Below, piece by piece: positions 1-64,000 of a stretch of 64,000 bases of DNA (positions within the stretch are counted from its first letter, which is position 1; the number at the start of each line of letters is the position of its first letter). The notes under the pieces were generated by a model. That model saw nothing but the letters and a program-made list of their open reading frames with translations, was not told the DNA's origin and did no database searches. This DNA comes from Taxawa tesnikishii (nom. ined.) (Eukaryota; Ascomycota; Dothideomycetes; Dothideales): positions 992,001 to 1,056,000 of the forward strand of contig JAPDRO010000002.1 of NCBI GenBank assembly GCA_030247885.1, in the 5' to 3' direction. The position numbers and the translations under genes are program-made.

Positions 1-420
1 TGGTGGAGCAAGGCTTGTTCCCTGCCTCGCCTGAGCGAGCTGTTGTGCCCAGGCCCTGTTGTCAGCCTCCTCGGTGTCCGCATCATCGTTGTTCACGATT
101 ACCGGAGGAGCCGCAGCGACTGGTCCTGCGCTCTTTCCGCCCTTCCTCTTCTTGCTGGGCTCCGCTCTGCTAGCGACCGAGGTGCTGCTCGCAGCTGGAA
201 CATCGCTGCTGCTGACTTCAGACTTGCTGTCGACTTCGTTCTTGCGGCGTGATTTGGCCTCCTCCCGCCGGCGGGGAGCTTTGGTCTGCTGTGGCTGGAC
301 CTGGTTCGAGACTGATGCTCCGCGCGTTCTGTTGGAAGTTGGCTGTCCCTGGTTCGAATAGTAATAGTAGCCCGCTCCTGCGACAGTGAGCGCTGTCAAC
401 CAGGACATCCAAGGCTCCAT
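1..420 (-). CDS. 5' part of an unidentified membrane-anchored, Lys/Ser-rich protein (runs off the window)
   Basis: An open frame of 140 codons starts at ATG 420-418 and reads without a stop to base 1, so the 3' end lies outside the window. The N-terminus (MEPWMSWLTALTVAGAGYYY) looks like a short hydrophobic membrane anchor ending in a Tyr cluster. It is followed by a basic stretch (RRREEAK, SRRKNE, KKRKGGK), a Ser/Ala-rich linker and then an acidic piece (NNDDADTEEADNRAW). I do not recognise the family. An N-terminal anchor followed by a charged, low-complexity cytosolic region fits a small tail-exposed ER or mitochondrial outer membrane protein, but that is inference. Composition and lack of stops support coding; no homology was checked. 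Confidence 0.6.
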   Translation of the reverse strand, partial: MEPWMSWLTALTVAGAGYYYYSNQGQPTSNRTRGASVSNQVQPQQTKAPRRREEAKSRRKNEVDSKSEVSSSDVPAASSTSVASRAEPSKKRKGGKSAGPVAAAPPVIVNNDDADTEEADNRAWAQQLAQARQGTSLAPP

Positions 421-1547
421 GATGGTGATTTAGCTCGGGGACTGCCAAAGTCCGATGTGAGCGACGGTAGACTCTGGCGCGGGTTGTGCTGCCTACCTTG
501 ATGTAGAGAAGTCGAGGCAGTTGGCCGAAACACTACTGTTGAAAGCGTGCGTTGTTCTGTGCGGAGTGTATTGAGAGGTACAGCCGTGAGGATCTGAACA
601 GGGTGTTGTGCTTTGTAGGTTGAGCTTGAGGGCGAGGGACTACGAAGCAAGGAGGGCCAAGCTGGGCCAAGGTGTTGGCGAGCAAAAAGTTGGCGCCGAG
701 TTGTATTTGTGCAATTGTAGTTGTCGGACTGTGATAGGAGAAAGCAGATTGATGGTCAAAAGAGCGGTGGGGAGGGGAAGAAGCGTGTTTGTGTTGGTAG
801 TGACCGAGATGCCACGGTTGACGGTTGATGGTTGATGGTTGGTGGTGTGCACAAGTGCGTCAGGGGTGTGGCAGCTCAACGGAGGTCCCGTTCGGGCTGT
901 TGGTCCGCTGCCTCAACTATTGCCGAGACGTAACCTGTTCGGGGTTCCGTGTGCTGTGCTGACACGAACACTCACTGGCGGCGGCAACAATGGCACAGTA
1001 GGAACGCAGCCCGCGAACAGGCAGTGCGGCAGTCCTGCGAACTAAGGGTGAACTATGTGAAGCACAACCGCTTTCCCCAGCTGTCGTTCGACACAGTCTC
1101 CGAACATTGACTTTCACTGCCAAGCTACACCATGCCGCGAGAGGGCGCGCTAGACGTGCTGCATAACCTGGGGTGCACACGCGCTGCAATCTAATCCGAT
1201 TTACCTTGCGCAATCGGTAGGGTGTACATGCATGCAGCGATCGCACTCTTTTCCATCACACTATGCTATTCCGGAGACCCAAAACTTCGAACTGGGCCAC
1301 GAGGACCGTTGTCGCACGTTTTACACCTCGATGCAGACGCTGCATCTTGCACGGAGCATCTAGCTCTGGATGGTCAAGCCAAGTGGCTTGTTCACGACGG
1401 ATCGGCAAGCCATGCGTTGAAAAGCCTGACAGCTTGACAGCACCATATGAATTGCATACGCTACAAACGAAACCCGCTACTATCAAATCACACATGTCGC
1501 ATCGCTTCGGTTTCCCGTCATCTTCCATTCCCATCATGTCCAGTGCG
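421..1547. other. Intergenic: promoter of the first gene and 3' side of the dioxygenase gene
   Basis: Both neighbours are on the minus strand, so this 1.1 kb holds the upstream region of the 420 gene and the 3' end of the homogentisate dioxygenase gene. Only short overlapping ORFs without recognisable content are present. I see no RNA gene or repeat. Confidence 0.5.
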
Positions 1548-3117
1548 TTACCTGGCTCTGGTCTCCAATCTGGCCATTTGCTCCATCGGCGCCGTTCCTG
1601 ATGGTGCCCACCTTTTCTCCGGCCTCTTGAAGTGTGGCTTGAGAGGTTCCCAGCTCTCAGCGTTGTAGTCCTGTTGCACCTTCTTGCACTTCTTCAGTCC
1701 CCTGAAAAGACCAGTCAGCCTAGCCGCCGTACACATCCGAAGACCGTGACTTACCACTCAGTCACCCCGACCATGAGACAGCTCTCAAACATGAATGCCA
1801 TACTGCCCTCACCAACCTTCATCGGTTTGAGCTCCGCGTTTGATGCCTTCTCGTGCGTGGAGGCGTCCGGACCATGGGCGGACATGACATTATGCAGAGA
1901 GGCGCCAGCTGGTTGGAATCCTCCACCAGTCTTGGCGTCGTATTGGCCGTGGATGAGGCCCATGAACTCAGACATTGTGTTGCGGTGGTACCAGGGCGGA
2001 CGGAATGTGTCCTCTTGGACCAGCCATCTTCAATACGTTAGCTCCCGGTCTGTGCAGGAACTGAATGATATCGCTTACCTTGGCGGGAAAATGACAAAGT
2101 CTGCCACTGCGGTGCCAGGTGTGTCGCTCTGTGCGGTGAGGACCGTGTAGATGCTTGGGTCTGGGTGGTCGAAAGAGACAGAGCCAATTACGGAGTAGCG
2201 GGCTAGATCATACTTGTACGGATAATACAGTCCGTGCCAGGCGACGACGTCAAAGGGTGTGTGGTTCTGCTTAGCTGCAAAGAGATGTCCAGAGAACTTG
2301 GACAATAGCGTCCATTCGGAATCCGTATCCTCATCGAAGTACGCCACTGGAGCTTGGAAATCGCGTGCATTTGCCAGGCAGTTCGATCCAATCGGACCAA
2401 GCTCTGGAAGTTGGAAATGGCCTTGGTAGAGCTCAAGGATGTAACCGCGAACAGGACCTTCAGGCAGAGTGACACGATATCTGACACCGCGGGGATGACG
2501 CAGATCTCGTTTGGTCGTACAAGAATCTTGCCTAGCTCGGTCTGGATGTCTAGCACGCCGTGTTGTAGTACAATGAGGAAGTCACCATCAGCGCTATAGA
2601 AGGCTTCATGCGGGTCCATATCCTTGCCGGCGGCGAAGATGAAGATGCCAAGGCCAGTTTTCATAGTCGGGTCACCAGCGCCTGCAACAAGGTGCAGACT
2701 ATGCACCCAGTCCACAGTCTCGTCCAAGTCGAACGGATCCCATCGCAGCTGATTCGGAATCTGGTGCAGTTTCTCATGTGGCTTGTTCTCCGGGTTGGTG
2801 TTGTATGTAGATGACTCCCTTGGCTCGAAGTTGGAGTGTGCTGAGGCTGGAAGAATGCGGTACAGCCATGTCTGCTGATTCGTATGTCTCGGTGCGGTAA
2901 AGGCAGTGCCAGACAACTTCTCAGCGTACAGACCGTACGGTGGCTTCTGAGGGCTGTTGGCTGCTATTGGAAGAGCTCCCTCTATCGCTTCCGTTCTACA
3001 ACGATTAGCTGAACGGTTCTTGGAAGGCAACGATAGCTTGGTAACGTACTCATGGTAGCTGTTGAATCCATTCTGATATTGGTATTTTTCAGGGACCTTG
3101 AAATCTGTGGTAGGCAT
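1548..3117 (-). CDS. hmgA: Homogentisate 1,2-dioxygenase (one apparent frame break)
   Basis: Opens the ring of homogentisate to maleylacetoacetate in tyrosine and phenylacetate catabolism; a cytosolic iron enzyme. The start at 3117 (MPTTDF, then YQNGF-SYHE) matches the fungal family start. Introns: 2996-3049 (54 nt, reads through in frame), 2028-2078 and 1702-1754, all GT-AG. Iron-ligand motifs are visible: [12 protein letters not shown] (His and Glu) and [12 protein letters not shown] (His). At + strand 2491-2494 the gene has four Gs (four Cs in the gene) where [12 protein letters not shown] needs five; the frame shifts exactly there and is perfect on both sides. With one added base the protein is 470 aa, close to the family's roughly 445-450. 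It faces fumarylacetoacetase across a shared 658-nt region. Identity is secure; whether the gene is really broken is not. Confidence 0.95.
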
Positions 3118-3775
3118 CCTGCTCGTCTCCGTAGACTGGGTTGAGAAGTTCAGTGAGATACTTAGCAGTCAATGGTGTAGAGCTTGGAGGGAGCTGTGAA
3201 TCTGGCGGATCTCCAGACAATCCAAGGCGTTTTAATTCTGTTCTCCAGGTGGCAACGGATGGATTGTCAGGCCTGATGATGTTCGGATCCTGGATACCAA
3301 GTGTTGAAGTAGCTTTCAGCGCGGAAGGCGTGCGACGGATATTCATGGCGTGAGAAGCGTATCGGTTCCCGACTCTTCAGCAAGCACGAGCTTGAGCCGA
3401 GTCTCAGTTCCGCAGGCCGTACAACGGACCATTGCCTGGGAGGAGAGCAGCGGAGGGGTAACAACGGAAATCAGCGGGGTGCGGAGAAGCTGGGCTGCCA
3501 AGAACGGCAACGTCAGCGACGAAGTGAAGCTTCTTAATTGCGTGGGCGGAACATCTCCGCTTGTGGTTCCTCTCTCTTCCGTCCATCTCAGGTAAGGCGA
3601 GATTCTTTCACGACCGTAAGTGCATCTCAGTTCTCATAACCACCCTTGACTTTTGCTGGATCTGGTCTTAACCTCTCTTCACAATTACCAAGGCACTCTG
3701 TAGTGGAAATACCACCCTTCGAGTATTGCCATTTGTTTTCTTCAATCCGTATATCCTGTCCGTGCAGTTTCCGTA
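3118..3775. promoter_or_regulatory. Divergent promoter region of hmgA and fahA
   Basis: The 658 nt between the two start codons must hold both promoters, an arrangement that allows co-induction of two consecutive pathway steps. From memory, Aspergillus nidulans also has these two genes clustered. The minus-strand ORF 3346-3089, discussed as a finding, lies mostly inside it. I did not identify a specific operator. Confidence 0.6.
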
Positions 3776-5129
3776 ATGGCGCTCAAGAGCTGGTTATCAA
3801 TCCCTCCTCGCTCCCATTTCTCACTGGCCAACATACCTTTCGGCATCATCAGCACCTCTGCTGCTCCGAGTCCCCATCCAGCCGTTGCCATCGGCGACTA
3901 CGCCCTCGATCTTCATGTCTTCAGCGAGCAGAATGGGTTCTCTGCCCTATCAGTGATACAACCGCACCAATCTGTGTTCTCCAGCCCCACCCTCAACGCG
4001 TTCGCTGCTCTAGGGAAGCCAATCCATTCTGCGGTACGGAAGTACATCCAATCCGTGTTTCTCGACTCGACACCGTTCCCCAACGTGCTCAAGGAGAACA
4101 AGAGCTTGCAGAAAGAGGCGCTGATCCCGCTCAAAGACGTCAATTACCATGTCCCAATGCAGATTGGCGATTATACCGATTTCTTTGTCGGAATGAACCA
4201 CGCCTACAACTGCGGCGTGCTATTCCGCGGTCCAGCTAATGCCTTGCAGCCCAACTACAAATACTTGCCTGTAGGGTACCATGGCCGCGCCTCGAGCATT
4301 GTGGTTTCTGGAACACCAATCCGCCGACCAAACGGACAGATCATTACCAATCCGGCTGCCGACCCAAAGGTGCCAGTCTTCTCACCTACCCGGAAACTGG
4401 ACCTCGAACTGGAGCTTGGCGCGTTCCTGTGCAAACCAAACAAGATGGGTGAACCGGTACCGATCTCGGAGGCCGAGGAACATATCTTCGGTTTGGTACT
4501 CATGAATGATTGGTCTGCAAGAGACATTCAAAACTGGGAGTATGTGCCGCTAGGACCGTTCAACGCAAAGAACTTTGGTACCAGTATAAGCCCCTGGATC
4601 GTTTTGACCGAAGCATTGGAGCCCTTCCGCTCGAAGGGATTGGAGAATGACAAGGAAACTCTGCCGTATCTCAAAGAAAGGAGAGAAGAGAACGTGTATG
4701 ATATCAAGCTCGAGTGGGAGCTAAAGAGTACGAAAGCCGCCACGCCTTTATTGGCTCCCTGAACTAACATACAGTGCAGCACCTTCTGGAAACTCCAAAA
4801 CTATTGGGAAGACCAACGGTAAATACCTGCTCTTTTCCTTCCAGCAGATGTTGGCTCATCACTCCGTCGGCGGCTGTCCGATGAATGTGGGCGACATGTT
4901 CGGATCCGGCACAATATCTGGGACGGATGATGACTCCAAAGGTTGTTTTCTGGAATGGACGGAGAACGGGAAGAAGAGTGTAAAGCTAGATGGCGGCGAA
5001 GAGAGGACATTCATACTCGACGGTGACGAGGTCACACTGAGAGGGTGCTGTGGTGATGAAGACGGAGGACTTGTAGGGTTTGGCGAGTGTACTGGGAAGA
5101 TCGAGCCAGCTATAGGGATAAAGTTTTAG
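3776..5129 (+). CDS. fahA: Fumarylacetoacetase
   Basis: Last step of tyrosine/phenylacetate breakdown: hydrolyses fumarylacetoacetate to fumarate and acetoacetate. Exons 3776-4727 and 4780-5129; the 52-nt intron (4728-4779) has a CTAAC branch site and joins ELK to TPSGN in frame, giving 433 aa, the usual fungal length. Metal and active-site motifs are visible: DYTDFFVGMNHAYNCG (Asp and catalytic His), LDLELELG (two Glu), MNDWSARD (Asp) and MLAHHSVGGCPMN in exon 2. The N-terminal SH3-like part covers about the first 120 residues and the catalytic fold the rest. No frame break, unlike its partner hmgA. It is transcribed away from hmgA and toward the P450. Confidence 0.97.
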
Positions 5130-5764
5130 AGGCCGTGGTCAATACAGCCCACCCCCAGGGTTGCTGTGGAGTGTCTAGTTCCCGTATCGATGTGACGGTC
5201 AACGCATTTCTTGGGTACATAGACTTTGCAAGCAAACAAACAAACAACATGGAAGATTCCGCACGGCTCCATTCCGCACTTCCCCGCAAAGCTTCTCCAC
5301 AAGCCCTAGTTCGGACTTCCCGCGCTTGTCGTTTGTTCAACGATCTCACCTCAGATAGGAATAGTCATCACTGAGAAGGAGGGGCAGAAGAGGCTCCCTG
5401 TCGGTCAGCTGCAGCTTGCAGGCGCACACAACGTAACAAGAACCACTTGCGCGATTGGAAAGATACTGCTACCCCTTCTAGGCAGTTCTTGGTAAAGCGC
5501 ACATCCGTCCTTCCAGTGTACCACGCCGCATAGCTTCGGATTTGTGTCGGCATGCCGTAGGTCAAACTTTTCCGTTCACCCTTTGCCTGTAGGTCAGCAG
5601 TTCCGCATGCTTCTCTCTGAAGGAGACTTCTCGGCGAAGCATGCTGGTCTTCATGCTTCCTTCTCGATTGTCTAGGGTCCTTCTTCGCATCTCATCAGGC
5701 ATATAAGACATATCTTTACCTCAAAGGTCCCCTTCCGTAGCATCCTGCCACCAAGACACCAACA
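5130..5764. other. Intergenic, upstream of the P450
   Basis: This 635-nt stretch separates fahA from the P450 in the same orientation and must hold the P450 promoter. CT-rich tracts and a TATA-like atataag (about 5701) lie shortly before the ATG at 5765. No coding content seen. Confidence 0.5.
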
Positions 5765-7450
5765 ATGGAGCTCTCTCCGCTCACCGTGTTCGCGCTCCTC
5801 TCTGCAGCCTTCTTCATCATCCGTTACCTTAACAAGACAGACACTCCAAAGATCAAAGGCCTGCCAGAGATCCCTGGTGTTCCCATATTCGGCAACTTGC
5901 TCCAACTGGGAACTGAACACGCCAAAGTGACTCGAGAATGGGCCAAACAATATGGACCGGTGTTCCAGACACGGCTCGGGAACAGAGTAAGCGAGACGTA
6001 GCATCGCAGATATGCCAAAAGATCGCTACTGAGAACATGAATGTAGCGAATTGTGTTCGCCAACAGCTTCGACTCTGTCAGGCACCTTTGGATCACGAAC
6101 CAATCATCTCTCATTTCGCGCCCTACGCTGCACACTTTCCATACCGTTGTTTCATCCTCTGAAGGCTTCACCATCGGCACCTCACCATGGGACGAGTCCT
6201 GCAAAGCGCGTCGCAAAGCCGCGGCCACAGCCCTCAACCGACCCGCCGTGCAGTCCTACATGCCTTTCATTGACTTCGAGGCCACCCGCTCTATCAAAGA
6301 GATGTTGGTCAACTCCAAAGATGGCACCGTGGACCTCGACCCGAACCCGTACTTCCAACGGTACGCGCTATCCACATCCTTGACGCTAAACTATGGCCTC
6401 AAGATCGAAGGCAGCATCGATGATGAGATGTTGAAAGAGATTACGCACGTGGAGCGCGAGATCAGCAATTTCAGGAGCACGTCGAACAACTGGCAGGATT
6501 ACATTCCGTTGATGAGGCTGTGGCCGAGCAACAATACGAAGCCGCTCGAGTACAAGAAGAGGCGGGGTGCGTACATGCAGAAGCTGCTTGGGATGCTCAA
6601 GGAGCGGATCGCCAAGGGCACCGACAAGCCATGCATTACCGGCAACATCTTGAAAGATCCGGAGGCGAGATTGAATGATGGTGAGTGGTATAACGTGTGC
6701 TCTTTGATCCGCAATTGGACGCATTGACTGATGCCCTCCGTGCACAGCCGAGATCATGTCCATCTGCTTGACCATGGTGTCCGCAGGTTTGGATACTGTT
6801 CCCGGCAACCTAGTAATGTGTCTCGCATACTTATCCTCCCCCACGGACAGGAGATCCAAGCACGTGCACTTTCCGAGATCGACAAAGTCTACCCAAACAA
6901 AGACAGCTGGGAGAAGTGTCTGGTGGAGGAGAAAGTACCCTACATCACCGCTCTTGTCAAAGAAGTCCTGCGCTACTGGACCGTGATTCCCATTTGTCTT
7001 CCCCGCGTCAGCATCAAAGACATCGAGTGGCAGGGCGCTACGATTCCCGCCGGCACAACCTTCTACATGAACGCGTACGCTGCCGATTACGATGAGGGCC
7101 ACTTCGACTCGCCGTTCGAGTTTAACCCGGACCGCTATCTCGCCGACACCAGCAGCAGCGTGACGGGGACGCCGCACTACGGGTACGGCGCTGGTAGTCG
7201 TATGTGCGTGGGCAGCCATTTGGCAAACAGGGAGCTGTACACGGCGTTCTTGCGCATCATTACGGCGTTCGAAATTCTGCCACCGAGGCTGGACAGTGAT
7301 AAGCCGGTGCTGGATAGTTTGGATGCGAACGCGATACCGACGGGCTTGACCATGGAACCAAAGCCGTTCAAGGTGGGCATCAAGGTGAGGGATAGGGCGC
7401 TTTTGGACAGGTGGATCAAAGAGAGTGAGGAGAGGACGAAGGGCCTGTGA
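5765..7450 (+). CDS. CYP504-family cytochrome P450 (phenylacetate hydroxylase type; one apparent frame break)
   Basis: ER-anchored monooxygenase. CYP504 enzymes hydroxylate phenylacetate (PhacA) or 3-hydroxyphenylacetate (PhacB) toward homogentisate, which suits its place next to fahA and hmgA; I cannot choose between the two subfamilies. Exons 5765-5986, 6047-6680, 6748-7450; introns of 60 and 67 nt. An N-terminal hydrophobic anchor (FALLSAAFFII) is followed by GLPEIPGVPIFGN. Other marks are the I-helix region SAGLDTVPGN, the K-helix ExxR in KEVLRYW, FNPDRY, and heme loop YGAGSRMCVG, where the usual Phe is Tyr. At 6838-6842 five Cs stand where YLSSPHGQEIQ needs six; one added base gives 519 aa, normal for the family. 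The break lies between the I-helix and K-helix. Confidence 0.9.
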
Positions 7451-7678
7451 TGGTAGTATGATAAAACTGCGATACTGAGCTTAAGAAGCCGAGGTTTTCG
7501 GGTTGATGTACGATCAATTGACAGCAGATGACATCTGCGCTCGTATGATGAACGCACGTAATTCATGTGATGTAGCCTCTCTCGACAGCTGCCTCCAGCT
7601 AGCGACTAATGTCCAAGACCACGTCAAAATCTTGCCTGTAGAAGCATGCGATACCACATAGAATACCTCCACTCATAC

Positions 7679-9590
7679 TCAAGGTTGGCCAGACTTGGCT
7701 CCCTTCTCCAACACCACAACATCAGGTAAATCCGTGATCTGCACGGTCTCCTTTGTTTCCAAATCCACGACGCTGACGGCTGCAAGCCCCAGCGTGCCAG
7801 GCGACAATGCGAGGAACTCGAGCTGCGTACTGTGACACGCGCCAGGGAGCAGTGGCCTATGTCTCCGTATCAGCCGAGGCTATATGAGGCGGGAACAAAT
7901 GTAATATGCAACGAAGAAAGAAGAAGAAGAGTCAGCATGCAGCAAGAGGAGAACACTTACCCGACCCTGACATCAGCGTTCAAATTCACCGTCTCTGCGC
8001 TCCCACTGCTGCTGCCACTCTGCGCCGCCATCGCAGCATACACCGTACGCTCATCCAACACCGCTTCAGCAACCACCCCTTGGCCACTGCTTGCTCCCTC
8101 AGCTTTTACAGCAACTGTTGATGGTCTCGCTTTATGCCCTCCTCGCTGCTGCCTCGGAACAGCGACGAGCGCCAGCTTGCGTTTCCGCGCCCCGCGATTT
8201 ACAATGAAGACGGTGAGATGGAAGGTCTCTCCCTCAGTGACTGATTCGGGTCCCGTGACGGCGAAGGTCACGCCTGGGTCCGGCATTGCCATGCTGGAGG
8301 GCCGCGTGGGCGGACGCTGGATAGCCTCGGTTGTAGGCGAGACGAGGCCAGCTTGGCGTTGCCATGTACGAAGGGGTTTGAAGGAGGTCTGAACGAGAGG
8401 GACAATGCCGTGCCAGAGGATCGAGAGGGTGGCGGTGGTTTCGGGAGAAAGGGTTGCGGTGGCATTGATGGTGATGGTCAGGGGTTTTGGACGGTTGGCG
8501 TGCAGAGATTCGGTAGTGCGGCTTTTCTCGAGTTGTGAGAGCTTGTAGACGAAGGCGCTGCGGTCTCCGGCGTTCATTACCCGTGGTGACGTGGATGATG
8601 GGCTCGAGACGAGGGATTGGACGAGCAAGTCAGTTGCGCTCGCTTCGATGGATTGCAGCGCGATGTCGCAGTTGACGTAACGTGTTGCTTCAGTATCCAG
8701 AGAGGCCAGAACATAAGTTGATAGCTGAGTATAGTTGACCCGGAGAATCATCGCAGGCACTACAGGAAACATCTTTGACGAGCTTTTCAGTGGTTTAGTC
8801 TCTGCCAGGGTCAGCGTGGACCGGGGTGCCACTTTCTGTATCCGCGATACGGGCAGGCGAATCTCCCTTCCGATGTATGCTGGGCTAAGTTGTAAGGATT
8901 GAAGGAGGTCTTCCGGTGTTGGTGATGCGCTGGTTAGGTACTCATCATCAGGGTTGACTATTTTTGCAGCCTGCTCGACTTTGCGGAAATTGGCAGACGC
9001 CGTAAAGTGCACTACAGGCTTGTGGAGCCTCTGACCAGGATGTCTGACATGCAGTTGAACTTCCCATAATGCATATGTTGACAGAGGTTCGGTTTTTGCG
9101 AAGAGATCTGAAAAATGACAGGCTCTGTCCTCGTAGGCTGAGTATCGAGTACGTACTTTGCGGGCGCCTTGGGTGCGGAAGAAGGATTGGCCCCGGGGTT
9201 TGACGGAGGAGCGCTACTCGTGGCGTGTGCTGATATTAATATTTCAAGGTTCTTGAGGAGTGATTTGAGAATAGCTTCGGATACAGAGCTTCTGAGGAGT
9301 ACATGGACGCTCAAGAGCTCGTCTACACGCCTGAATATGAGTGAGACGTCGGCCACCCAAGCAGGAGAAGCAAGCTTACCAAACAGCAACACTTCTCGTC
9401 TTCTAAGCCGCTGTGATGTCTGGCCCGCATGGTCCTTGACGTAGGTCTCGAGATTGAGTTGAGTTGCTTGTGGCACAAGTAGTTCGAGCACCGAGTTTGT
9501 GGCGAAGGCTAGCCTCTGCTCGTCTATCTTCTCTACCGAGAGTGTAGACATCGGTTGGGTTACTACCGTTCTCTTAGCGCCTTGCAACAT
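7679..9590 (-). CDS. TRS65: TRAPPII complex subunit Trs65 (one apparent frame break)
   Basis: Trs65 is a fungal-specific subunit of the TRAPPII exchange factor acting in late Golgi traffic. Recognised by its C-terminal half: FVYKLSQLE, VTFAVTGPESVTEGETFHLTVFIVNRG, ARKRKLALVAVP, VLDERTVYA and, after a 104-nt intron (7857-7960), PLLPGACHSTQLEFLALSPG to a stop at 7679. Near the N-terminus a 57-nt in-frame intron (9323-9379) joins LLF to DELLSVHVLLR, as the family expects. The start may be 9590 or the second Met at 9551 (MSTLSVEKI); the latter gives 570 aa. At + strand 9111-9115 one base of an A-run (T in the gene) seems missing, since the frame moves from EPVIF to SDLFAKTEPLSTYALWEVQL. An intron could explain this step, but no splice pair I tried restores the frame. 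Confidence 0.8.
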
Positions 9591-10090
9591 AGTACAGGAA
9601 GAACAACAAGCAGAAGAGAACGCTTGTACATAGTCTTTGTCTTGGGAAGTATAAGATTATATAGACTCACCCCGTCCCGTAAACAGGATATTGTGATGAG
9701 AGGGGCACGCGAGCGAGCAAATCCACGGGACCGCGCTGCTTTGTGTACTCCTGTCATCTACCGAACAGCTTTTGCAAGGATGAGAACGGGTATTGAACAG
9801 TTATATTGTCGGTTTCCCAGATTATCGCGGTGTTGTTAAGCATGTGAGGGCGAGAGTGCCAAGAACACAGAGCGCCGAGAAATGATCTGCAACATCGCGA
9901 ACTTTACAAACTGTTAGTAGAGAAGTACTCTTGAACTCTCGCGGTCTGAATGAAGATCGCACACCTCAATACTCCGGATTACCTGCCTACCACCGCTCAT
10001 GCTGCCACTGGCATCGCGACGTATTAAACAGTAGATACGCTCTTACTAACATTGGTAAACCAATAGGTACACTGGTGGATCAGGGCAACC
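9591..10090. promoter_or_regulatory. Divergent promoter region of TRS65 and PRP40
   Basis: 500 nt between two divergently transcribed housekeeping genes. No coding content or repeats recognised. Confidence 0.5.
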
Positions 10091-12498
10091 ATGAACGGAA
10101 CAACACCAGCGTGGCAGACGTACAACAACGCAGACGAGCAGAGACCTTACTACTACAACGTCGCGACCAAAGAGACCACTTGGGTAAAGCCTGATGATCT
10201 TCTCACTCCTCCTCAGCGCGCGTCGGGCTGGTCCGAAACCACGGTAAAAGGTGGAAGGGTGTACTGGTTCCGCAAGGACGATAGGAACAAGACAACTTGG
10301 GACGCTCCGCCAGAGTGGAAGCTGCCGACAGGACCTGCCGTGCCAGATGATGCTCCGTACGTGAAGAAATGAGTTTCATTGCACGATCGTAATAGCTGAC
10401 TGGCCTCACAGTCAATTCGTTACCTCCAACTTTCCAAGCTTCGACGCCTCGCGCGACACACGCGACGCACGCGATCAGCGCTCCGAGAGACCACGCGACG
10501 ACCGCAGACACCATGACAGATCCAACTACGACCGCCAAAACGAAGGCTATCGTGGCCAGCTTGCCCCACTCTCAACCGGACCCGAGTTCGCATCCGAGGC
10601 TGATGCCGAGGCGGCCTTCCACAAACTTCTTAGAAGGGCGGGTGTGCAGCCTGATTGGACATGGGAGCAGACCATGCGTGCAACAATCACGGATCCAAAC
10701 TTCAGAGCACTCAAAGACCCATACGAGCGCAAGCAAAGCTTCGAAAAGTTCATCGAGAACATCAAGATCGAAGAGAGGGAGCGCGAGAAAGACCGTGTCA
10801 CCAAGTTGCGCCAGGACTTCAGAGCAATGTTAGTGAGCCATCCGGAGATCAAGCACTTCAGCCGCTGGAAGACGGCACGCCCTATGCTGGAGGGGAAGCC
10901 GTGTTCCGCGCCAGCAAGGACGAGGAGGAAAAGAAGCGCATGTTCTACGAATACGTTGGCGAGCTCAAGAAAGCCCATGACCTCGAAGAGCGTGAAAACC
11001 ACAGAATTGCGATGGAAGGCCTTACTAAGATCGTCAAAGAAATGAATGTTGCGCCTGAGACGCAATGGAACAATGCGCAGGATGCCATTTACGCCAAAAT
11101 TGATGAGATCGACGACGACAGATGGGCTGCTTTGACGAGGTCGGACATCCTCACCGCGTTCCAAAAGCAAATCCATGCCATGGAGCGCGATCTGAATGAC
11201 ATCAGGCAGCGCGAGAAACAACTGGAGCATAGGCGTAGGCGCAAGGCCAGGGAGGGGTTTCTCGCTCTGCTTCAGGAACTGAAAGACGACGAGCGTCTCA
11301 AGCCTGGAACCATGTGGAAGGAGATCTTCCCCATGATCGAAGACGACCCTCGCTTCATAGCATTGATCGAGAACGGAAGTGAAAAGCTAGAAGAAGGTTC
11401 GGGGCCTCTGGACTTCTACTGGGATGTCGTGGAAGAGTTTGACCGCGAAACATCTGATCTGCGCCATGTGGTGGAGGATGTCCTCCATGTAGGTGAACGA
11501 GATGCCATTTCAGAGAATGTCAGCTGACCATCATACAGGATCAACAGTTCAAGTTGCGCCCGCAGCACAGCTTCAGCGACGTTTACCGTGTCTTGCAAGA
11601 TGACAAGCGCACCGCTTCTGTCAACCGTAGCCTCCTGGAAGCCGTCTTCAAGCGCTTGCATCAAAAGGAGCTGGAACGCCAAGAGGACGCTGAACGTGAT
11701 GCTCGACGCAACCAAAGACGCGCAATCGACGACCTCCGTCATATCATCAAGCACCTGAAACCTTCTGTCCAGCTTGGTGATACATGGGACGACGTCCGCT
11801 CTCGCGTAGAACGCACCGAAGAGTACAAGCTTGTGCAGAGCGATGAAGATCGACGTGCCGCATTCGAAAAGCACATGCGCCGGCTCGAGGACGACGCAGA
11901 GCGCGAACGTGCCAGACGCGACGACCGCCGCCGCGATCGCGACCGCGATCGTCGCTCTCACACCCGCGACATCGACCCCTACGAAGCTGATCGTCGAAAG
12001 CACACCGCAGAGCGTGAGCGCCAGTACCGTCAATCCAGCTACAGCGGTCTGTCGCCTCCACCTCGTGAGCGCAGACCACCGCGTGACGACCCGTACGACA
12101 GGGACAGGCGAGAGTCGATCTATGACCGCGAGCGCAGAGAACGTGAGGCCGAACGGGAACGCCAGTACATCAGCCGTGCGGACCCGCGCGCCAAGCCAAG
12201 CGAGCTCGACTACGGCGACAGCAGCGACGGACCCAGCAGGCCCGAGAGCAGCCTCGGAAAGAGAGATGGGAGTGAGCGTGGTGGTTCTGACGTACGCAGG
12301 GTCAAGGTAAGTTCCTTCACCGCTCGACATAGCATTCGCACGGCTAACATGCAACAACAGCGTCCTCGCATTGAGGACCCTCGCAGCGGTAGGTCCATGA
12401 CTCCAGCCACGGGCGGAGCCTTCGGATCTGACGGAGCACAAGATGATGCACCAGCGCTGCAGTCAGGCAGTGAGGAAGGCGAGATCGAGGAAGTCTAG
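10091..12498 (+). CDS. PRP40: U1 snRNP splicing factor Prp40 (one apparent frame break)
   Basis: Prp40 bridges U1 snRNP at the 5' splice site with branch-point factors. Two WW domains sit at residues 5-40 (WQTYNNADEQRPYYYN, TTWVKP) and 46-85 (GWSETTVKGGRVYWFR, TTWDAPPEW). A basic linker and several FF domains follow, starting at AAFHKLLRRAGVQPDWTW. The C-terminus is an Arg/Asp/Glu-rich tail ending GSEEGEIEEV. Exons 10091-10356, 10412-11488, 11539-12306, 12361-12498; the last intron (54 nt, GCTAACA branch) reads through in frame. At 10892-10895 four Gs stand where ARPMLEGEAVFRASK needs five. With one base added the protein is 749 aa and the splice phases agree. It is convergent with RLI1. Confidence 0.93.
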
Positions 12499-13445
12499 GG
12501 GACAAGCCGCGTACCTACCCTCCCATGTATTCGTCGTTAGTCACACCTAGCTAACCACAGTCACAACATCCACGCAGTCAAGCAAGGCCTGAACTTACCA
12601 TCCTTTTTAAAAGGGTGTTCCTTACTGAAAGTTCATTGTGCGCATGCCTCACTGGACCAACAGCGTTATTCCACTTCTCATAGGCGTTCAGTGCGCCTAT
12701 CTGCGCGGCTGTTGCTACCTGTCCAAATGTTGATGCCACAGACGTCCGCACTGTCCGTGCCACATCAACGAGGAATACACACGCAGGGTCGAGTGGACGA
12801 GGGAATTCTTCCAATATTTCTGCGAGAACGGAGACCCAAGCTATCTTATGTCCCTGAAGGAGCTATCCTGCTGTACACTGTTCTAGGACTCTGAACACAA
12901 GTCACCGTCATGAAATGGACCAAATACAACACCGTCCACGAATAAGACAAAGAAACAGGGAGACAAACATGAGCACTGACAAAAGGTGCAAGAACATTCC
13001 ATTGCATGTTTTATCAAACTTGCTATCGCACTTTTCATTTCCGTCACCATTCTTCCCAGCGATCCTCTTTCTGTAGTCATAGCTCAAATAGCGAACTGAA
13101 AGACAATCACTCGTTCCCCCATCATTTGATTGAGACTTTCCAGCTCGTTCATAGCACTCCTTCCCATAGCTGCCAAGTGCATGCGCCATGGATACCATGC
13201 AATACAACATCAACGCGCACTACACACGTCTGACTCCGTCAGCCGCTCACCCGTCTCAGCGGCATGGGTAAGAGATGCTCCCGCATCATGCAGGTCGTCC
13301 TCATCGTCGTCCTCGTCGTCGCCCTCCTGCTCCAGCGCCTCATCCGCCCCGGACTTTAGGCAGCGTCTGCGCGCGCCCTCCGAGCGCTTTGAGAACCCTA
13401 GCGCATGCCTGCTGCACCTTGCTGAGTAGCCACGTGGGACGCCCT
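12499..13445. other. Intergenic between convergent PRP40 and RLI1
   Basis: 947 nt of 3' flanks from both sides. Short ORFs only; a CGTCCTC-type low-complexity patch lies around 13286-13325. Nothing coding recognised. Confidence 0.5.
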
Positions 13446-15433
13446 TCAGGACTCTTCAAGGAAGAAGTAGTTGCCAGCACTCTTCTGTTCCTGGTCAAGC
13501 TGAGAGTCAAGCTTGTTGATACGAGGACGGTAACTGTTGGGATCACGACGGAAGGTGACATCAAGAGACTTCAGGAACCTGTTGCAGCCGGTGAGCAGGG
13601 ATTCGGGTTTCTGAGCGCGCGACTTGACGGATGGTTGACCGTCAAAGACAATGACACGGTCGGCGAGATAGGTGGCCATGATGAAATCGTGCTCGACAAT
13701 GAAGGCGGTCTTCTTGGTGTGCATGATGAAACGCTTGATAACTCTGGCAGCCACGATACGCTGTTCAGAGTCAAGGTAAGCGCTAGGCTCGTCGATCACG
13801 TAGATATCGGCCGGCATTCCGAGAGCAAGGACAATAGCAACACGTTGCAATTCACCACCAGACAGGTTCTGAACTTCCTGGTCGATGAAATCATCGATCT
13901 TGAGGGGCTTGTAGACATCGGTCTGGAATTGTGGGCTCAGGAACGCGGCCTTGATCTTCTTGAAGAACAGCTGGCGGACTGTGCCCTGGAACTTAGGAGT
14001 GATCTTCTGTGGCTTCATGCTGATGCTCATAGGCGGGATCTTCCTGGTGCCGTCCGGTTTTTCGGCACCGGCAAGCATCTTGCAGAAGGTCGTCTTTCCA
14101 GTACCGTTCTCACCCATCATGACGATGATCTCAGAATCGGTGAACTCGCCAGCCTGGACGCTCAGTTGGAATCCACCCAGAGTTTTGGTCATGGACGGAT
14201 ATCCGTACTGGCGTGACTTGTCGACGAGGAACTCTTCGCCAGCCTCGCCGATACGGAACTGAAGGGATTCCTCACGGAAACGCAAGTTCTCGGAGGGAAT
14301 GTTGCCGTCGAGGAAGATGTTGATGCCTTCACGAACGGATGATGGAAGCGTAACCACACCGTAAACGGCTGGCTTTCCGTAGAGCAGGCAGATGAAGTCT
14401 GAAAGGTAATCCAGAACCGACAAATCGTGCTCGACGACAATGACGTAGCAGTCTGGACGCAGGAGAGACCGGATCAGACGACCTGCAGCAAGACGCTGCT
14501 TGACGTCCAAGAAGGAAGAGGGCTCGTCGAACATGTACACGTCGGCCTTCTGCACACAGACGATGGCAATGGCAAAACGCTGCAACTCACCACCAGAGAG
14601 CAGGTCGATGTCACGGTCGTAGACAGCCTTGAGTTCTGCAGTTGGTCAGCTTCCTGTCACGAACTCGCACTGGTTTACTTTCAAACTCACCCAGAGTCTC
14701 AAGGATCTCATCCAATCTGGCGTCATCGACTTGAGAGCGCTGCTTGAGGAGGAAACCCACGGTCCTGTTGGTACCCTTGACGGCCTTTGGAATCTGATCC
14801 ACATACTGAGGCTTCACAACAGCCTTGAGATTGTCCTCAAGCACCTTGGTGAAATAGTTCTGCAGTTCGGAGCCACGGAAGTACTTCAGGATCTCCTCCC
14901 AGTCCGGCGGGTTATCGTATCGTCCCAAGTTCGGCTTCAACTTCCCGCTAAGAATCTTAAGTGCCGTGCTCTTGCCAATACCGTTCGTTCCAACCAGACC
15001 AAGGACCTGGCCAGGTCTGGGCATAGGTAGTCTGTGCAGCTTAAAGCTGTTCGCCGAGTAGCGGTGAGTGACTTGAGACTCGAGGTTGGTGGGTAGATTG
15101 ATGATGTTGATTGCGTCGAAGGGGCATTTCTTCGGGCAGATACCGCATCCGATGCAAAGGCGCTCAGAGATGAAGGCAATCTTGGACTCTGGTGTGACTT
15201 CGATGCAGAGCTTGCCGGTACGCACGACCGGGCAGGATTTCTTGCACTCTTGCCTGCATTTCTTGGGCTTGCACTGTGGCGGAGGAATCAGAGACGCAAA
15301 GTTTGCAGTCAGTCAAAAGAAGTACCTTGTCGCTGTTGACAATAGCGATACTGCAGGAGCAGGTCAGTCTGCGTTCTCACGCAAGATCACGTTTTTCTCG
15401 CTTTGCCACATACCGAGTCAACTTGTCACTCAT
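13446..15433 (-). CDS. RLI1: Rli1/ABCE1 iron-sulfur ABC ATPase, ribosome recycling
   Basis: Essential soluble twin-ATPase that splits ribosomes after termination and supports initiation. Four exons: 15414-15433 (20 nt), 15326-15350 (25 nt), 14691-15273 and 13446-14635. They give 605 aa with no frame break. N-terminus [15 protein letters not shown], then Fe-S cysteine clusters [15 protein letters not shown] (about residues 16-30) and [12 protein letters not shown]. First ATPase: [30 protein letters not shown]. Second: [29 protein letters not shown]. The tail ends ENYFF-like ([10 protein letters not shown]). The two tiny first exons are easily missed by gene finders, which would start the protein after the first Fe-S cluster. 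A long antisense ORF across it is a shadow. Confidence 0.97.
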
Positions 15434-16599
15434 CTTGCTATTGTGCTGTTGTGCCCCGCTGTGATTTTTTCTCCTTATCGGGCGCGATACTCAGGGGTTG
15501 AAGGCAAGGGAAGGCCTGACAGAGTTCTCAAGAAACAAAGCTTGATAGTAACCTTGCCGTCTGTCGGTCGACCTGCGCCGCGTGGAAGTTGTGGTGGTGG
15601 TATACGCTGTTGTCGGTGGTGGGGTGTATTTTTATATTGGGCAGCCAGAGTCAGAATTCATGTGGGTCAGCAGTCGCCTTTACCGCTGATTCGGTCATTC
15701 ACGCGCGGGAGAGTGCAGAAGAAGGCACGCTCCGGACCCGGAGCAGTGGAATTCAGCGCCCGATTTCGAATATATACTGAGTAAAAGTGGTACACAGGCA
15801 TAACTCTTAGAACTGGCTAGTTCAACGGGCTAATCCTCCAAAGTGATCCTCATATACTCGTAGAATTTGAGCTCTTTGTTCTGATTCTCTTCCGCGTTGA
15901 CCATGTTGGAGGGGCTATGCATCGGCGGCTTAGTGGTTGGCGGCTTGCACGGACAGTGTTGTGGTTCACCGTAGAGTCGAGCCGCAGCGCGCATCTCCGT
16001 CTTTGGCTTTGACGCTTCTCAAGAACACATCTGCACACCCACCCACTCCAATTCCACGACACCGCACGAACCACCACCACACCATATCTGTGTACACTAC
16101 CGGGACCACATGAAGTATGGCCTGTGAGTACACTTCCTTCATTCCTTCCTGTCATCCTCAGGCGCGGAAAATGGGCGGTCTTGGCAGTCCCGGATCTGCC
16201 TGAGCCATCCCATCTACCCACCACATACTGCACCTCACTGTCATCTGTATCATGCCATATACTTTACAATCTTGTTTACTGCACACTTCTGTACTCGTCA
16301 GACGCCCCAAACACTCGCAACAAGCGCTACGCTGGCCTTGCCTGGCTAGGCGGTCGTCAACGTCTTCTATCAACCTCCCATCAAATCCATCCATTTCACG
16401 ATCCGACTTGGTCTTTACTACGTCCGAGAGACCTATTGCGTTGTTTGCCGGGGGATGAGTCGCCTCACCATGCTGTCCACGTCTACCAATTTCCAGCGCA
16501 CCACACCCAACGCGTCTTGAGATACAATGCTGACTGGTCATCACAATAGCCGGGCCTATTCTACTGTCCTCAATTCAGACCGCCCCATCCGCCGCTTCC
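15434..16599. promoter_or_regulatory. Divergent promoter region of RLI1 and CHD1
   Basis: 1.17 kb between two divergent start codons. It contains a CACC/CCACCACC-rich patch near 16035-16085 and pyrimidine-rich sequence before CHD1. No gene recognised. Confidence 0.5.
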
Positions 16600-19500
16600 A
16601 TGTTGAATGGACACCTTTCCCGTGATAACGAAGTTCGCGCGACCACGAATATGTCACCCTCACACAGCGAGAGCGAATTGTCCGACGTCAATGACCAGCA
16701 GATGACCGACGTGCCTGCCGATCTGCAAGACGGGAATGGAGACGACTCGATGGAAGATGCTATGCACGAGATGGAAACGTCAGAATCGGACAACGATGAG
16801 GATGCCGAAGGCTCTGAGGATGCAGAATACGAAGAGGCATTGCCGCAACCTATCCGTACACGTCAGAGCACCTCGTCATCACAATCACCACGTCCAGCCA
16901 AGCGGAAAGCAAGCGTAGACGACGATGATTACATGCAACAGAACCCGGAGCTCTATGGGCTTCGTCGTAGCGTATGGATCTTCCTCATCGTTGAGCGACC
17001 CGCCGCTAACCGTGTCTCAGGGTCGCTCTCGCCCCACTCGCAGAGTGGTTCGTCTTTCCTGTCTCGATTGTCCTGCTGGGTTGTACTGAGATTGTGCCGC
17101 AGATTCAAAGCGATTCCGATGATGACTCAGGGTCCGATGTCAACACTGGCAGATCTCGCAAGAGGCTAAAACCTGCCTCTGCTGTCCGTCAACGTATGTT
17201 GTCGTGTGACCCTATACCACTACTAGACCAATTAGCTAACCCATCGTAGCAGCTTCTACTCGTGCTTCGTCCAGGGAAGTGTCAGCGGCTGATTCTAACG
17301 AAGACGACGTCTATGGTGGCGCTCGAGGACGCGACTTTGCACGCAAGCATCGCCGCAAACTTCAGGCCGCCTCTGGTGGTGGCACTCCTAACCTTGGCGA
17401 AGTTCGCTTTTCGACGAGGCGGGCGGCCAAAGTCACAAATTACAATGAGGACGACGAAGATCCCTTTAGCGAAGACGAGTCCGAAATGACTCCCAATTAC
17501 TGGGCCGTAGACCCTGAGGAGGAAGCTGCGGCTATCGATGTCGTCCTCAACCACCGAATTATGGAGGGCAAGGGTGAGTGTCTGCTATCGACACTAAGTG
17601 GAGTTCTCATGTTGCTAACCTTGCCGCAAGACCCTCAGACCACGGACAAGCACGACTATGAGTTCCTCATCAAATGGCAGGGCCAAGCGCACTATCACGC
17701 CACATGGGAGCCGTGGTCGTCCCTTACCTCCTACAAAGGTTTCAGACGTCTCGAGAACTACTTCCGCAAGGTGGTGAAAGAAGAGCAGGCTGTCTTGCAT
17801 GATTCGGATATAGCACCTGAAGAGAAGGAAAAGTGGACTTTAGATCGTGAGACATACCTCGACGCTCTGGAAGACTACAGGAAGGTGGAAAAAATCATCG
17901 GTCAAAGAGAAGGCGACGAGGAGGATGAGTACTTCGTCAAGTGGCGCGGGCTGTTCTACGACAGCTGCACGTGGGAACCCGCATCACTGGTGAGCGAGCT
18001 TGCACAGACAGAGATCGATCGCTATCTCGACCGGTCATCGAAACTCCCGGTTTCGGACAAGAAGGAAGCCAACCTTGCGACGCGCTCACCATACAAACCT
18101 TTCCGGACACAACCAGACTACATCAAGTTCGGTCAGCTCAGAGAGTTCCAAATGCACGGCATCAACTTCCTTGCGCACAACTGGTGCAAGGGAAACAATG
18201 TCATTCTCGCTGACGAGATGGGACTTGGAAAGACTGTACAGACAGTTTCGTTCATGAATTGGCTCATACACGATCGTGGCCAGCAAGGACCGTTCATTGT
18301 CGTGGTACCTTTGTCCACGATGCCAGCTTGGGCCGACACTTTCAACAACTGGGCGCCACAAATCAACTACGTTGTCTACAACGGCAACGAAGCTGCTCGT
18401 CGTACTATCCAGGAGTATGAGCTTCTCGTTGATGGCAACCCGAGGAAAATTAAGTTCAACGTGCTTCTTACGACGTATGAGTACATCCTCTTGGATGCGC
18501 CTTTCCTTCAACAGCTGAAGTGGCAATTCATGGCTGTTGATGAAGCCCACCGTCTTAAGAACAGGGAGTCTCAGCTCTACGTCAAGCTTATGGATTTTGG
18601 TGCACCTAGCCGGTTGCTCATCACTGGAACACCCATGCAGAACAACCTCACCGAGCTTGCAGCGCTTATGGACTTCCTTATGCCTGGTGTGGTCACAGTC
18701 GAAGAAGACATTGACTTGTCATCGGAAAATGCGCAGCAGAAGCTGGACGAGCTTACCAAGGCCATCACGCCATACATGATTCGCAGGACTAAGCAGAAGG
18801 TGGAAAACGATCTTCCGCCCAAGACCGAGAAGATCATCCGTGTTGAACTGTCCGATGTTCAGCTTGAGTACTACAAGAACATCCTCACCCGCAACTACGC
18901 CGCTCTCAATGCAGGTGCCAAAGGTCAAAAGCAGTCCTTGCTCAACATCATGATGGAGCTCAAAAAGGCTAGTAACCATCCATTCATGTTTCCGAATGCG
19001 GAGGAGCGTATCTTGGCCGGTAACAACAGTAGAGAAGAACAGCTCAAGGCATTGGTTACCAGTAGTGGCAAGATGATGCTTTTGGATCGACTACTTACCA
19101 AGTTGAAGAAGGACAACCATCGTGTCCTCATTTTTAGTCAAATGGTTAAGATGCTCGATATCCTTGGCGACTACCTTCATCTCCGCGGTCATCAATATCA
19201 ACGACTCGATGGTACGATCGCTACGGGACCGAGACGTCAGGCAATTGATCATTTCAACGCTCCGGACAGCAACGACTTTTGCTTCATCCTCTCAACGCGC
19301 GCTGGTGGTCTGGGTATCAATCTCATGACAGCTGACACTGTCATTCTGTTCGATTCTGACTGGAACCCTCAGGCCGATCTGCAAGCGATGGCCCGTGCTC
19401 ATCGTATTGGCCAGAAGAATCCCGTCACCATCTATCGATTGGTTTCCAAGGACACCGTTGAGGAAGAGGTACTCGAACGTGCCCGAAACAAGCTTATGCT

Positions 19501-21544
19501 TGAGTACATCACCATCCATCGGGCTGTGACAGACAAGGACGCGCGAGTGCTCAACGACACTCTTGCAAAGGCTGGTGTCAGCACCGCTGAACCTACATCC
19601 ACCGACGATATCTCCCAGATTCTCAAGCGTCGTGGTCAAAAAATGTTTGAGCAATCCGGCAACCAGAAGAAGCTGGAAGAGTTGGATATTGATGATGTTT
19701 TGGCGAACGCAGAAGAGCACAAGACTGAGCAGTCAGCCGGCATCATCACCGATGGTGGTGATGAGTTCCTCAAGAGCTTCGAGTACACTGATGTCAAGCT
19801 TGACCTCGAATGGGACGACATCATCCCCAAAGCCGAACTCGACAAGATCAAGGACGAGGAGAAGAAGAAGGAGGAGGAGGAATACCTCAATTCCGTCATC
19901 GAGCAAAACCAGCCTAGGAAGCGTAAAGCACCCGCGGATGAGGCACGTGAGCAGCGCGCGGCGAAGAAGCGAGCGCGGGATCTTGCTGCAGAGGCCGCCG
20001 CAGACGCTGAGTCAGACGGCGAATCTGCCAGTGAGGCTGATCCGAAGCGACCCTTGAGCGAAAAGGAAGTACGCAACCTCATCCGAGCGCACGAAAAGTA
20101 CGGTTCAATCGAGGAGAAGAAGGATGAGATTATCAAGGAGGCCAGACTCATCGGCAGAGACTACGATCTCCTCAAGTCTACTCTTGACGAAGTGGTTGCA
20201 ACGAGCCATCGCCTTCTGAAGGAGGAGGCAGAACGAGTACTGGCACTTGAGCGCGAGTCCAACAAGCCGGTCACCAAGAAGGACAAGAAGGCTGTTCTCT
20301 TTGACTTCAGAGGTGTCAAGCGGCTCAATGCGGAGACTATCATCGAAAGACCGGTCGAGATGCGGATGATTAGAGAGGCCACTGGCTCCACTTCGGACTG
20401 GCGCAACTTCCGCGTTCCGGAAGCTTCCAAGCCTGCCAACTACACCTGCCCGTGGGGAGCGCGAGAAGATGGCATGCTATGCGTTGGTATTGCTAAGCAC
20501 GGCTACGGCGCATGGACTGCAATTCGCGATGACCCCGAGCTTGGCATGTCCGACAAGTTTTACCTCGAAGAGCATCGCGTTGGCATCAAAGAAGAACGCA
20601 GCAAGGCAGATGAGAAGAACGCCAAATCGCCCGGCGCTGTACATCTAGTACGTCGTGCCAATTACCTTCTCAGCGTTCTCAAAGACAAACTCAGCAACGG
20701 CACCAACGAGCGGGCAAAGAGAGCCATCGAGAATCATCACCGCAACAATAAGAAGCACCTTGCTGGCCAACGCCGTCTCGATAGGAACGGCAGCATCTCT
20801 GCCAGTCCTGCACCGGTCCGCAAGCTTCAGCGAGAGGACTCCAGTCGTCACCGGGCCGGCAGTCAAAGCGAGCATCGTAGCTCCATCGATCGCCGCATGA
20901 CCGACCACAAAGGCTCGCCTGAGCAGCGCCACCGCAAGTCCAACGGTGAACACCGCCCATCTGAAGATCGCAAGCACTCACACCATGCCAGCTCCCCTCT
21001 GGGCGTGTCAAACGGCGATTCCAAACCGACCTCTGCTGCGGATGACCACATGCGTCGCCTCTTCAAGCCTATCCGGCAAGGTTTGGTCCGGGTTCGGGAC
21101 GCCACCAGAGCAAATGTGCCCGACGACAACAAGCGGCTGGCCATTATCAAGCAAGAACTCATCAAGACTGGCGAGTTCATCAAGGAGCTGGCTAGGGATG
21201 GCGGCCCGGCGAAACAACTCAAGCTATGGTATGTCAACCTGCTTGTTATATACGGGACCAGTGCTAACAGCCATTCCAGGGACTTCATTAGCAAGGAGTA
21301 CTGGCCACAGGCCAAAAAGGCTGAGAAGTTTGTCTCTGGACAAAAGCTGCAGGACATGTACGTCAAAATGGCAGCGAAAGACATCCGCGATGCCAAGGAG
21401 AGCAAAGACGGCAAGGCTCCCTCCAAAACGTTGTCTTCCGACGGTTTGAAGTCTGCAGTCCCGGCAAAGACTGCTTCCTCTTCTTCGACCAACGATGTGA
21501 GCGCCGCCAATGGCGCCGCGAAGGAAGCCCACCCAGAATCTTGA
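16600..21544 (+). CDS. CHD1: Chromatin remodeller Chd1
   Basis: Nuclear ATP-dependent nucleosome-spacing enzyme linked to transcription elongation. Exons 16600-16971, 17021-17047, 17103-17193, 17250-17573, 17631-21228, 21280-21544 give 1558 aa with no frame break. The acidic Ser-rich N-terminus ends in PELYGLRRS-GRSRPTRRV. Tandem chromodomains lie at about 235-335 and 352-405 (KWQGQAHYHATWEPW; KWRGLFYDSCTWEP). The Snf2 ATPase starts near residue 440: LADEMGLGKT, VDEAHRLKN, ITGTPMQNN. The C-lobe has STRAGGLGIN and ARAHRIGQ (about 825-865). A SANT/SLIDE-like DNA-binding part follows (WGAREDGMLCVGIAKHGYGAWTAI), and the C-terminal helical domain LFKPIRQGLVRVRD spans the last intron. Met at 16651 is an alternative start. 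The 57-nt intron 17574-17630 reads through in frame. Confidence 0.97.
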
Positions 21545-22623
21545 TCATCACAACTCGTTACACGTACAGCAAGCATTGACGACGGCGTTGTCCGCGAGCA
21601 CGCCAGGATATGCAAAAACCATTTGATCTAACGGCTTTCCTTTTCTGTTTGTCAAAGAGGCAAACATCGGAACACAGAACCAAAAAGGGCAAGGGGGCAG
21701 CAGGAACGGACTGGAAGCTCGGTGCGTTTGTTCATTCTTTATTGTGTTGTTCTGGCATGGTGTACATGGCGTATCTTGCAAGTTTCGGGGACAGTACTTC
21801 TGGGGAGACACGCGCTCCATGGATATGATGGGGGTTCGGATGTGCATGTGGGGCTTTACTGGATGTGGACTTGCATGAGAAGCGTTCTCTGTTATGCATA
21901 TATGCTACGCCGGCGAGCGTGCCAGATGGCGTTGTCTTCTTTTCGCATCTATTGTGCGCAGCGATGTTTACACTGCTTTGCTGCCAGTGCGTACCGATAT
22001 CAAAATGCACTCACTCCCAAACCTTGCCTGTGTCTGTAGCCTCACATGCTCCGTGGTCATCTGTTGCCCGCTTCCGGGCGCAGTATAGTGTTCGCAACAG
22101 GCCGCCAGGCTAGACTGCTCTTGCGGTAGGCCCCTCGCGTGTTGCTGTCGGAAAGACTGCTTTCCACAATGGCTAAAAGGGGCGCCGGACTATCTTGACC
22201 TTGCTGAACGGCATTGTCTCAAACTGATTGCGCTACCTCGTGTGAAGGTTTGCGCAAGTCGTCCGGACGACTTTTCGCCGGCATGTATATACGCAGGGCG
22301 GAATTCCCGAGATTCACATAGAGACTGTATTGACGGAAAAGGTGGGCAACATCGGTAAGCAGAAATCTCGTAGTGGAACATCTCGAGGTCCGAGCCGGAC
22401 GGTCTATAAGCTGTAAAAATGCCTCCCCATATATACCATACGATCAGACGCCACTCTTTTCTGCCTGATCTGGAGCGTTTAAATCCACGTGATTTTGTAC
22501 ATTCCCGTCGCGGAAAGAGTCCACAAACATACGCCGCGTATCGCACATCTTTTCCTTGCAATACCCTACAAAAAAACGTTCGCTTTCGGTCACAGAAGTC
22601 AAACAGGCGCGCACTCCAGGACC
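21545..22623. other. Intergenic between convergent CHD1 and the aminotransferase
   Basis: About 1.1 kb holding the two 3' flanks. Several short ORFs on both strands, none with recognisable content. No repeat or RNA gene seen. Confidence 0.5.
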
Positions 22624-23982
22624 TCATAACTTCACGCTCCATGGATGGGCTTCGTCACCGTATTGAATACCAGTGATCCAATCCAGCATTCTCTTCGCGA
22701 TCGGACCCGCCTCTTGGCCCGCCGGCAGGCCGCAGTCGACCATCTTCCCCGCCATCCGATGGTACGCACCGGGCTGACCACGGCAGCGGTCCCGGCGCCA
22801 AACACCTCAAGCATGCGTCCCTGATCGGCGGCCTCGGCCAGCTCGCGCATCGTCAGCCGGCGCTCCGACACCTTCCAGCCCTCGGGCACGAGCCTTTCGC
22901 GCGCAAGCGCCAGGATCGAATCTCTCGTCACACCCTCCAAGATGGTTCCGTCGAGCGGTGCGGTCAGCAGCTCCTTGTCACCCGCCTCGTTCTTGATGGC
23001 TACGAACAGGTTCATGGTGCCGACTTCGGTGATGTATTCCTCGCCTTGCTCCTCGAAGAGCCACAGGTTCTGGTGGAAACCGCGTGCTGCGGCTTGCATT
23101 TGGGGCACGATGCAGGGCGCGTAGTTGGCGCCCAGTTTGCTGTTGCCGACACCGCCGGGCCAGGCGCGTACAGCGTAGGTGGTTGCTTCGAGGGAGACGG
23201 CCTTGAATCCGGTCGGGTAGTAAGGGCCCACGGGACAGGCGATGGTGTAGCAAAGAGCGGAGCCGGGAGGACCGACACCGAGGGTCTTCTGCGTGCCGAT
23301 CATGGTTGGGCGGATGTAGAGGAGTAGCCGCGTTGGCTAGATGTCCGGTAAGCATGCATCTTCGTGAGGAGATTGGTAGGGTATAGGCATACGAAGGGAT
23401 AAAGCGCTCTTCCATCTTGACGAATTTGCTGATCAGCTCGATCATGGCGTTGCCGTCAAAGGTGGGTAGGGCGATGCGTGCGGACGACCTGTTCATGCGC
23501 GCCATGTTCTTGTCCGGGCGGAAGAGCCGCACGTCGCCGTTCTTGTCTTTATACGCCTTCATGCCCTCGAAACACTCAAACGCATAGTGGAAGACGCAAG
23601 TTGCCGGGTCAAGCGACAGGTTCTGGTAGGGCGTTATCCGCGCCGGGTGCCAGCCGTCTGATGCCGTCCATTCCAACGAGAGCATGTGGTCTGATCAACC
23701 TTTGTTAGTGCGGTTCAGTAGCCAGGGCAATGTGCAAAGCTGACCAGTAAACGTCCGTCCAAATACCAGCTCTTCATTGGGGAGGAGGTCCTTTGGAGTA
23801 GTCGCCCTAGTGATGGTGAGTTGGGCCGGGTCAATGGCGGACAGCTTGGGATCTGTCGCGTCTGCGGCCTGCAGTGCGTAATGCCTGCGGCTTGACCGAG
23901 CATTGAGGCATGGTAGAGCGCGAGTCGAGCGGGATGCGGCGCTGAGGGCGGAGGAGGAGCGAGGGAGGAGTGATTGCAGCAT
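22624..23982 (-). CDS. BAT1: Mitochondrial branched-chain amino acid aminotransferase (two apparent frame breaks)
   Basis: PLP enzyme that makes or degrades Leu, Ile and Val. The N-terminus ([25 protein letters not shown]) is Ser/Arg-rich without acids, as in a mitochondrial presequence. Exons 23745-23982, 23393-23690, 22624-23336; introns 23691-23744 and 23337-23392. Family motifs: [59 protein letters not shown] with the PLP-binding Lys, [39 protein letters not shown]. Two sites each lack one base: 23321-23322 (GG for GGG, at [14 protein letters not shown]) and 22747-22750 (four Cs for five, at [12 protein letters not shown]). With both added the protein is 416 aa ending HPWSVKL, a normal length. 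Without them the C-terminal 40 residues and the N-terminal third fall in other frames. Confidence 0.94.
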
Positions 23983-24684
23983 TGCTGCCGTCCGGTATGA
24001 CGCGAGGCGGATAGGTAGGTGGGTGGGTGGGTGTGATAGGAAGCAACTGGAAAGGAGGCAGTGTATCTAGAGAAAGCAATGAGTCAAGTGGAAAATGTAT
24101 GAGCAATGAGCAACGAGTAAGTGAGCAATGAGCAAGTGAGCAAACGAGCAACGATTCAGGCCTCCGAACAATCGCACACACACACACGCCCTGTCGCTAG
24201 TCAGAGTCAGGGTGAACTCGAGTCATTCGGATCCGGATCCGGAATCGGAGTCGACTCGAGTTGAGGCTCTTCCCACCTTCTTTCTCTTCCCTTCGGCTCG
24301 AGGCTTGACGCTAACATCCCTGCAGTAGGCTTGTGATAGTGACTCTTGGCAACGTCCCCGATGAATGCCTGGGGCTGACTCTGTACTTGCTTGCATATTC
24401 GCCTACGTTTCCGTTTCCGTTTCAGTTGGATGTCGATCACTACATCTGTGAGAAGAACGCGTGCTTCTACTACCGGAGAGACGATGTAATGACGCCTTGA
24501 ACGCACCTCACAACTTCGCCCAGCTCACCTCCTAGAATATCACATGCCATTGTGATTCCCTGAACACGATACCTATCCAAAGCCGCGGGGTCCCTGCACT
24601 GAGAGTACGGGAGACATCCACACTGAACCACGCCTGGTTTTGTTTAGTGGGCTCTCTCCCCAATTATACGCCCACCGGATCACT
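23983..24684. promoter_or_regulatory. Divergent promoter region of the aminotransferase and SCY1
   Basis: 702 nt. It contains an irregular GAGCAA/TGAGCAA repeat (24101-24153), a short CA repeat (24174-24187) and paired GGATCCG elements near 24229-24243. No coding content recognised. Confidence 0.5.
24101..24153. repeat. Irregular tandem repeat of GAGCAATGAGCAA type
   Basis: Six to seven near copies of (A)TGAGCAA / GTGAGCAA in tandem, followed 20 nt later by (CA)7. Lies in the presumed 5' leader or promoter of the aminotransferase gene. Confidence 0.7.
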
Positions 24685-27616
24685 ATGTTCTCCTCGGCGC
24701 TGAAATCCTTCACGTCCAACATCTCGTCCAACTACACCATTTCCGCTCAACCCAGCTCAACATCAGGACCATGGAACATCTTCGACGCCAAAAGAAGTCT
24801 ACCGGAAAGGCTGCCTCGGTGTTCGTGTTCGACAAGAAGTCTTTGGAGCCTCCAGGCGGCAGCCTCGGTGGGAGAGGAAACACTGCCTCGATCAAGAGAG
24901 CACAGGACGAAGTCGTCGAGCGGTTGAAGAGGGAGGCTGGTTCGCTTGCGCGCTTACGGCACCCCAGCATTCTGGAACTGGCAGAGCCGGTGGAAGAGAC
25001 CAGGAGTGGAGGTCTCATGTTCGCTACGGAACCGGTGACTGCTTCTCTCGCCGGACTGTTGGCGGAGAAGGACGAGCAGGAGCGATCAGGTGGAGTAGGA
25101 GGAAGAGGTAGCAGATACGTTGTCGAGGAAGCGGATGGGAAAGGGAGAAGAAGGAGAGAACTGGAGATTGACGAGCTTGAGATACAAAAAGGACTGCTAC
25201 AAATTGGCAAGGGCCTCGAATTCCTGCACGAGAGCGCTGGGCTGGTCCACGGCAATCTCACCCCGGACGCTGTCTTTGTAAACGCAAAGTCCGACTGGAA
25301 GATATCTGGACTTGGTTTCTCCGGCCCTGCTGAAAACTCCAACAAACCCACTTCACTCGCTCCCATCTCACTTGCGGAAGTGCTCAACAATGACCCTCGC
25401 CTGCCACTATCCGTTCAGCTGAATCTAGACTATGCTTCTCCGGACTTTGTGCTCGACAACAATGTCACCTCATCTGCCGACATGTTCTCTCTGGGTCTTC
25501 TGATAATCGCTCTGTACAACTCGCCTCATAACAGTCCGCTTGACACCCATGGCAGCTTGTCCAGCTACAAGCGGCTATTCTCCTCCTCATCTTCCATACC
25601 AACCCAAACCAACAACTTCCTCTGCTCGGGTGCATTCCCCAAAAACCTTGCTTCGGACCTTTTACCGCGCCTCATTACTCGTCGGCCGGCAAACAGGATG
25701 ACGGCGAGGGAATTCCAGGACGCCCAGTATTTCGACAACATCCTGGTGTCAACAATCCGTTTCTTGGATGCTCTACCCGCAAAAACCCCGAACGAGAAGG
25801 CACAGTTTATGCGAGGTCTCCCAAGAATCATGTCTCAATTTCCCAAATCGGTGCTGGAAAAGAAGGTTTTACCGGCTCTGCTTGATGAAATGAAAGATCG
25901 CGATCTGCTAGCGCCCATCCTCCAGAACGTCTTCGCCGTTGTCAAGGTCATGTCTGGTGGCAAGCGTGCATTTACTGATCGGGTAGTCCCGAAGCTGCGA
26001 GAGGTATTCCTGGCAGAAACATCCAGCAAGACACCGGCTGCGAACAAGGACACGAGCAAGGAAGCAGGCCTTATGGTCGTACTAGAAAACATGAGCACGA
26101 TAGCCGAAAACTGTTCTGGCAAGGAGTTTACGGACGGTATGTGACATCCTCATTATTGCAGGCTTCACTAACCCTTCCAGATGTTCTACCAATCATCAAT
26201 CTCGGCCTTGTATCGCAGACGCATGCTGTGGTGGATGCATCGCTCTCAACGCTGCCATCCGTACTCCCAATCCTGGATTATACAACAATCAAGAATGACC
26301 TCTTCCCTGTCATTGCTAGTGTCTTTGCACACACCAATTCCCTTGGTATAAAGATTCGAGGGCTCGGGGCGTTCTATACCCTCTGCGGCGGCTCCGAACA
26401 AGCGGAGGCGCCGGTCGGTGACGGGCTAGACGGTAGTGTCACACGCCACGAAGGAAAGACCAACAGCAGTGCCGTTCTCGATAAGTTTACCATCCAGGAG
26501 AAGGTTGTTCCCTTGCTCAAAGGCATCAAGACCAAGGAGCCAGGTGTCATGGTAAGCATAACTCAACAAAACCTCCCCTTTGACTGCTGCTGATTACCTC
26601 AGATGGCCGCTCTCAAGGTCTTCAAACAAGTCGGAAAAGTCGCCGACACGGATTATCTTGCCATGGATGTGCTGCCTATCCTCTGGAGTTTCAGTCTCGG
26701 GCCACTACTCAACCTGGAGCAATTCCGGGCCTTCATGACACTCATCAAATCCCTTTCTTCCCGCATCGAGCGCGAGCAGACACGCAAGTTGCAAGAATTG
26801 TCCGCCAGCAACGGCACAGTCACAAGCAAATCACACGCATCACAAGGCTCATGGGGCACTTCCACAGCCAGTAACGCCATTAACGGCGACGAGGTCGATT
26901 TCGAAAGTCTGGTCACAGGTCGCAGAGCCACGAACGAAACTCCGGATATGATGAATGAGTGGGGTGCAGCGCCCACTGCCACCGCATCAATCCGGCCAGC
27001 GGCTTCACGCACGCAGTCACAGTCTAGACAGCAAGCGCCTACACCGACTTTCTCATGGTCCACATCTGCCACTTCTACTCCCGCAGTAACATTTGCTGCT
27101 GCATCGACACCTACCACAATGCAGTCGAGTATGAACGCGCTGAGGCCGCAGCAACCGTCGACTATGCGCTCTATAACGCCAGACCAGAGCATAGGCTCCT
27201 TCGCTGCCCTAACACCCTCGAGTCCCTTCTCACAACCACTCCAGCCATCTCGACCTACTTCTTCCGCCACCGCACCAACACCTTCAGTCACAAGCCCGCC
27301 GGCTCCAGCCGCTAACAACACTGGATCGGTGGTGAGTACTTCAATCAACTGGAACGCAGCTATGAACCCATCAAACTCGGCTTCGGCATGGGCCGCGCAA
27401 CGGCAACCCGCCGCGACAACGACCTCGGGCGGTATGTCCGCGTTTGCGATCCCACCACCCCCGACCTCACCGCCAGTACAGACGAGCTCGAATTATGCCA
27501 ACTTTGCGCTCTCGCCACCGCCTGGGTCGAGAAGTGGGAGTGCTATGGCGGCGAATAGGCCGGCGACGCAGCAGCAGCAGAAACAGGGTTTGGATAAGTA
27601 TGAGAGTCTGCTTTGA
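24685..27616 (+). CDS. SCY1: Scy1-family pseudokinase with HEAT-repeat region (one apparent frame break)
   Basis: Scy1-like proteins are kinase-fold proteins without normal catalytic residues that act in membrane traffic or tRNA export. Exons 24685-26136, 26181-26551, 26603-27616; introns 44 and 51 nt. The kinase-like domain covers about residues 30-340. The catalytic loop reads VHGNLTPDAVFV (HGN for HRD) and the DFG position reads ISGLGF, so activity is unlikely. The middle (KVLPALLDEMKDRDLL, VLPIINLGLVSQTHAVVDASL) has HEAT-like helices. The C-terminal 250 residues are Ser/Thr/Pro/Gln-rich and end QGLDKYESLL, a family ending. At 24790-24793 four As stand where DAKKKSTGKAASVFVF needs five; with one added the protein is 945 aa. 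A gene finder would otherwise start at 24771 and lose the N-terminus. Confidence 0.93.
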
Positions 27617-28302
27617 GTGGAACCTTGGGAACACGGCTGGCGTCGATGCTGCTTGACGGGGTTGGGAGAATGGGACAATGACTTGTCTCACACTTCCATC
27701 GTTGTCCATGTTTGATGAGATGGCAAGGGATTTCCGGATGGTTTGTGGCCAGAACAAAAAGTAGACTTGGGTTGTAATCCGGCTTGAAGTGGTCACATTG
27801 ACAAACACCATAAACTCTATGAGGGTGGTGGAGTTTGTTCCTCATATCCCGTCGAGCATGCATGTTCTTTTGTTACGTGAAGGATTTCGACTTGCAATCG
27901 TGACTCACCTTCACCGTGAACGCGCGTACTCGAGTTGAGGCAGTATTCGGCTGCTGTACGTTTCCAGTAAACGACGCTACAGCAGAGGGAATCGGACACT
28001 GCGTAGGACTTCGAAGTCGACGGCATAGACGACGGATAGTGGACGGTGGGATAGATGTATTGGTGGATTTGGTTCAGCGCTTCGCAGATGCAACAACAGG
28101 GTAGCACCTGGAGACCACTACGAGCTTGCCCTCACATTAGGCGCCATTCCATCAAGGGGACCAAAAAAGGTACTTAGGACAATGACGTAGTCGATGTGTT
28201 TCTCAATCAATCAGCTCGTCGAAAAGATCGCCGCACCGCTCACTGTTGTACATCTATCTGTGTCCTCCTTCCCGATCCTACTCCCTCGCGGTTTCCAACC
28301 GA
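27617..28302. other. Intergenic between convergent SCY1 and GLE1
   Basis: 686 nt of 3' flanks with no recognised coding content, repeat or RNA gene. Confidence 0.5.
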
Positions 28303-30111
28303 TCAGCCAGTAAGTGTGAGCCTGAGATCCCGCTTCAACAACTCAGGCAACAACACAACCCCGTTCTTCGCGGGCCCGTTGGGCGCCTTGGCCGGGAAAT
28401 CAACCAACGCGGCCTTCAGCGCCATAACACCCGCCTGTCCGTAGAAGCCCAGAAATCTCGGAACCTGACCGTCAACCAGAGCCCTGAGGACGGTAAGATG
28501 CGTCGGCTGCACCTCGCCCCGAGGCACGCTGGTGATGCGGGCCAGCGCGGCCCAGTAGTTGCGGACGGGGAACGGGCTGTCGTTCCTTGATTTCGTGAAA
28601 TCCCTCAGCGCGATCGACGCGTAGCCTGCGGCCAGACCGGTCATGCGTGCGGTATGCTGCTGCTCCGAGATCCAGACGCCGTCGGCTTTCCACCACCCGA
28701 TGCGCTCGCGCCCGGCGGGCGTCTTTTCGTTGCCGTAGATCCCCCAAAGCACGGGGCAAACGACGTGGAATTTGGCGAGCAGAATGTCAATCAGCGGCAG
28801 CGTGCCGTTGCCGACCTTGAACTTGGGCTGCGAGAAGACGCTGACTAGGGCGATTCCGATGGGATCGGCCGCTTTGGTTGCGACTGAGGCTTCCGTAATG
28901 AACTGAGATATGGCGCATTTGGACAGGATGTTGAGAAGATAGACGAATGTTGCAGAGGCCTGAAGAGGGGACCCGTTATGAGGGTAAGACACAATGAAGG
29001 AAGAGACGTCGATGCTGGGTCCAGGGAGTTCATCGCTGCGTCGAGGACTCCTTCGATCTCTCTTCTCTGTTCAAGCAATGTTAGTCAGCATCACAGCGAG
29101 TAGACAATAGGGTAAACTCACGGGTAGATTGTTGCCGCCTCTCTCGGCGCCAGCTCTTAGTTGGCCCATAGATTTCTGTATCTGGCGCCTCCAGTCACCG
29201 AGTTGATTCTTGAGTGCAGGGGTCTTCTTGCACTCTGTGATCACGTATTGCCTCATCTCTTTTAGGCGCTTGTGCATGTCGAGATAACGCTTGTGGAGCG
29301 CCTCACGCTCGGTCTTATCGCCCACTACTGCAGCTGGGACAGCCGGGGTAGGCTGAACCTGTGGTGGCGCTGCCGGTTTCGATGGCGCTGCTGCTGTTGC
29401 TATCGTCGTAGATGCTGTGGTATGCGGTGCTGGTACGCCATCTGTCTGTGCGGTGACCGCACCATTCACCGCTGGGGCCTGCGCTGCCTGTTTTGCTGCT
29501 TCCGAGCGTGCCTTTTCCGCTGCAGCTGCCTCCTCCCGAGCCTTGCGTTGCGCTTCCTCCTGTTCCGCCCTCCGTCGCGCAGCCTCTGCTTCGTTCTTTC
29601 GTCTTTCTTCTGCCAACTGTGCCCGGGCTTCCTGCAGTTCTTTCTCTTGCTGCGCGCGCTTTCTCTCCTCCTCTTGCTGCTGCTTGACCTGCTCAACAGC
29701 CCTTTGCCGCTCCTCCTGCTCTCGCAGCGCTTTCAACCTGCGCTCTTCTTCCAGTGCGCGCAGTTCCTCATCCTCCCTTCTTTTGCGCTCCCTTTCTATT
29801 TCCAGTTCGAGTCTTTCGCGAACTCTCTCAGCGTTCCGTCTAACACGTTCATGTTCTGCTGCTGCCAGAGCTAGCGCCTCTCGATGCTTCTTCTCTTGCT
29901 CAGCGTCCCGCTCGTCTAGCCTTTCTCGGAAAGCCTTCTCATCGTCGACAACGAGCCGAGCAAATTCCTCGTACAATTGACGTGACGGGCTGTCGATATT
30001 GTTGCGGTAAGGTGATGGGTGGTCAACCTGTCTCCCGGAGGATCTACGCTCTTCTCGAAGACGTTGTCTCGCAGGACTACTCCGATCGCGGTATGGAGAG
30101 GTGGAGCTCAT
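28303..30111 (-). CDS. GLE1: Nuclear pore mRNA export factor Gle1 (one apparent frame break)
   Basis: Gle1 sits at the cytoplasmic face of the nuclear pore and, with inositol hexakisphosphate, activates the helicase Dbp5 in mRNA export. Exons 29122-30111 and 28303-29066 around a 55-nt intron. Residues about 45-215 form a long charged coiled coil rich in Glu, Arg and Gln, then an Ala/Pro linker, then the Gle1 C-terminal HEAT-like domain: DMHKRLKEMRQY, FVYLLNILSKCAISQFI, DILLAKFHVVCPVLWGIYGNE, IGWWK, EQQHTARMTGLAAGYASIALRDF, NYWAALARI. At + strand 29021-29022 the frame moves from MNSL to GPSIDVSSFIVSYP, consistent with CC for CCC. With one base added the protein is 584 aa. This junction is less conserved than the other breaks. 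It shares a 1.1-kb divergent region with CCH1. Confidence 0.9.
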
Positions 30112-31243
30112 GACTGTCGAAGCGGAGTCCGTCCTAGCAAGGGATTCTGTGATCCTACGCTTAACGAGTGAAGCCGAACAAAGAAGTCCGTGAAGGCGTC
30201 CTGAAGCGATTCACGCAGAAAGTCCCGATCTAAAGACGCGTGAAGGCAAGTATTGAAACGGACGTACTGCGCCTTCCATTGTGGAAACGCGTGTGAAGGG
30301 CTGTGTCAAGGTGAAGGTTCTCTTCACTTACCGGAGCCCATTCGGAAGCTCGACCGAGGAAGCCCTACCCGGATACCCCACGCGGCTTCGGCCCGTGTAG
30401 TGACAGGAGATCTAGAAAACGTGAGTTAGCACTAAATTGGACGAAAGGGCGACGACCAGCACGCTTTGATCTCGAACATGTAGAGAAGTTGTCTGTGCCT
30501 GCTTAGCGACTCTAGAGGAGGATGGTTTGCTGCTGCAGGCCGAAGTTATTGCAGCGGGGTTTTGTGCCGGCTTGACTATCAAATCTCAGTCAACACGAGA
30601 GACAACCTCTAATGTGAAGGATCGTATACTAAATATGCCTTTCAACTTGCTGTGAGGATGTGCTGCTAGATTGACGCTACTGCCTACATATAGACTACTA
30701 CTCGGGCGTAAGGTACATCCCTTGAGAACGCAGGTTACCATGATGCCAAAAGCGATGAGTGTTGGGTGAAGGTCTGAGTTGGTTGCAGAATGTGCCATCC
30801 CATGCCAGCTATATAGAATGGACGGAAGACGAATCCAGCGCATTACTTAGAAGCGCGTTAGACCAGAGGATAGAGCAGGCTATGAACACTTGGACGGAAC
30901 CCCCACACGAGTCAGGGATTTAGCGGCTTAGCGGCCTGTGTTTGGTTGATCGTTGGTCCCTGACATGTGCCTGCTCAGCAACGGGCAAATCTAGCTTGCC
31001 ATTATTCGGACGCGTAATCCAGAACACGGCACTCTTGCGCTGCAATTCCCTGATCGCGTTTGCGACATCGACTATCCTATACTACCTAAAGCACCATCTG
31101 CATATACAGTCGCGCCTTGCCCGCTGTTTTCTCCCCGGAACATGCGTGCACTCCGCTGCTGAGATCTCCGTCCTCAGATAGAAAGGGTCGTCAAATGAAG
31201 AGTGATCATCGACGAACACGGTGCCCTGAAGCGCCCTGCTGAA
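30112..31243. promoter_or_regulatory. Divergent promoter region of GLE1 and CCH1
   Basis: 1.13 kb between divergent start codons. A patch at 30160-30350 has repeated GTGAAGG/GTGTGAAGG words on one strand. I see no gene; the ORF at 30843-30586 has no coding character. Confidence 0.45.
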
Positions 31244-34200
31244 ATGGCTTCGGACGGGCCCTCCCACCGAAGAAACCGATCAACTCCGCAGGCAATCCCG
31301 TTACAGGACCTTAACCGTTCGCAGGGCGAAGATGGAAGCGCAAGAGCCGGGGCTGAGGATCTGGGGCACCGCAGGACACTCAGCGACCGCGGCCGTAGCA
31401 TGTTCAGGAGCAACAGGGAGTCTATACTCAATCGAAACCCGCTTGGTAGGAGATATGCGCCCATCGTAGAGGACTCGCCAAGCCCCCATTCCAGAGAGAC
31501 GCCGTGTCTCCCCAAACCCTCCTGACCACACCCTCCGGCCTACATGCGCCCGCCGCTTACGACGACAACAACAACGAACCACCCTTCTCACCAATTGCCG
31601 ATCCAGGCGCTTTTCAATCCGCTGTGAATTTTGGGCTCAGCTTTGATGGATCGGCCTCCAATCCCTCTCCAACGGATGCTCCCAGGGCAAAGCGCGCAAG
31701 CAGAAGCAGCCTTCCCGCACTTCGCACCGTAAATAGCACACCTTCCTTGATAGAAGAGATGGACGATGCTACCGAATACTTTCCGCCCGAGAATGACATG
31801 TCGGACACTGTTCCTCTGACCGACGTTTCGCGCCTGCGAGCCAACAGCGCTAGGTCGTTGGGACCCACGACGCTGACTGGGCAATCGCAAGATAGGGAAA
31901 GAAGTAGCTTCCAGAGTGTACGGTTCCTCTCTCCCACTGGCTCACGTCTCGGAGATGATTTGCGGGACACGGAATCAGGGCTTACGCCCGATGGCAGCTC
32001 AAGGTTTTCTCGATCGGGCTCCGGGAGACAGCGATCGCTATCGCCAGCCTCAGCAGAATCACCCTTGAACCCGTTGCATAGAGCAGGGACTATGATGCGG
32101 AAGATGTCGCAGCGTGTGGTCAATTTGAGTAACGAACCGGAGATTGTCGAACAAAGTATACGCAGGAGCAGGAAAGCTTCTGTTCTCCGCTCACCACATC
32201 TGGAGCTGCCGGATCCAATCATCGAGGCTACGGATTTCGGAGCAGCGGATGGGGCGGCTTCCATCAAGTCACCAGCGAGCGAGAAAATGCCCTCTCCTAT
32301 CTCACCGTCGCCCGAGCTGCAGATACCGCATCGAGAGCCAAACCCTTTAAAAGGAAATCCCTCGGTATATTTCCTCCAGATAGTAACATCAGGCTCAAAC
32401 TTTGCGACCTGCTCATCCACCCTGCCACCGAACCCATTATTCTGGTCTTGATCGTTATCCAGACTATCCTCCTTGCGGTAGACTCTAGTCGTAGCGTCAT
32501 CAATGACCCCAGATCCAAACGATGGGGAACGTCCTGGATAGACTATGGTCTGCTTGCACTCTTCTCCATCTATACTGTGGAGATCATCGTCCGTTGTATT
32601 GTATCCGGCTTCATAGTCAATCCGATCGAATACAGTACTATCAACAGAGAGATCGGGCTCAGACAGGCAGTGATGAACAAGGCGAATGACTTGTTTGCCT
32701 TTCAGAAGAAGCCTTCAGTGAAAGTAACAACCCCGACGTTTGTACCTCAGCAACTCTCTCTACTCCGGTCATTCACTGCGCAAACCTTCGACGATATCCA
32801 CGGTGGCTCGCGTCTAGCCCAGAAGAAAAGGCTGGCCTACCGGGCGTTCCTGCGACATTCCTTCAATCGTTTAGACTTTCTTGCTGTGGTGTCGTTCTGG
32901 ATCAGTTTTCTGATCGGGGTCTTCGGCGTGGAATCTAGCCGGCACGTCTACGTGTTCCGGATGCTAAGTTGCCTGCGTATTCTGAGGCTTCTTGGTATCA
33001 CGAGCGGTACTTCAGTAAGCAAAGTAGTAGCAGCCCTCGTGCGGATTTAGTGTTGATGTCTTACAGGTCATTCTTCGTAGTCTGAAGCGGGCTGCACCCA
33101 TACTGCTCAACGTGGCATTCCTCATCGGATTCTTCTGGTTGCTCTTTGCGATCGTCGGTGTGCAAAGCTTCAAGTCAAGTCTGAGACGGACATGCGTATA
33201 TCAGAATCCGGACCTGACCGACCCCGTTGGGAACTATTCCACTGATATGCAGTTCTGTGGAGGATATCTCTCAGCAAACGGCACAGCAATGCCTTATCTA
33301 TCGGCCGACGGCAGGCCGAGTTTGACCTCGCATAAAGGCTTCCTCTGTCCGGTGGACTCTGTCTGTATTGAAGGCGAGAACCCTTACAATGGAACCGTGA
33401 GCTTCGACAATTTGCTGCAGTCTTTGGAGCTGGTCTTTGTCATTATGACCTCGAACACATTTTCGGACCTGCTTTACTACCTGACTGACAGCGATTACCT
33501 TGCGGCGGCCCTCTTCTTCGCATTCGGAATCGTGATCATGAGTCTCTGGCTCATGAACTTGCTAATTGCTGTCATTACTTCTTCCTTCCAGGTCATTCGG
33601 GAAGAAAGCAGAACAAGTGCTTTCACCGCTAAAGAAGAACACGATCCCGAGCGGGAGCCTGAGTCGGAAGATGAACAACCAAATCCACGCGTCAGCACAC
33701 TCAAGCAATACTACGAGAAAACTGAATGGATCTGGCTTGCTGTGATCACCTTTGGTTTGATCGTACAATGTTTCCGAAGCGCCAGTATGGGCCCAGCCAG
33801 ATTAGGTTTCATCAACGCATCCGAGCTAGGTGTGACACTCATCCTGCTGTTTGAGATTGTCTTCCGCTTTATTGCGGATTGGCGCCACTTTTTAGATCCA
33901 AACGGAACGACGTGGATTTGTTTCTGGCTGTCATCACCACAATCGTACAGATACCCGGGATCCGTAATTCCGGCCAGGCATATGCTTGGCTGACCTTCTT
34001 CCAAATCGTCCGGATATACAGGGTTGTCTTAGCTGTGGACATAACCAGAGACCTCATCCTGACCGTGCTTGGCAACTTTTCTGGTTTATCAAATCTGATC
34101 CTCTTCGTCTTTCTCCTCACATTCCTAGCCGCCATATTTGCTTCTCAACTGTTCCGTGGCCAGATACCAATGCAGGACGGTAATGGAGATCCCATTAACG

Positions 34201-37200
34201 TCAATTTCAGCACGATCTGGAATTCTTTCCTGGGCATGTATCAAATCCTTTCCAGTGAGAATTGGACCACGATCATGTACAACGTTACCAACTACGATGT
34301 GTTCTTCAACACTGCTTGGATTGGCGCGGCCTTCTTTATCATCTGGTTCATTCTGGCCAACTTCGTCGTCTTGAACATGTTCATTGCTGTCATCCAAGAG
34401 AACTTCGACGTTTCCGAGGATGAGAAACGGCTGCAGCAGGTCAAAGCCTTTCTGCAGCAGAAACGGTTTGGGCATTCCGGTGCAGGCGCGCTTTCGCTGT
34501 CCACCATCTTCAAGTTCGGCCAGGTCCGGCGACAGGACCCTCTCGATTTCGGTTCAGCTGCTACTGAGATGCTACTCAAAGACGCTGTCGTACGGGACTT
34601 TCTTGACGATGAGGGCGATGCTGAGGATATAGAGTCACCTACTCCGGCTGGTCCGCCACCCCGTCCGACCATGAGAGTGGTTAGGGCCGGTATAGTGGCC
34701 AACCTTTGGCGAAGATTTGTCGAGCGAGTACTTAACCGCGAGTCAAATCCATTCTATTCGGAGCTGCCGCTGTCACGCGCATATGAAGAGCTGGACCCAC
34801 GTCAGATGGCAAGGGAAGTCGTCTCGGCAGCCGAACGACGCAAGGTTGCCCAAAGGGAGTACTTGAAGAAGCATCCAAACTACAATGTCTCACTCTTTAT
34901 CTTCAAGCCGGACAACCCCATCAGGAAGTTCTGTATGAGAATCGTCGGCCCTGGCCGGGGAGGGGATCGTATTCAAGGTGTACAGCCATCCATCCCAATC
35001 TGGTATGCATTTTCCGCTTTCATCTACGCTGCGATTGTGGCCATGGTGTTGCTGGCCTGTGTAACAACCCCCTGTACCAGAGGGAATACTTTTCTACGCG
35101 CCAGTTCACCGTCAAGAACTGGTTCGTCTTTACGGACATGGGTTTCGCCGCTCTTTTCACGCTCGAGGCAATCATCAAGGTCATTGCGGATGGATTCTTC
35201 TGGACGCCGAATGCATATTTTCGCGGCTCCTGGGGCTTCATTGATGGCATTGTGCTCGTCACGCTCTGGGTCAACGTCTTCACGTCTCTCTACAACCCAG
35301 GTGGCGGCTCCAGGGCCGTTGGCGCCTTGAAAGCGCTGAGAGCTCTCCGATTGCTCAATGTTAGTGACAGCGCAAGAGATACTTTCCATTCAATCATCGT
35401 GATGGGAGGGTGGAAAGTTATTTCGGTAGGTTCGGTGTTCGCTTTGCTTGGCTGCAACCGCTAATCAACCAGCAGGCGGCTCTTGTGTCTCTGAGTTTGC
35501 TCATCCCTTTCGCTATTTACGGACTCAACCTCTTCAACGGCCAACTACAACAGTGCAATGACGGTAACTCCAACATATACAATCTGACTGATTGCGTTGG
35601 AGAGTACCTAAGCCAGCCCTATGGATGGGACGTGCTAGCTCCGCGGCAGGTAGCGAATAGCTACTACGACTTCGACAACTTCGGCGGATCGCTGTTCATA
35701 CTCTTCCAGATCGTCTCCCAAGAAGGCTGGATCGACGTTATGTGGGCGGCAAACTCCATCACGGGCACGTTCACGCAGCCTAGCGCATACGCTTCTGTGG
35801 GCAATGCCGTGTTCTTTGTCATCTTCAACTTGCTCGGTGCTGTTTTCGTGTTGACCCTTTTTGTCTCTGTGTTTATGCGAAACTACACAGAACAGACTGG
35901 TGTAGCTTTCCTAACTGCAGACCAGAGGGCGTGGCTGGAGCTTCGCAAGCTGCTGCGGCAGATTTCCCCGTCCAAGCGGCCCTCGTCTAAGAAGCAAAGG
36001 GATTCATGGAAAGAGTGGTGCTACCGACGAGCTGTGACGAAGAATGGCCGGTGGCAGAGAGCCGTTACCATGGCACTCGTCTTCCACCTCATTCTTTTGT
36101 GTATCGAGTTCTATCCGGATGTGTACGGTTGGAGCAGAACAAGGGGTAAGCGACAATTCCGGTTCACTGTTGCAACCGACATTGACTCATTCAGACTACA
36201 TCTTCCTTGCCCTTACGTTCTTCTACGTCGCCAACATCGCTGTCCGCATCATCGGCCTATCGTGGGCACGTTTCCGCAGGAATGCATGGGACATCTACTC
36301 TCTCCTCTCCATCTCGGGCACATTCGCCACGACAGCCCTGCTCCTCTCAAGTTTTAAGGAGCGGGATTATGTGCAACTACACAAGCTTTTCCTTGTCTCA
36401 GTCGTCCTCCTCCTGATTCCTAGAAACAACCATCTGGACCAGCTTTTCAAGACCGCAGCCGCAAGTTTGACGTCCATCGCCAATCTGCTTGCTACATGGT
36501 TCGTTCTCTTCCTGGTCTTTGCCATCGCACTCACCCAGACATTCGGGCTCACCCGCTTCAACTCGAATGAGAGCGGGAACGTAAATTTCCGAACCGTGCC
36601 GAAGGCATTGATACTGCTCTTCCGCACCAGTGTGGGCGAGGGCTGGAACCAAATCATGGAAGACTTTGCTACCGTAGTCACCCCTACTGTACTGTAGGAG
36701 AGCACTACTTCGATGGTGATTGCGGTTCTCCAGAGTGGGCCCGTGCTTTGTTCATCATGTGGAACATCTTGAGCATGTACATCTTTGTTAACCTGTTCGT
36801 GTCGCTGATATACGAAAGTTTTTCGTACGTTTATCAGCGCAGCAGCGGGTTGTCAGTCATCAGTAGAGAGGAGATCAGGAGATTCAAGCAAGCCTGGGCG
36901 GAGTTTGATCCTAATGGGACTGGCTACATCTCCAGGGAGAAGTTCCCAAGGTTACTCGGAGTAAGTACTACCCTGCTGTGTTGCGAGTTGCAGTGCTCAA
37001 GTAGGACAGGAGCTCTCTGGCATCTTCGAGATGCGCATATACGACGGCGACTTCAGCGTTCGCAACATCCTCGACGATTGTCAACTCAAGCCTGTTCGCG
37101 CTTCTGCTCTGACATTCGACGGACCAACGGAGAAACCCGATATCGACCTTGACAGACTCAACGAGCGTCTCGCGGAACTGCCGGTTGCAGAGATCCGTAG

Positions 37201-38082
37201 ACGGCGCTCCAGGATGAACACGTTTTACGAAGAGGTTCTCAACTCAGCTGATCCCGACCGAGGCATCGAGTTCAATACCTTGCTCATGATCCTTGCGCAC
37301 TACAAGGTCATCAACGACAACAAGAGCTTGAGGTATGCCTTCCCTTTCCTCAACCAGCTCAACCAGACTGACACGTAGGCAGACTTGAAGAGTTCCTTCG
37401 CCGACGAGCGCGTCTCCAAGTCGTAGACGAAACAGTGCGGCGCAACGTTGTGATTGGCTTCTTCGACACACTTTACTGGTCGCGGCGCTTCAAGCGCCAC
37501 ATTGAGTCACGCAAGTCCGCCCGCATGACTGCGATTCCCCAACTCGACGTTCCAGAGATTCTGGTGCACGACGAGAGCGAAAGCGCAGCAGGTGCTCAGC
37601 AGAACCAACAAGGAACGGTAACACCAACAAACAATCGTTCACCGACGATGTCGCCCATTGAGCGAGACCTGGCCGACGGCCCCGACAGCCTGTTCCCACG
37701 GTTCAGTCCTGGCAGTCCCAGTGTCGGCGACGTCTCGCCCAGAACGAGCACGCTTCGCAACCGCAGTGATTCAATCCAGATTTCGCCTTCCGCGTCCCCA
37801 ACAAGGGCGCGCGGACCACAACGACTTGGCCACTCGCCTTCGAGTGCAGCAGTCAGCACATCGACAGACTGGCAGTTTGCGGAAGCTTTGCAGGGACCAC
37901 CGAGCCCGGGTCACCTCACTCGCAGTGGATCAGACGGCCTAGACGTTGGACGCAGCAGAGCGGGTAGCGCGGTGAATGCGCAAGACGTGCTTGACGTTTT
38001 GGACAACAGTGCGTGGGGCGAGAGTATCAGACGCAGTTTTACGATGAGAAGGCCCAGCGATGCGAGGGACAGACGATCGTAG
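31244..38082 (+). CDS. CCH1: Voltage-gated calcium channel Cch1 (five apparent frame breaks)
   Basis: Pore subunit of the plasma membrane high-affinity calcium system (partner Mid1). Exons 31244-33014, 33067-35425, 35476-36145, 36195-36960, 37010-37332, 37383-38082. The N-terminus (about 380 residues) is Ser-rich and cytosolic. Four ion-channel repeats follow, with S4-like segments (RMLSCLRILRLLGI; IVRIYRVVLAVDITRDL; LKALRALRLLNV; LFLVSVVLLLIPRNN) and pore loops such as SSENWTTIM, SQEGWIDVMW and VGEGWNQIM. An EF-hand-like WAEFDPNGTGYIS and a Ser-rich C-terminus end it. Breaks: 31483-31487 (C5), 32355-32357 (A3, at PLKGKSLGIF), 33889-33893 (T5, at WRHFFRSKRN), 35068-35072 (C5, at TTPLYQREYF), 36681-36684 (C4, at VVTPYCTVGEHYF). 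Each lacks one base; adding five gives 2197 aa, the family's usual size. Confidence 0.95.
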
Positions 38083-38890
38083 TGATGGATGCTACACTCG
38101 ACGAAAACAAATACGATGGGGTTGAGGGTATCAAGCGGAGGAGGAGGTAATGGTGAAGCACGTTTCAGAAATGTACAGGGCAAAATGGCTGGCGGGAAGG
38201 GTTGGTTGTCACGGCTGAAGCGTAACGGTACGCGTTTTGACGAGGCGTTTCTTGGAGTTCGCGACGGGCACCTAGATGGGGCGCAGGGACACGCGGTGTA
38301 CAGGAAATGAACACCTGTAGGATGGATCGGCATCACTTCTTCCTTCTTCTTTCTCACGGACTCGACTGCTGGTCCGGAGAGCATAGCGCGGCGTTTTATT
38401 CTTCTTGCGGCGGAGCGATGATAGACAGTGCTGCGGTCGTTTCCACAGATAAGAGAGCGAGTAAGATGCTGTTGTTATCCTCCATGCTGTTGTTATCTGA
38501 GCCTGAGAGGAGGCGGGATGTTCCAACGACTAGGATGCTACAGTCAAACGTTTCTTGCTGCTCCCGCCATGCCATTTTGGCACAACGGCCAAAAACCGGA
38601 CTCTCAGAGCCCTTCACTCTGCTGCTTAGCTGGCTGGTTGCTGTTCTTTTGTAACGTTCTCCTGCCTCAGCTGCCTGCCTCCTCGTAATGCGGCTCCCGC
38701 CCCGGCATCGTTCGGTTGCAGTCTGCTGTGATACGCCAGGATCCCGTACTCGTCATTGGCACGACAGTCGGTGCTCTCACGCGACAATCAATTTCTTCCG
38801 GGGTAGGGAGATGAAATTGTCCTGCCTGCGCGTTTGGGGATCGTCACTGTCTTACAGGAATGCACACAACGTCTCGATGAATGGCGAGCG

Positions 38891-38918
38891 GGCTGGCTGG
38901 CTGGCTGGCTGGCTGGCT
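38891..38918. repeat. (GGCT)7 microsatellite
   Basis: Seven perfect GGCT units between CCH1 and the small ORF at 40288; no gene spans it. Confidence 0.95.
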
Positions 38919-39483
38919 GTAGATTGTGTCTAGATTGAGCTGAGGAGAAGCTGTCAAGCTGAGACTGAGGATCGGCTCGGCTGGCGCGTTTGGGGCGTCG
39001 TCGCATATTTGGGCGATCGGACGAAGAGGACAACGCGTAGGTACTGTACGTAAGCATGCATGCAGCGAAGGTGAAAGCAGACTCGATGATCGACCATCTT
39101 GCATGCAGTGTGAGCTGCCGTGGGTCGCCACGGCACGGGCGGGACACGGCAGCTCCTGATTCACATTTACCCACATTCAAACACGCGCAGGCAATATGAG
39201 AAGTTCTAGGACCAAGAATAGACACGACCGTCTCCAGCAATGGCTCATGTGCAGCCAAGTGCAGGCGATGCGTTTCCGCTGCGGTCCATGTCAACAGACA
39301 GAATGCGGAACACTGCAGTAGCCTTGGCCTTCTAGAGGCATCGTGTGCGCATGTGAAACGGTCTTGATGCAGTAGCGCGGCATGCCGGCAGGGACGCCCA
39401 GCCAGGGGCTCGGGATTGCGACTCTCACTACGCATCCGGCCGCAGTGGAGAAGAAGGGGCCAACAGGAAATGAAAGTGTTGTG

Positions 39484-39502
39484 CAGCAGCAGCAGCAGCA
39501 GC
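39484..39502. repeat. (CAG)6 microsatellite
   Basis: Six perfect CAG units in non-coding sequence. Confidence 0.95.
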
Positions 39503-40287
39503 GAGGGAGTCTGTCACGGACCGGCCGGTCTTGCTACTGTTCGTGATACGCGCCACCAGTGCTACTCTCGGTCGCGATTGTCTGCACGATAATCTCACAC
39601 AGGGCTCGTCTAGCAAGTGTCGCAGTCAGCGTGATGACTTTCCATGTACTCTATATACAAGGCCTTCTTGGTGCCCCGACATCCCCTCAATCTCTCTTCC
39701 CCTCTTCCTCTCTTCCGCTCCCCTCCCTCCCCTGCCCTCCGAGACATCCTCCAACGCTGCGGGAACCTGGTCGTTGCCCCTTCTCTGCTGTTTTTACTGT
39801 TCTAATCGATTTGATATCGACCGTCTCGTTCGTTGTGCTAAACCGTCTTCCGAGATTGCATTCCATTCCCTTTTGCTTGTGCACCTGCAGCGCAGGGCTG
39901 GCCAACGCACCGTTTGTGGACTTGGTACATTTGATAGCCCACGTACCTGCAGCGCGACCGTTGGATGAAATCCTGCTGCCCCTTCCCAACCTCCTAAACG
40001 GGCTCCAGCAGCCAGAACGACGCAGGATAGCTGCATACTTAAGACTCTTTGAAGACCTGGCAAGGAAGCTGTTCCATTCCATCGTCAGCCTCATCACTCA
40101 ACACAACTAGCTATACAACAACCTCGCCTGCAAATTACAACTCTCCCACTCTTTTCGCGAAAACGACTCTCTTACAAAGCTACATACATCGAGCATCACT
40201 GCCGCAACAAACACCGCCCGTTTTAACAGCCTAATCACCAATCTCATCTTCAATCAAAGCAACCCACTCACTACTCCAACAACCAAA

Positions 40288-40641
40288 ATGGTCTCGGCAC
40301 GCAACACCCGCTCTCACCCGTCCTCCCTCCGCCGTCTGCGCACCGCCTTCTCTCCATCGCGCTCTCCAACCATCTCCATCACATCCGACTGCTCGACCTC
40401 TCCACTCTCGCACACGTCATCATCCAGCAGCCGCTTCTCGCACTTCACCAACTTCAGCAACCTGTCAAACCTCTCGCTCGGCCTCCGCAACGTCATCAGG
40501 CGGAGCCCTAGCCAGATCGCCATCGAGCAGGAAGAGGAGAAGCGCAGCTGCGGCGATGAGCTGCTCGGCCTGATCGAGCCGAGACCCATGGCTCCTGTGG
40601 TGTACGGTGGCATCGAGGAGGTCATGTTCGGCAGGATCTAA
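40288..40641 (+). CDS. Small Ser/Arg-rich hypothetical protein (117 aa)
   Basis: Intronless ORF with a good start context (caaaATGg). The N-terminal 70 residues are Ser, Thr and Arg-rich (RSHPSSLRRLRTAFSPSRSP). A more ordered C-terminus follows (LGLRNVIRRSPSQIAIEQEE, LLGLIEPRPMAPVVYGGIEE, ending VMFGRI). No signal peptide or membrane segment. I do not recognise it. The upstream 600 nt is CT-rich, as in many fungal promoters and leaders, which supports a real transcript. The antisense frame is also open but less protein-like. Moderate confidence only. Confidence 0.5.
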   Translation: MVSARNTRSHPSSLRRLRTAFSPSRSPTISITSDCSTSPLSHTSSSSSRFSHFTNFSNLSNLSLGLRNVIRRSPSQIAIEQEEEKRSCGDELLGLIEPRPMAPVVYGGIEEVMFGRI

Positions 40642-41638
40642 GCTGGTACTGGGACTGGAATGGACGAGCCGTGTGCGGCCAGAGAGGACACGCCAGATCC
40701 GCGCCGTCATCTGATGGACTGTGATCGCGGCCTCGATGGTTGCCGGCAACGATGAACGCAGGGGCTCGAGGAGCCCGGGAAGGATGTTGTACTGATAACG
40801 CTGGAAATCTCCACCGCCGGATGGATCGGGTCGTTTGGCTGCTGCTGCGGCCACTGTTCTTCTTCTTCTCCTTTCTTTCTACTTCTCCTTTCTTTCTACT
40901 TCTTTTCTTCGTCACCAACACCACCGTGTGGATAGGGATACGGCGTTTAATGAGTGATGGGATCTGACTGGCGTGGGTCATACGATTGTTACGGCGCGGA
41001 GATATTCCCATGTTCCTTTTTTTTCCTTGTTCGATCCACCTCCGGCTATGGCCACTGGGGGCTGTTAGATTAGAGATACCACTTCCCTTTACATTTGTTC
41101 AATGTACATGACATGCTCACAATCGCTCTTTCTCACCAAGCACTGCATTGACTTATGTGAACGATTGAATGGCTCACTTCTCCCGTCGGTCGCGTAAACA
41201 ATCTCGCAGCATCGCTGGCTGTATGTGCCGTAGCAGAACGTTTCTATCCTCGTATGCGTGTGCTGGGCGTTCCTGACTGTGTCCCTGAGATGATCGACCT
41301 TCCCTGAACGGAATCGGCAACCCTGAATTTAGCGCCGGTCTCTAGGGCTTGGCTACTGGAGCGCAACAAATACCAATCTCGCTGCACAACGGTCGAGCAT
41401 CGTCAACACTCGAAACCACAACTTCCCTTTCCTTATATCTAAAAAGACGCGCTGTCCCTGTCACTCTCTTTCTCGGACGTGCCTCGCCATTCCTTTGAAT
41501 CTCCCTGTTGATACCCCTCATTTCGAATCCGCGGCCGTACACAGTCAGCACAACTCCTGAACTTCCACCTGAACACTGCACATTACCCGCGCACCGTCTA
41601 CCAGTCGTACGACAACCCCGCCCACGTAAACATCCATC
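40642..41638. other. Intergenic, promoter of the GH17 gene
   Basis: About 1 kb. A tandem pyrimidine repeat of CTCCTTTCTTTCTACTT type (two copies) lies at 40868-40905, and a TATA-like tatatctaaaaag at about 41434. No coding content recognised. Confidence 0.5.
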
Positions 41639-42742
41639 ATGCGCTCAAACGTCCTCGCTCTCGCTCTGGCGGCATCTCCAGCCCTCGTCTCCGCCAAGGG
41701 CAACCTGGGTTTCGCTCTGGGCACCAAGAAGGCAGACGGCTCGTGCAAGTACACAGCTGACTATGAGGCCGACTTCGACGCCATCTCATCAGCCTCCGGC
41801 TCCAAGCTCGTCCGCGGCTATTCCGCCAGTGACTGCAACTGTGCACAGCAGATCCTGCCTGCTGCCAAGAGCAAGGGTTTCCAGGTCATTCTGGGTGTCT
41901 GGTACGTACAACTGCTCAAGCAAGCTGGCAGTACTACAGTCGATCCCGTGCAGTAGCCTTTCCGGACCGGATCTGCAATGCTAACTACGCTCCAAGGCCC
42001 GACACCGACGAGTCCCTCCAGGCTGACAAGGAAGCCCTGACCACCTACGTTCCCAACTACAAGGACCAGGTCTACGCTGTGACTGTTGGCTCCGAGACCC
42101 TGTACCGCGGCAACTTCACCGGCTCGACTCTGCTCGAGAAGATCAATGACGTCAAGGCCGTGCTCCCGGACGGTATCAAGATGGGTACCGCAGACAGCTG
42201 GAACAAGTACGCCGACGGAACCGCGGACGCCGTGATCAAGGGCGGTGTGGACTTGCTGTAAGTGCTGCTTCCAACAAGATCCGCCACAGGAGTTCGGAGG
42301 CGTGGCATAACGTCTAGGAACACTGAAGGGGCTAACGTGTGCGCGCCCCCACAGCCTGGCAAACGGTTTCGCCTACTGGCAAGCCCAAGACATCTCCAAC
42401 GCAACCGCCACTTACTTCGACGACATCCAACAGGCCCTGGGCCGCATCCAGTCCATCTCCGGTTCCCTCACTGCTGTGGAGTTCTGGACGGGCGAGACCG
42501 GTTGGCCGACCGACGGCGGTTCCGACTACGGCGCCGCAAAGGCTGGCACCAAGAACGCTGAGACGTACTGGGACGACGCCGTCTGCGGCATGCTCGCCTG
42601 GGGCGGAAACGTCTTCAGCTTCGAGGCCTTTGACGAGCCATGGAAGCCAAAGTCTGTCGGTGAGAGCGGAGAGTCAAGTGATGAGACCCACTGGGGTGTC
42701 ATGAACGCGGACCGCAGCACAAAGTTCAGCCTCAGCTGCTAG
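41639..42742 (+). CDS. Secreted GH17 beta-1,3-glucanase/transglycosylase, Bgl2-like
   Basis: Cell-wall enzyme acting on beta-1,3-glucan. Exons 41639-41901, 41997-42257, 42355-42742 with introns of 95 and 97 nt, longer than most here, giving 303 aa with no frame break. Signal peptide MRSNVLALALAASPALVSA, then mature KGNLGFALG. Acid/base Glu in VTVGSETLYRG and nucleophile Glu in FWTGETGWPT are both present. The C-terminus (THWGVMNADRSTKFSLSC) ends in Cys without a Ser/Thr stalk or GPI tail, so it is likely soluble or non-covalently wall-bound, as for yeast Bgl2. Length is close to Bgl2 (about 313). Confidence 0.95.
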
Positions 42743-43328
42743 GAGCAGATGGAGTGATCGTGCTTAGAGGAGAGCGAGCAAGGAGGTGATGAGGTGTACA
42801 GAGACGCTGCTAGAGTGCAGAGCTCCTCGATTTCCTGAAAGGTGCATTTGGCGGGGGTTTTTTTTGGCAGAGACTTCTGGTTTGGGCTATTTCATTTCTG
42901 GGGTCATGGTAGACCTGGGTTCGTTCTTCATGGCTTTTTCTTTCCTGAAACGAAAACTTCTTATCTACTTCCATTTCCACTCGCTCCGCCTAGCCTTTCC
43001 CGTGCGTGCTCGGTGATTGCGTTGCTCTTCAGTTGGAGGCTGTCTGGTCCTGCTATCCTGCCATAGCCTGGCGTCCAAGAGGCGCTTCACACACGATGTT
43101 CCCGGTCGCTCTGCAATATTGGGAGATCTTTCGCGTTCATATCCTTGAGGCCTGGAGACCATCTCCTTCCCCGACGGTAAGGCTTAACAGCCGCATTCAG
43201 GCCCCGCCATCCGATGCGAATGCCTCCCCGTGCTCGTAACCGTTGGCGTGGTGGGCGGGAGCCCTGCCCACGGTACTTTTGCCATTGCTCATAGTATTCT
43301 TGAAGCATCCTGACTCGGCTCCTTCTTC
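42743..43328. other. Intergenic between convergent GH17 and RRP1 genes
   Basis: 586 nt of 3' flanks. A T-run and TTTC-rich stretch lies around 42855-42970. Nothing coding recognised. Confidence 0.5.
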
Positions 43329-44289
43329 TCAATCGTCGAATCCCTCGAATTCGTCCCCGTCTTCCAGACCCTCCAGACCTCCCGTCTCGTGTTTGTGGTC
43401 CCCATCGTTCGTGAGCGTCGTCTCCGTCTCATGCTTCGGCACCTCATCACCGTCTTCTTCGTCGTCGTCCTCCTCCTCCTCGCCGTTGTGCGCATTTTGC
43501 CAATCCTCCAACCTCCCGTCATCCAACGCTTCCTCAGCCTTCTTCCTCAAGGCCTTCGTCAACCCCTCCTTAGCGATCCTCCTCAACGGGCTCACCAGCT
43601 TTTCGACGGGCGCGTTCCTTTCGACGTCCACCTTGTCCAACTCCTCGACGAAGACGTCCACGACATGATACCTCAGTCCACCAGGGACCTTAGGGTCCTT
43701 CGGGTTCAACGGCCCCTCAGCCAAGAGATGCAAATACCCCTTCCTCGCCTCCTCATCGCCCCACCCTCGGCGCGCCAGATACGCAAACGCCTCGCGCACG
43801 TAGCACCGAACGAGGAACAAAAACTTGTCCATGCGCAGGCTGTCGATACCGGCCCACTCGCGCGTCATGGTCCGCCAGAACGCGCGCACGAAGCCGAGGA
43901 AGTTGGCCGGCGCCAGGATGGAGAGCAGCGAAGAGAGGTCGGCCGCGAGCCGCTGTTGCGTCCGCGGTCGGTCCGACATCCACACGCAGTAGAAGAGGCC
44001 TTTCCAGAGTTTTAGGAGCTCGAGGTCGCTGAACGGCGTGCTGCGCTTCAGGTATGTGCGCAACGAGGAGACGGCGCGGTCGCGGGTCGGGCGGTCTGTA
44101 AGATACCCTTGCTGTTAGCATGCGCGGCCGGGTATAGTTTTCGTCGGCGACTGGTTCCACCCGGGGGTTCTTCTTCTTCTTCCTTTTTTTTCTTTCCCCG
44201 GGGCCTTGAGGAGTTGAGGCGGGGGAAATTTGCGACGTACCATTTGCTGCGAGCTGCTTGATGAAGGGATTCGAGGGTGAGTTTGCCAT
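43329..44289 (-). CDS. RRP1: Ribosomal RNA processing protein Rrp1 (Nop52)
   Basis: Nucleolar protein for 60S subunit assembly and 27S pre-rRNA processing. Exon 1 (44241-44289) encodes MANSPSNPFIKQLAAN. A 145-nt intron (44096-44240) with a polypyrimidine/purine-rich core follows. Exon 2 (43329-44095) gives DRPTRDRAVSSLRTYL, LELLKLWKGLFYCVWMSDRPRTQQRLA, TREWAGIDSLRMDKFL and GLRYHVVDVFVEEL, all Nop52 family marks. The spliced protein is 271 aa with an acidic Glu/Asp C-terminus and no frame break. Yeast Rrp1 is of similar size. Confidence 0.95.
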
Positions 44290-44914
44290 TGTTGCTGGGG
44301 TGGGTGATGTGCTTTTGGCGTATCTGCGTGCGACGGGAAAGGTTTAAGGAAATCTTGACGCTAAAAAGTTGTAGAGATGCGGCTCTGATAGGCGGAAGCC
44401 TTCCGTCCACGGCCCGGTCTGTGCGCTACGGTGGTATACCAGACACTCTCTATCACCTATCTTGACACTAAACAGTATTATGTGTTGGCTGCTACCGCTC
44501 TGGTCCAGTGATCGAATCTGGTCTCGGGCCCAACAGCCATATGCAGCTTCTGTGGACAAGTGTTGGCCCTGCGATGACTACCTCCCGACTAGTGGCTTAC
44601 GCATTTGCGGGCTTCTCGGAGGATCGCAGTCGCTGCCCGCTGGTTTGACGGACCGTACGCCTTTCAGTGTTTCACAAAACTTGGGGTTCTCCGAACTCTG
44701 ACAGGTGCGCGTTGTCTTCCGATGAGCCTTTATAGTTCACTTCACACATCGTCTTGCACCAACCGCCAAACCTGCACAAGAGGACCTCCGCATCTCCTGC
44801 CTAAGGAACCCGCCCATACTAAACATCGTATTGTGAACTTGTCACGGCCAGATACTATGTTACATAGCCATTCGCAGAACTGATCCATCACGCTTGCTGT
44901 CTCGCCAGAATTGT
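44290..44914. other. Intergenic, RRP1 promoter and 3' flank of the glycosylase gene
   Basis: 625 nt with no recognised coding content or repeats. Confidence 0.5.
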
Positions 44915-46305
44915 TCAACGTGCTGCGTTGCGTGCCGATCTTCTGGTCCCTTTACTTTGGCCGTTTGTTGCCTTTGCAGCTGGCGCTGCTGCTGTTTTAG
45001 TCTTCTTTCGTGTAGGCTTCGGGGCTTCCTCCTCCGCTGACTCTTCGTCGGGTGTGAGAGACGCCTCATCATCATCTTTCTCCTCACTCTCCTCCTTCTT
45101 GGTCTTGCCTCGTCCCTTCCTCGCCTTCTTAGCTGGTTTCTTCTCTTCTTCCTGTTTCTTATCTTCTTCCTGTTTCTTAATGACCTTCGCTCTTCGGCCT
45201 TTCAATTTGGGCTCTTCTTTGACTACATCATCTTCATCCTCATCGTTGGCCGCTCTCTTCTGGCCGCGTCCTCTCTTCGCAGGCTTCTTCTCCTCTGCGT
45301 CTTCCGACCCTCCCTCATCGCCGCCGACATCACCAGCCACAGCGCCCGTCTTCTTCTGTACGCTCGGTACGATTGCAGAAGTCCGCCCGCCAACCTTCAG
45401 ATGCACAATCTTTCCCCGTTGGGTAGCACATTGGCGTCTTTCTTCCCCTTGTCCCATCGATATTTCATAAGCCAGTTCTCTGGAAATCGGCTCGAGTCTG
45501 CAAGCGTCTCACATGCAGTCGTCGTAACAGAGATAAGTGCGTCATGCAGCTGCTTCATCTGCTCGTCGCTGAACGTGTTGCTGTATTGTTCCGGGTGTAT
45601 TCTCGCCTGATACAGGACCTCATCCGCGACCCAATTTCCCACTCCGCTGATGTTCGCCTGATCCAGCAGCAGCGCCTTGACCGGGACTCTCTTACTTCGC
45701 ATCTTCTTGCTCAACCACTCCACCGTCAGAATATCCTTGTCCACTACTGGATCAGGTCCGTTCTCCTTTAACGGAGTGGTCTTTCTCATCGCGTCCGCTT
45801 CCGCATCGATGAGCCGTATCCTGGCTAAGCGCCTCGCGTCTACGAAGGCAACCTCGCATTTCCCATCTTCACCGCTCTTGTCCTCCATCTCGAGCACGAA
45901 CTTCCAGAACCGCGGCGGCCACTCACTCTCCTCCTCTTTCTTCGGTCTGTAGTACGCCGTATCATCGTTAGAGAACTTCATCCAGCCCGTCATACCCAGA
46001 TGCATGAGCGGATGCGGCGCAGAATCCATCACTAGCCAGAAATATTTGCCCTGTTGCCGTGCGTCGAGGATCGTTTTGCCCGTCATGGCGCTCTTGAAGG
46101 CCGATGCGCTGCACCCGACTTTGCCGTAAACGATGTCATCTTCCTGAACGCGCACAGAGCTGATGCGCCGGTTGGTCAGGTGTTTGCGCAGGTAGTGCAC
46201 TATGCGTGCTACTTCGCCAATCTGAAACTCTTGATCAGTCTGGCGTTCTTACGCGGCATGCCAGTGCAATCACTGAGTGGATTACTAGACACTTACCTCA
46301 GGCAT
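44915..46305 (-). CDS. Fpg/MutM-type DNA glycosylase-AP lyase, plant/fungal zincless class (one apparent frame break)
   Basis: Nuclear base-excision repair enzyme removing oxidised bases. Exon 1 is only 9 nt (46297-46305) and encodes Met-Pro-Glu, i.e. the catalytic Pro2 and Glu3. A 75-nt intron (46222-46296) leads to IGEVARIVHYLRKHL. Further marks: HLGMTGWMKF, the helix-two-turn-helix part LLLDQANISGVGNWVADEVLYQARIHPE, and a C-terminal hairpin without zinc cysteines (HLKVGGRTSAIVPSVQKKTG). At + strand 45411-45413 three Ts (As in the gene) stand where LPNGEKIVHLKV needs four; one base restores the frame. The protein is then 438 aa with a 150-residue Lys/Glu-rich tail (KKPAKKARKGRG), a likely nuclear-targeting and DNA-binding extension known from fungal members. 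Confidence 0.92.
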
Positions 46306-47080
46306 GGCTGCAGGCGACTTGGTTTAAGACTATGCGATGGGCGCGTTGCTTCTTGTTCATATAGTAAATTTGAAATGGCGAGTATGCTATCCAGCAGTGC
46401 TTTGTTCCCGATGCGGTGCGTATGGGTTTGGACTAGATGGAACGAACAAGTGGTAAACAGCAAGCAGTAGCTGAGCTCTTAGAGCTTCGAAGACGCGTAG
46501 ATTGAAACACGACCGTACACACGCCAAGCACCAATGACATCAAGTGCCAGATATCACAGCCGAACCAATAGATATTGTCGCAAGACGAAGAAGATGCTGC
46601 AACACCTCTATATGTACTCCGAACTTAGAGATAGACTCCATCGTTCTGCCCTCCGTGTTAGGAGGCCCCTTCAAAGCTGAGAAGAAATTCAGTAGTTGAG
46701 TAGGCCAAACCGTACACCAAAGCGACTGTGAATGTCAATTGTAGCTTGCCATCACTGTAGACTGTACCATGACATCAATACATACTTCCTTTGATTGACT
46801 GGAGTTGCCACCTTGTCACCCTCCATATGCGTGTCTTTGGAACAGAAAACATCCAGGGAAGCTGATATGGAACAATCGCCATATATTTTGCTATCGTGCC
46901 CAGTCCCAAAGGGGAAAGTGTACCCGCTCGTCCTAGGTCCAAGAGAAGCCGGTTCATGATGATAACGCCCGCCTTGGTCAGTGCGGAGGAAATGGACCCA
47001 AAAGCATGCTTCTCTTCCTAAACTGCCATCTGAATACTTCATTCCTCTCTGTATCTTCAATATTGAATGTACTGATCACC
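46306..47080. promoter_or_regulatory. Divergent promoter region of the glycosylase and agmatinase genes
   Basis: 775 nt between divergent start codons. The ORF at 47060-46752 is open but has no family features. No repeats seen. Confidence 0.5.
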
Positions 47081-49286
47081 ATGAGGTTCCAAGTAGTAGC
47101 CTTGCTGCAGACTGCTCTTTGCGGAGTGGCCGTTGCCCACTCCCACCACCATGAGCGGACTTTCTCGGCCGCTGAGCTCGAGGAATTGGAGAACAAATGG
47201 GGCACTGACTGTGCGTATCAATCGAGCATGTGTGGTTAGTTTTTGCACGAGCTGATATGGTACAGGGGGTTCTCTGGAATCAGCACGTTTGCTCATCTCC
47301 CGCATGTCAAGTGCTTGACCCAGCCGAACACCCAGTTTGATATTGGTATAATCGGTGCTCCTTTTGACACCGCCGTCAGCTACAGGCCCGGTACGTTTTC
47401 CTGTGATTTAATTCTCATCCTGGGAAAGACCAGGATTTGCTCAGCGGCATGTGTTTCCTATTCACTTGGCCACCCATTTCCAAGAGAAGGCAGGATGGAA
47501 AACGTTCCGATATGGATCAATCATAGACACATCTTCCTCACCGCTCCGTAGCATGCCTTGTCTCGCACAATACTCCACATGTCCGGACAACTGACACTGA
47601 ACAGGCGCTCGCTTCGGTCCTCGTGCCATCCGTGCTGCCTCAGCGCGCCAGACCGCTCTTCGTGGCTACAACCCACGCGCGAACCTGAACCCGTACACGT
47701 CATGGGCTTCGATTCTTGACTGTGGCGACATCCCAGTCAGTCCGTTCGACAACAACCTGGCACTGCGGCAGATGTCGGAAGCCTTCGTCGAGCTCTCCAC
47801 TCGTTCTGCCAGCACCGCTAACCTCAACTCTACCGCCAACTACCTGCAGGTTCCCAAGCTGCTGACACTAGGTGGGGACCACTCAATTGCTCTCCCCGCG
47901 CTCAGAGCTCTGAACAGGAAGTACGGCAAGCCAATCGCCGTCGTCCATTTCGATGCGCACCTTGACACCTGGCACCCAGCCAAGTATCCCTCGTACTGGC
48001 TGAATCTCGACGATCCGGAAACACAGTCTTTCTTCACTCACGGGAACATGTTCTGGCTCGCGTCCACCGAGGGCCTGATCGCTAATGGCAGCTCCATCCA
48101 CGCCGGTCTGCGCACACGTCTGAGCGGCGAGGCCGACTACGAAGACGACAACGAGCAGGGCTGGGGTCGTATCGCCACCGATGACATTGACGACATAGGT
48201 GTCAAGGGTGTCGTGCAGCGCATTTTGAGCCAAGTGCCAGAGGACTACCCCGTGTACTTGAGTATCGATATCGATGTCATTGATCCCGGTCTTGCCCCCG
48301 GTACCGGAACCCCAGAGCCTGGCGGATGGACAACCAGGGAGCTGATCCGTATTCTGAGGGGTATCGAGAGCTTGAACATCGTCGGTGCGGATGTCGTCGA
48401 AGTCAGTCCCGCCTACGACGGTGCTACTGAGGGTACGGCGTTGGCTGCCGCGCAGGTCGGGTGAGTCGCAAGGTCTTTTCCGTCAAGCAGACAATCACGG
48501 CTGACAAAGACCAGTTACGAAATTCTGACCAGCATGGTCCGCCGTGGACTCATGGAACAAGCCCGTATGGGCAACGCCGTCTCCTCTGCCGCGTCCGCCG
48601 CAGGTTCTGCTGCCGCCTCCGCAACCGACGCTGCATACGACGCCGCTCGTGCAGCAACCGATGCTGCCTACGCCAGTACCTACTCCGCCTCTTCCGCCGT
48701 CTCTGGAGCCTCTTCCGCTGCCTCGAGCACCGCTACGTCCGTGATCTCCGCCGCTTACGACAGTGCCCGTGCCGCTACCGACGCAGCCTACGCAAGCGCG
48801 TACTCTGTGCGCGACAAGGCCAGCTCGGTGGCTCCCTACGACAGCGCCCGTGCCGCCACTGATGCCGCATACGCTAGTGCCTACTCCGCGGCCAGCAAGG
48901 CCAGCTCCGCCGCCACTGCTGCCACTGATGCCGTCTACGATGGTGCTAGCTCTGTCTCCAGCGCCGCCAGCTCCGCAACCGATGCCGCAGCCGCAAGCGC
49001 TAGCTCCCTGAACGGCAAGGCCGCCGCCAGTGCATCTTCCGCGTCCAAAGCCGCAATGGGCAGCACCGCCGTCACTGATGCGCTCTCCTCCAGCGCCTCG
49101 TCTGCCAGCTCCGCCGCTTCTGCCAGCGCCAGCTCCGCGAGCAGCAAGGCTGGTGGGGCTGTTGGTGCCGCTACCGAATCAGCCAAGAGCGTTGTGGGAG
49201 CTAGCACCTCCACCAAGGGCGGCGTTGCAAGCAGTGTTAGTGAGGCTATCGACAAGGCCACCGAGTCTGTCAAGGATGAGTTGTGA
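47081..49286 (+). CDS. Secreted agmatinase-family ureohydrolase with a C-terminal Ala/Ser repeat tail
   Basis: Ureohydrolases of this class split agmatine to putrescine and urea. Start at 47081 gives signal peptide [19 protein letters not shown], then HSHHHERTF. Exons 47081-47210, 47266-47390, 47605-48460, 48515-49286; introns about 55, 214 and 54 nt. Mn-binding motifs [25 protein letters not shown] and [22 protein letters not shown] are intact. The enzyme should end near [15 protein letters not shown], but the frame continues for about 240 residues of Ala/Ser-rich sequence with three near copies of [17 protein letters not shown] (48637-48900), ending ATESVKDEL. At intron 1 either the weak donor at 47215 is used or a G is missing from the run 47266-47269; with the latter the protein is 627 aa. 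The enzyme call is firm; the tail's role is unknown. Confidence 0.92.
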
Positions 49287-49767
49287 AGGGTTTGAGATTT
49301 AGATTGGAATCATGTTGGTGATGTTCGAGTGAACATACGACGAGTCCACATTTGGACAAGGATGATTGGTTGAACAGATGTCATGTCCGAATGTATATAC
49401 TGTATGTACGCAGGATCAAGAGAATCAAAGACAAAGATAGAATGCTTCCAGGAGACAATTCGGACTGAATAGTGTACCGCTGGCATGTAACTATACATTT
49501 TGAATTGCTTTCTACTGTTTCTGGGGGTATCTCGGAAGCCGTTCAGCGCATACAATCCTCTTGCGTGCAAGGAAATAAAGAAGAAGAAGAAGAAGAAGAA
49601 GAAGAAGAAGGGAAAAGAAAAAACACAGGTTAGCGCCACTTCCCGTCTAGCCCGAACGCCCAACATGAAAATCAACCCCCTTCCACCTCCTGTTATCCTC
49701 CCAACCCCTCTCTACAAGAATTCAAAAAGGAAAGAAAGAACGAAGGGCAGCCTCAAGCGCCCCCTCC
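49287..49767. other. Intergenic between convergent agmatinase and bHLH genes
   Basis: 481 nt of 3' flanks containing an AAG microsatellite. No coding content. Confidence 0.5.
49577..49610. repeat. (AAG)11 microsatellite
   Basis: About eleven perfect AAG units in the 3' flank between two convergent genes. Confidence 0.95.
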
Positions 49768-50879
49768 CTACGTGTAAGTGGCCTGCACCTGACCCTGACT
49801 GGTCAGAATGCCGCTCTGGACGGCATACTGCATGATGGAGCAATCCTCGCAGTTGACCAACTTTGTCAGCGCCTCGACCTTTGCCTTGAACTCTGCGTTC
49901 ATGTTGGCGATCTGCTCGTGCCGCGACCTCAGGTGCTTCATGTACTCGATGGCGCCCGCGATGACGGCGGCTTTGGTCGTGGACCGCGACGACGACGACG
50001 AGGGGCCGCCCAGGTCTTCGATCTCGGTGCTGAGGCACGAAGCGGCGGGCGGGATGGTGGAGCGCAGCGTTTCGATCTGCTTGTTGAAGTTCTCGCGGTA
50101 CCGCTTCTCGACCACCGTGTGCGGGAGTCGGCGGCTGGGTTTGGCCGCTGTGGAAGTGCTGCTGCTGGAGTCTGTTGGTTTGCTGGTCTGCAGCCCGTTC
50201 GCGTCGCTCATGGGCGTCTCGAGGGGCGACGTTGCCGTTGAGGTCGGGTTCGAGGGCCGGGCTGCGAAGTAGCTGTCGCCGTTGACGCTCTCGGATCCCA
50301 GTATCGGTGCCGTGGCTGGAGGGGCGGGAGACTCGATGGCAATGGCGGCGGGGACGTTCCGTGGACTACTGGTGAGTTGCCGTGCGGCGGCGTTGCGTGG
50401 GCAGAGAGGTGATTTCCAGCAGTCGCCACGGAGGAAGGAACCGAGGTCTGGTTGGACCTTTGCGGATGCGCAGGCGCTGGCTTCAAGGCTGCCGATGCTG
50501 CAAGCTGCAGTTACGATGGGCTTGGATGGACTGGCAATCTTCGTGGCAGCCGGTGTCATCGGTGACGGCTCTGGAGCCAATTGCTGGCATGGAACACCGG
50601 TTGGTTGCGGTGCTGTCATGCCGCGAAGACCGGATAGTTGAGGACGCTGCTGTTGAGGAAGGTGTTGGACGGCTGTATAACAGTCAGGATCAAGCCATGA
50701 TCAGGACATGGAGTGTCAGATGTCAGGGAGACTTGGGGGCCCGAGAGTGGGAACTTACACACAGGGATCGCGGGAATGGAATTGTCGGCATGGCCATTGG
50801 AGCCACAGGTTTGGTAGGTGGATGGCTGTGCGCCGCAGCTGCATGAAGTTGGGTATCCTTGCGGAGCGTTCGCAGTCAT
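49768..50879 (-). CDS. SREBP-type bHLH transcription factor (first of a pair)
   Basis: Exons 50759-50879 and 49768-50672 around an 86-nt phase-1 intron give 341 aa. The N-terminus is Cys/Gln/Pro-rich. The basic region is RRLPHTVVEKRYRENFNKQIETLR, where Tyr after Arg (KRYR) is the hallmark of SREBP-type bHLH proteins and widens DNA recognition from E-boxes to sterol-type elements. Helix 2 is TKAAVIAGAIEYMKHLRSRHEQI, followed by a short zipper and the tail NCEDCSIMQYAVQSG. There is no membrane segment, unlike SREBP proper, so it resembles soluble SrbB-type factors. No frame break. The second bHLH gene lies 1.4 kb away in the same orientation with equal length and intron phase. Confidence 0.88.
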
Positions 50880-52297
50880 GGCTGTTGGTTGTCTGTCTGT
50901 CTTGGTGGCCGGTGCGTTGCAAGGTTGATGGTTGGCTTGGCCCGGAATTGGAGTGTGTAGAGAGGATAAGATCAGGCGGAAATAGTAGATTGTGCGTATA
51001 TTAAAAACAATGGATTAGAGGTCGAAAACGGACAAGCATAGGAACGAGCACGGAACAGTGCCCTGAGCACGAGCTTTCTCCAGGGCCCTGATGTAGTGAG
51101 TAAGGTAGGGGATACGCGTCCGGACACGTGAAACGGTTGGATCGAGATGCGATGATTCCAGAACCCAGGCCGAGGGAACAAGGCAGTGCCAGTCAAACTC
51201 GGTTGTTGCAGCAGTCTTGCCGAAGAAAAGGAACCGAACTGGAAGAAAGGAAAGAAACTGGCAAAAACCGGGGGCCACAACCACCTCCACGGCCCGTCTA
51301 GAACTGTCGTCGCCATAATACACCGTGGAAAACGAGGTGATGTTGTCCCAAGGGTACGGCACCGCCAAGAGAATCACGCCAGCCCCATATTTTTTCTCGG
51401 GAGGGGCGTCGCCGCTCGCGTGGCTCGGAAAATGTTTCCGGTGCTTGTCACCCTGTCCCCGGAATCTCTCGATGGATGGCTTGTGTGGCTGATACCGTGA
51501 GCGAGCGCGTGGCTACCTTGTGTGAGGTAACAGCGCAACAATGCCAAAGCAGCGGCTCATTCATCTGTCTGGAGTGATTCAGGTGGTGCAACTGCACAAC
51601 AGTAGCAAGAAACAAGACAATTTTCATTGGCATTCTCGAGGTCGCGAGAAACAGTTATGGAGTTCCCGCCTCCAATATGCACGCAGAACCAGACGCGATA
51701 CCTCTAGTTTGAAGTGGACAGCAGTGGAAAGTGGATCAACGGGCTACAGATTGGATCTGAATAAATGCCGTTCTAACATACTGGTCCTTTAGCACTATAA
51801 ATAACATCAAGCTCCCACAGAAGCCAAATATTTCCCTTTTCCTTCTCAAGGGCATGTGCATCGTCTCCCAAAGAACAAGCTAGTGTCTCTCCTTGCAAGA
51901 GTTTTCCCACATTCGTCGTGCCTGTGGCCTTCGCTATCACGTATACTACCACAATGCCCCGTCAGGCGCTGCAGCGTGACGGAACAGGCGAGATGCATAC
52001 TTCGTAGGACTGATGGGTGAAACAGAGGCGTCGGTCACCCTCGAGTGAAGGTTCAAGCAACATTCTATACCCTTCGGATACTTCGTACTGCGAGCGGCCG
52101 CTGTGTCACGTTGCGGACGGTTTGACGGTTGCAGGGTTGAAGTAGGTCATCATTCAACTCATTTGCTGCGATCCAACGCAAACAATCCTTGCGACGAATG
52201 CAACCAGAACCACGATATCGTAGATATGTCGAGGTGTCAAACAAGAACCTTGGCGATGTCGTTTTGTTTTTCCAAACGTATCCGGTCAGAGGCTTAG
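50880..52297. other. Intergenic between the two bHLH genes
   Basis: 1.4 kb holding the promoter of the first bHLH gene and the 3' flank of the second. Only short ORFs without recognisable content. No repeats or RNA genes seen. Confidence 0.5.
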
Positions 52298-53384
52298 CTA
52301 GCTGGGTTGCTGCTCGCCATTTGCCAGGTTCATGTCTGACATGAGCTGCATCAAGGGGCATGCTCCGCACAGAACATGCCTCTCAAGCTCCTGGATTTGC
52401 GCCAGCATGCGCTCGTTCTCTTCAAGCAGGCGCTGGTTGTCGGCCTCGGTGCGCTTGATTTCGTCAGTAGCGGCGGCGATAACAGCGGCTTTAGTGAGAT
52501 GACGAAGTCCTTGTGCAGTGTACGCTGTGTCCTCTTGCCGCGACAAGGCAATCATGGATTTGCGGAGGCTTTCGATCTGCGTGTTGAGGTTCTCACGGTA
52601 ACGACGCTCGATAATGTTGTGTCGTGCGCGAAAAGAGACGTCAGCGGGGACCTTGGAATCTCCGCCTGAGGTGAATTCAGTCGTTGGGCTCGCCGTTGAC
52701 GGTGATTGAGAAGTGCCATCTTTCTGGGAACCAGCGCTGTTTGCGTAGGTGGCGAGAGGCTGCTTGGCGTCTGTCTTCAGGCCAGCTGGCAGCAGCTGAG
52801 GTGAACCGTGCTGAGTCTGATACTGATAGTCCTGTCCTGCGACGTTGCGGTGGTTGCTTTCAACTGTCGCGCGCGAGGCGGTCGGTGCTGGAGAAGCGAC
52901 ACTCTCTTGTTCCTGAGCTTGCTGTCCGGCTTCTGGGCTGAGAACCGCTCCGGAGCCATCAGTCTGAGATGGGGACGTAGTCTGAGTGAGCTCACTCTCT
53001 GGGCTCGTCCATTGCATATACGCCTCTGATGTCACAGGTCCATCAGCTACAGCTGCATTGAACGTGTTTGCTAAGCTCGACTGACGGGATGGATCATATG
53101 TGTATGCAAGGTCCGCAGGGGACAGATATTCTGATTGCTCTGTTGGAGAGGAGTCTGTGAGGCAATCAATCAGCGCCGTGTAAGACGGTTTAGCAGGAGA
53201 AAAGAAGCGGCGCACATGAAGGAATGAGAATGCCAGGAAAGGCAAGGGCTTGAGGGTCCGAGTCATCCGTCAAAGCACGAGGGTCTATAGAGTTGCCATC
53301 TTGAGCCCAAGTGCTACGTGTAGAGGATGTGGACTGGGAGGCCGGACTTTTCGCGGCGTTAGGCGTGACGCTAGATGAAGACAT
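52298..53384 (-). CDS. SREBP-type bHLH transcription factor (second of a pair)
   Basis: Exons 53216-53384 and 52298-53154 around a 61-nt phase-1 intron give 341 aa, no frame break. Start MSSSSVTPNAAKSPA. A Ser/Thr/Gln-rich, probably activating, N-terminal 200 residues precedes RARHNIIERRYRENLNTQIESLR, again with the SREBP-type Tyr. Helix 2 is LTKAAVIAAATDEIKR, and the zipper is NQRLLEENERMLAQIQELE. The tail HVLCGACPLMQLMSDMN parallels NCEDCSIMQYAVQSG of the first factor. No membrane segment. Likely nuclear; targets cannot be read from the sequence. The family call rests on the bHLH signature. Confidence 0.9.
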
Positions 53385-54979
53385 CAGGAGACGCAGTTGG
53401 CGGAGCAGCCTGTTGTATCAAGGAAGCAGCGTGTTGGAGAGACGCACTCCACGAAAGCGGAAGCTTCATTGCTTGAAGAACTGCAATTATCAGGTGAGTT
53501 GAGGTCCCTTCAGGCCCTAGCGATCGCCGACCGAGATTCGGCTGCAGTAGGCCAACGCCCGTCTTAGCGTGCCTAAAGGGGAATATGTGGCATGATTTTC
53601 TTGGCGTCAGGCGCTTGTTTCCCCGTGTGCATGCAGCTGACTGAGAACTGTTGACTTGCACCGGAGGTCGCCTTCTCCGTGTCGCATTGCAAGATGCTGT
53701 GCCTCACGCTTCGATTCGTCGTCGCGAACCCTCTACAGGAGGGGCGAACGCGGGTCTGTCTACACTGATTAGAAGGCGGGTACTGTGACTGGATGATTGG
53801 ACATCAACACACCAGCGGCCGAAGGAACCGCCCCGTATCGACGATGCAGTTTCGGGACCTTTGGTTAGGCGACACTCTAACCGGAAGCGAGAGGGTCGAC
53901 CAAACACCCAACCACGGCGGCAGAGTAGAATCTGCAATTGAGGAAAGGGTAGAAGTTCCGCTGAAGAGCGACTCCCTCGGCAAGAATGGCAGGGTTGGAC
54001 GGCTGGGCACATGGCTCCTCACTGCTCTCACTACCCTTCTATAGTGTCGGGAAGTCGTCCAGGAAGTATCAGACAAGAGCAACGGCAGACTTTGAACAAG
54101 GGGTGGCGGATAGGATGTTCGAACAAGTCGGGCATGCACAGTTGCTGGAATCACGCTATGGGCTGGCGCATTCGGACATGCGGGTAACAGGCCAGCCCGT
54201 ATTCTACTTCTTCTGCTAGGCAAGTTATGTAGGAGAGTGTAAACAGCGGGTGGTACAGTAGAAGGGTGATAATCTTCCACGGAACTCTGTTTTATGGGTC
54301 TTTCCGCCCCTCTTTCCATACGGAACCATCTGTTCTCGATACTGGGCACTCACTGTTCTTCAAGCCGTATATTTATAGGAGGGACAAGACGGGATCACGG
54401 TAACTTGCAGCATCGCCATAAGCGAACTGTTGGTTGTTCCACTTCGAGGACCTTTCTGGTTCCCGACCTAACAACAAATATTCCTGTATGCCACCAACAT
54501 CGAGGTCTTGAATCTATAGCATTGTTAAACACGTTAAACAACACATATCGCAGACGGTCTAACGCAGAATGCATTCCCGAAGACGCTGCCGAGTTGACCG
54601 GAAAGCCGCACCCGTGTCGGGGAAGGCCGTTCCGGAACAGGTGATGAGCATCCTCATTCCCCGCCAATCCAGACATCTTGTGATACATTTCCGACACCAA
54701 GTCTTCTATGAATATTCTCAGAACGTTCTCGAGCACCAAGCCCGCTTTGATTCCGCTGAACGGAGGTCATGTTCAGGCGACAACCGCTCGCTGCCCACCG
54801 CATGACCACAAGTGCCCAGGCTCAGTCCACCCCAAGGACAGTAGAACCTGCCAGAAAGACAAGATGATTTCTATAAAACAAAGGGTACAGAAGTTAGCCT
54901 GAGTGCTCTTGTTGAACAACCTCAACACCGCCAAGATATATTACAAACGCCCGTCACGGCAGCCAACCTTGCCCTAGCA
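53385..54979. promoter_or_regulatory. Divergent region between the second bHLH gene and HSP20
   Basis: 1.6 kb. The part before HSP20 holds a heat-shock-element array. The long minus ORF 54349-53804 is Ser/Arg/Pro-rich without family features and I treat it as non-coding or bHLH leader. Confidence 0.5.
54704..54733. promoter_or_regulatory. Heat-shock element array upstream of HSP20
   Basis: The row TTC-tat-GAA-ta-TTC-tca-GAA-cg-TTC-tc-GAG gives two perfect GAAnnTTC palindromes (54710-54717, 54721-54728) flanked by further units, about 250 nt before the HSP20 start. Heat shock factor trimers bind alternating nGAAn units. Two of the gaps are 3 rather than 2 nt, so it is a gapped variant. Confidence 0.75.
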
Positions 54980-55692
54980 ATGGAGATGCTAACTCTCACT
55001 CCCATGGTGTCAGGACCAGTCCTGTCACAGCCCAGCCACGATGACCATCTCAAACACGGAAAACCCGCGCGCCTTTTCGGTCACTTCTTCGAGGACCCAT
55101 ATCATTATCTGCCATTCCATCATGGCGAGCATATCATTCATCCCAAGTTCGATTTCCGCGAGTCGGATGAGGCATACTTCCTTGAAGGTATGTTAACATG
55201 GCCAAGCAGAGGACGTCTAGTTCAAAGGTGCTCATGCGAGTGAAGGCGAATTTCCTGGCATCGCGAAGAAAGAGGATATCCAGCTCGAATGGGCCGGCGA
55301 GCGCACCCTCGTAGTCAATGCAACCGTGGAAAAGGTCGACCTCGAAAAGAATGGGGTCTTGGTTTGCCCAAGAATGAGACCGAAGATGAAGCTAGCTCAT
55401 CGGATCCGAAGGGCACCGAGAATGCGTTCAAGCGGCAGCCCACTGATGAGATGGTCGATCCCGCCCTCGCCCAGAACCACAAATCGAAGAAACACGACCC
55501 CCAACACACCATTGGGCGTCGGAAAGGCGTACCGGACATATCCGTCGCTCGTTCATCTTCCCTGAGAACGTCCGGCATGAGAGATTGGTCGCACGTCTTA
55601 ACCAGGGTTTACTTAAGATCTTGATTCCAAAGGCCGAACCCACAGAGCTGAAGAGAAAGAAGATTGAGATCGATGTTTTGAATTTCTACTAA
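54980..55692 (+). CDS. Small heat shock protein, Hsp20/alpha-crystallin family (two apparent frame breaks)
   Basis: ATP-independent holdase chaperone. Exons 54980-55187 and 55246-55692; the 58-nt intron joins AYFLEG to EFPGIAKKEDIQLEW, an exact family match. Alpha-crystallin strands: HPKFDFRESDEAYFLEG, GERTLVVNATVEKVDL, and after an insertion the end strands RRSFIFPENVRHERLVARLNQGLLKILIPK with the Gly-Leu-Leu core. The 45-residue insertion (ETEDEASSSDPK to KKHDPQHT) is acidic then basic, as in many fungal Hsp20 proteins. One base is missing at 55353-55356 (G4) and one at 55523-55525 (A3). With both added the protein is 218 aa ending VLNFY. The heat-shock-element array upstream agrees with the call. 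Confidence 0.88.
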
Positions 55693-58600
55693 GCCTTACT
55701 GGTTCGTTCAAGTCGTTGCTGATGCTTTTGGTTGTGGAGAACATGTCTACATGACGTGTATAGTAAGCCCAGTCGTTACCTACCCTATCGTAACTGTATA
55801 CAGTTGTCTGTCTACTTCCATGTCCTGCCAGGATACGTACCTCGTCTGTTCCAACTGCTGGATGAGCCACTGAACTTACGTTATAACTACCTAGTCTATC
55901 TCTCACAGACTCACTACACTTGGGACTTACTGTATCAACTTGGGAAGTGTTCAAGGCTGCGACATGGACTCATCAGGCTCGATACTAGACTATACTGAGG
56001 AGCTTGTTGCGCAGCATAGTTCATAGAACCGTCTGGGTGGCTTGGGCACTGTCGTGACCAACGGAGTTGTAGAATTGAGAAGATGGCAATTTGACGCACG
56101 CGAACGTGCTAACGTGTTTCTTTGTGGAAATACTGGCTAAAGGACCCCTCAAGACCGTTTACACAGCGGATACGACGCACACCTGTTCATAAAGAACAGT
56201 GATCCCACAGACAGTTGGACTGCGTGACGTATCGCTTTTGCAAGGCAGCGGAAGCGCCAGCAGATCTGTGGGTGCGTGTCATACGTAGACATCGGAGGCG
56301 TGATGCTTGTCCCCAGGATTTTGAGGCGGCTATGTAGGTAGCAGGAGCCCAGTGTCTAAGCGTCCTGGCGCCTGCGTTGTTATCGCCTTGACTCAGGCAA
56401 ATGGACTGCTTTTTGATGGGACTGATGTCGAAGGCAATGAGGAGGAAGACTGTTGTGACACCAAACCTCAAGAGGACAAGCCGATCTTGCAGTTCAAGCG
56501 GGTTTCGTCCTCAAGCCATCTCGTGGTGGAAGCTCGGTTCGGTCGCGTCGATCAACTCAGCAGCTTCTGTTTATTGCAGAGAATACGAACATCGGCGGAT
56601 GGGACACATTCTAGCGTTCGCGGATTCATATGACAGGTGATGTGCGCTCCTCCACCACGTGCGTCACCTTCGTCCTACCTTTGCGAGTAGGGCGTTGCTT
56701 CGAACGTCTTTGAAGACTCCGTGACGACCATGGGAGAACGATCAGCAGGTCGTATCATCCGAATGTTCGGAATTGAGAACTAGGTCGTAGCTGTTGATGC
56801 CATCATCGTTCACGTGTCATATGCTCGAGAAGTATGCGTTATTGACGGATCGTTCGTGTGACTTCTGATCTCCCCGTTCCCATGTGGTCAATGCGGCGGT
56901 AGAAATGTCTCCGAAGGCCAGTAGACTGGATGACTTGCCACCCGTGTCTATGTCTCACACCCAACCAGATGTGGGTCACGTCTTATGGAACTCAGGCAGT
57001 ATGTGAGCCAACTAGTCAGGGAAGACGACGATGAGCGTTATAGGTGTAGCGGCAACTGTCTCGCGTATTGGCGTGGTAGGGTATCCCCATACAGGGGTTT
57101 AGCCCAGCACAGACAGACAAGACAGAACAACTGTGTCGAAGGTCATCATTCGAACCGTGTGTCAGGGACAGAGTCAGGGTTCTTCGCTGATTCATTCTGA
57201 TTGGACGGAGAAGCTGCCGACGGTGAATGTATGATATGTGAGATTGTGGAAATGCTTGGAAAATGACATTCTTGAGGATGGCACCCAGCACACCTTGCAG
57301 CTCTGAACTTCAACTCCATGATCCGTACCCAGAGGCTCTTGTTGTGAGTTCCCCGATGCCGAGTAGACCAACCATGTGATGACACTGCTACCACATGGAT
57401 TTTCCTTCATGAGGGATGTACTCCTCCAAAGTCGCCATCTCGCTTATAACTTCTTTATAGAACTGTTGGAACCTCCGCCCCGCAATCATGGGCGCGCCGT
57501 TTAGGTTTAGCGCGGCTCTGCTGTCCCGCGTCGTCGCCAATTCTGGAACCCAAAAACAACGTCTTCCTGTGCTTCCACCGCCACACTGTCTTCCCGTGTA
57601 CAACTCAATGCCGTTCCCTGTCTGGACCATACAACAGCAAAACATACATGTGTACTCAATGTAGCGTATCGGCCACTATCGAGACGTTGATTCGAAAGAC
57701 AGGACCGACCCTGTTTGAAGCCGTTTTTCTGGGGTACACGACCGTTGCACCGTTGCCAACAAGTCTATGCTCATGTTTACGACTGGTCCCTGACGGGGTT
57801 TAAGCTGATTTGGGACACCCAATTATTGATTCGAGGTTTCCCGTTCACTGTCACTGCCCCAGAACTGGCTATCGAACCGTTGTCTCCAAGATGCTTAGAC
57901 GAGCCCTGTACTGTTCTGCTGTTGCTTCAGGGCTGCTGGTTGCTTTATGAAACGAGAGCTAAGAGGACGCAATACGGGCTGGTATCGTCGTCAACTTCAC
58001 AGAGACACCAGCGGAAACAACAAAATCCGATAGTATACGGTCATCTCGAGATTTGCAACTGCGCTCACTAGGAAGTATCGATCCACTGTGGCTGGCTTGG
58101 AACCGGATGGAACAACCGCTCTGTTGTCATTGGCTCGACTGTCTGTTTCTGGACCTCAATCTGATTCCCTAATCTGTGCGACAAGCCGTTGGCTCTAAGG
58201 GTATGCTTAACTTGTGGGGTCCAAACAACCAAATAGCTGGGGTAGTTGTGCGTCAATGGCGGTGGCGGGCTGTTGCTGCAGATCCTTGAACGGTTATGGT
58301 TGACTTGTTCTAATCTTTCTTCCTCGCAGAGAACCACATGGGGGCTGGCCACACTATTGTCTCCAGCCGCATACTCTCCTACGACATGTCTGCTTCGAGT
58401 AAGTGATCGTCATTGAACGTACCTCTCTCACTGAAACAGGCGGTGCTTCAGTCATACTTGCCCGTTTGATCAGCAATATAGTACACTCTAGCACAGTGAA
58501 GCAGCATCTGCCATCGATCAGAGCACTCGTTCAAGCAAGTATCCAGTATGTCAGACAGGGTATAATAATCAGGTCCTGCAGCAGCATTTGCAGTCCACCA

Positions 58601-58705
58601 TCGGAACACTACTAACCTACAGCGACAACACCCCTCGTCCTCTTCCTTCTTCCTCTTCTCCCTTCTTCTTCGGGCATCCGCACCCGAAGCTTCTCTTTGA
58701 CCGAT
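55693..58705. other. 3-kb stretch without a recognisable gene
   Basis: Between two plus-strand genes. I read both strands for protein motifs, repeats and tRNA features and found none. ORFs such as 57715-58071 (+) and 57645-57388 (-) lack family features. The last few hundred bases must hold the promoter of the large repetitive gene; the rest is unexplained. Confidence 0.5.
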
Positions 58706-61700
58706 ATGGTCAGCCTGAAGTCCATCACTTGGCTTTCCTTTGCCGCTGCAGCTGCCGCTGCTCCTGCAAGGCGCCAGCCTCACGAAGAAGCCCAGGAAAT
58801 CGAGCGCCGCAACATTGGGGGTTCCTCAATACCTTGCTTGGTAATGAAAACAATGCAGTTTCCAGTGTCGTCAACGTGAACGCCCTCGCTGGCGTTGTGG
58901 GAGGCGTCACTGGTGTCGTCGGCAGCGTGGTCGCTCCTGTGGCCACCATTGCCTCGAGCGCTGTCGGCGAGGTCGTTGCTCCGCTCAGCAGCGTCGTGGG
59001 CTCTGCCGTGGCTCCTATCACGAGCGTTGTCGCACCTGTGGCCACTGTGGTTGAGCAGCAAGGCGGCATCCTCTCCACTGCCGTGTCTCAATTTCTGGAT
59101 CCTACTTGGGTCGCCGAGTTGGTGTAAGTCAAAAGAGTGCAAGCATGTCTGCGAGTGTTGACTACTGACACTTCCAAAGCCCATCCAACATTGCGACGCT
59201 ACCAACGGGACTGGACATTCTTCCTACTATCCTGAACGGCGCCAGTGATTTGGACACACCGGCTACCAGCTTGAGCAGCGCCAATGGCGAACCATCCTCC
59301 GGAGCAATCCCAGGACTTGACTTGACTTCTGCAGTTGGCAACCTAGCTTCAGAGATCCTCTTCCAGTCGATGCTACACCAGCAGCGGCCTTGTCATCCGC
59401 GATTGGCAATCTCGCTTCTGCCATTGCGTCTCCTCTTGCGGCTACAGCTACACCAGCAGCGGCTTTGTCTTCGATCGTCGGTGATTTGGCTTCGGCCGTC
59501 ACATCTGTCGCGTCTCCTCTCGCCGCTTCGTCTGCCGCCGCTAACGCGGTGTCATCCGCTGTGGGTGGTATTGCACCCGTGCCAGCAGCCGCTGGTTCTT
59601 CAGTTCTCGGGGCCGTTTCCTCCGCTCTTGCGGGAGCCATCACTCAAACTCCTGCTGCCGCCACAACCGCCGCCGCCTCTAGTCCTGCTTTTGCTGTCCC
59701 CAGACTTCTCATCCCGCTGGGTGGTATTGTCTCTCAGGTGATCCAACCTGTGGCCGGTGTCGCCAGTGCAGTGGTGGCACCAGTCAACTCAGTCGCTGCT
59801 GGTGTGGTAGCTTCGGTGGATGCCGGGCTCGATGACATCGTGACCGCATCCGCTGCCGTTTCCGCTCTGGGGTCTGGCCTCGCTGGCGTCGCTGCCTCGG
59901 TCACCGTTCCCCTACTCGGGGATATCGTGCACGCCTCTGTTACGGTCGATGGTCTCCCATTGGTCTCCGCCACCATTGCAATCAACACCGATGCGACCTC
60001 TGATGTCCAGGCAGTTACATCTTCTATGGCTGCTTCTGGAACTGCTGCGCCTGCAAACCTCAACTTGCTCGGTGGGCTTACCTCCGTTGTTGGAGGCGTG
60101 GTTCAACCCGTAGCGACTATCGTCAGCGGTGTGGTTGACCCAGTCGGCTCCATCGTTAGTGGTGTCGCACAGCCCATTGCTACGATCGCTAGCGGAGTAG
60201 TGGACCCCGTTGGCTCTGTTATCGGCGTTGCTCTACAACCCTCAGTGACTGCCGCTTCGGCCGGTGACCTGTTGGACCCAGTCAACTCCATTGTCAGCGA
60301 CGTGCTGCAACCCTCGGCCAACATTGCCAGTGAAGTATTGGACCCAGTGAACGGACTTGTTGTCTCTGCCACTGTTGGCCTTGGCGATGTTCTGCCTTTG
60401 AGCGCCACAGCTGTCGTTTCCGCCCTCGGTTCGAACCTTGCTGACATCGGAGCATCCGTTACCCTGCCGATCCTGCCTGTTTCGGCTTCTATCGCTCTCT
60501 CAGGCCTCCCTCTCGTCTCTGCTACTGTAGCAATCAATGAAGGTGCTGGCTCGGCTGCTTCCGCTGCGCAGCCCACTGCTAGTGCTATCGGATCTTCTGC
60601 TAGCGGCTTGCTTGGATCTGTCGTGTCTGATATCACCTCTGCTGTCGGTGGCCTGGCGACTGCGAACCCCTCTGGCGCCACTGGTCAACCTAACTCCAAC
60701 GTTGCATCTGGCACTATTCCTTCCGGTGACCTTGCTTCAGCGGTCAACAGCATCATCCCATCCGCTGTAACCGACATCACCTCAGCCCTGGGTGGAGTAA
60801 TCACTGCTGTTCCGGCACCCGGTACTGCCTCGTCTGTCAGCCTGCGCCTCCCTGTACCGGTGGTATCTGCAGTTCCTTCTGTCGTTTCCGATCTTACCTC
60901 TGCCCTTGGCGGTGTGGCTACATCATTCCCCTCTGGACAAGATGCTTCCGGCTCACCGACTGGCTCCGGCGCTCTACCCGCTGGAGGCCTCGTGTCGTCC
61001 ATAAACAGCGCTATCTCCTCGGCAGTGCCATCTGTCGTCTCTGATCTCACGTCGGTTCTCGGTGGGGTCCCTACTGTCCTCCCTTCTGGACAAAGTGCTT
61101 CTAATCCAAACAGTGCTTCTGGTCCAGCTCCATCTGGAGGTCTTATCTCGGCCGTCAACAGCGTTGTGTCTTCTGCGCTGCCACCTGCTGTCTCTGACGT
61201 AACCTCGCTGCTTGGTGGTGTTACCACCGCAGTCCCTTCCGGACAGGCTGCTTCCGGAGCAAATACCGCTTCAAGCCTTGCACCAGCTGGCGGTATTGTA
61301 TCGGCCGTCAACAGCATCGCCACCTCGGCCATTCCCTCAGCTGTCTCTGCAATTACATCGGCTCTTGGCGGTGTAGCTACAGCTCTCCCGGCGTCTGGCA
61401 CGCTCGCTTCGGTCAGCTTGCGCCTCTCTGTCCCTGTGGACTCTGCCGTACCTTCCATCGTCTCCGAGGTGACTTCAGCTCTTGGTGGCCAGAACACTGA
61501 ACTTCCATCTGGTAACGTCGCTTCGGCTGTGAACAGCATCGTCTCCTCTGCAGTTCCGTCGGTCGTTTCAGAGGTTACTTCGGCACTCGGCGGTGTAGTT
61601 ACTGCTGCTCCAGCACCTGTCACGGCCACACCAGTAAGCCTGCGCCTGCCTGTGCCCGTAGTTAACACCCAGGCTGCATCAGCTGTCAACAGTATTGTTT

Positions 61701-63558
61701 CGTCTGTGGTTCCAGCAGCTGTATCGGACATTACATCCGCTCTCGGTGGCTTGGGAACTGCGATACCATCTGGCCAAGCTGGTCAAGCCGCTTCGGAATC
61801 CAGTCGAACAGCTGGCTCTTCCGTCGCCGCAAGTGTTCCGGCTGTCGCTGGCTCTGGTTTGCCCTCGTCCGTTGCTGGCCTCGCATCATCTGTCCTTGGT
61901 GGCATTCTCCCAACTGACTCTGCTGCGACTATCGACCCAGCCGCTGCCACACGATCCGCTACACCTCTTCTCTCCCTATCCCTAAGCGTGGGACTCCCAG
62001 CTGTATCTAGCTCACCAACGGTACCCAGCTCTTCAGTCATCATCGGAGCTCCGGTCGCTATCACCCCAACTGCCGAAGCCGCTTCTTCTGCTGCGAGTGC
62101 CGACCCAAGCAACGTCGTTTCTGTTGTGCTCCCTGACTCGTCGTCTACCGGCCAGGCTGCCGCAACTGGCATTGTTCCAGGAGCCTCTAGCCTGCTGAGC
62201 AGTGTCCTCGGCGGTATCCTGCCAGGCGCTACCAGCAGTGTATCTGCCATTCCATCTGCACAGTCTACACGTGCAGCTGCTACCAACGACCCTGCCATCA
62301 GCCTCTCCCTGGGCGTGCCTGTCCTCTCCAGCATCCTTCCTACTGTCAGCCTTTCCCTTGGCCTCCCAGTCTCCGCAGCCCTGCCAACCACAAGTCTTAC
62401 GAACGGCGCTGGCCTGACTTCAGTGTCGAACCCCGCAGGATCTGGCGTAGCAGGAGCTCCCTCATCAGTCAGCCCATCAGCAGCCTCCGCTTCTCCACTC
62501 CTGTCGATTAGCTTAAGGCTGCCTGTGCCCGTTGTCAGCCGCTCTGGCGCTGCTTCTGCTCCCGCTGCTACCGATGCTACCTCTTCTGCCGTTGCTGCTG
62601 GTTCGGCCTCCTCTACTGCAGGTAGCCCACTCGGTGGCATCCTCTCCGGCGTTTCCAGTGTCGTCAGCAACATTCTGCCTAACCCTACCGTGGTAGGTTC
62701 TGCGGCCAGCGACAACGCCGCACTGTCCTCTGCTGCCGGACTCTCAGCCAGTGGTATTTCGGGCGGTGTTTCGAGCGTTGTCAGCAATGTCCTGGCTAAC
62801 CCTACCGTTGCGGTCTCTTCCGTCACTCCCAATGCCGCATCCCCTTCAGCTGGTGGTCTCCTCGGCGGTATCTCCAGTGCTGTCAGCAACATCCTGGCCA
62901 ACCCTACTCGCGTTCCTTCCTCCGTCATTGCTGCTGGTACTTCCTCTGCAGTTGTGCAGGACCCGTCGGCTTCTTCGATCGCAGGCAATCTGCTCGGCGG
63001 CGCTCTTGGTGGTGTCTCCAGCGCCGTCGGGAACGTCCTGGTGAACCCTACGGGAGCTGTTACTTCTGCATCTGCATCTGCATCTGGTCAGCCGTTGCTG
63101 AGCGTTAGCTTGCGCTTGCCAATTCCTGTGGTCGCTGCCAGCGCTAACGCTGCTTCCGCTTCTGCTGCCACCCCTGCTGCCTCATCCAACCCGGCAACTG
63201 CATCTTCCTCCCCGCTGTCGCTGGTGGCGCTTCTGCTGTCCTATCTGTCGCTGGACCTTCTTCTTTCGCTACCGTTCGTGTTTCTTCATCAGCCGCCGCA
63301 CCCGCCTCCTCTTCCGCCGCTGGCGCATCCTCTTCGGAGCCATCCACGACCGCCATGGAAACTTCGGCCGCCACCGGTACCGCAGTACCAGCTTTCGAAG
63401 GCCCCTCCGTCTCTTTCTGTGGAGCCACGCTCGTGTGTGGAGCTACCAACCAGCCTGCCACGGTCACTGTGACCGCGACCAGCACCCTCAAGATTTACCT
63501 GCCCGTCACGGCAGCACCCACCGTCTCGGTGTTTGCGGCCAATGTGCTCAAGGCGTAA
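58706..63558 (+). CDS. Giant Ala/Ser/Val-rich repetitive secreted protein (three apparent frame breaks)
   Basis: Exons 58706-59123 and 59180-63558; one 56-nt intron. Start 58706 gives signal peptide MVSLKSITWLSFAAAAAAAPA, then dibasic pairs ARRQPHEEAQEIERRN that Kex2 could cut. The body has several repeat families: VAPVATI/VVDPVGSIVSGV units (58900-60240); a duplicated module ending GLPLVSATIAIN and GLPLVSATVAIN (59860-60540); about eight units like SAVNSIVSSAVPSVVS plus TSALGGV (60720-61790); LLGGISSAVSNILANPT units (62620-63060); and a strand-like SLRLPVPVV motif in five places. The only Cys I see are the two in SFCGATLVCG near the end. No GPI tail. Bases seem missing at 58817-58821 (G5), 59357-59358 (CC) and 63210-63213 (C4); with three added the protein is 1599 aa. 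Family unknown; a wall or surface structural protein is my inference. Confidence 0.8.
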
Positions 63559-63823
63559 ACGTTTCCTTTGTTAGCATTGTATGAGTAGGGGCAGGATGTT
63601 GATCATCTAGGTTGCTTTGCGTTTGCATCACAGGGTTAATACATGGGATCATTACCTAATCTTGTTCTCCTTTGTCAACTACTAACGATCGCTAATACCG
63701 AATACCCGACTACTGTCAATCATTATAGTAGATAATTCTAATGTCAAATGACCAACTTACTACTACGAGCGAAGTGTAGAGCAATGTTCACAAACCATGT
63801 TTCCTGTAATTCGTAATGACGCT
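63559..63823. other. Short intergenic between convergent genes
   Basis: 265 nt of AT-richer 3' flanks with no coding content. Confidence 0.5.
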
Positions 63824-64000
63824 TCATCTGCCAAATGCCATCGGGCAGCCCATCCTCCCCATAGCCGCCAGTCGCTTCTTGTCCGCTTCGAGCTCCGCTT
63901 TGCCTTTGCCAGACAGAAAGGCTGGGCCGACCTCATGCGGCAACCAGCCTTGTGGCCGGAAGAAATCGCCTCGATCTCCAGGTATGGGCTTGCCGCTTAG
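63824..64000 (-). CDS. 3' end of an unidentified gene (runs off the window)
   Basis: On the minus strand the window edge opens directly into an ORF of 58 codons ending at TGA 63826-63824. It reads LSGKPIPGDRGDFFRPQGW, LPHEVGPAFLSGKGKAELE, ADKKRLAAMGRMGCPMAFGR. The composition and lack of stops look coding; a Lys/Glu helix precedes the Gly/Met end. I do not recognise the family, and the plus-strand ORF over it is a shadow. An intron could lie inside, which I cannot exclude. Confidence 0.5.
   Translation of the reverse strand, partial: LSGKPIPGDRGDFFRPQGWLPHEVGPAFLSGKGKAELEADKKRLAAMGRMGCPMAFGR

Follow-up and report, generated by a model that had tools for sequence, protein, structure and literature searches.

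Nanopore-only fungal assemblies are reported to lose their reading frames in runs of identical bases (PMC7500977). In the case set out in that study, the assembly of Drechmeria coniospora, the frames of conserved genes were broken by indels that lay mostly in runs, these being counted from a length of 4 or more, and its account of the polished assembly gives more insertions than deletions. The paper presenting Homopolish (PMC8011154) also describes run indels that shift frames. There one isolate retained 7,891 deletions against 1,114 insertions after polishing with Racon and Medaka, whereas for one genome the figures are 704 insertions against 324 deletions. As these two reports have it, the sign of the bias varies, and the balance of gains and losses depends on the genome and on the polisher (PMC7500977, PMC8011154). 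At the level of the reads, the relevant account describes nanopore sequence as mostly right up to a run length of 4–5 and worse for C/G, with deletions that grow with length (PMC8486125).

The DNA examined here comes from the 29.37 Mb, 34-contig assembly of Taxawa tesnikishii, judged from its genes and introns to be a filamentous fungus, and the window, by which we mean the whole stretch of 64,000 nt that was analysed, spans positions 992,001–1,056,000 of its contig. It resembles the D. coniospora assembly in that the frames of conserved genes are broken by indels lying mostly in runs, and differs from it in that losses dominate (PMC7500977). It shares with the Homopolish examples the shifting of frames by run indels; there the errors were measured against references, with a balance that differed between genomes, while here we infer sequencing as the cause solely from the reading frames and the spectrum of run lengths (PMC8011154). 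We hold with great confidence that the frame breaks arose as errors in the consensus of a long-read assembly, in which runs of identical bases have been under-called. The platform was probably nanopore of the R9 kind.

The original prediction listed nineteen single-base losses in the window, all of them in base runs and all repaired by one extra base. That base-short frame breaks exist in the window is borne out by blind loss calls, by profile boundaries and by three-frame reading. Read directly in the sequence, each of the 19 intervals consists of one base repeated 2–5 times and takes in the whole of its run, but for lengths of 2–3 lying in a run is near-automatic, and the fit to run length described below shows no excess there. 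They touch 11 genes, identified by Pfam unless stated otherwise, with between one and five sites per gene. We located breaks blindly with a 3-periodic model that tracks the reading frame and sets an equal cost on gained and lost bases. At the laxest penalty (–8) 13 of the 19 sites have a called loss no further than 105 bases away, and 11 have one within 30 bases; one site (23321) is called with the opposite sign, and at five (6838, 29021, 31483, 55353 and 55523) there is no call at that penalty. Nine listed sites are called at a penalty of –10, and for seven of these the 95% interval includes the listed run, while 10892 and 32355 fall outside. Several breaks are placed closely by profile boundaries. 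Apart from three in a Ser/Ala-rich protein, the sites that have no such boundary were placed by inspecting the translations in all three frames, partly by means of known motifs. Placement at the listed runs is softer than was originally implied, and for runs of two or three bases it is approximate.

In the first half of the window the break in the homogentisate 1,2-dioxygenase gene (2491–2494, minus strand) is well defined, with HgmA_N positions 8–177 in one frame and 177–273 in the next, and a blind loss at 2490 under every penalty tried. The cytochrome P450 gene (6838–6842, plus strand) has profile positions 287–460 in the downstream frame; what we take to be the I-helix motif follows an intron a short way upstream and is in a different frame, and there is no blind call at this site. 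In the gene for a Trs65-like TRAPP subunit (9111–9115, minus strand) the IgD3_Trs65 domain is in the downstream frame, and a blind loss is called at 9084 (interval 9015–9118). The PRP40-like FF protein (10892–10895, plus strand) has FF domains in both frames; its blind loss at 10822 carries an interval of 10801–10876 that excludes the listed run, and our reading of the break by eye assumes a known motif. Two breaks lie in the branched-chain aminotransferase gene on the minus strand, one C-terminal at 22747–22750 and the other at 23321–23322, just after an intron. Searched with phmmer against solved branched-chain aminotransferases, the gene gives a match running from 23321 to 22743–22745, and both breaks therefore lie at the listed places or within a few bases of them. 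The blind model calls a loss for the first of these at 22757, at penalty –8 only. Immediately upstream of 23321 there is an intron that has a TAG acceptor, and past it the frame moves in the base-short direction; the opposite sign of the blind call arises because the model did not use this intron. A kinase that we take to be SCY1-like (24790–24793, plus strand) has its Pkinase domain in the downstream frame, in agreement with three-frame reading, and a blind loss at 24792 at penalty –8 only. For GLE1 (29021–29022, minus strand) the GLE1 domain is in the downstream frame; this break was read by eye, has no blind call, and its run is approximate.

Five of the sites, all on the plus strand, fall in the gene of a four-domain ion channel, presumably CCH1-like. 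The N-terminal break (31483–31487) was read by eye only and has no blind call. The second, listed at 32355–32357, is best given an approximate location of 32228–32357 from the blind model and three-frame reading; the blind loss is at 32252 under every penalty tried, with an interval of 32228–32322 that excludes the listed run. The third (33889–33893) and fourth (35068–35072) are marked by Ion_trans profiles that begin in the new frame from about 33891 and about 35084, respectively, with blind losses at 33880 and 35045, each at penalty –8 only. At the fifth (36681–36684) Ion_trans positions 11–196 and 201–240 lie in two frames and the blind loss at 36693 has an interval of 36669–36697; the junction was scored as ambiguous in the family search. 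A search with 2,297 bases of the channel gene for a second copy found only the window's own.

The gene for a formamidopyrimidine-DNA glycosylase (45411–45413, minus strand) has Fapy_DNA_glyco and H2TH upstream of the break, and a blind loss at 45429 (interval 45401–45435). The HSP20 gene on the plus strand has two breaks, both of them free of blind calls. The first (55353–55356) lies in a variable linker and was read by eye. The second had been put at 55523–55525, and this is misplaced: from about 55489 onward the HSP20 profile (positions 40–89) follows the downstream frame, allowing that profile ends can over-extend, so the break lies upstream of 55523, and the profile together with three-frame reading puts it somewhere within 55357–55518. 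The remaining three sites, in a Ser/Ala-rich protein on the plus strand named by eye, have the blind model as their sole evidence. At 58817–58821 it calls a loss at 58818 under every penalty tried; at 59357–59358 the call is at 59364, with a 95% interval that contains no run longer than 2; and at 63210–63213 it is at 63182 (interval 63173–63219).

Seven genes had been described as clean, and for most of them this stands. CHD1, RLI1, GH17 and RRP1 show introns at their frame changes, and fahA and the first bHLH gene have no blind call at –8. The description is weaker for RLI1 and the second bHLH gene, each of which has one call (13453 and 52384, respectively), at –8 only. These belong to six extra blind losses in the window at that penalty (13453, 17017, 38023, 41949, 44998 and 52384), alongside three extra gains (13240, 22633 and 47612). 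On reading, the calls at 17017 (CHD1) and 41949 (GH17) turn out to be introns that the model missed, and false calls in this genome arise at least partly from that source.

How general are these breaks in the assembly? We applied the blind model to the window and to 28 further loci on 8 of the 34 contigs, picked by round coordinates and not by content. Over 344 kb, at a penalty of –10, the calls comprise 57 losses and 11 gains (1.3e-8 by a two-sided sign test); 12 losses and 2 gains come from the window, and 45 and 9 from elsewhere. Coding sequence amounts to 37,979 bases within the window and 131,961 outside it, which gives 0.32 and 0.34 loss calls per kb, respectively, and the break rate of the window is typical of the sampled assembly. 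The detector has near-symmetric power for the two directions, since in synthetic genes it recovered 67 of 80 lost bases and 64 of 80 gained ones, and its false calls over 265 kb numbered three losses and three gains. When the model was trained on E. coli K-12 and run on 50 kb of that genome, the 13 losses and 3 gains called at –10 looked one-sided at first. All of these calls lie within 90 bases of annotated gene ends, with none further inside, and they probably reflect the close or overlapping genes of operons, which are beyond what the model can represent. The one-sidedness toward losses that was originally described for the window holds there and in the 28 other loci, at 57 against 11 with a near-symmetric detector.

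The losses also depend upon run length. With the position of each call spread over its likelihood, we fitted the rate of loss as a function of run length, and in a two-class fit runs of at least 4 lose a base at 20 times the average rate (ΔlnL = 25.0). The loci outside the window give 19 times the average (ΔlnL = 17.7). The 11 gain calls show no run excess (ΔlnL = 0.27), and eight null simulations with losses placed at random reach a ΔlnL of at most 0.43. Divided by length, the relative rates for 1, 2, 3, 4, 5 and at least 6 bases are 0.85, 0, 0, 15, 46 and 0. This dependence is non-monotonic, and that counts against the under-calling reading. The fit assigns 27.8 of the 57 loss events to no run; these are false calls or losses outside runs, partly the missed introns noted above.

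The spectrum of runs in the sequence itself is truncated. There are 1106, 187 and 6 C/G runs of length 4, 5 and 6, and in non-coding DNA the corresponding numbers are 630, 128 and 6. About 38 C/G runs would be expected at lengths of at least 6, and 8 are seen at 6–8 (P = 4e-9); four C/G runs of 11–19 bases stand apart from the cut-off. A/T runs drop from 250 to 38 between lengths 5 and 6, and their deficit is weak, with 56 seen at lengths 6–8 against 67 expected (P = 0.10). Thus G/C runs fare worse than A/T runs and become abruptly scarce beyond length 5. In the E. coli stretch C/G runs are too few for a normal spectrum to be read from them.

Breaks of the same kind are found in gene families across the genome. 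Whole-genome family searches, which score the best candidates only, were carried out, the counts being taken among the matches listed; rows with a near neighbour were typed by eye (72 of 106 for P450, 22 of 24 for CCT/HSP60, 15 of 20 for HSP70 and 6 of 10 for Ion_trans), and a frame change with no room for an intron was scored as a clear break. Among the matches compared, P450 genes have 7 base-short and 2 base-extra clear breaks in 36 junctions, CCT/HSP60 genes one base-short break in 14, and HSP70 genes one base-short break in 8. Two junctions are ambiguous, one of them in HSP70 and the other in the channel gene of the window. In total 9 of the 11 breaks located by profiles are base-short, including one in a CCT gene (C1:528261–528264) and one in an HSP70 gene (C3:494622–494625). 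All 8 of the base-short junctions examined (C33:1211 was left out) contain a run of 4 or 5 or have one no more than 8 bases away, but three of these junctions are 19 to 79 bases wide. A run of 5 C lies at one of the two base-extra P450 junctions, and the other has no run longer than 3.

The same observations bear on real decay, in which small deletions would have destroyed genes in the strain, for example once mismatch repair had been lost. Replication slippage characteristically deletes bases in runs, and this counts in favour of decay, as do the two base-extra P450 junctions elsewhere in the genome. Yet runs of 4–5 are short for slippage, the rate is alike in the window and in the 28 loci on 8 contigs, and the cut-off of C/G runs above 5 extends to non-coding DNA. 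Nor are the breaks confined to dispensable genes, because PRP40-like, GLE1, CCT subunit and HSP70 genes are all broken. The PRP40-like and GLE1 genes are essential in yeast, as are the CCT subunits and cytosolic HSP70, and for the chaperones real loss at such a rate is hard to credit. The clear CCT and HSP70 breaks number 2 in about 22 kb (a rough estimate), rarer than the 0.3 per kb given by the model, which counts against the under-calling reading. Altogether we judge decay to be very unlikely.

More improbable again is that many of the genes use programmed –1 ribosomal frameshifting or have bases added to their RNA by editing. Programmed –1 frameshifting moves the frame in the same direction as these breaks, and one of the 16 testable sites, that at 32355, has both CCCTTTA and TTTAAAA in phase just upstream. 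However, the other 15 have no in-phase slippery heptamer of the form X XXY YYZ, for which the chance is about 1.5% per site. The feature common to the breaks is run length, with no shared motif; housekeeping genes are broken, some of them several times; and the cliff in non-coding C/G runs is unrelated to translation.

We give a similarly slight probability to over-reading, whereby unrelated frames would have been stitched together by chance and a nearby run chosen each time. Five of the 19 sites are uncalled, one is called with the opposite sign, one is misplaced and two lie outside their blind intervals, all of which such over-reading might produce; but blind calls elsewhere repeat both the one-sidedness and the association with runs, and profile boundaries meet at the sites. 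Least probable of all, to the point of being negligible, is that the single CCH1-like site listed at 32355 is a real programmed –1 frameshift among sequencing errors, since its two heptamers, in the –1 phase at 32343–32352, lie downstream of the blind 95% interval (32228–32322), which excludes them.

Under-calling of runs is the explanation that the tests favour, and the original interpretation in these terms is upheld by the one-sidedness, by the runs of 4–5 outside as well as inside the window, by the non-coding C/G cliff and by the breaks in chaperone genes. A basecaller or consensus step would read runs of at least 4 one base short, those of G/C above all, and each such loss within an exon would break the reading frame. 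Under-calling of this kind accounts for the direction of the breaks, their dependence on runs and their spread over the assembly, and likewise for the bias toward C/G and the cut-off beyond length 5. From the excess of losses over gains (57 – 11) in 170 kb of coding sequence, corrected for a power of 84%, we obtain about 0.3 breaks per kb coding. The sampled share is 1.2% of the 29.4 Mb assembly, and extrapolation from it would give several thousand breaks genome-wide if a coding share of 49% holds.

As a blind test, the combination of symmetric frame-tracking, a fit to run length and the run spectrum can flag assemblies of this kind with neither reads nor relatives to hand. The pattern in the window is real, and is almost certainly an ordinary artefact of the whole assembly rather than a biological feature. 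Until the sequence is corrected with accurate reads, a sizeable share of the genes will be misrepresented in gene models, pseudogene counts and protein searches, and apparent gene loss, split genes or recoding in this genome are to be distrusted.

Among the P450 junctions the base-extra type, in which a base has been gained, forms the minority class. There are two such junctions, one on contig C29 of the assembly (G000:C29:23912-23935) and the other on contig C1 (G000:C1:1975548-1975586). C/G runs of 8-10 bases are absent from the 344 kb comprising the window and 28 sampled loci, although four of 11-19 bases are present. These lie in sampled loci outside the window, with 19 bases at L012:5058, 13 bases at both L024:1946 and L026:6862, and 11 bases at L027:6365. 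They are either genuine microsatellites or an artefact introduced by polishing.

Within the CCH1-like ion channel gene the heptamers CCCTTTA and TTTAAAA are found in the -1 phase at window 32343-32352, shortly before the listed run 32355-32357. Close to the C-terminal end of the same gene the blind frame-tracking model calls an additional base-short break (window 37997-38071), which the original prediction did not list.

A very long, repetitive protein rich in Ser, Ala and Val is encoded at window 58492-63555. The opposite strand there contains long open frames of 365 and 434 aa, which are probably a by-product of codon bias. At window 2078-5126 a homogentisate dioxygenase gene adjoins a fumarylacetoacetase-like gene, identified by eye, on the opposite strand; together they are a tyrosine-degradation pair.
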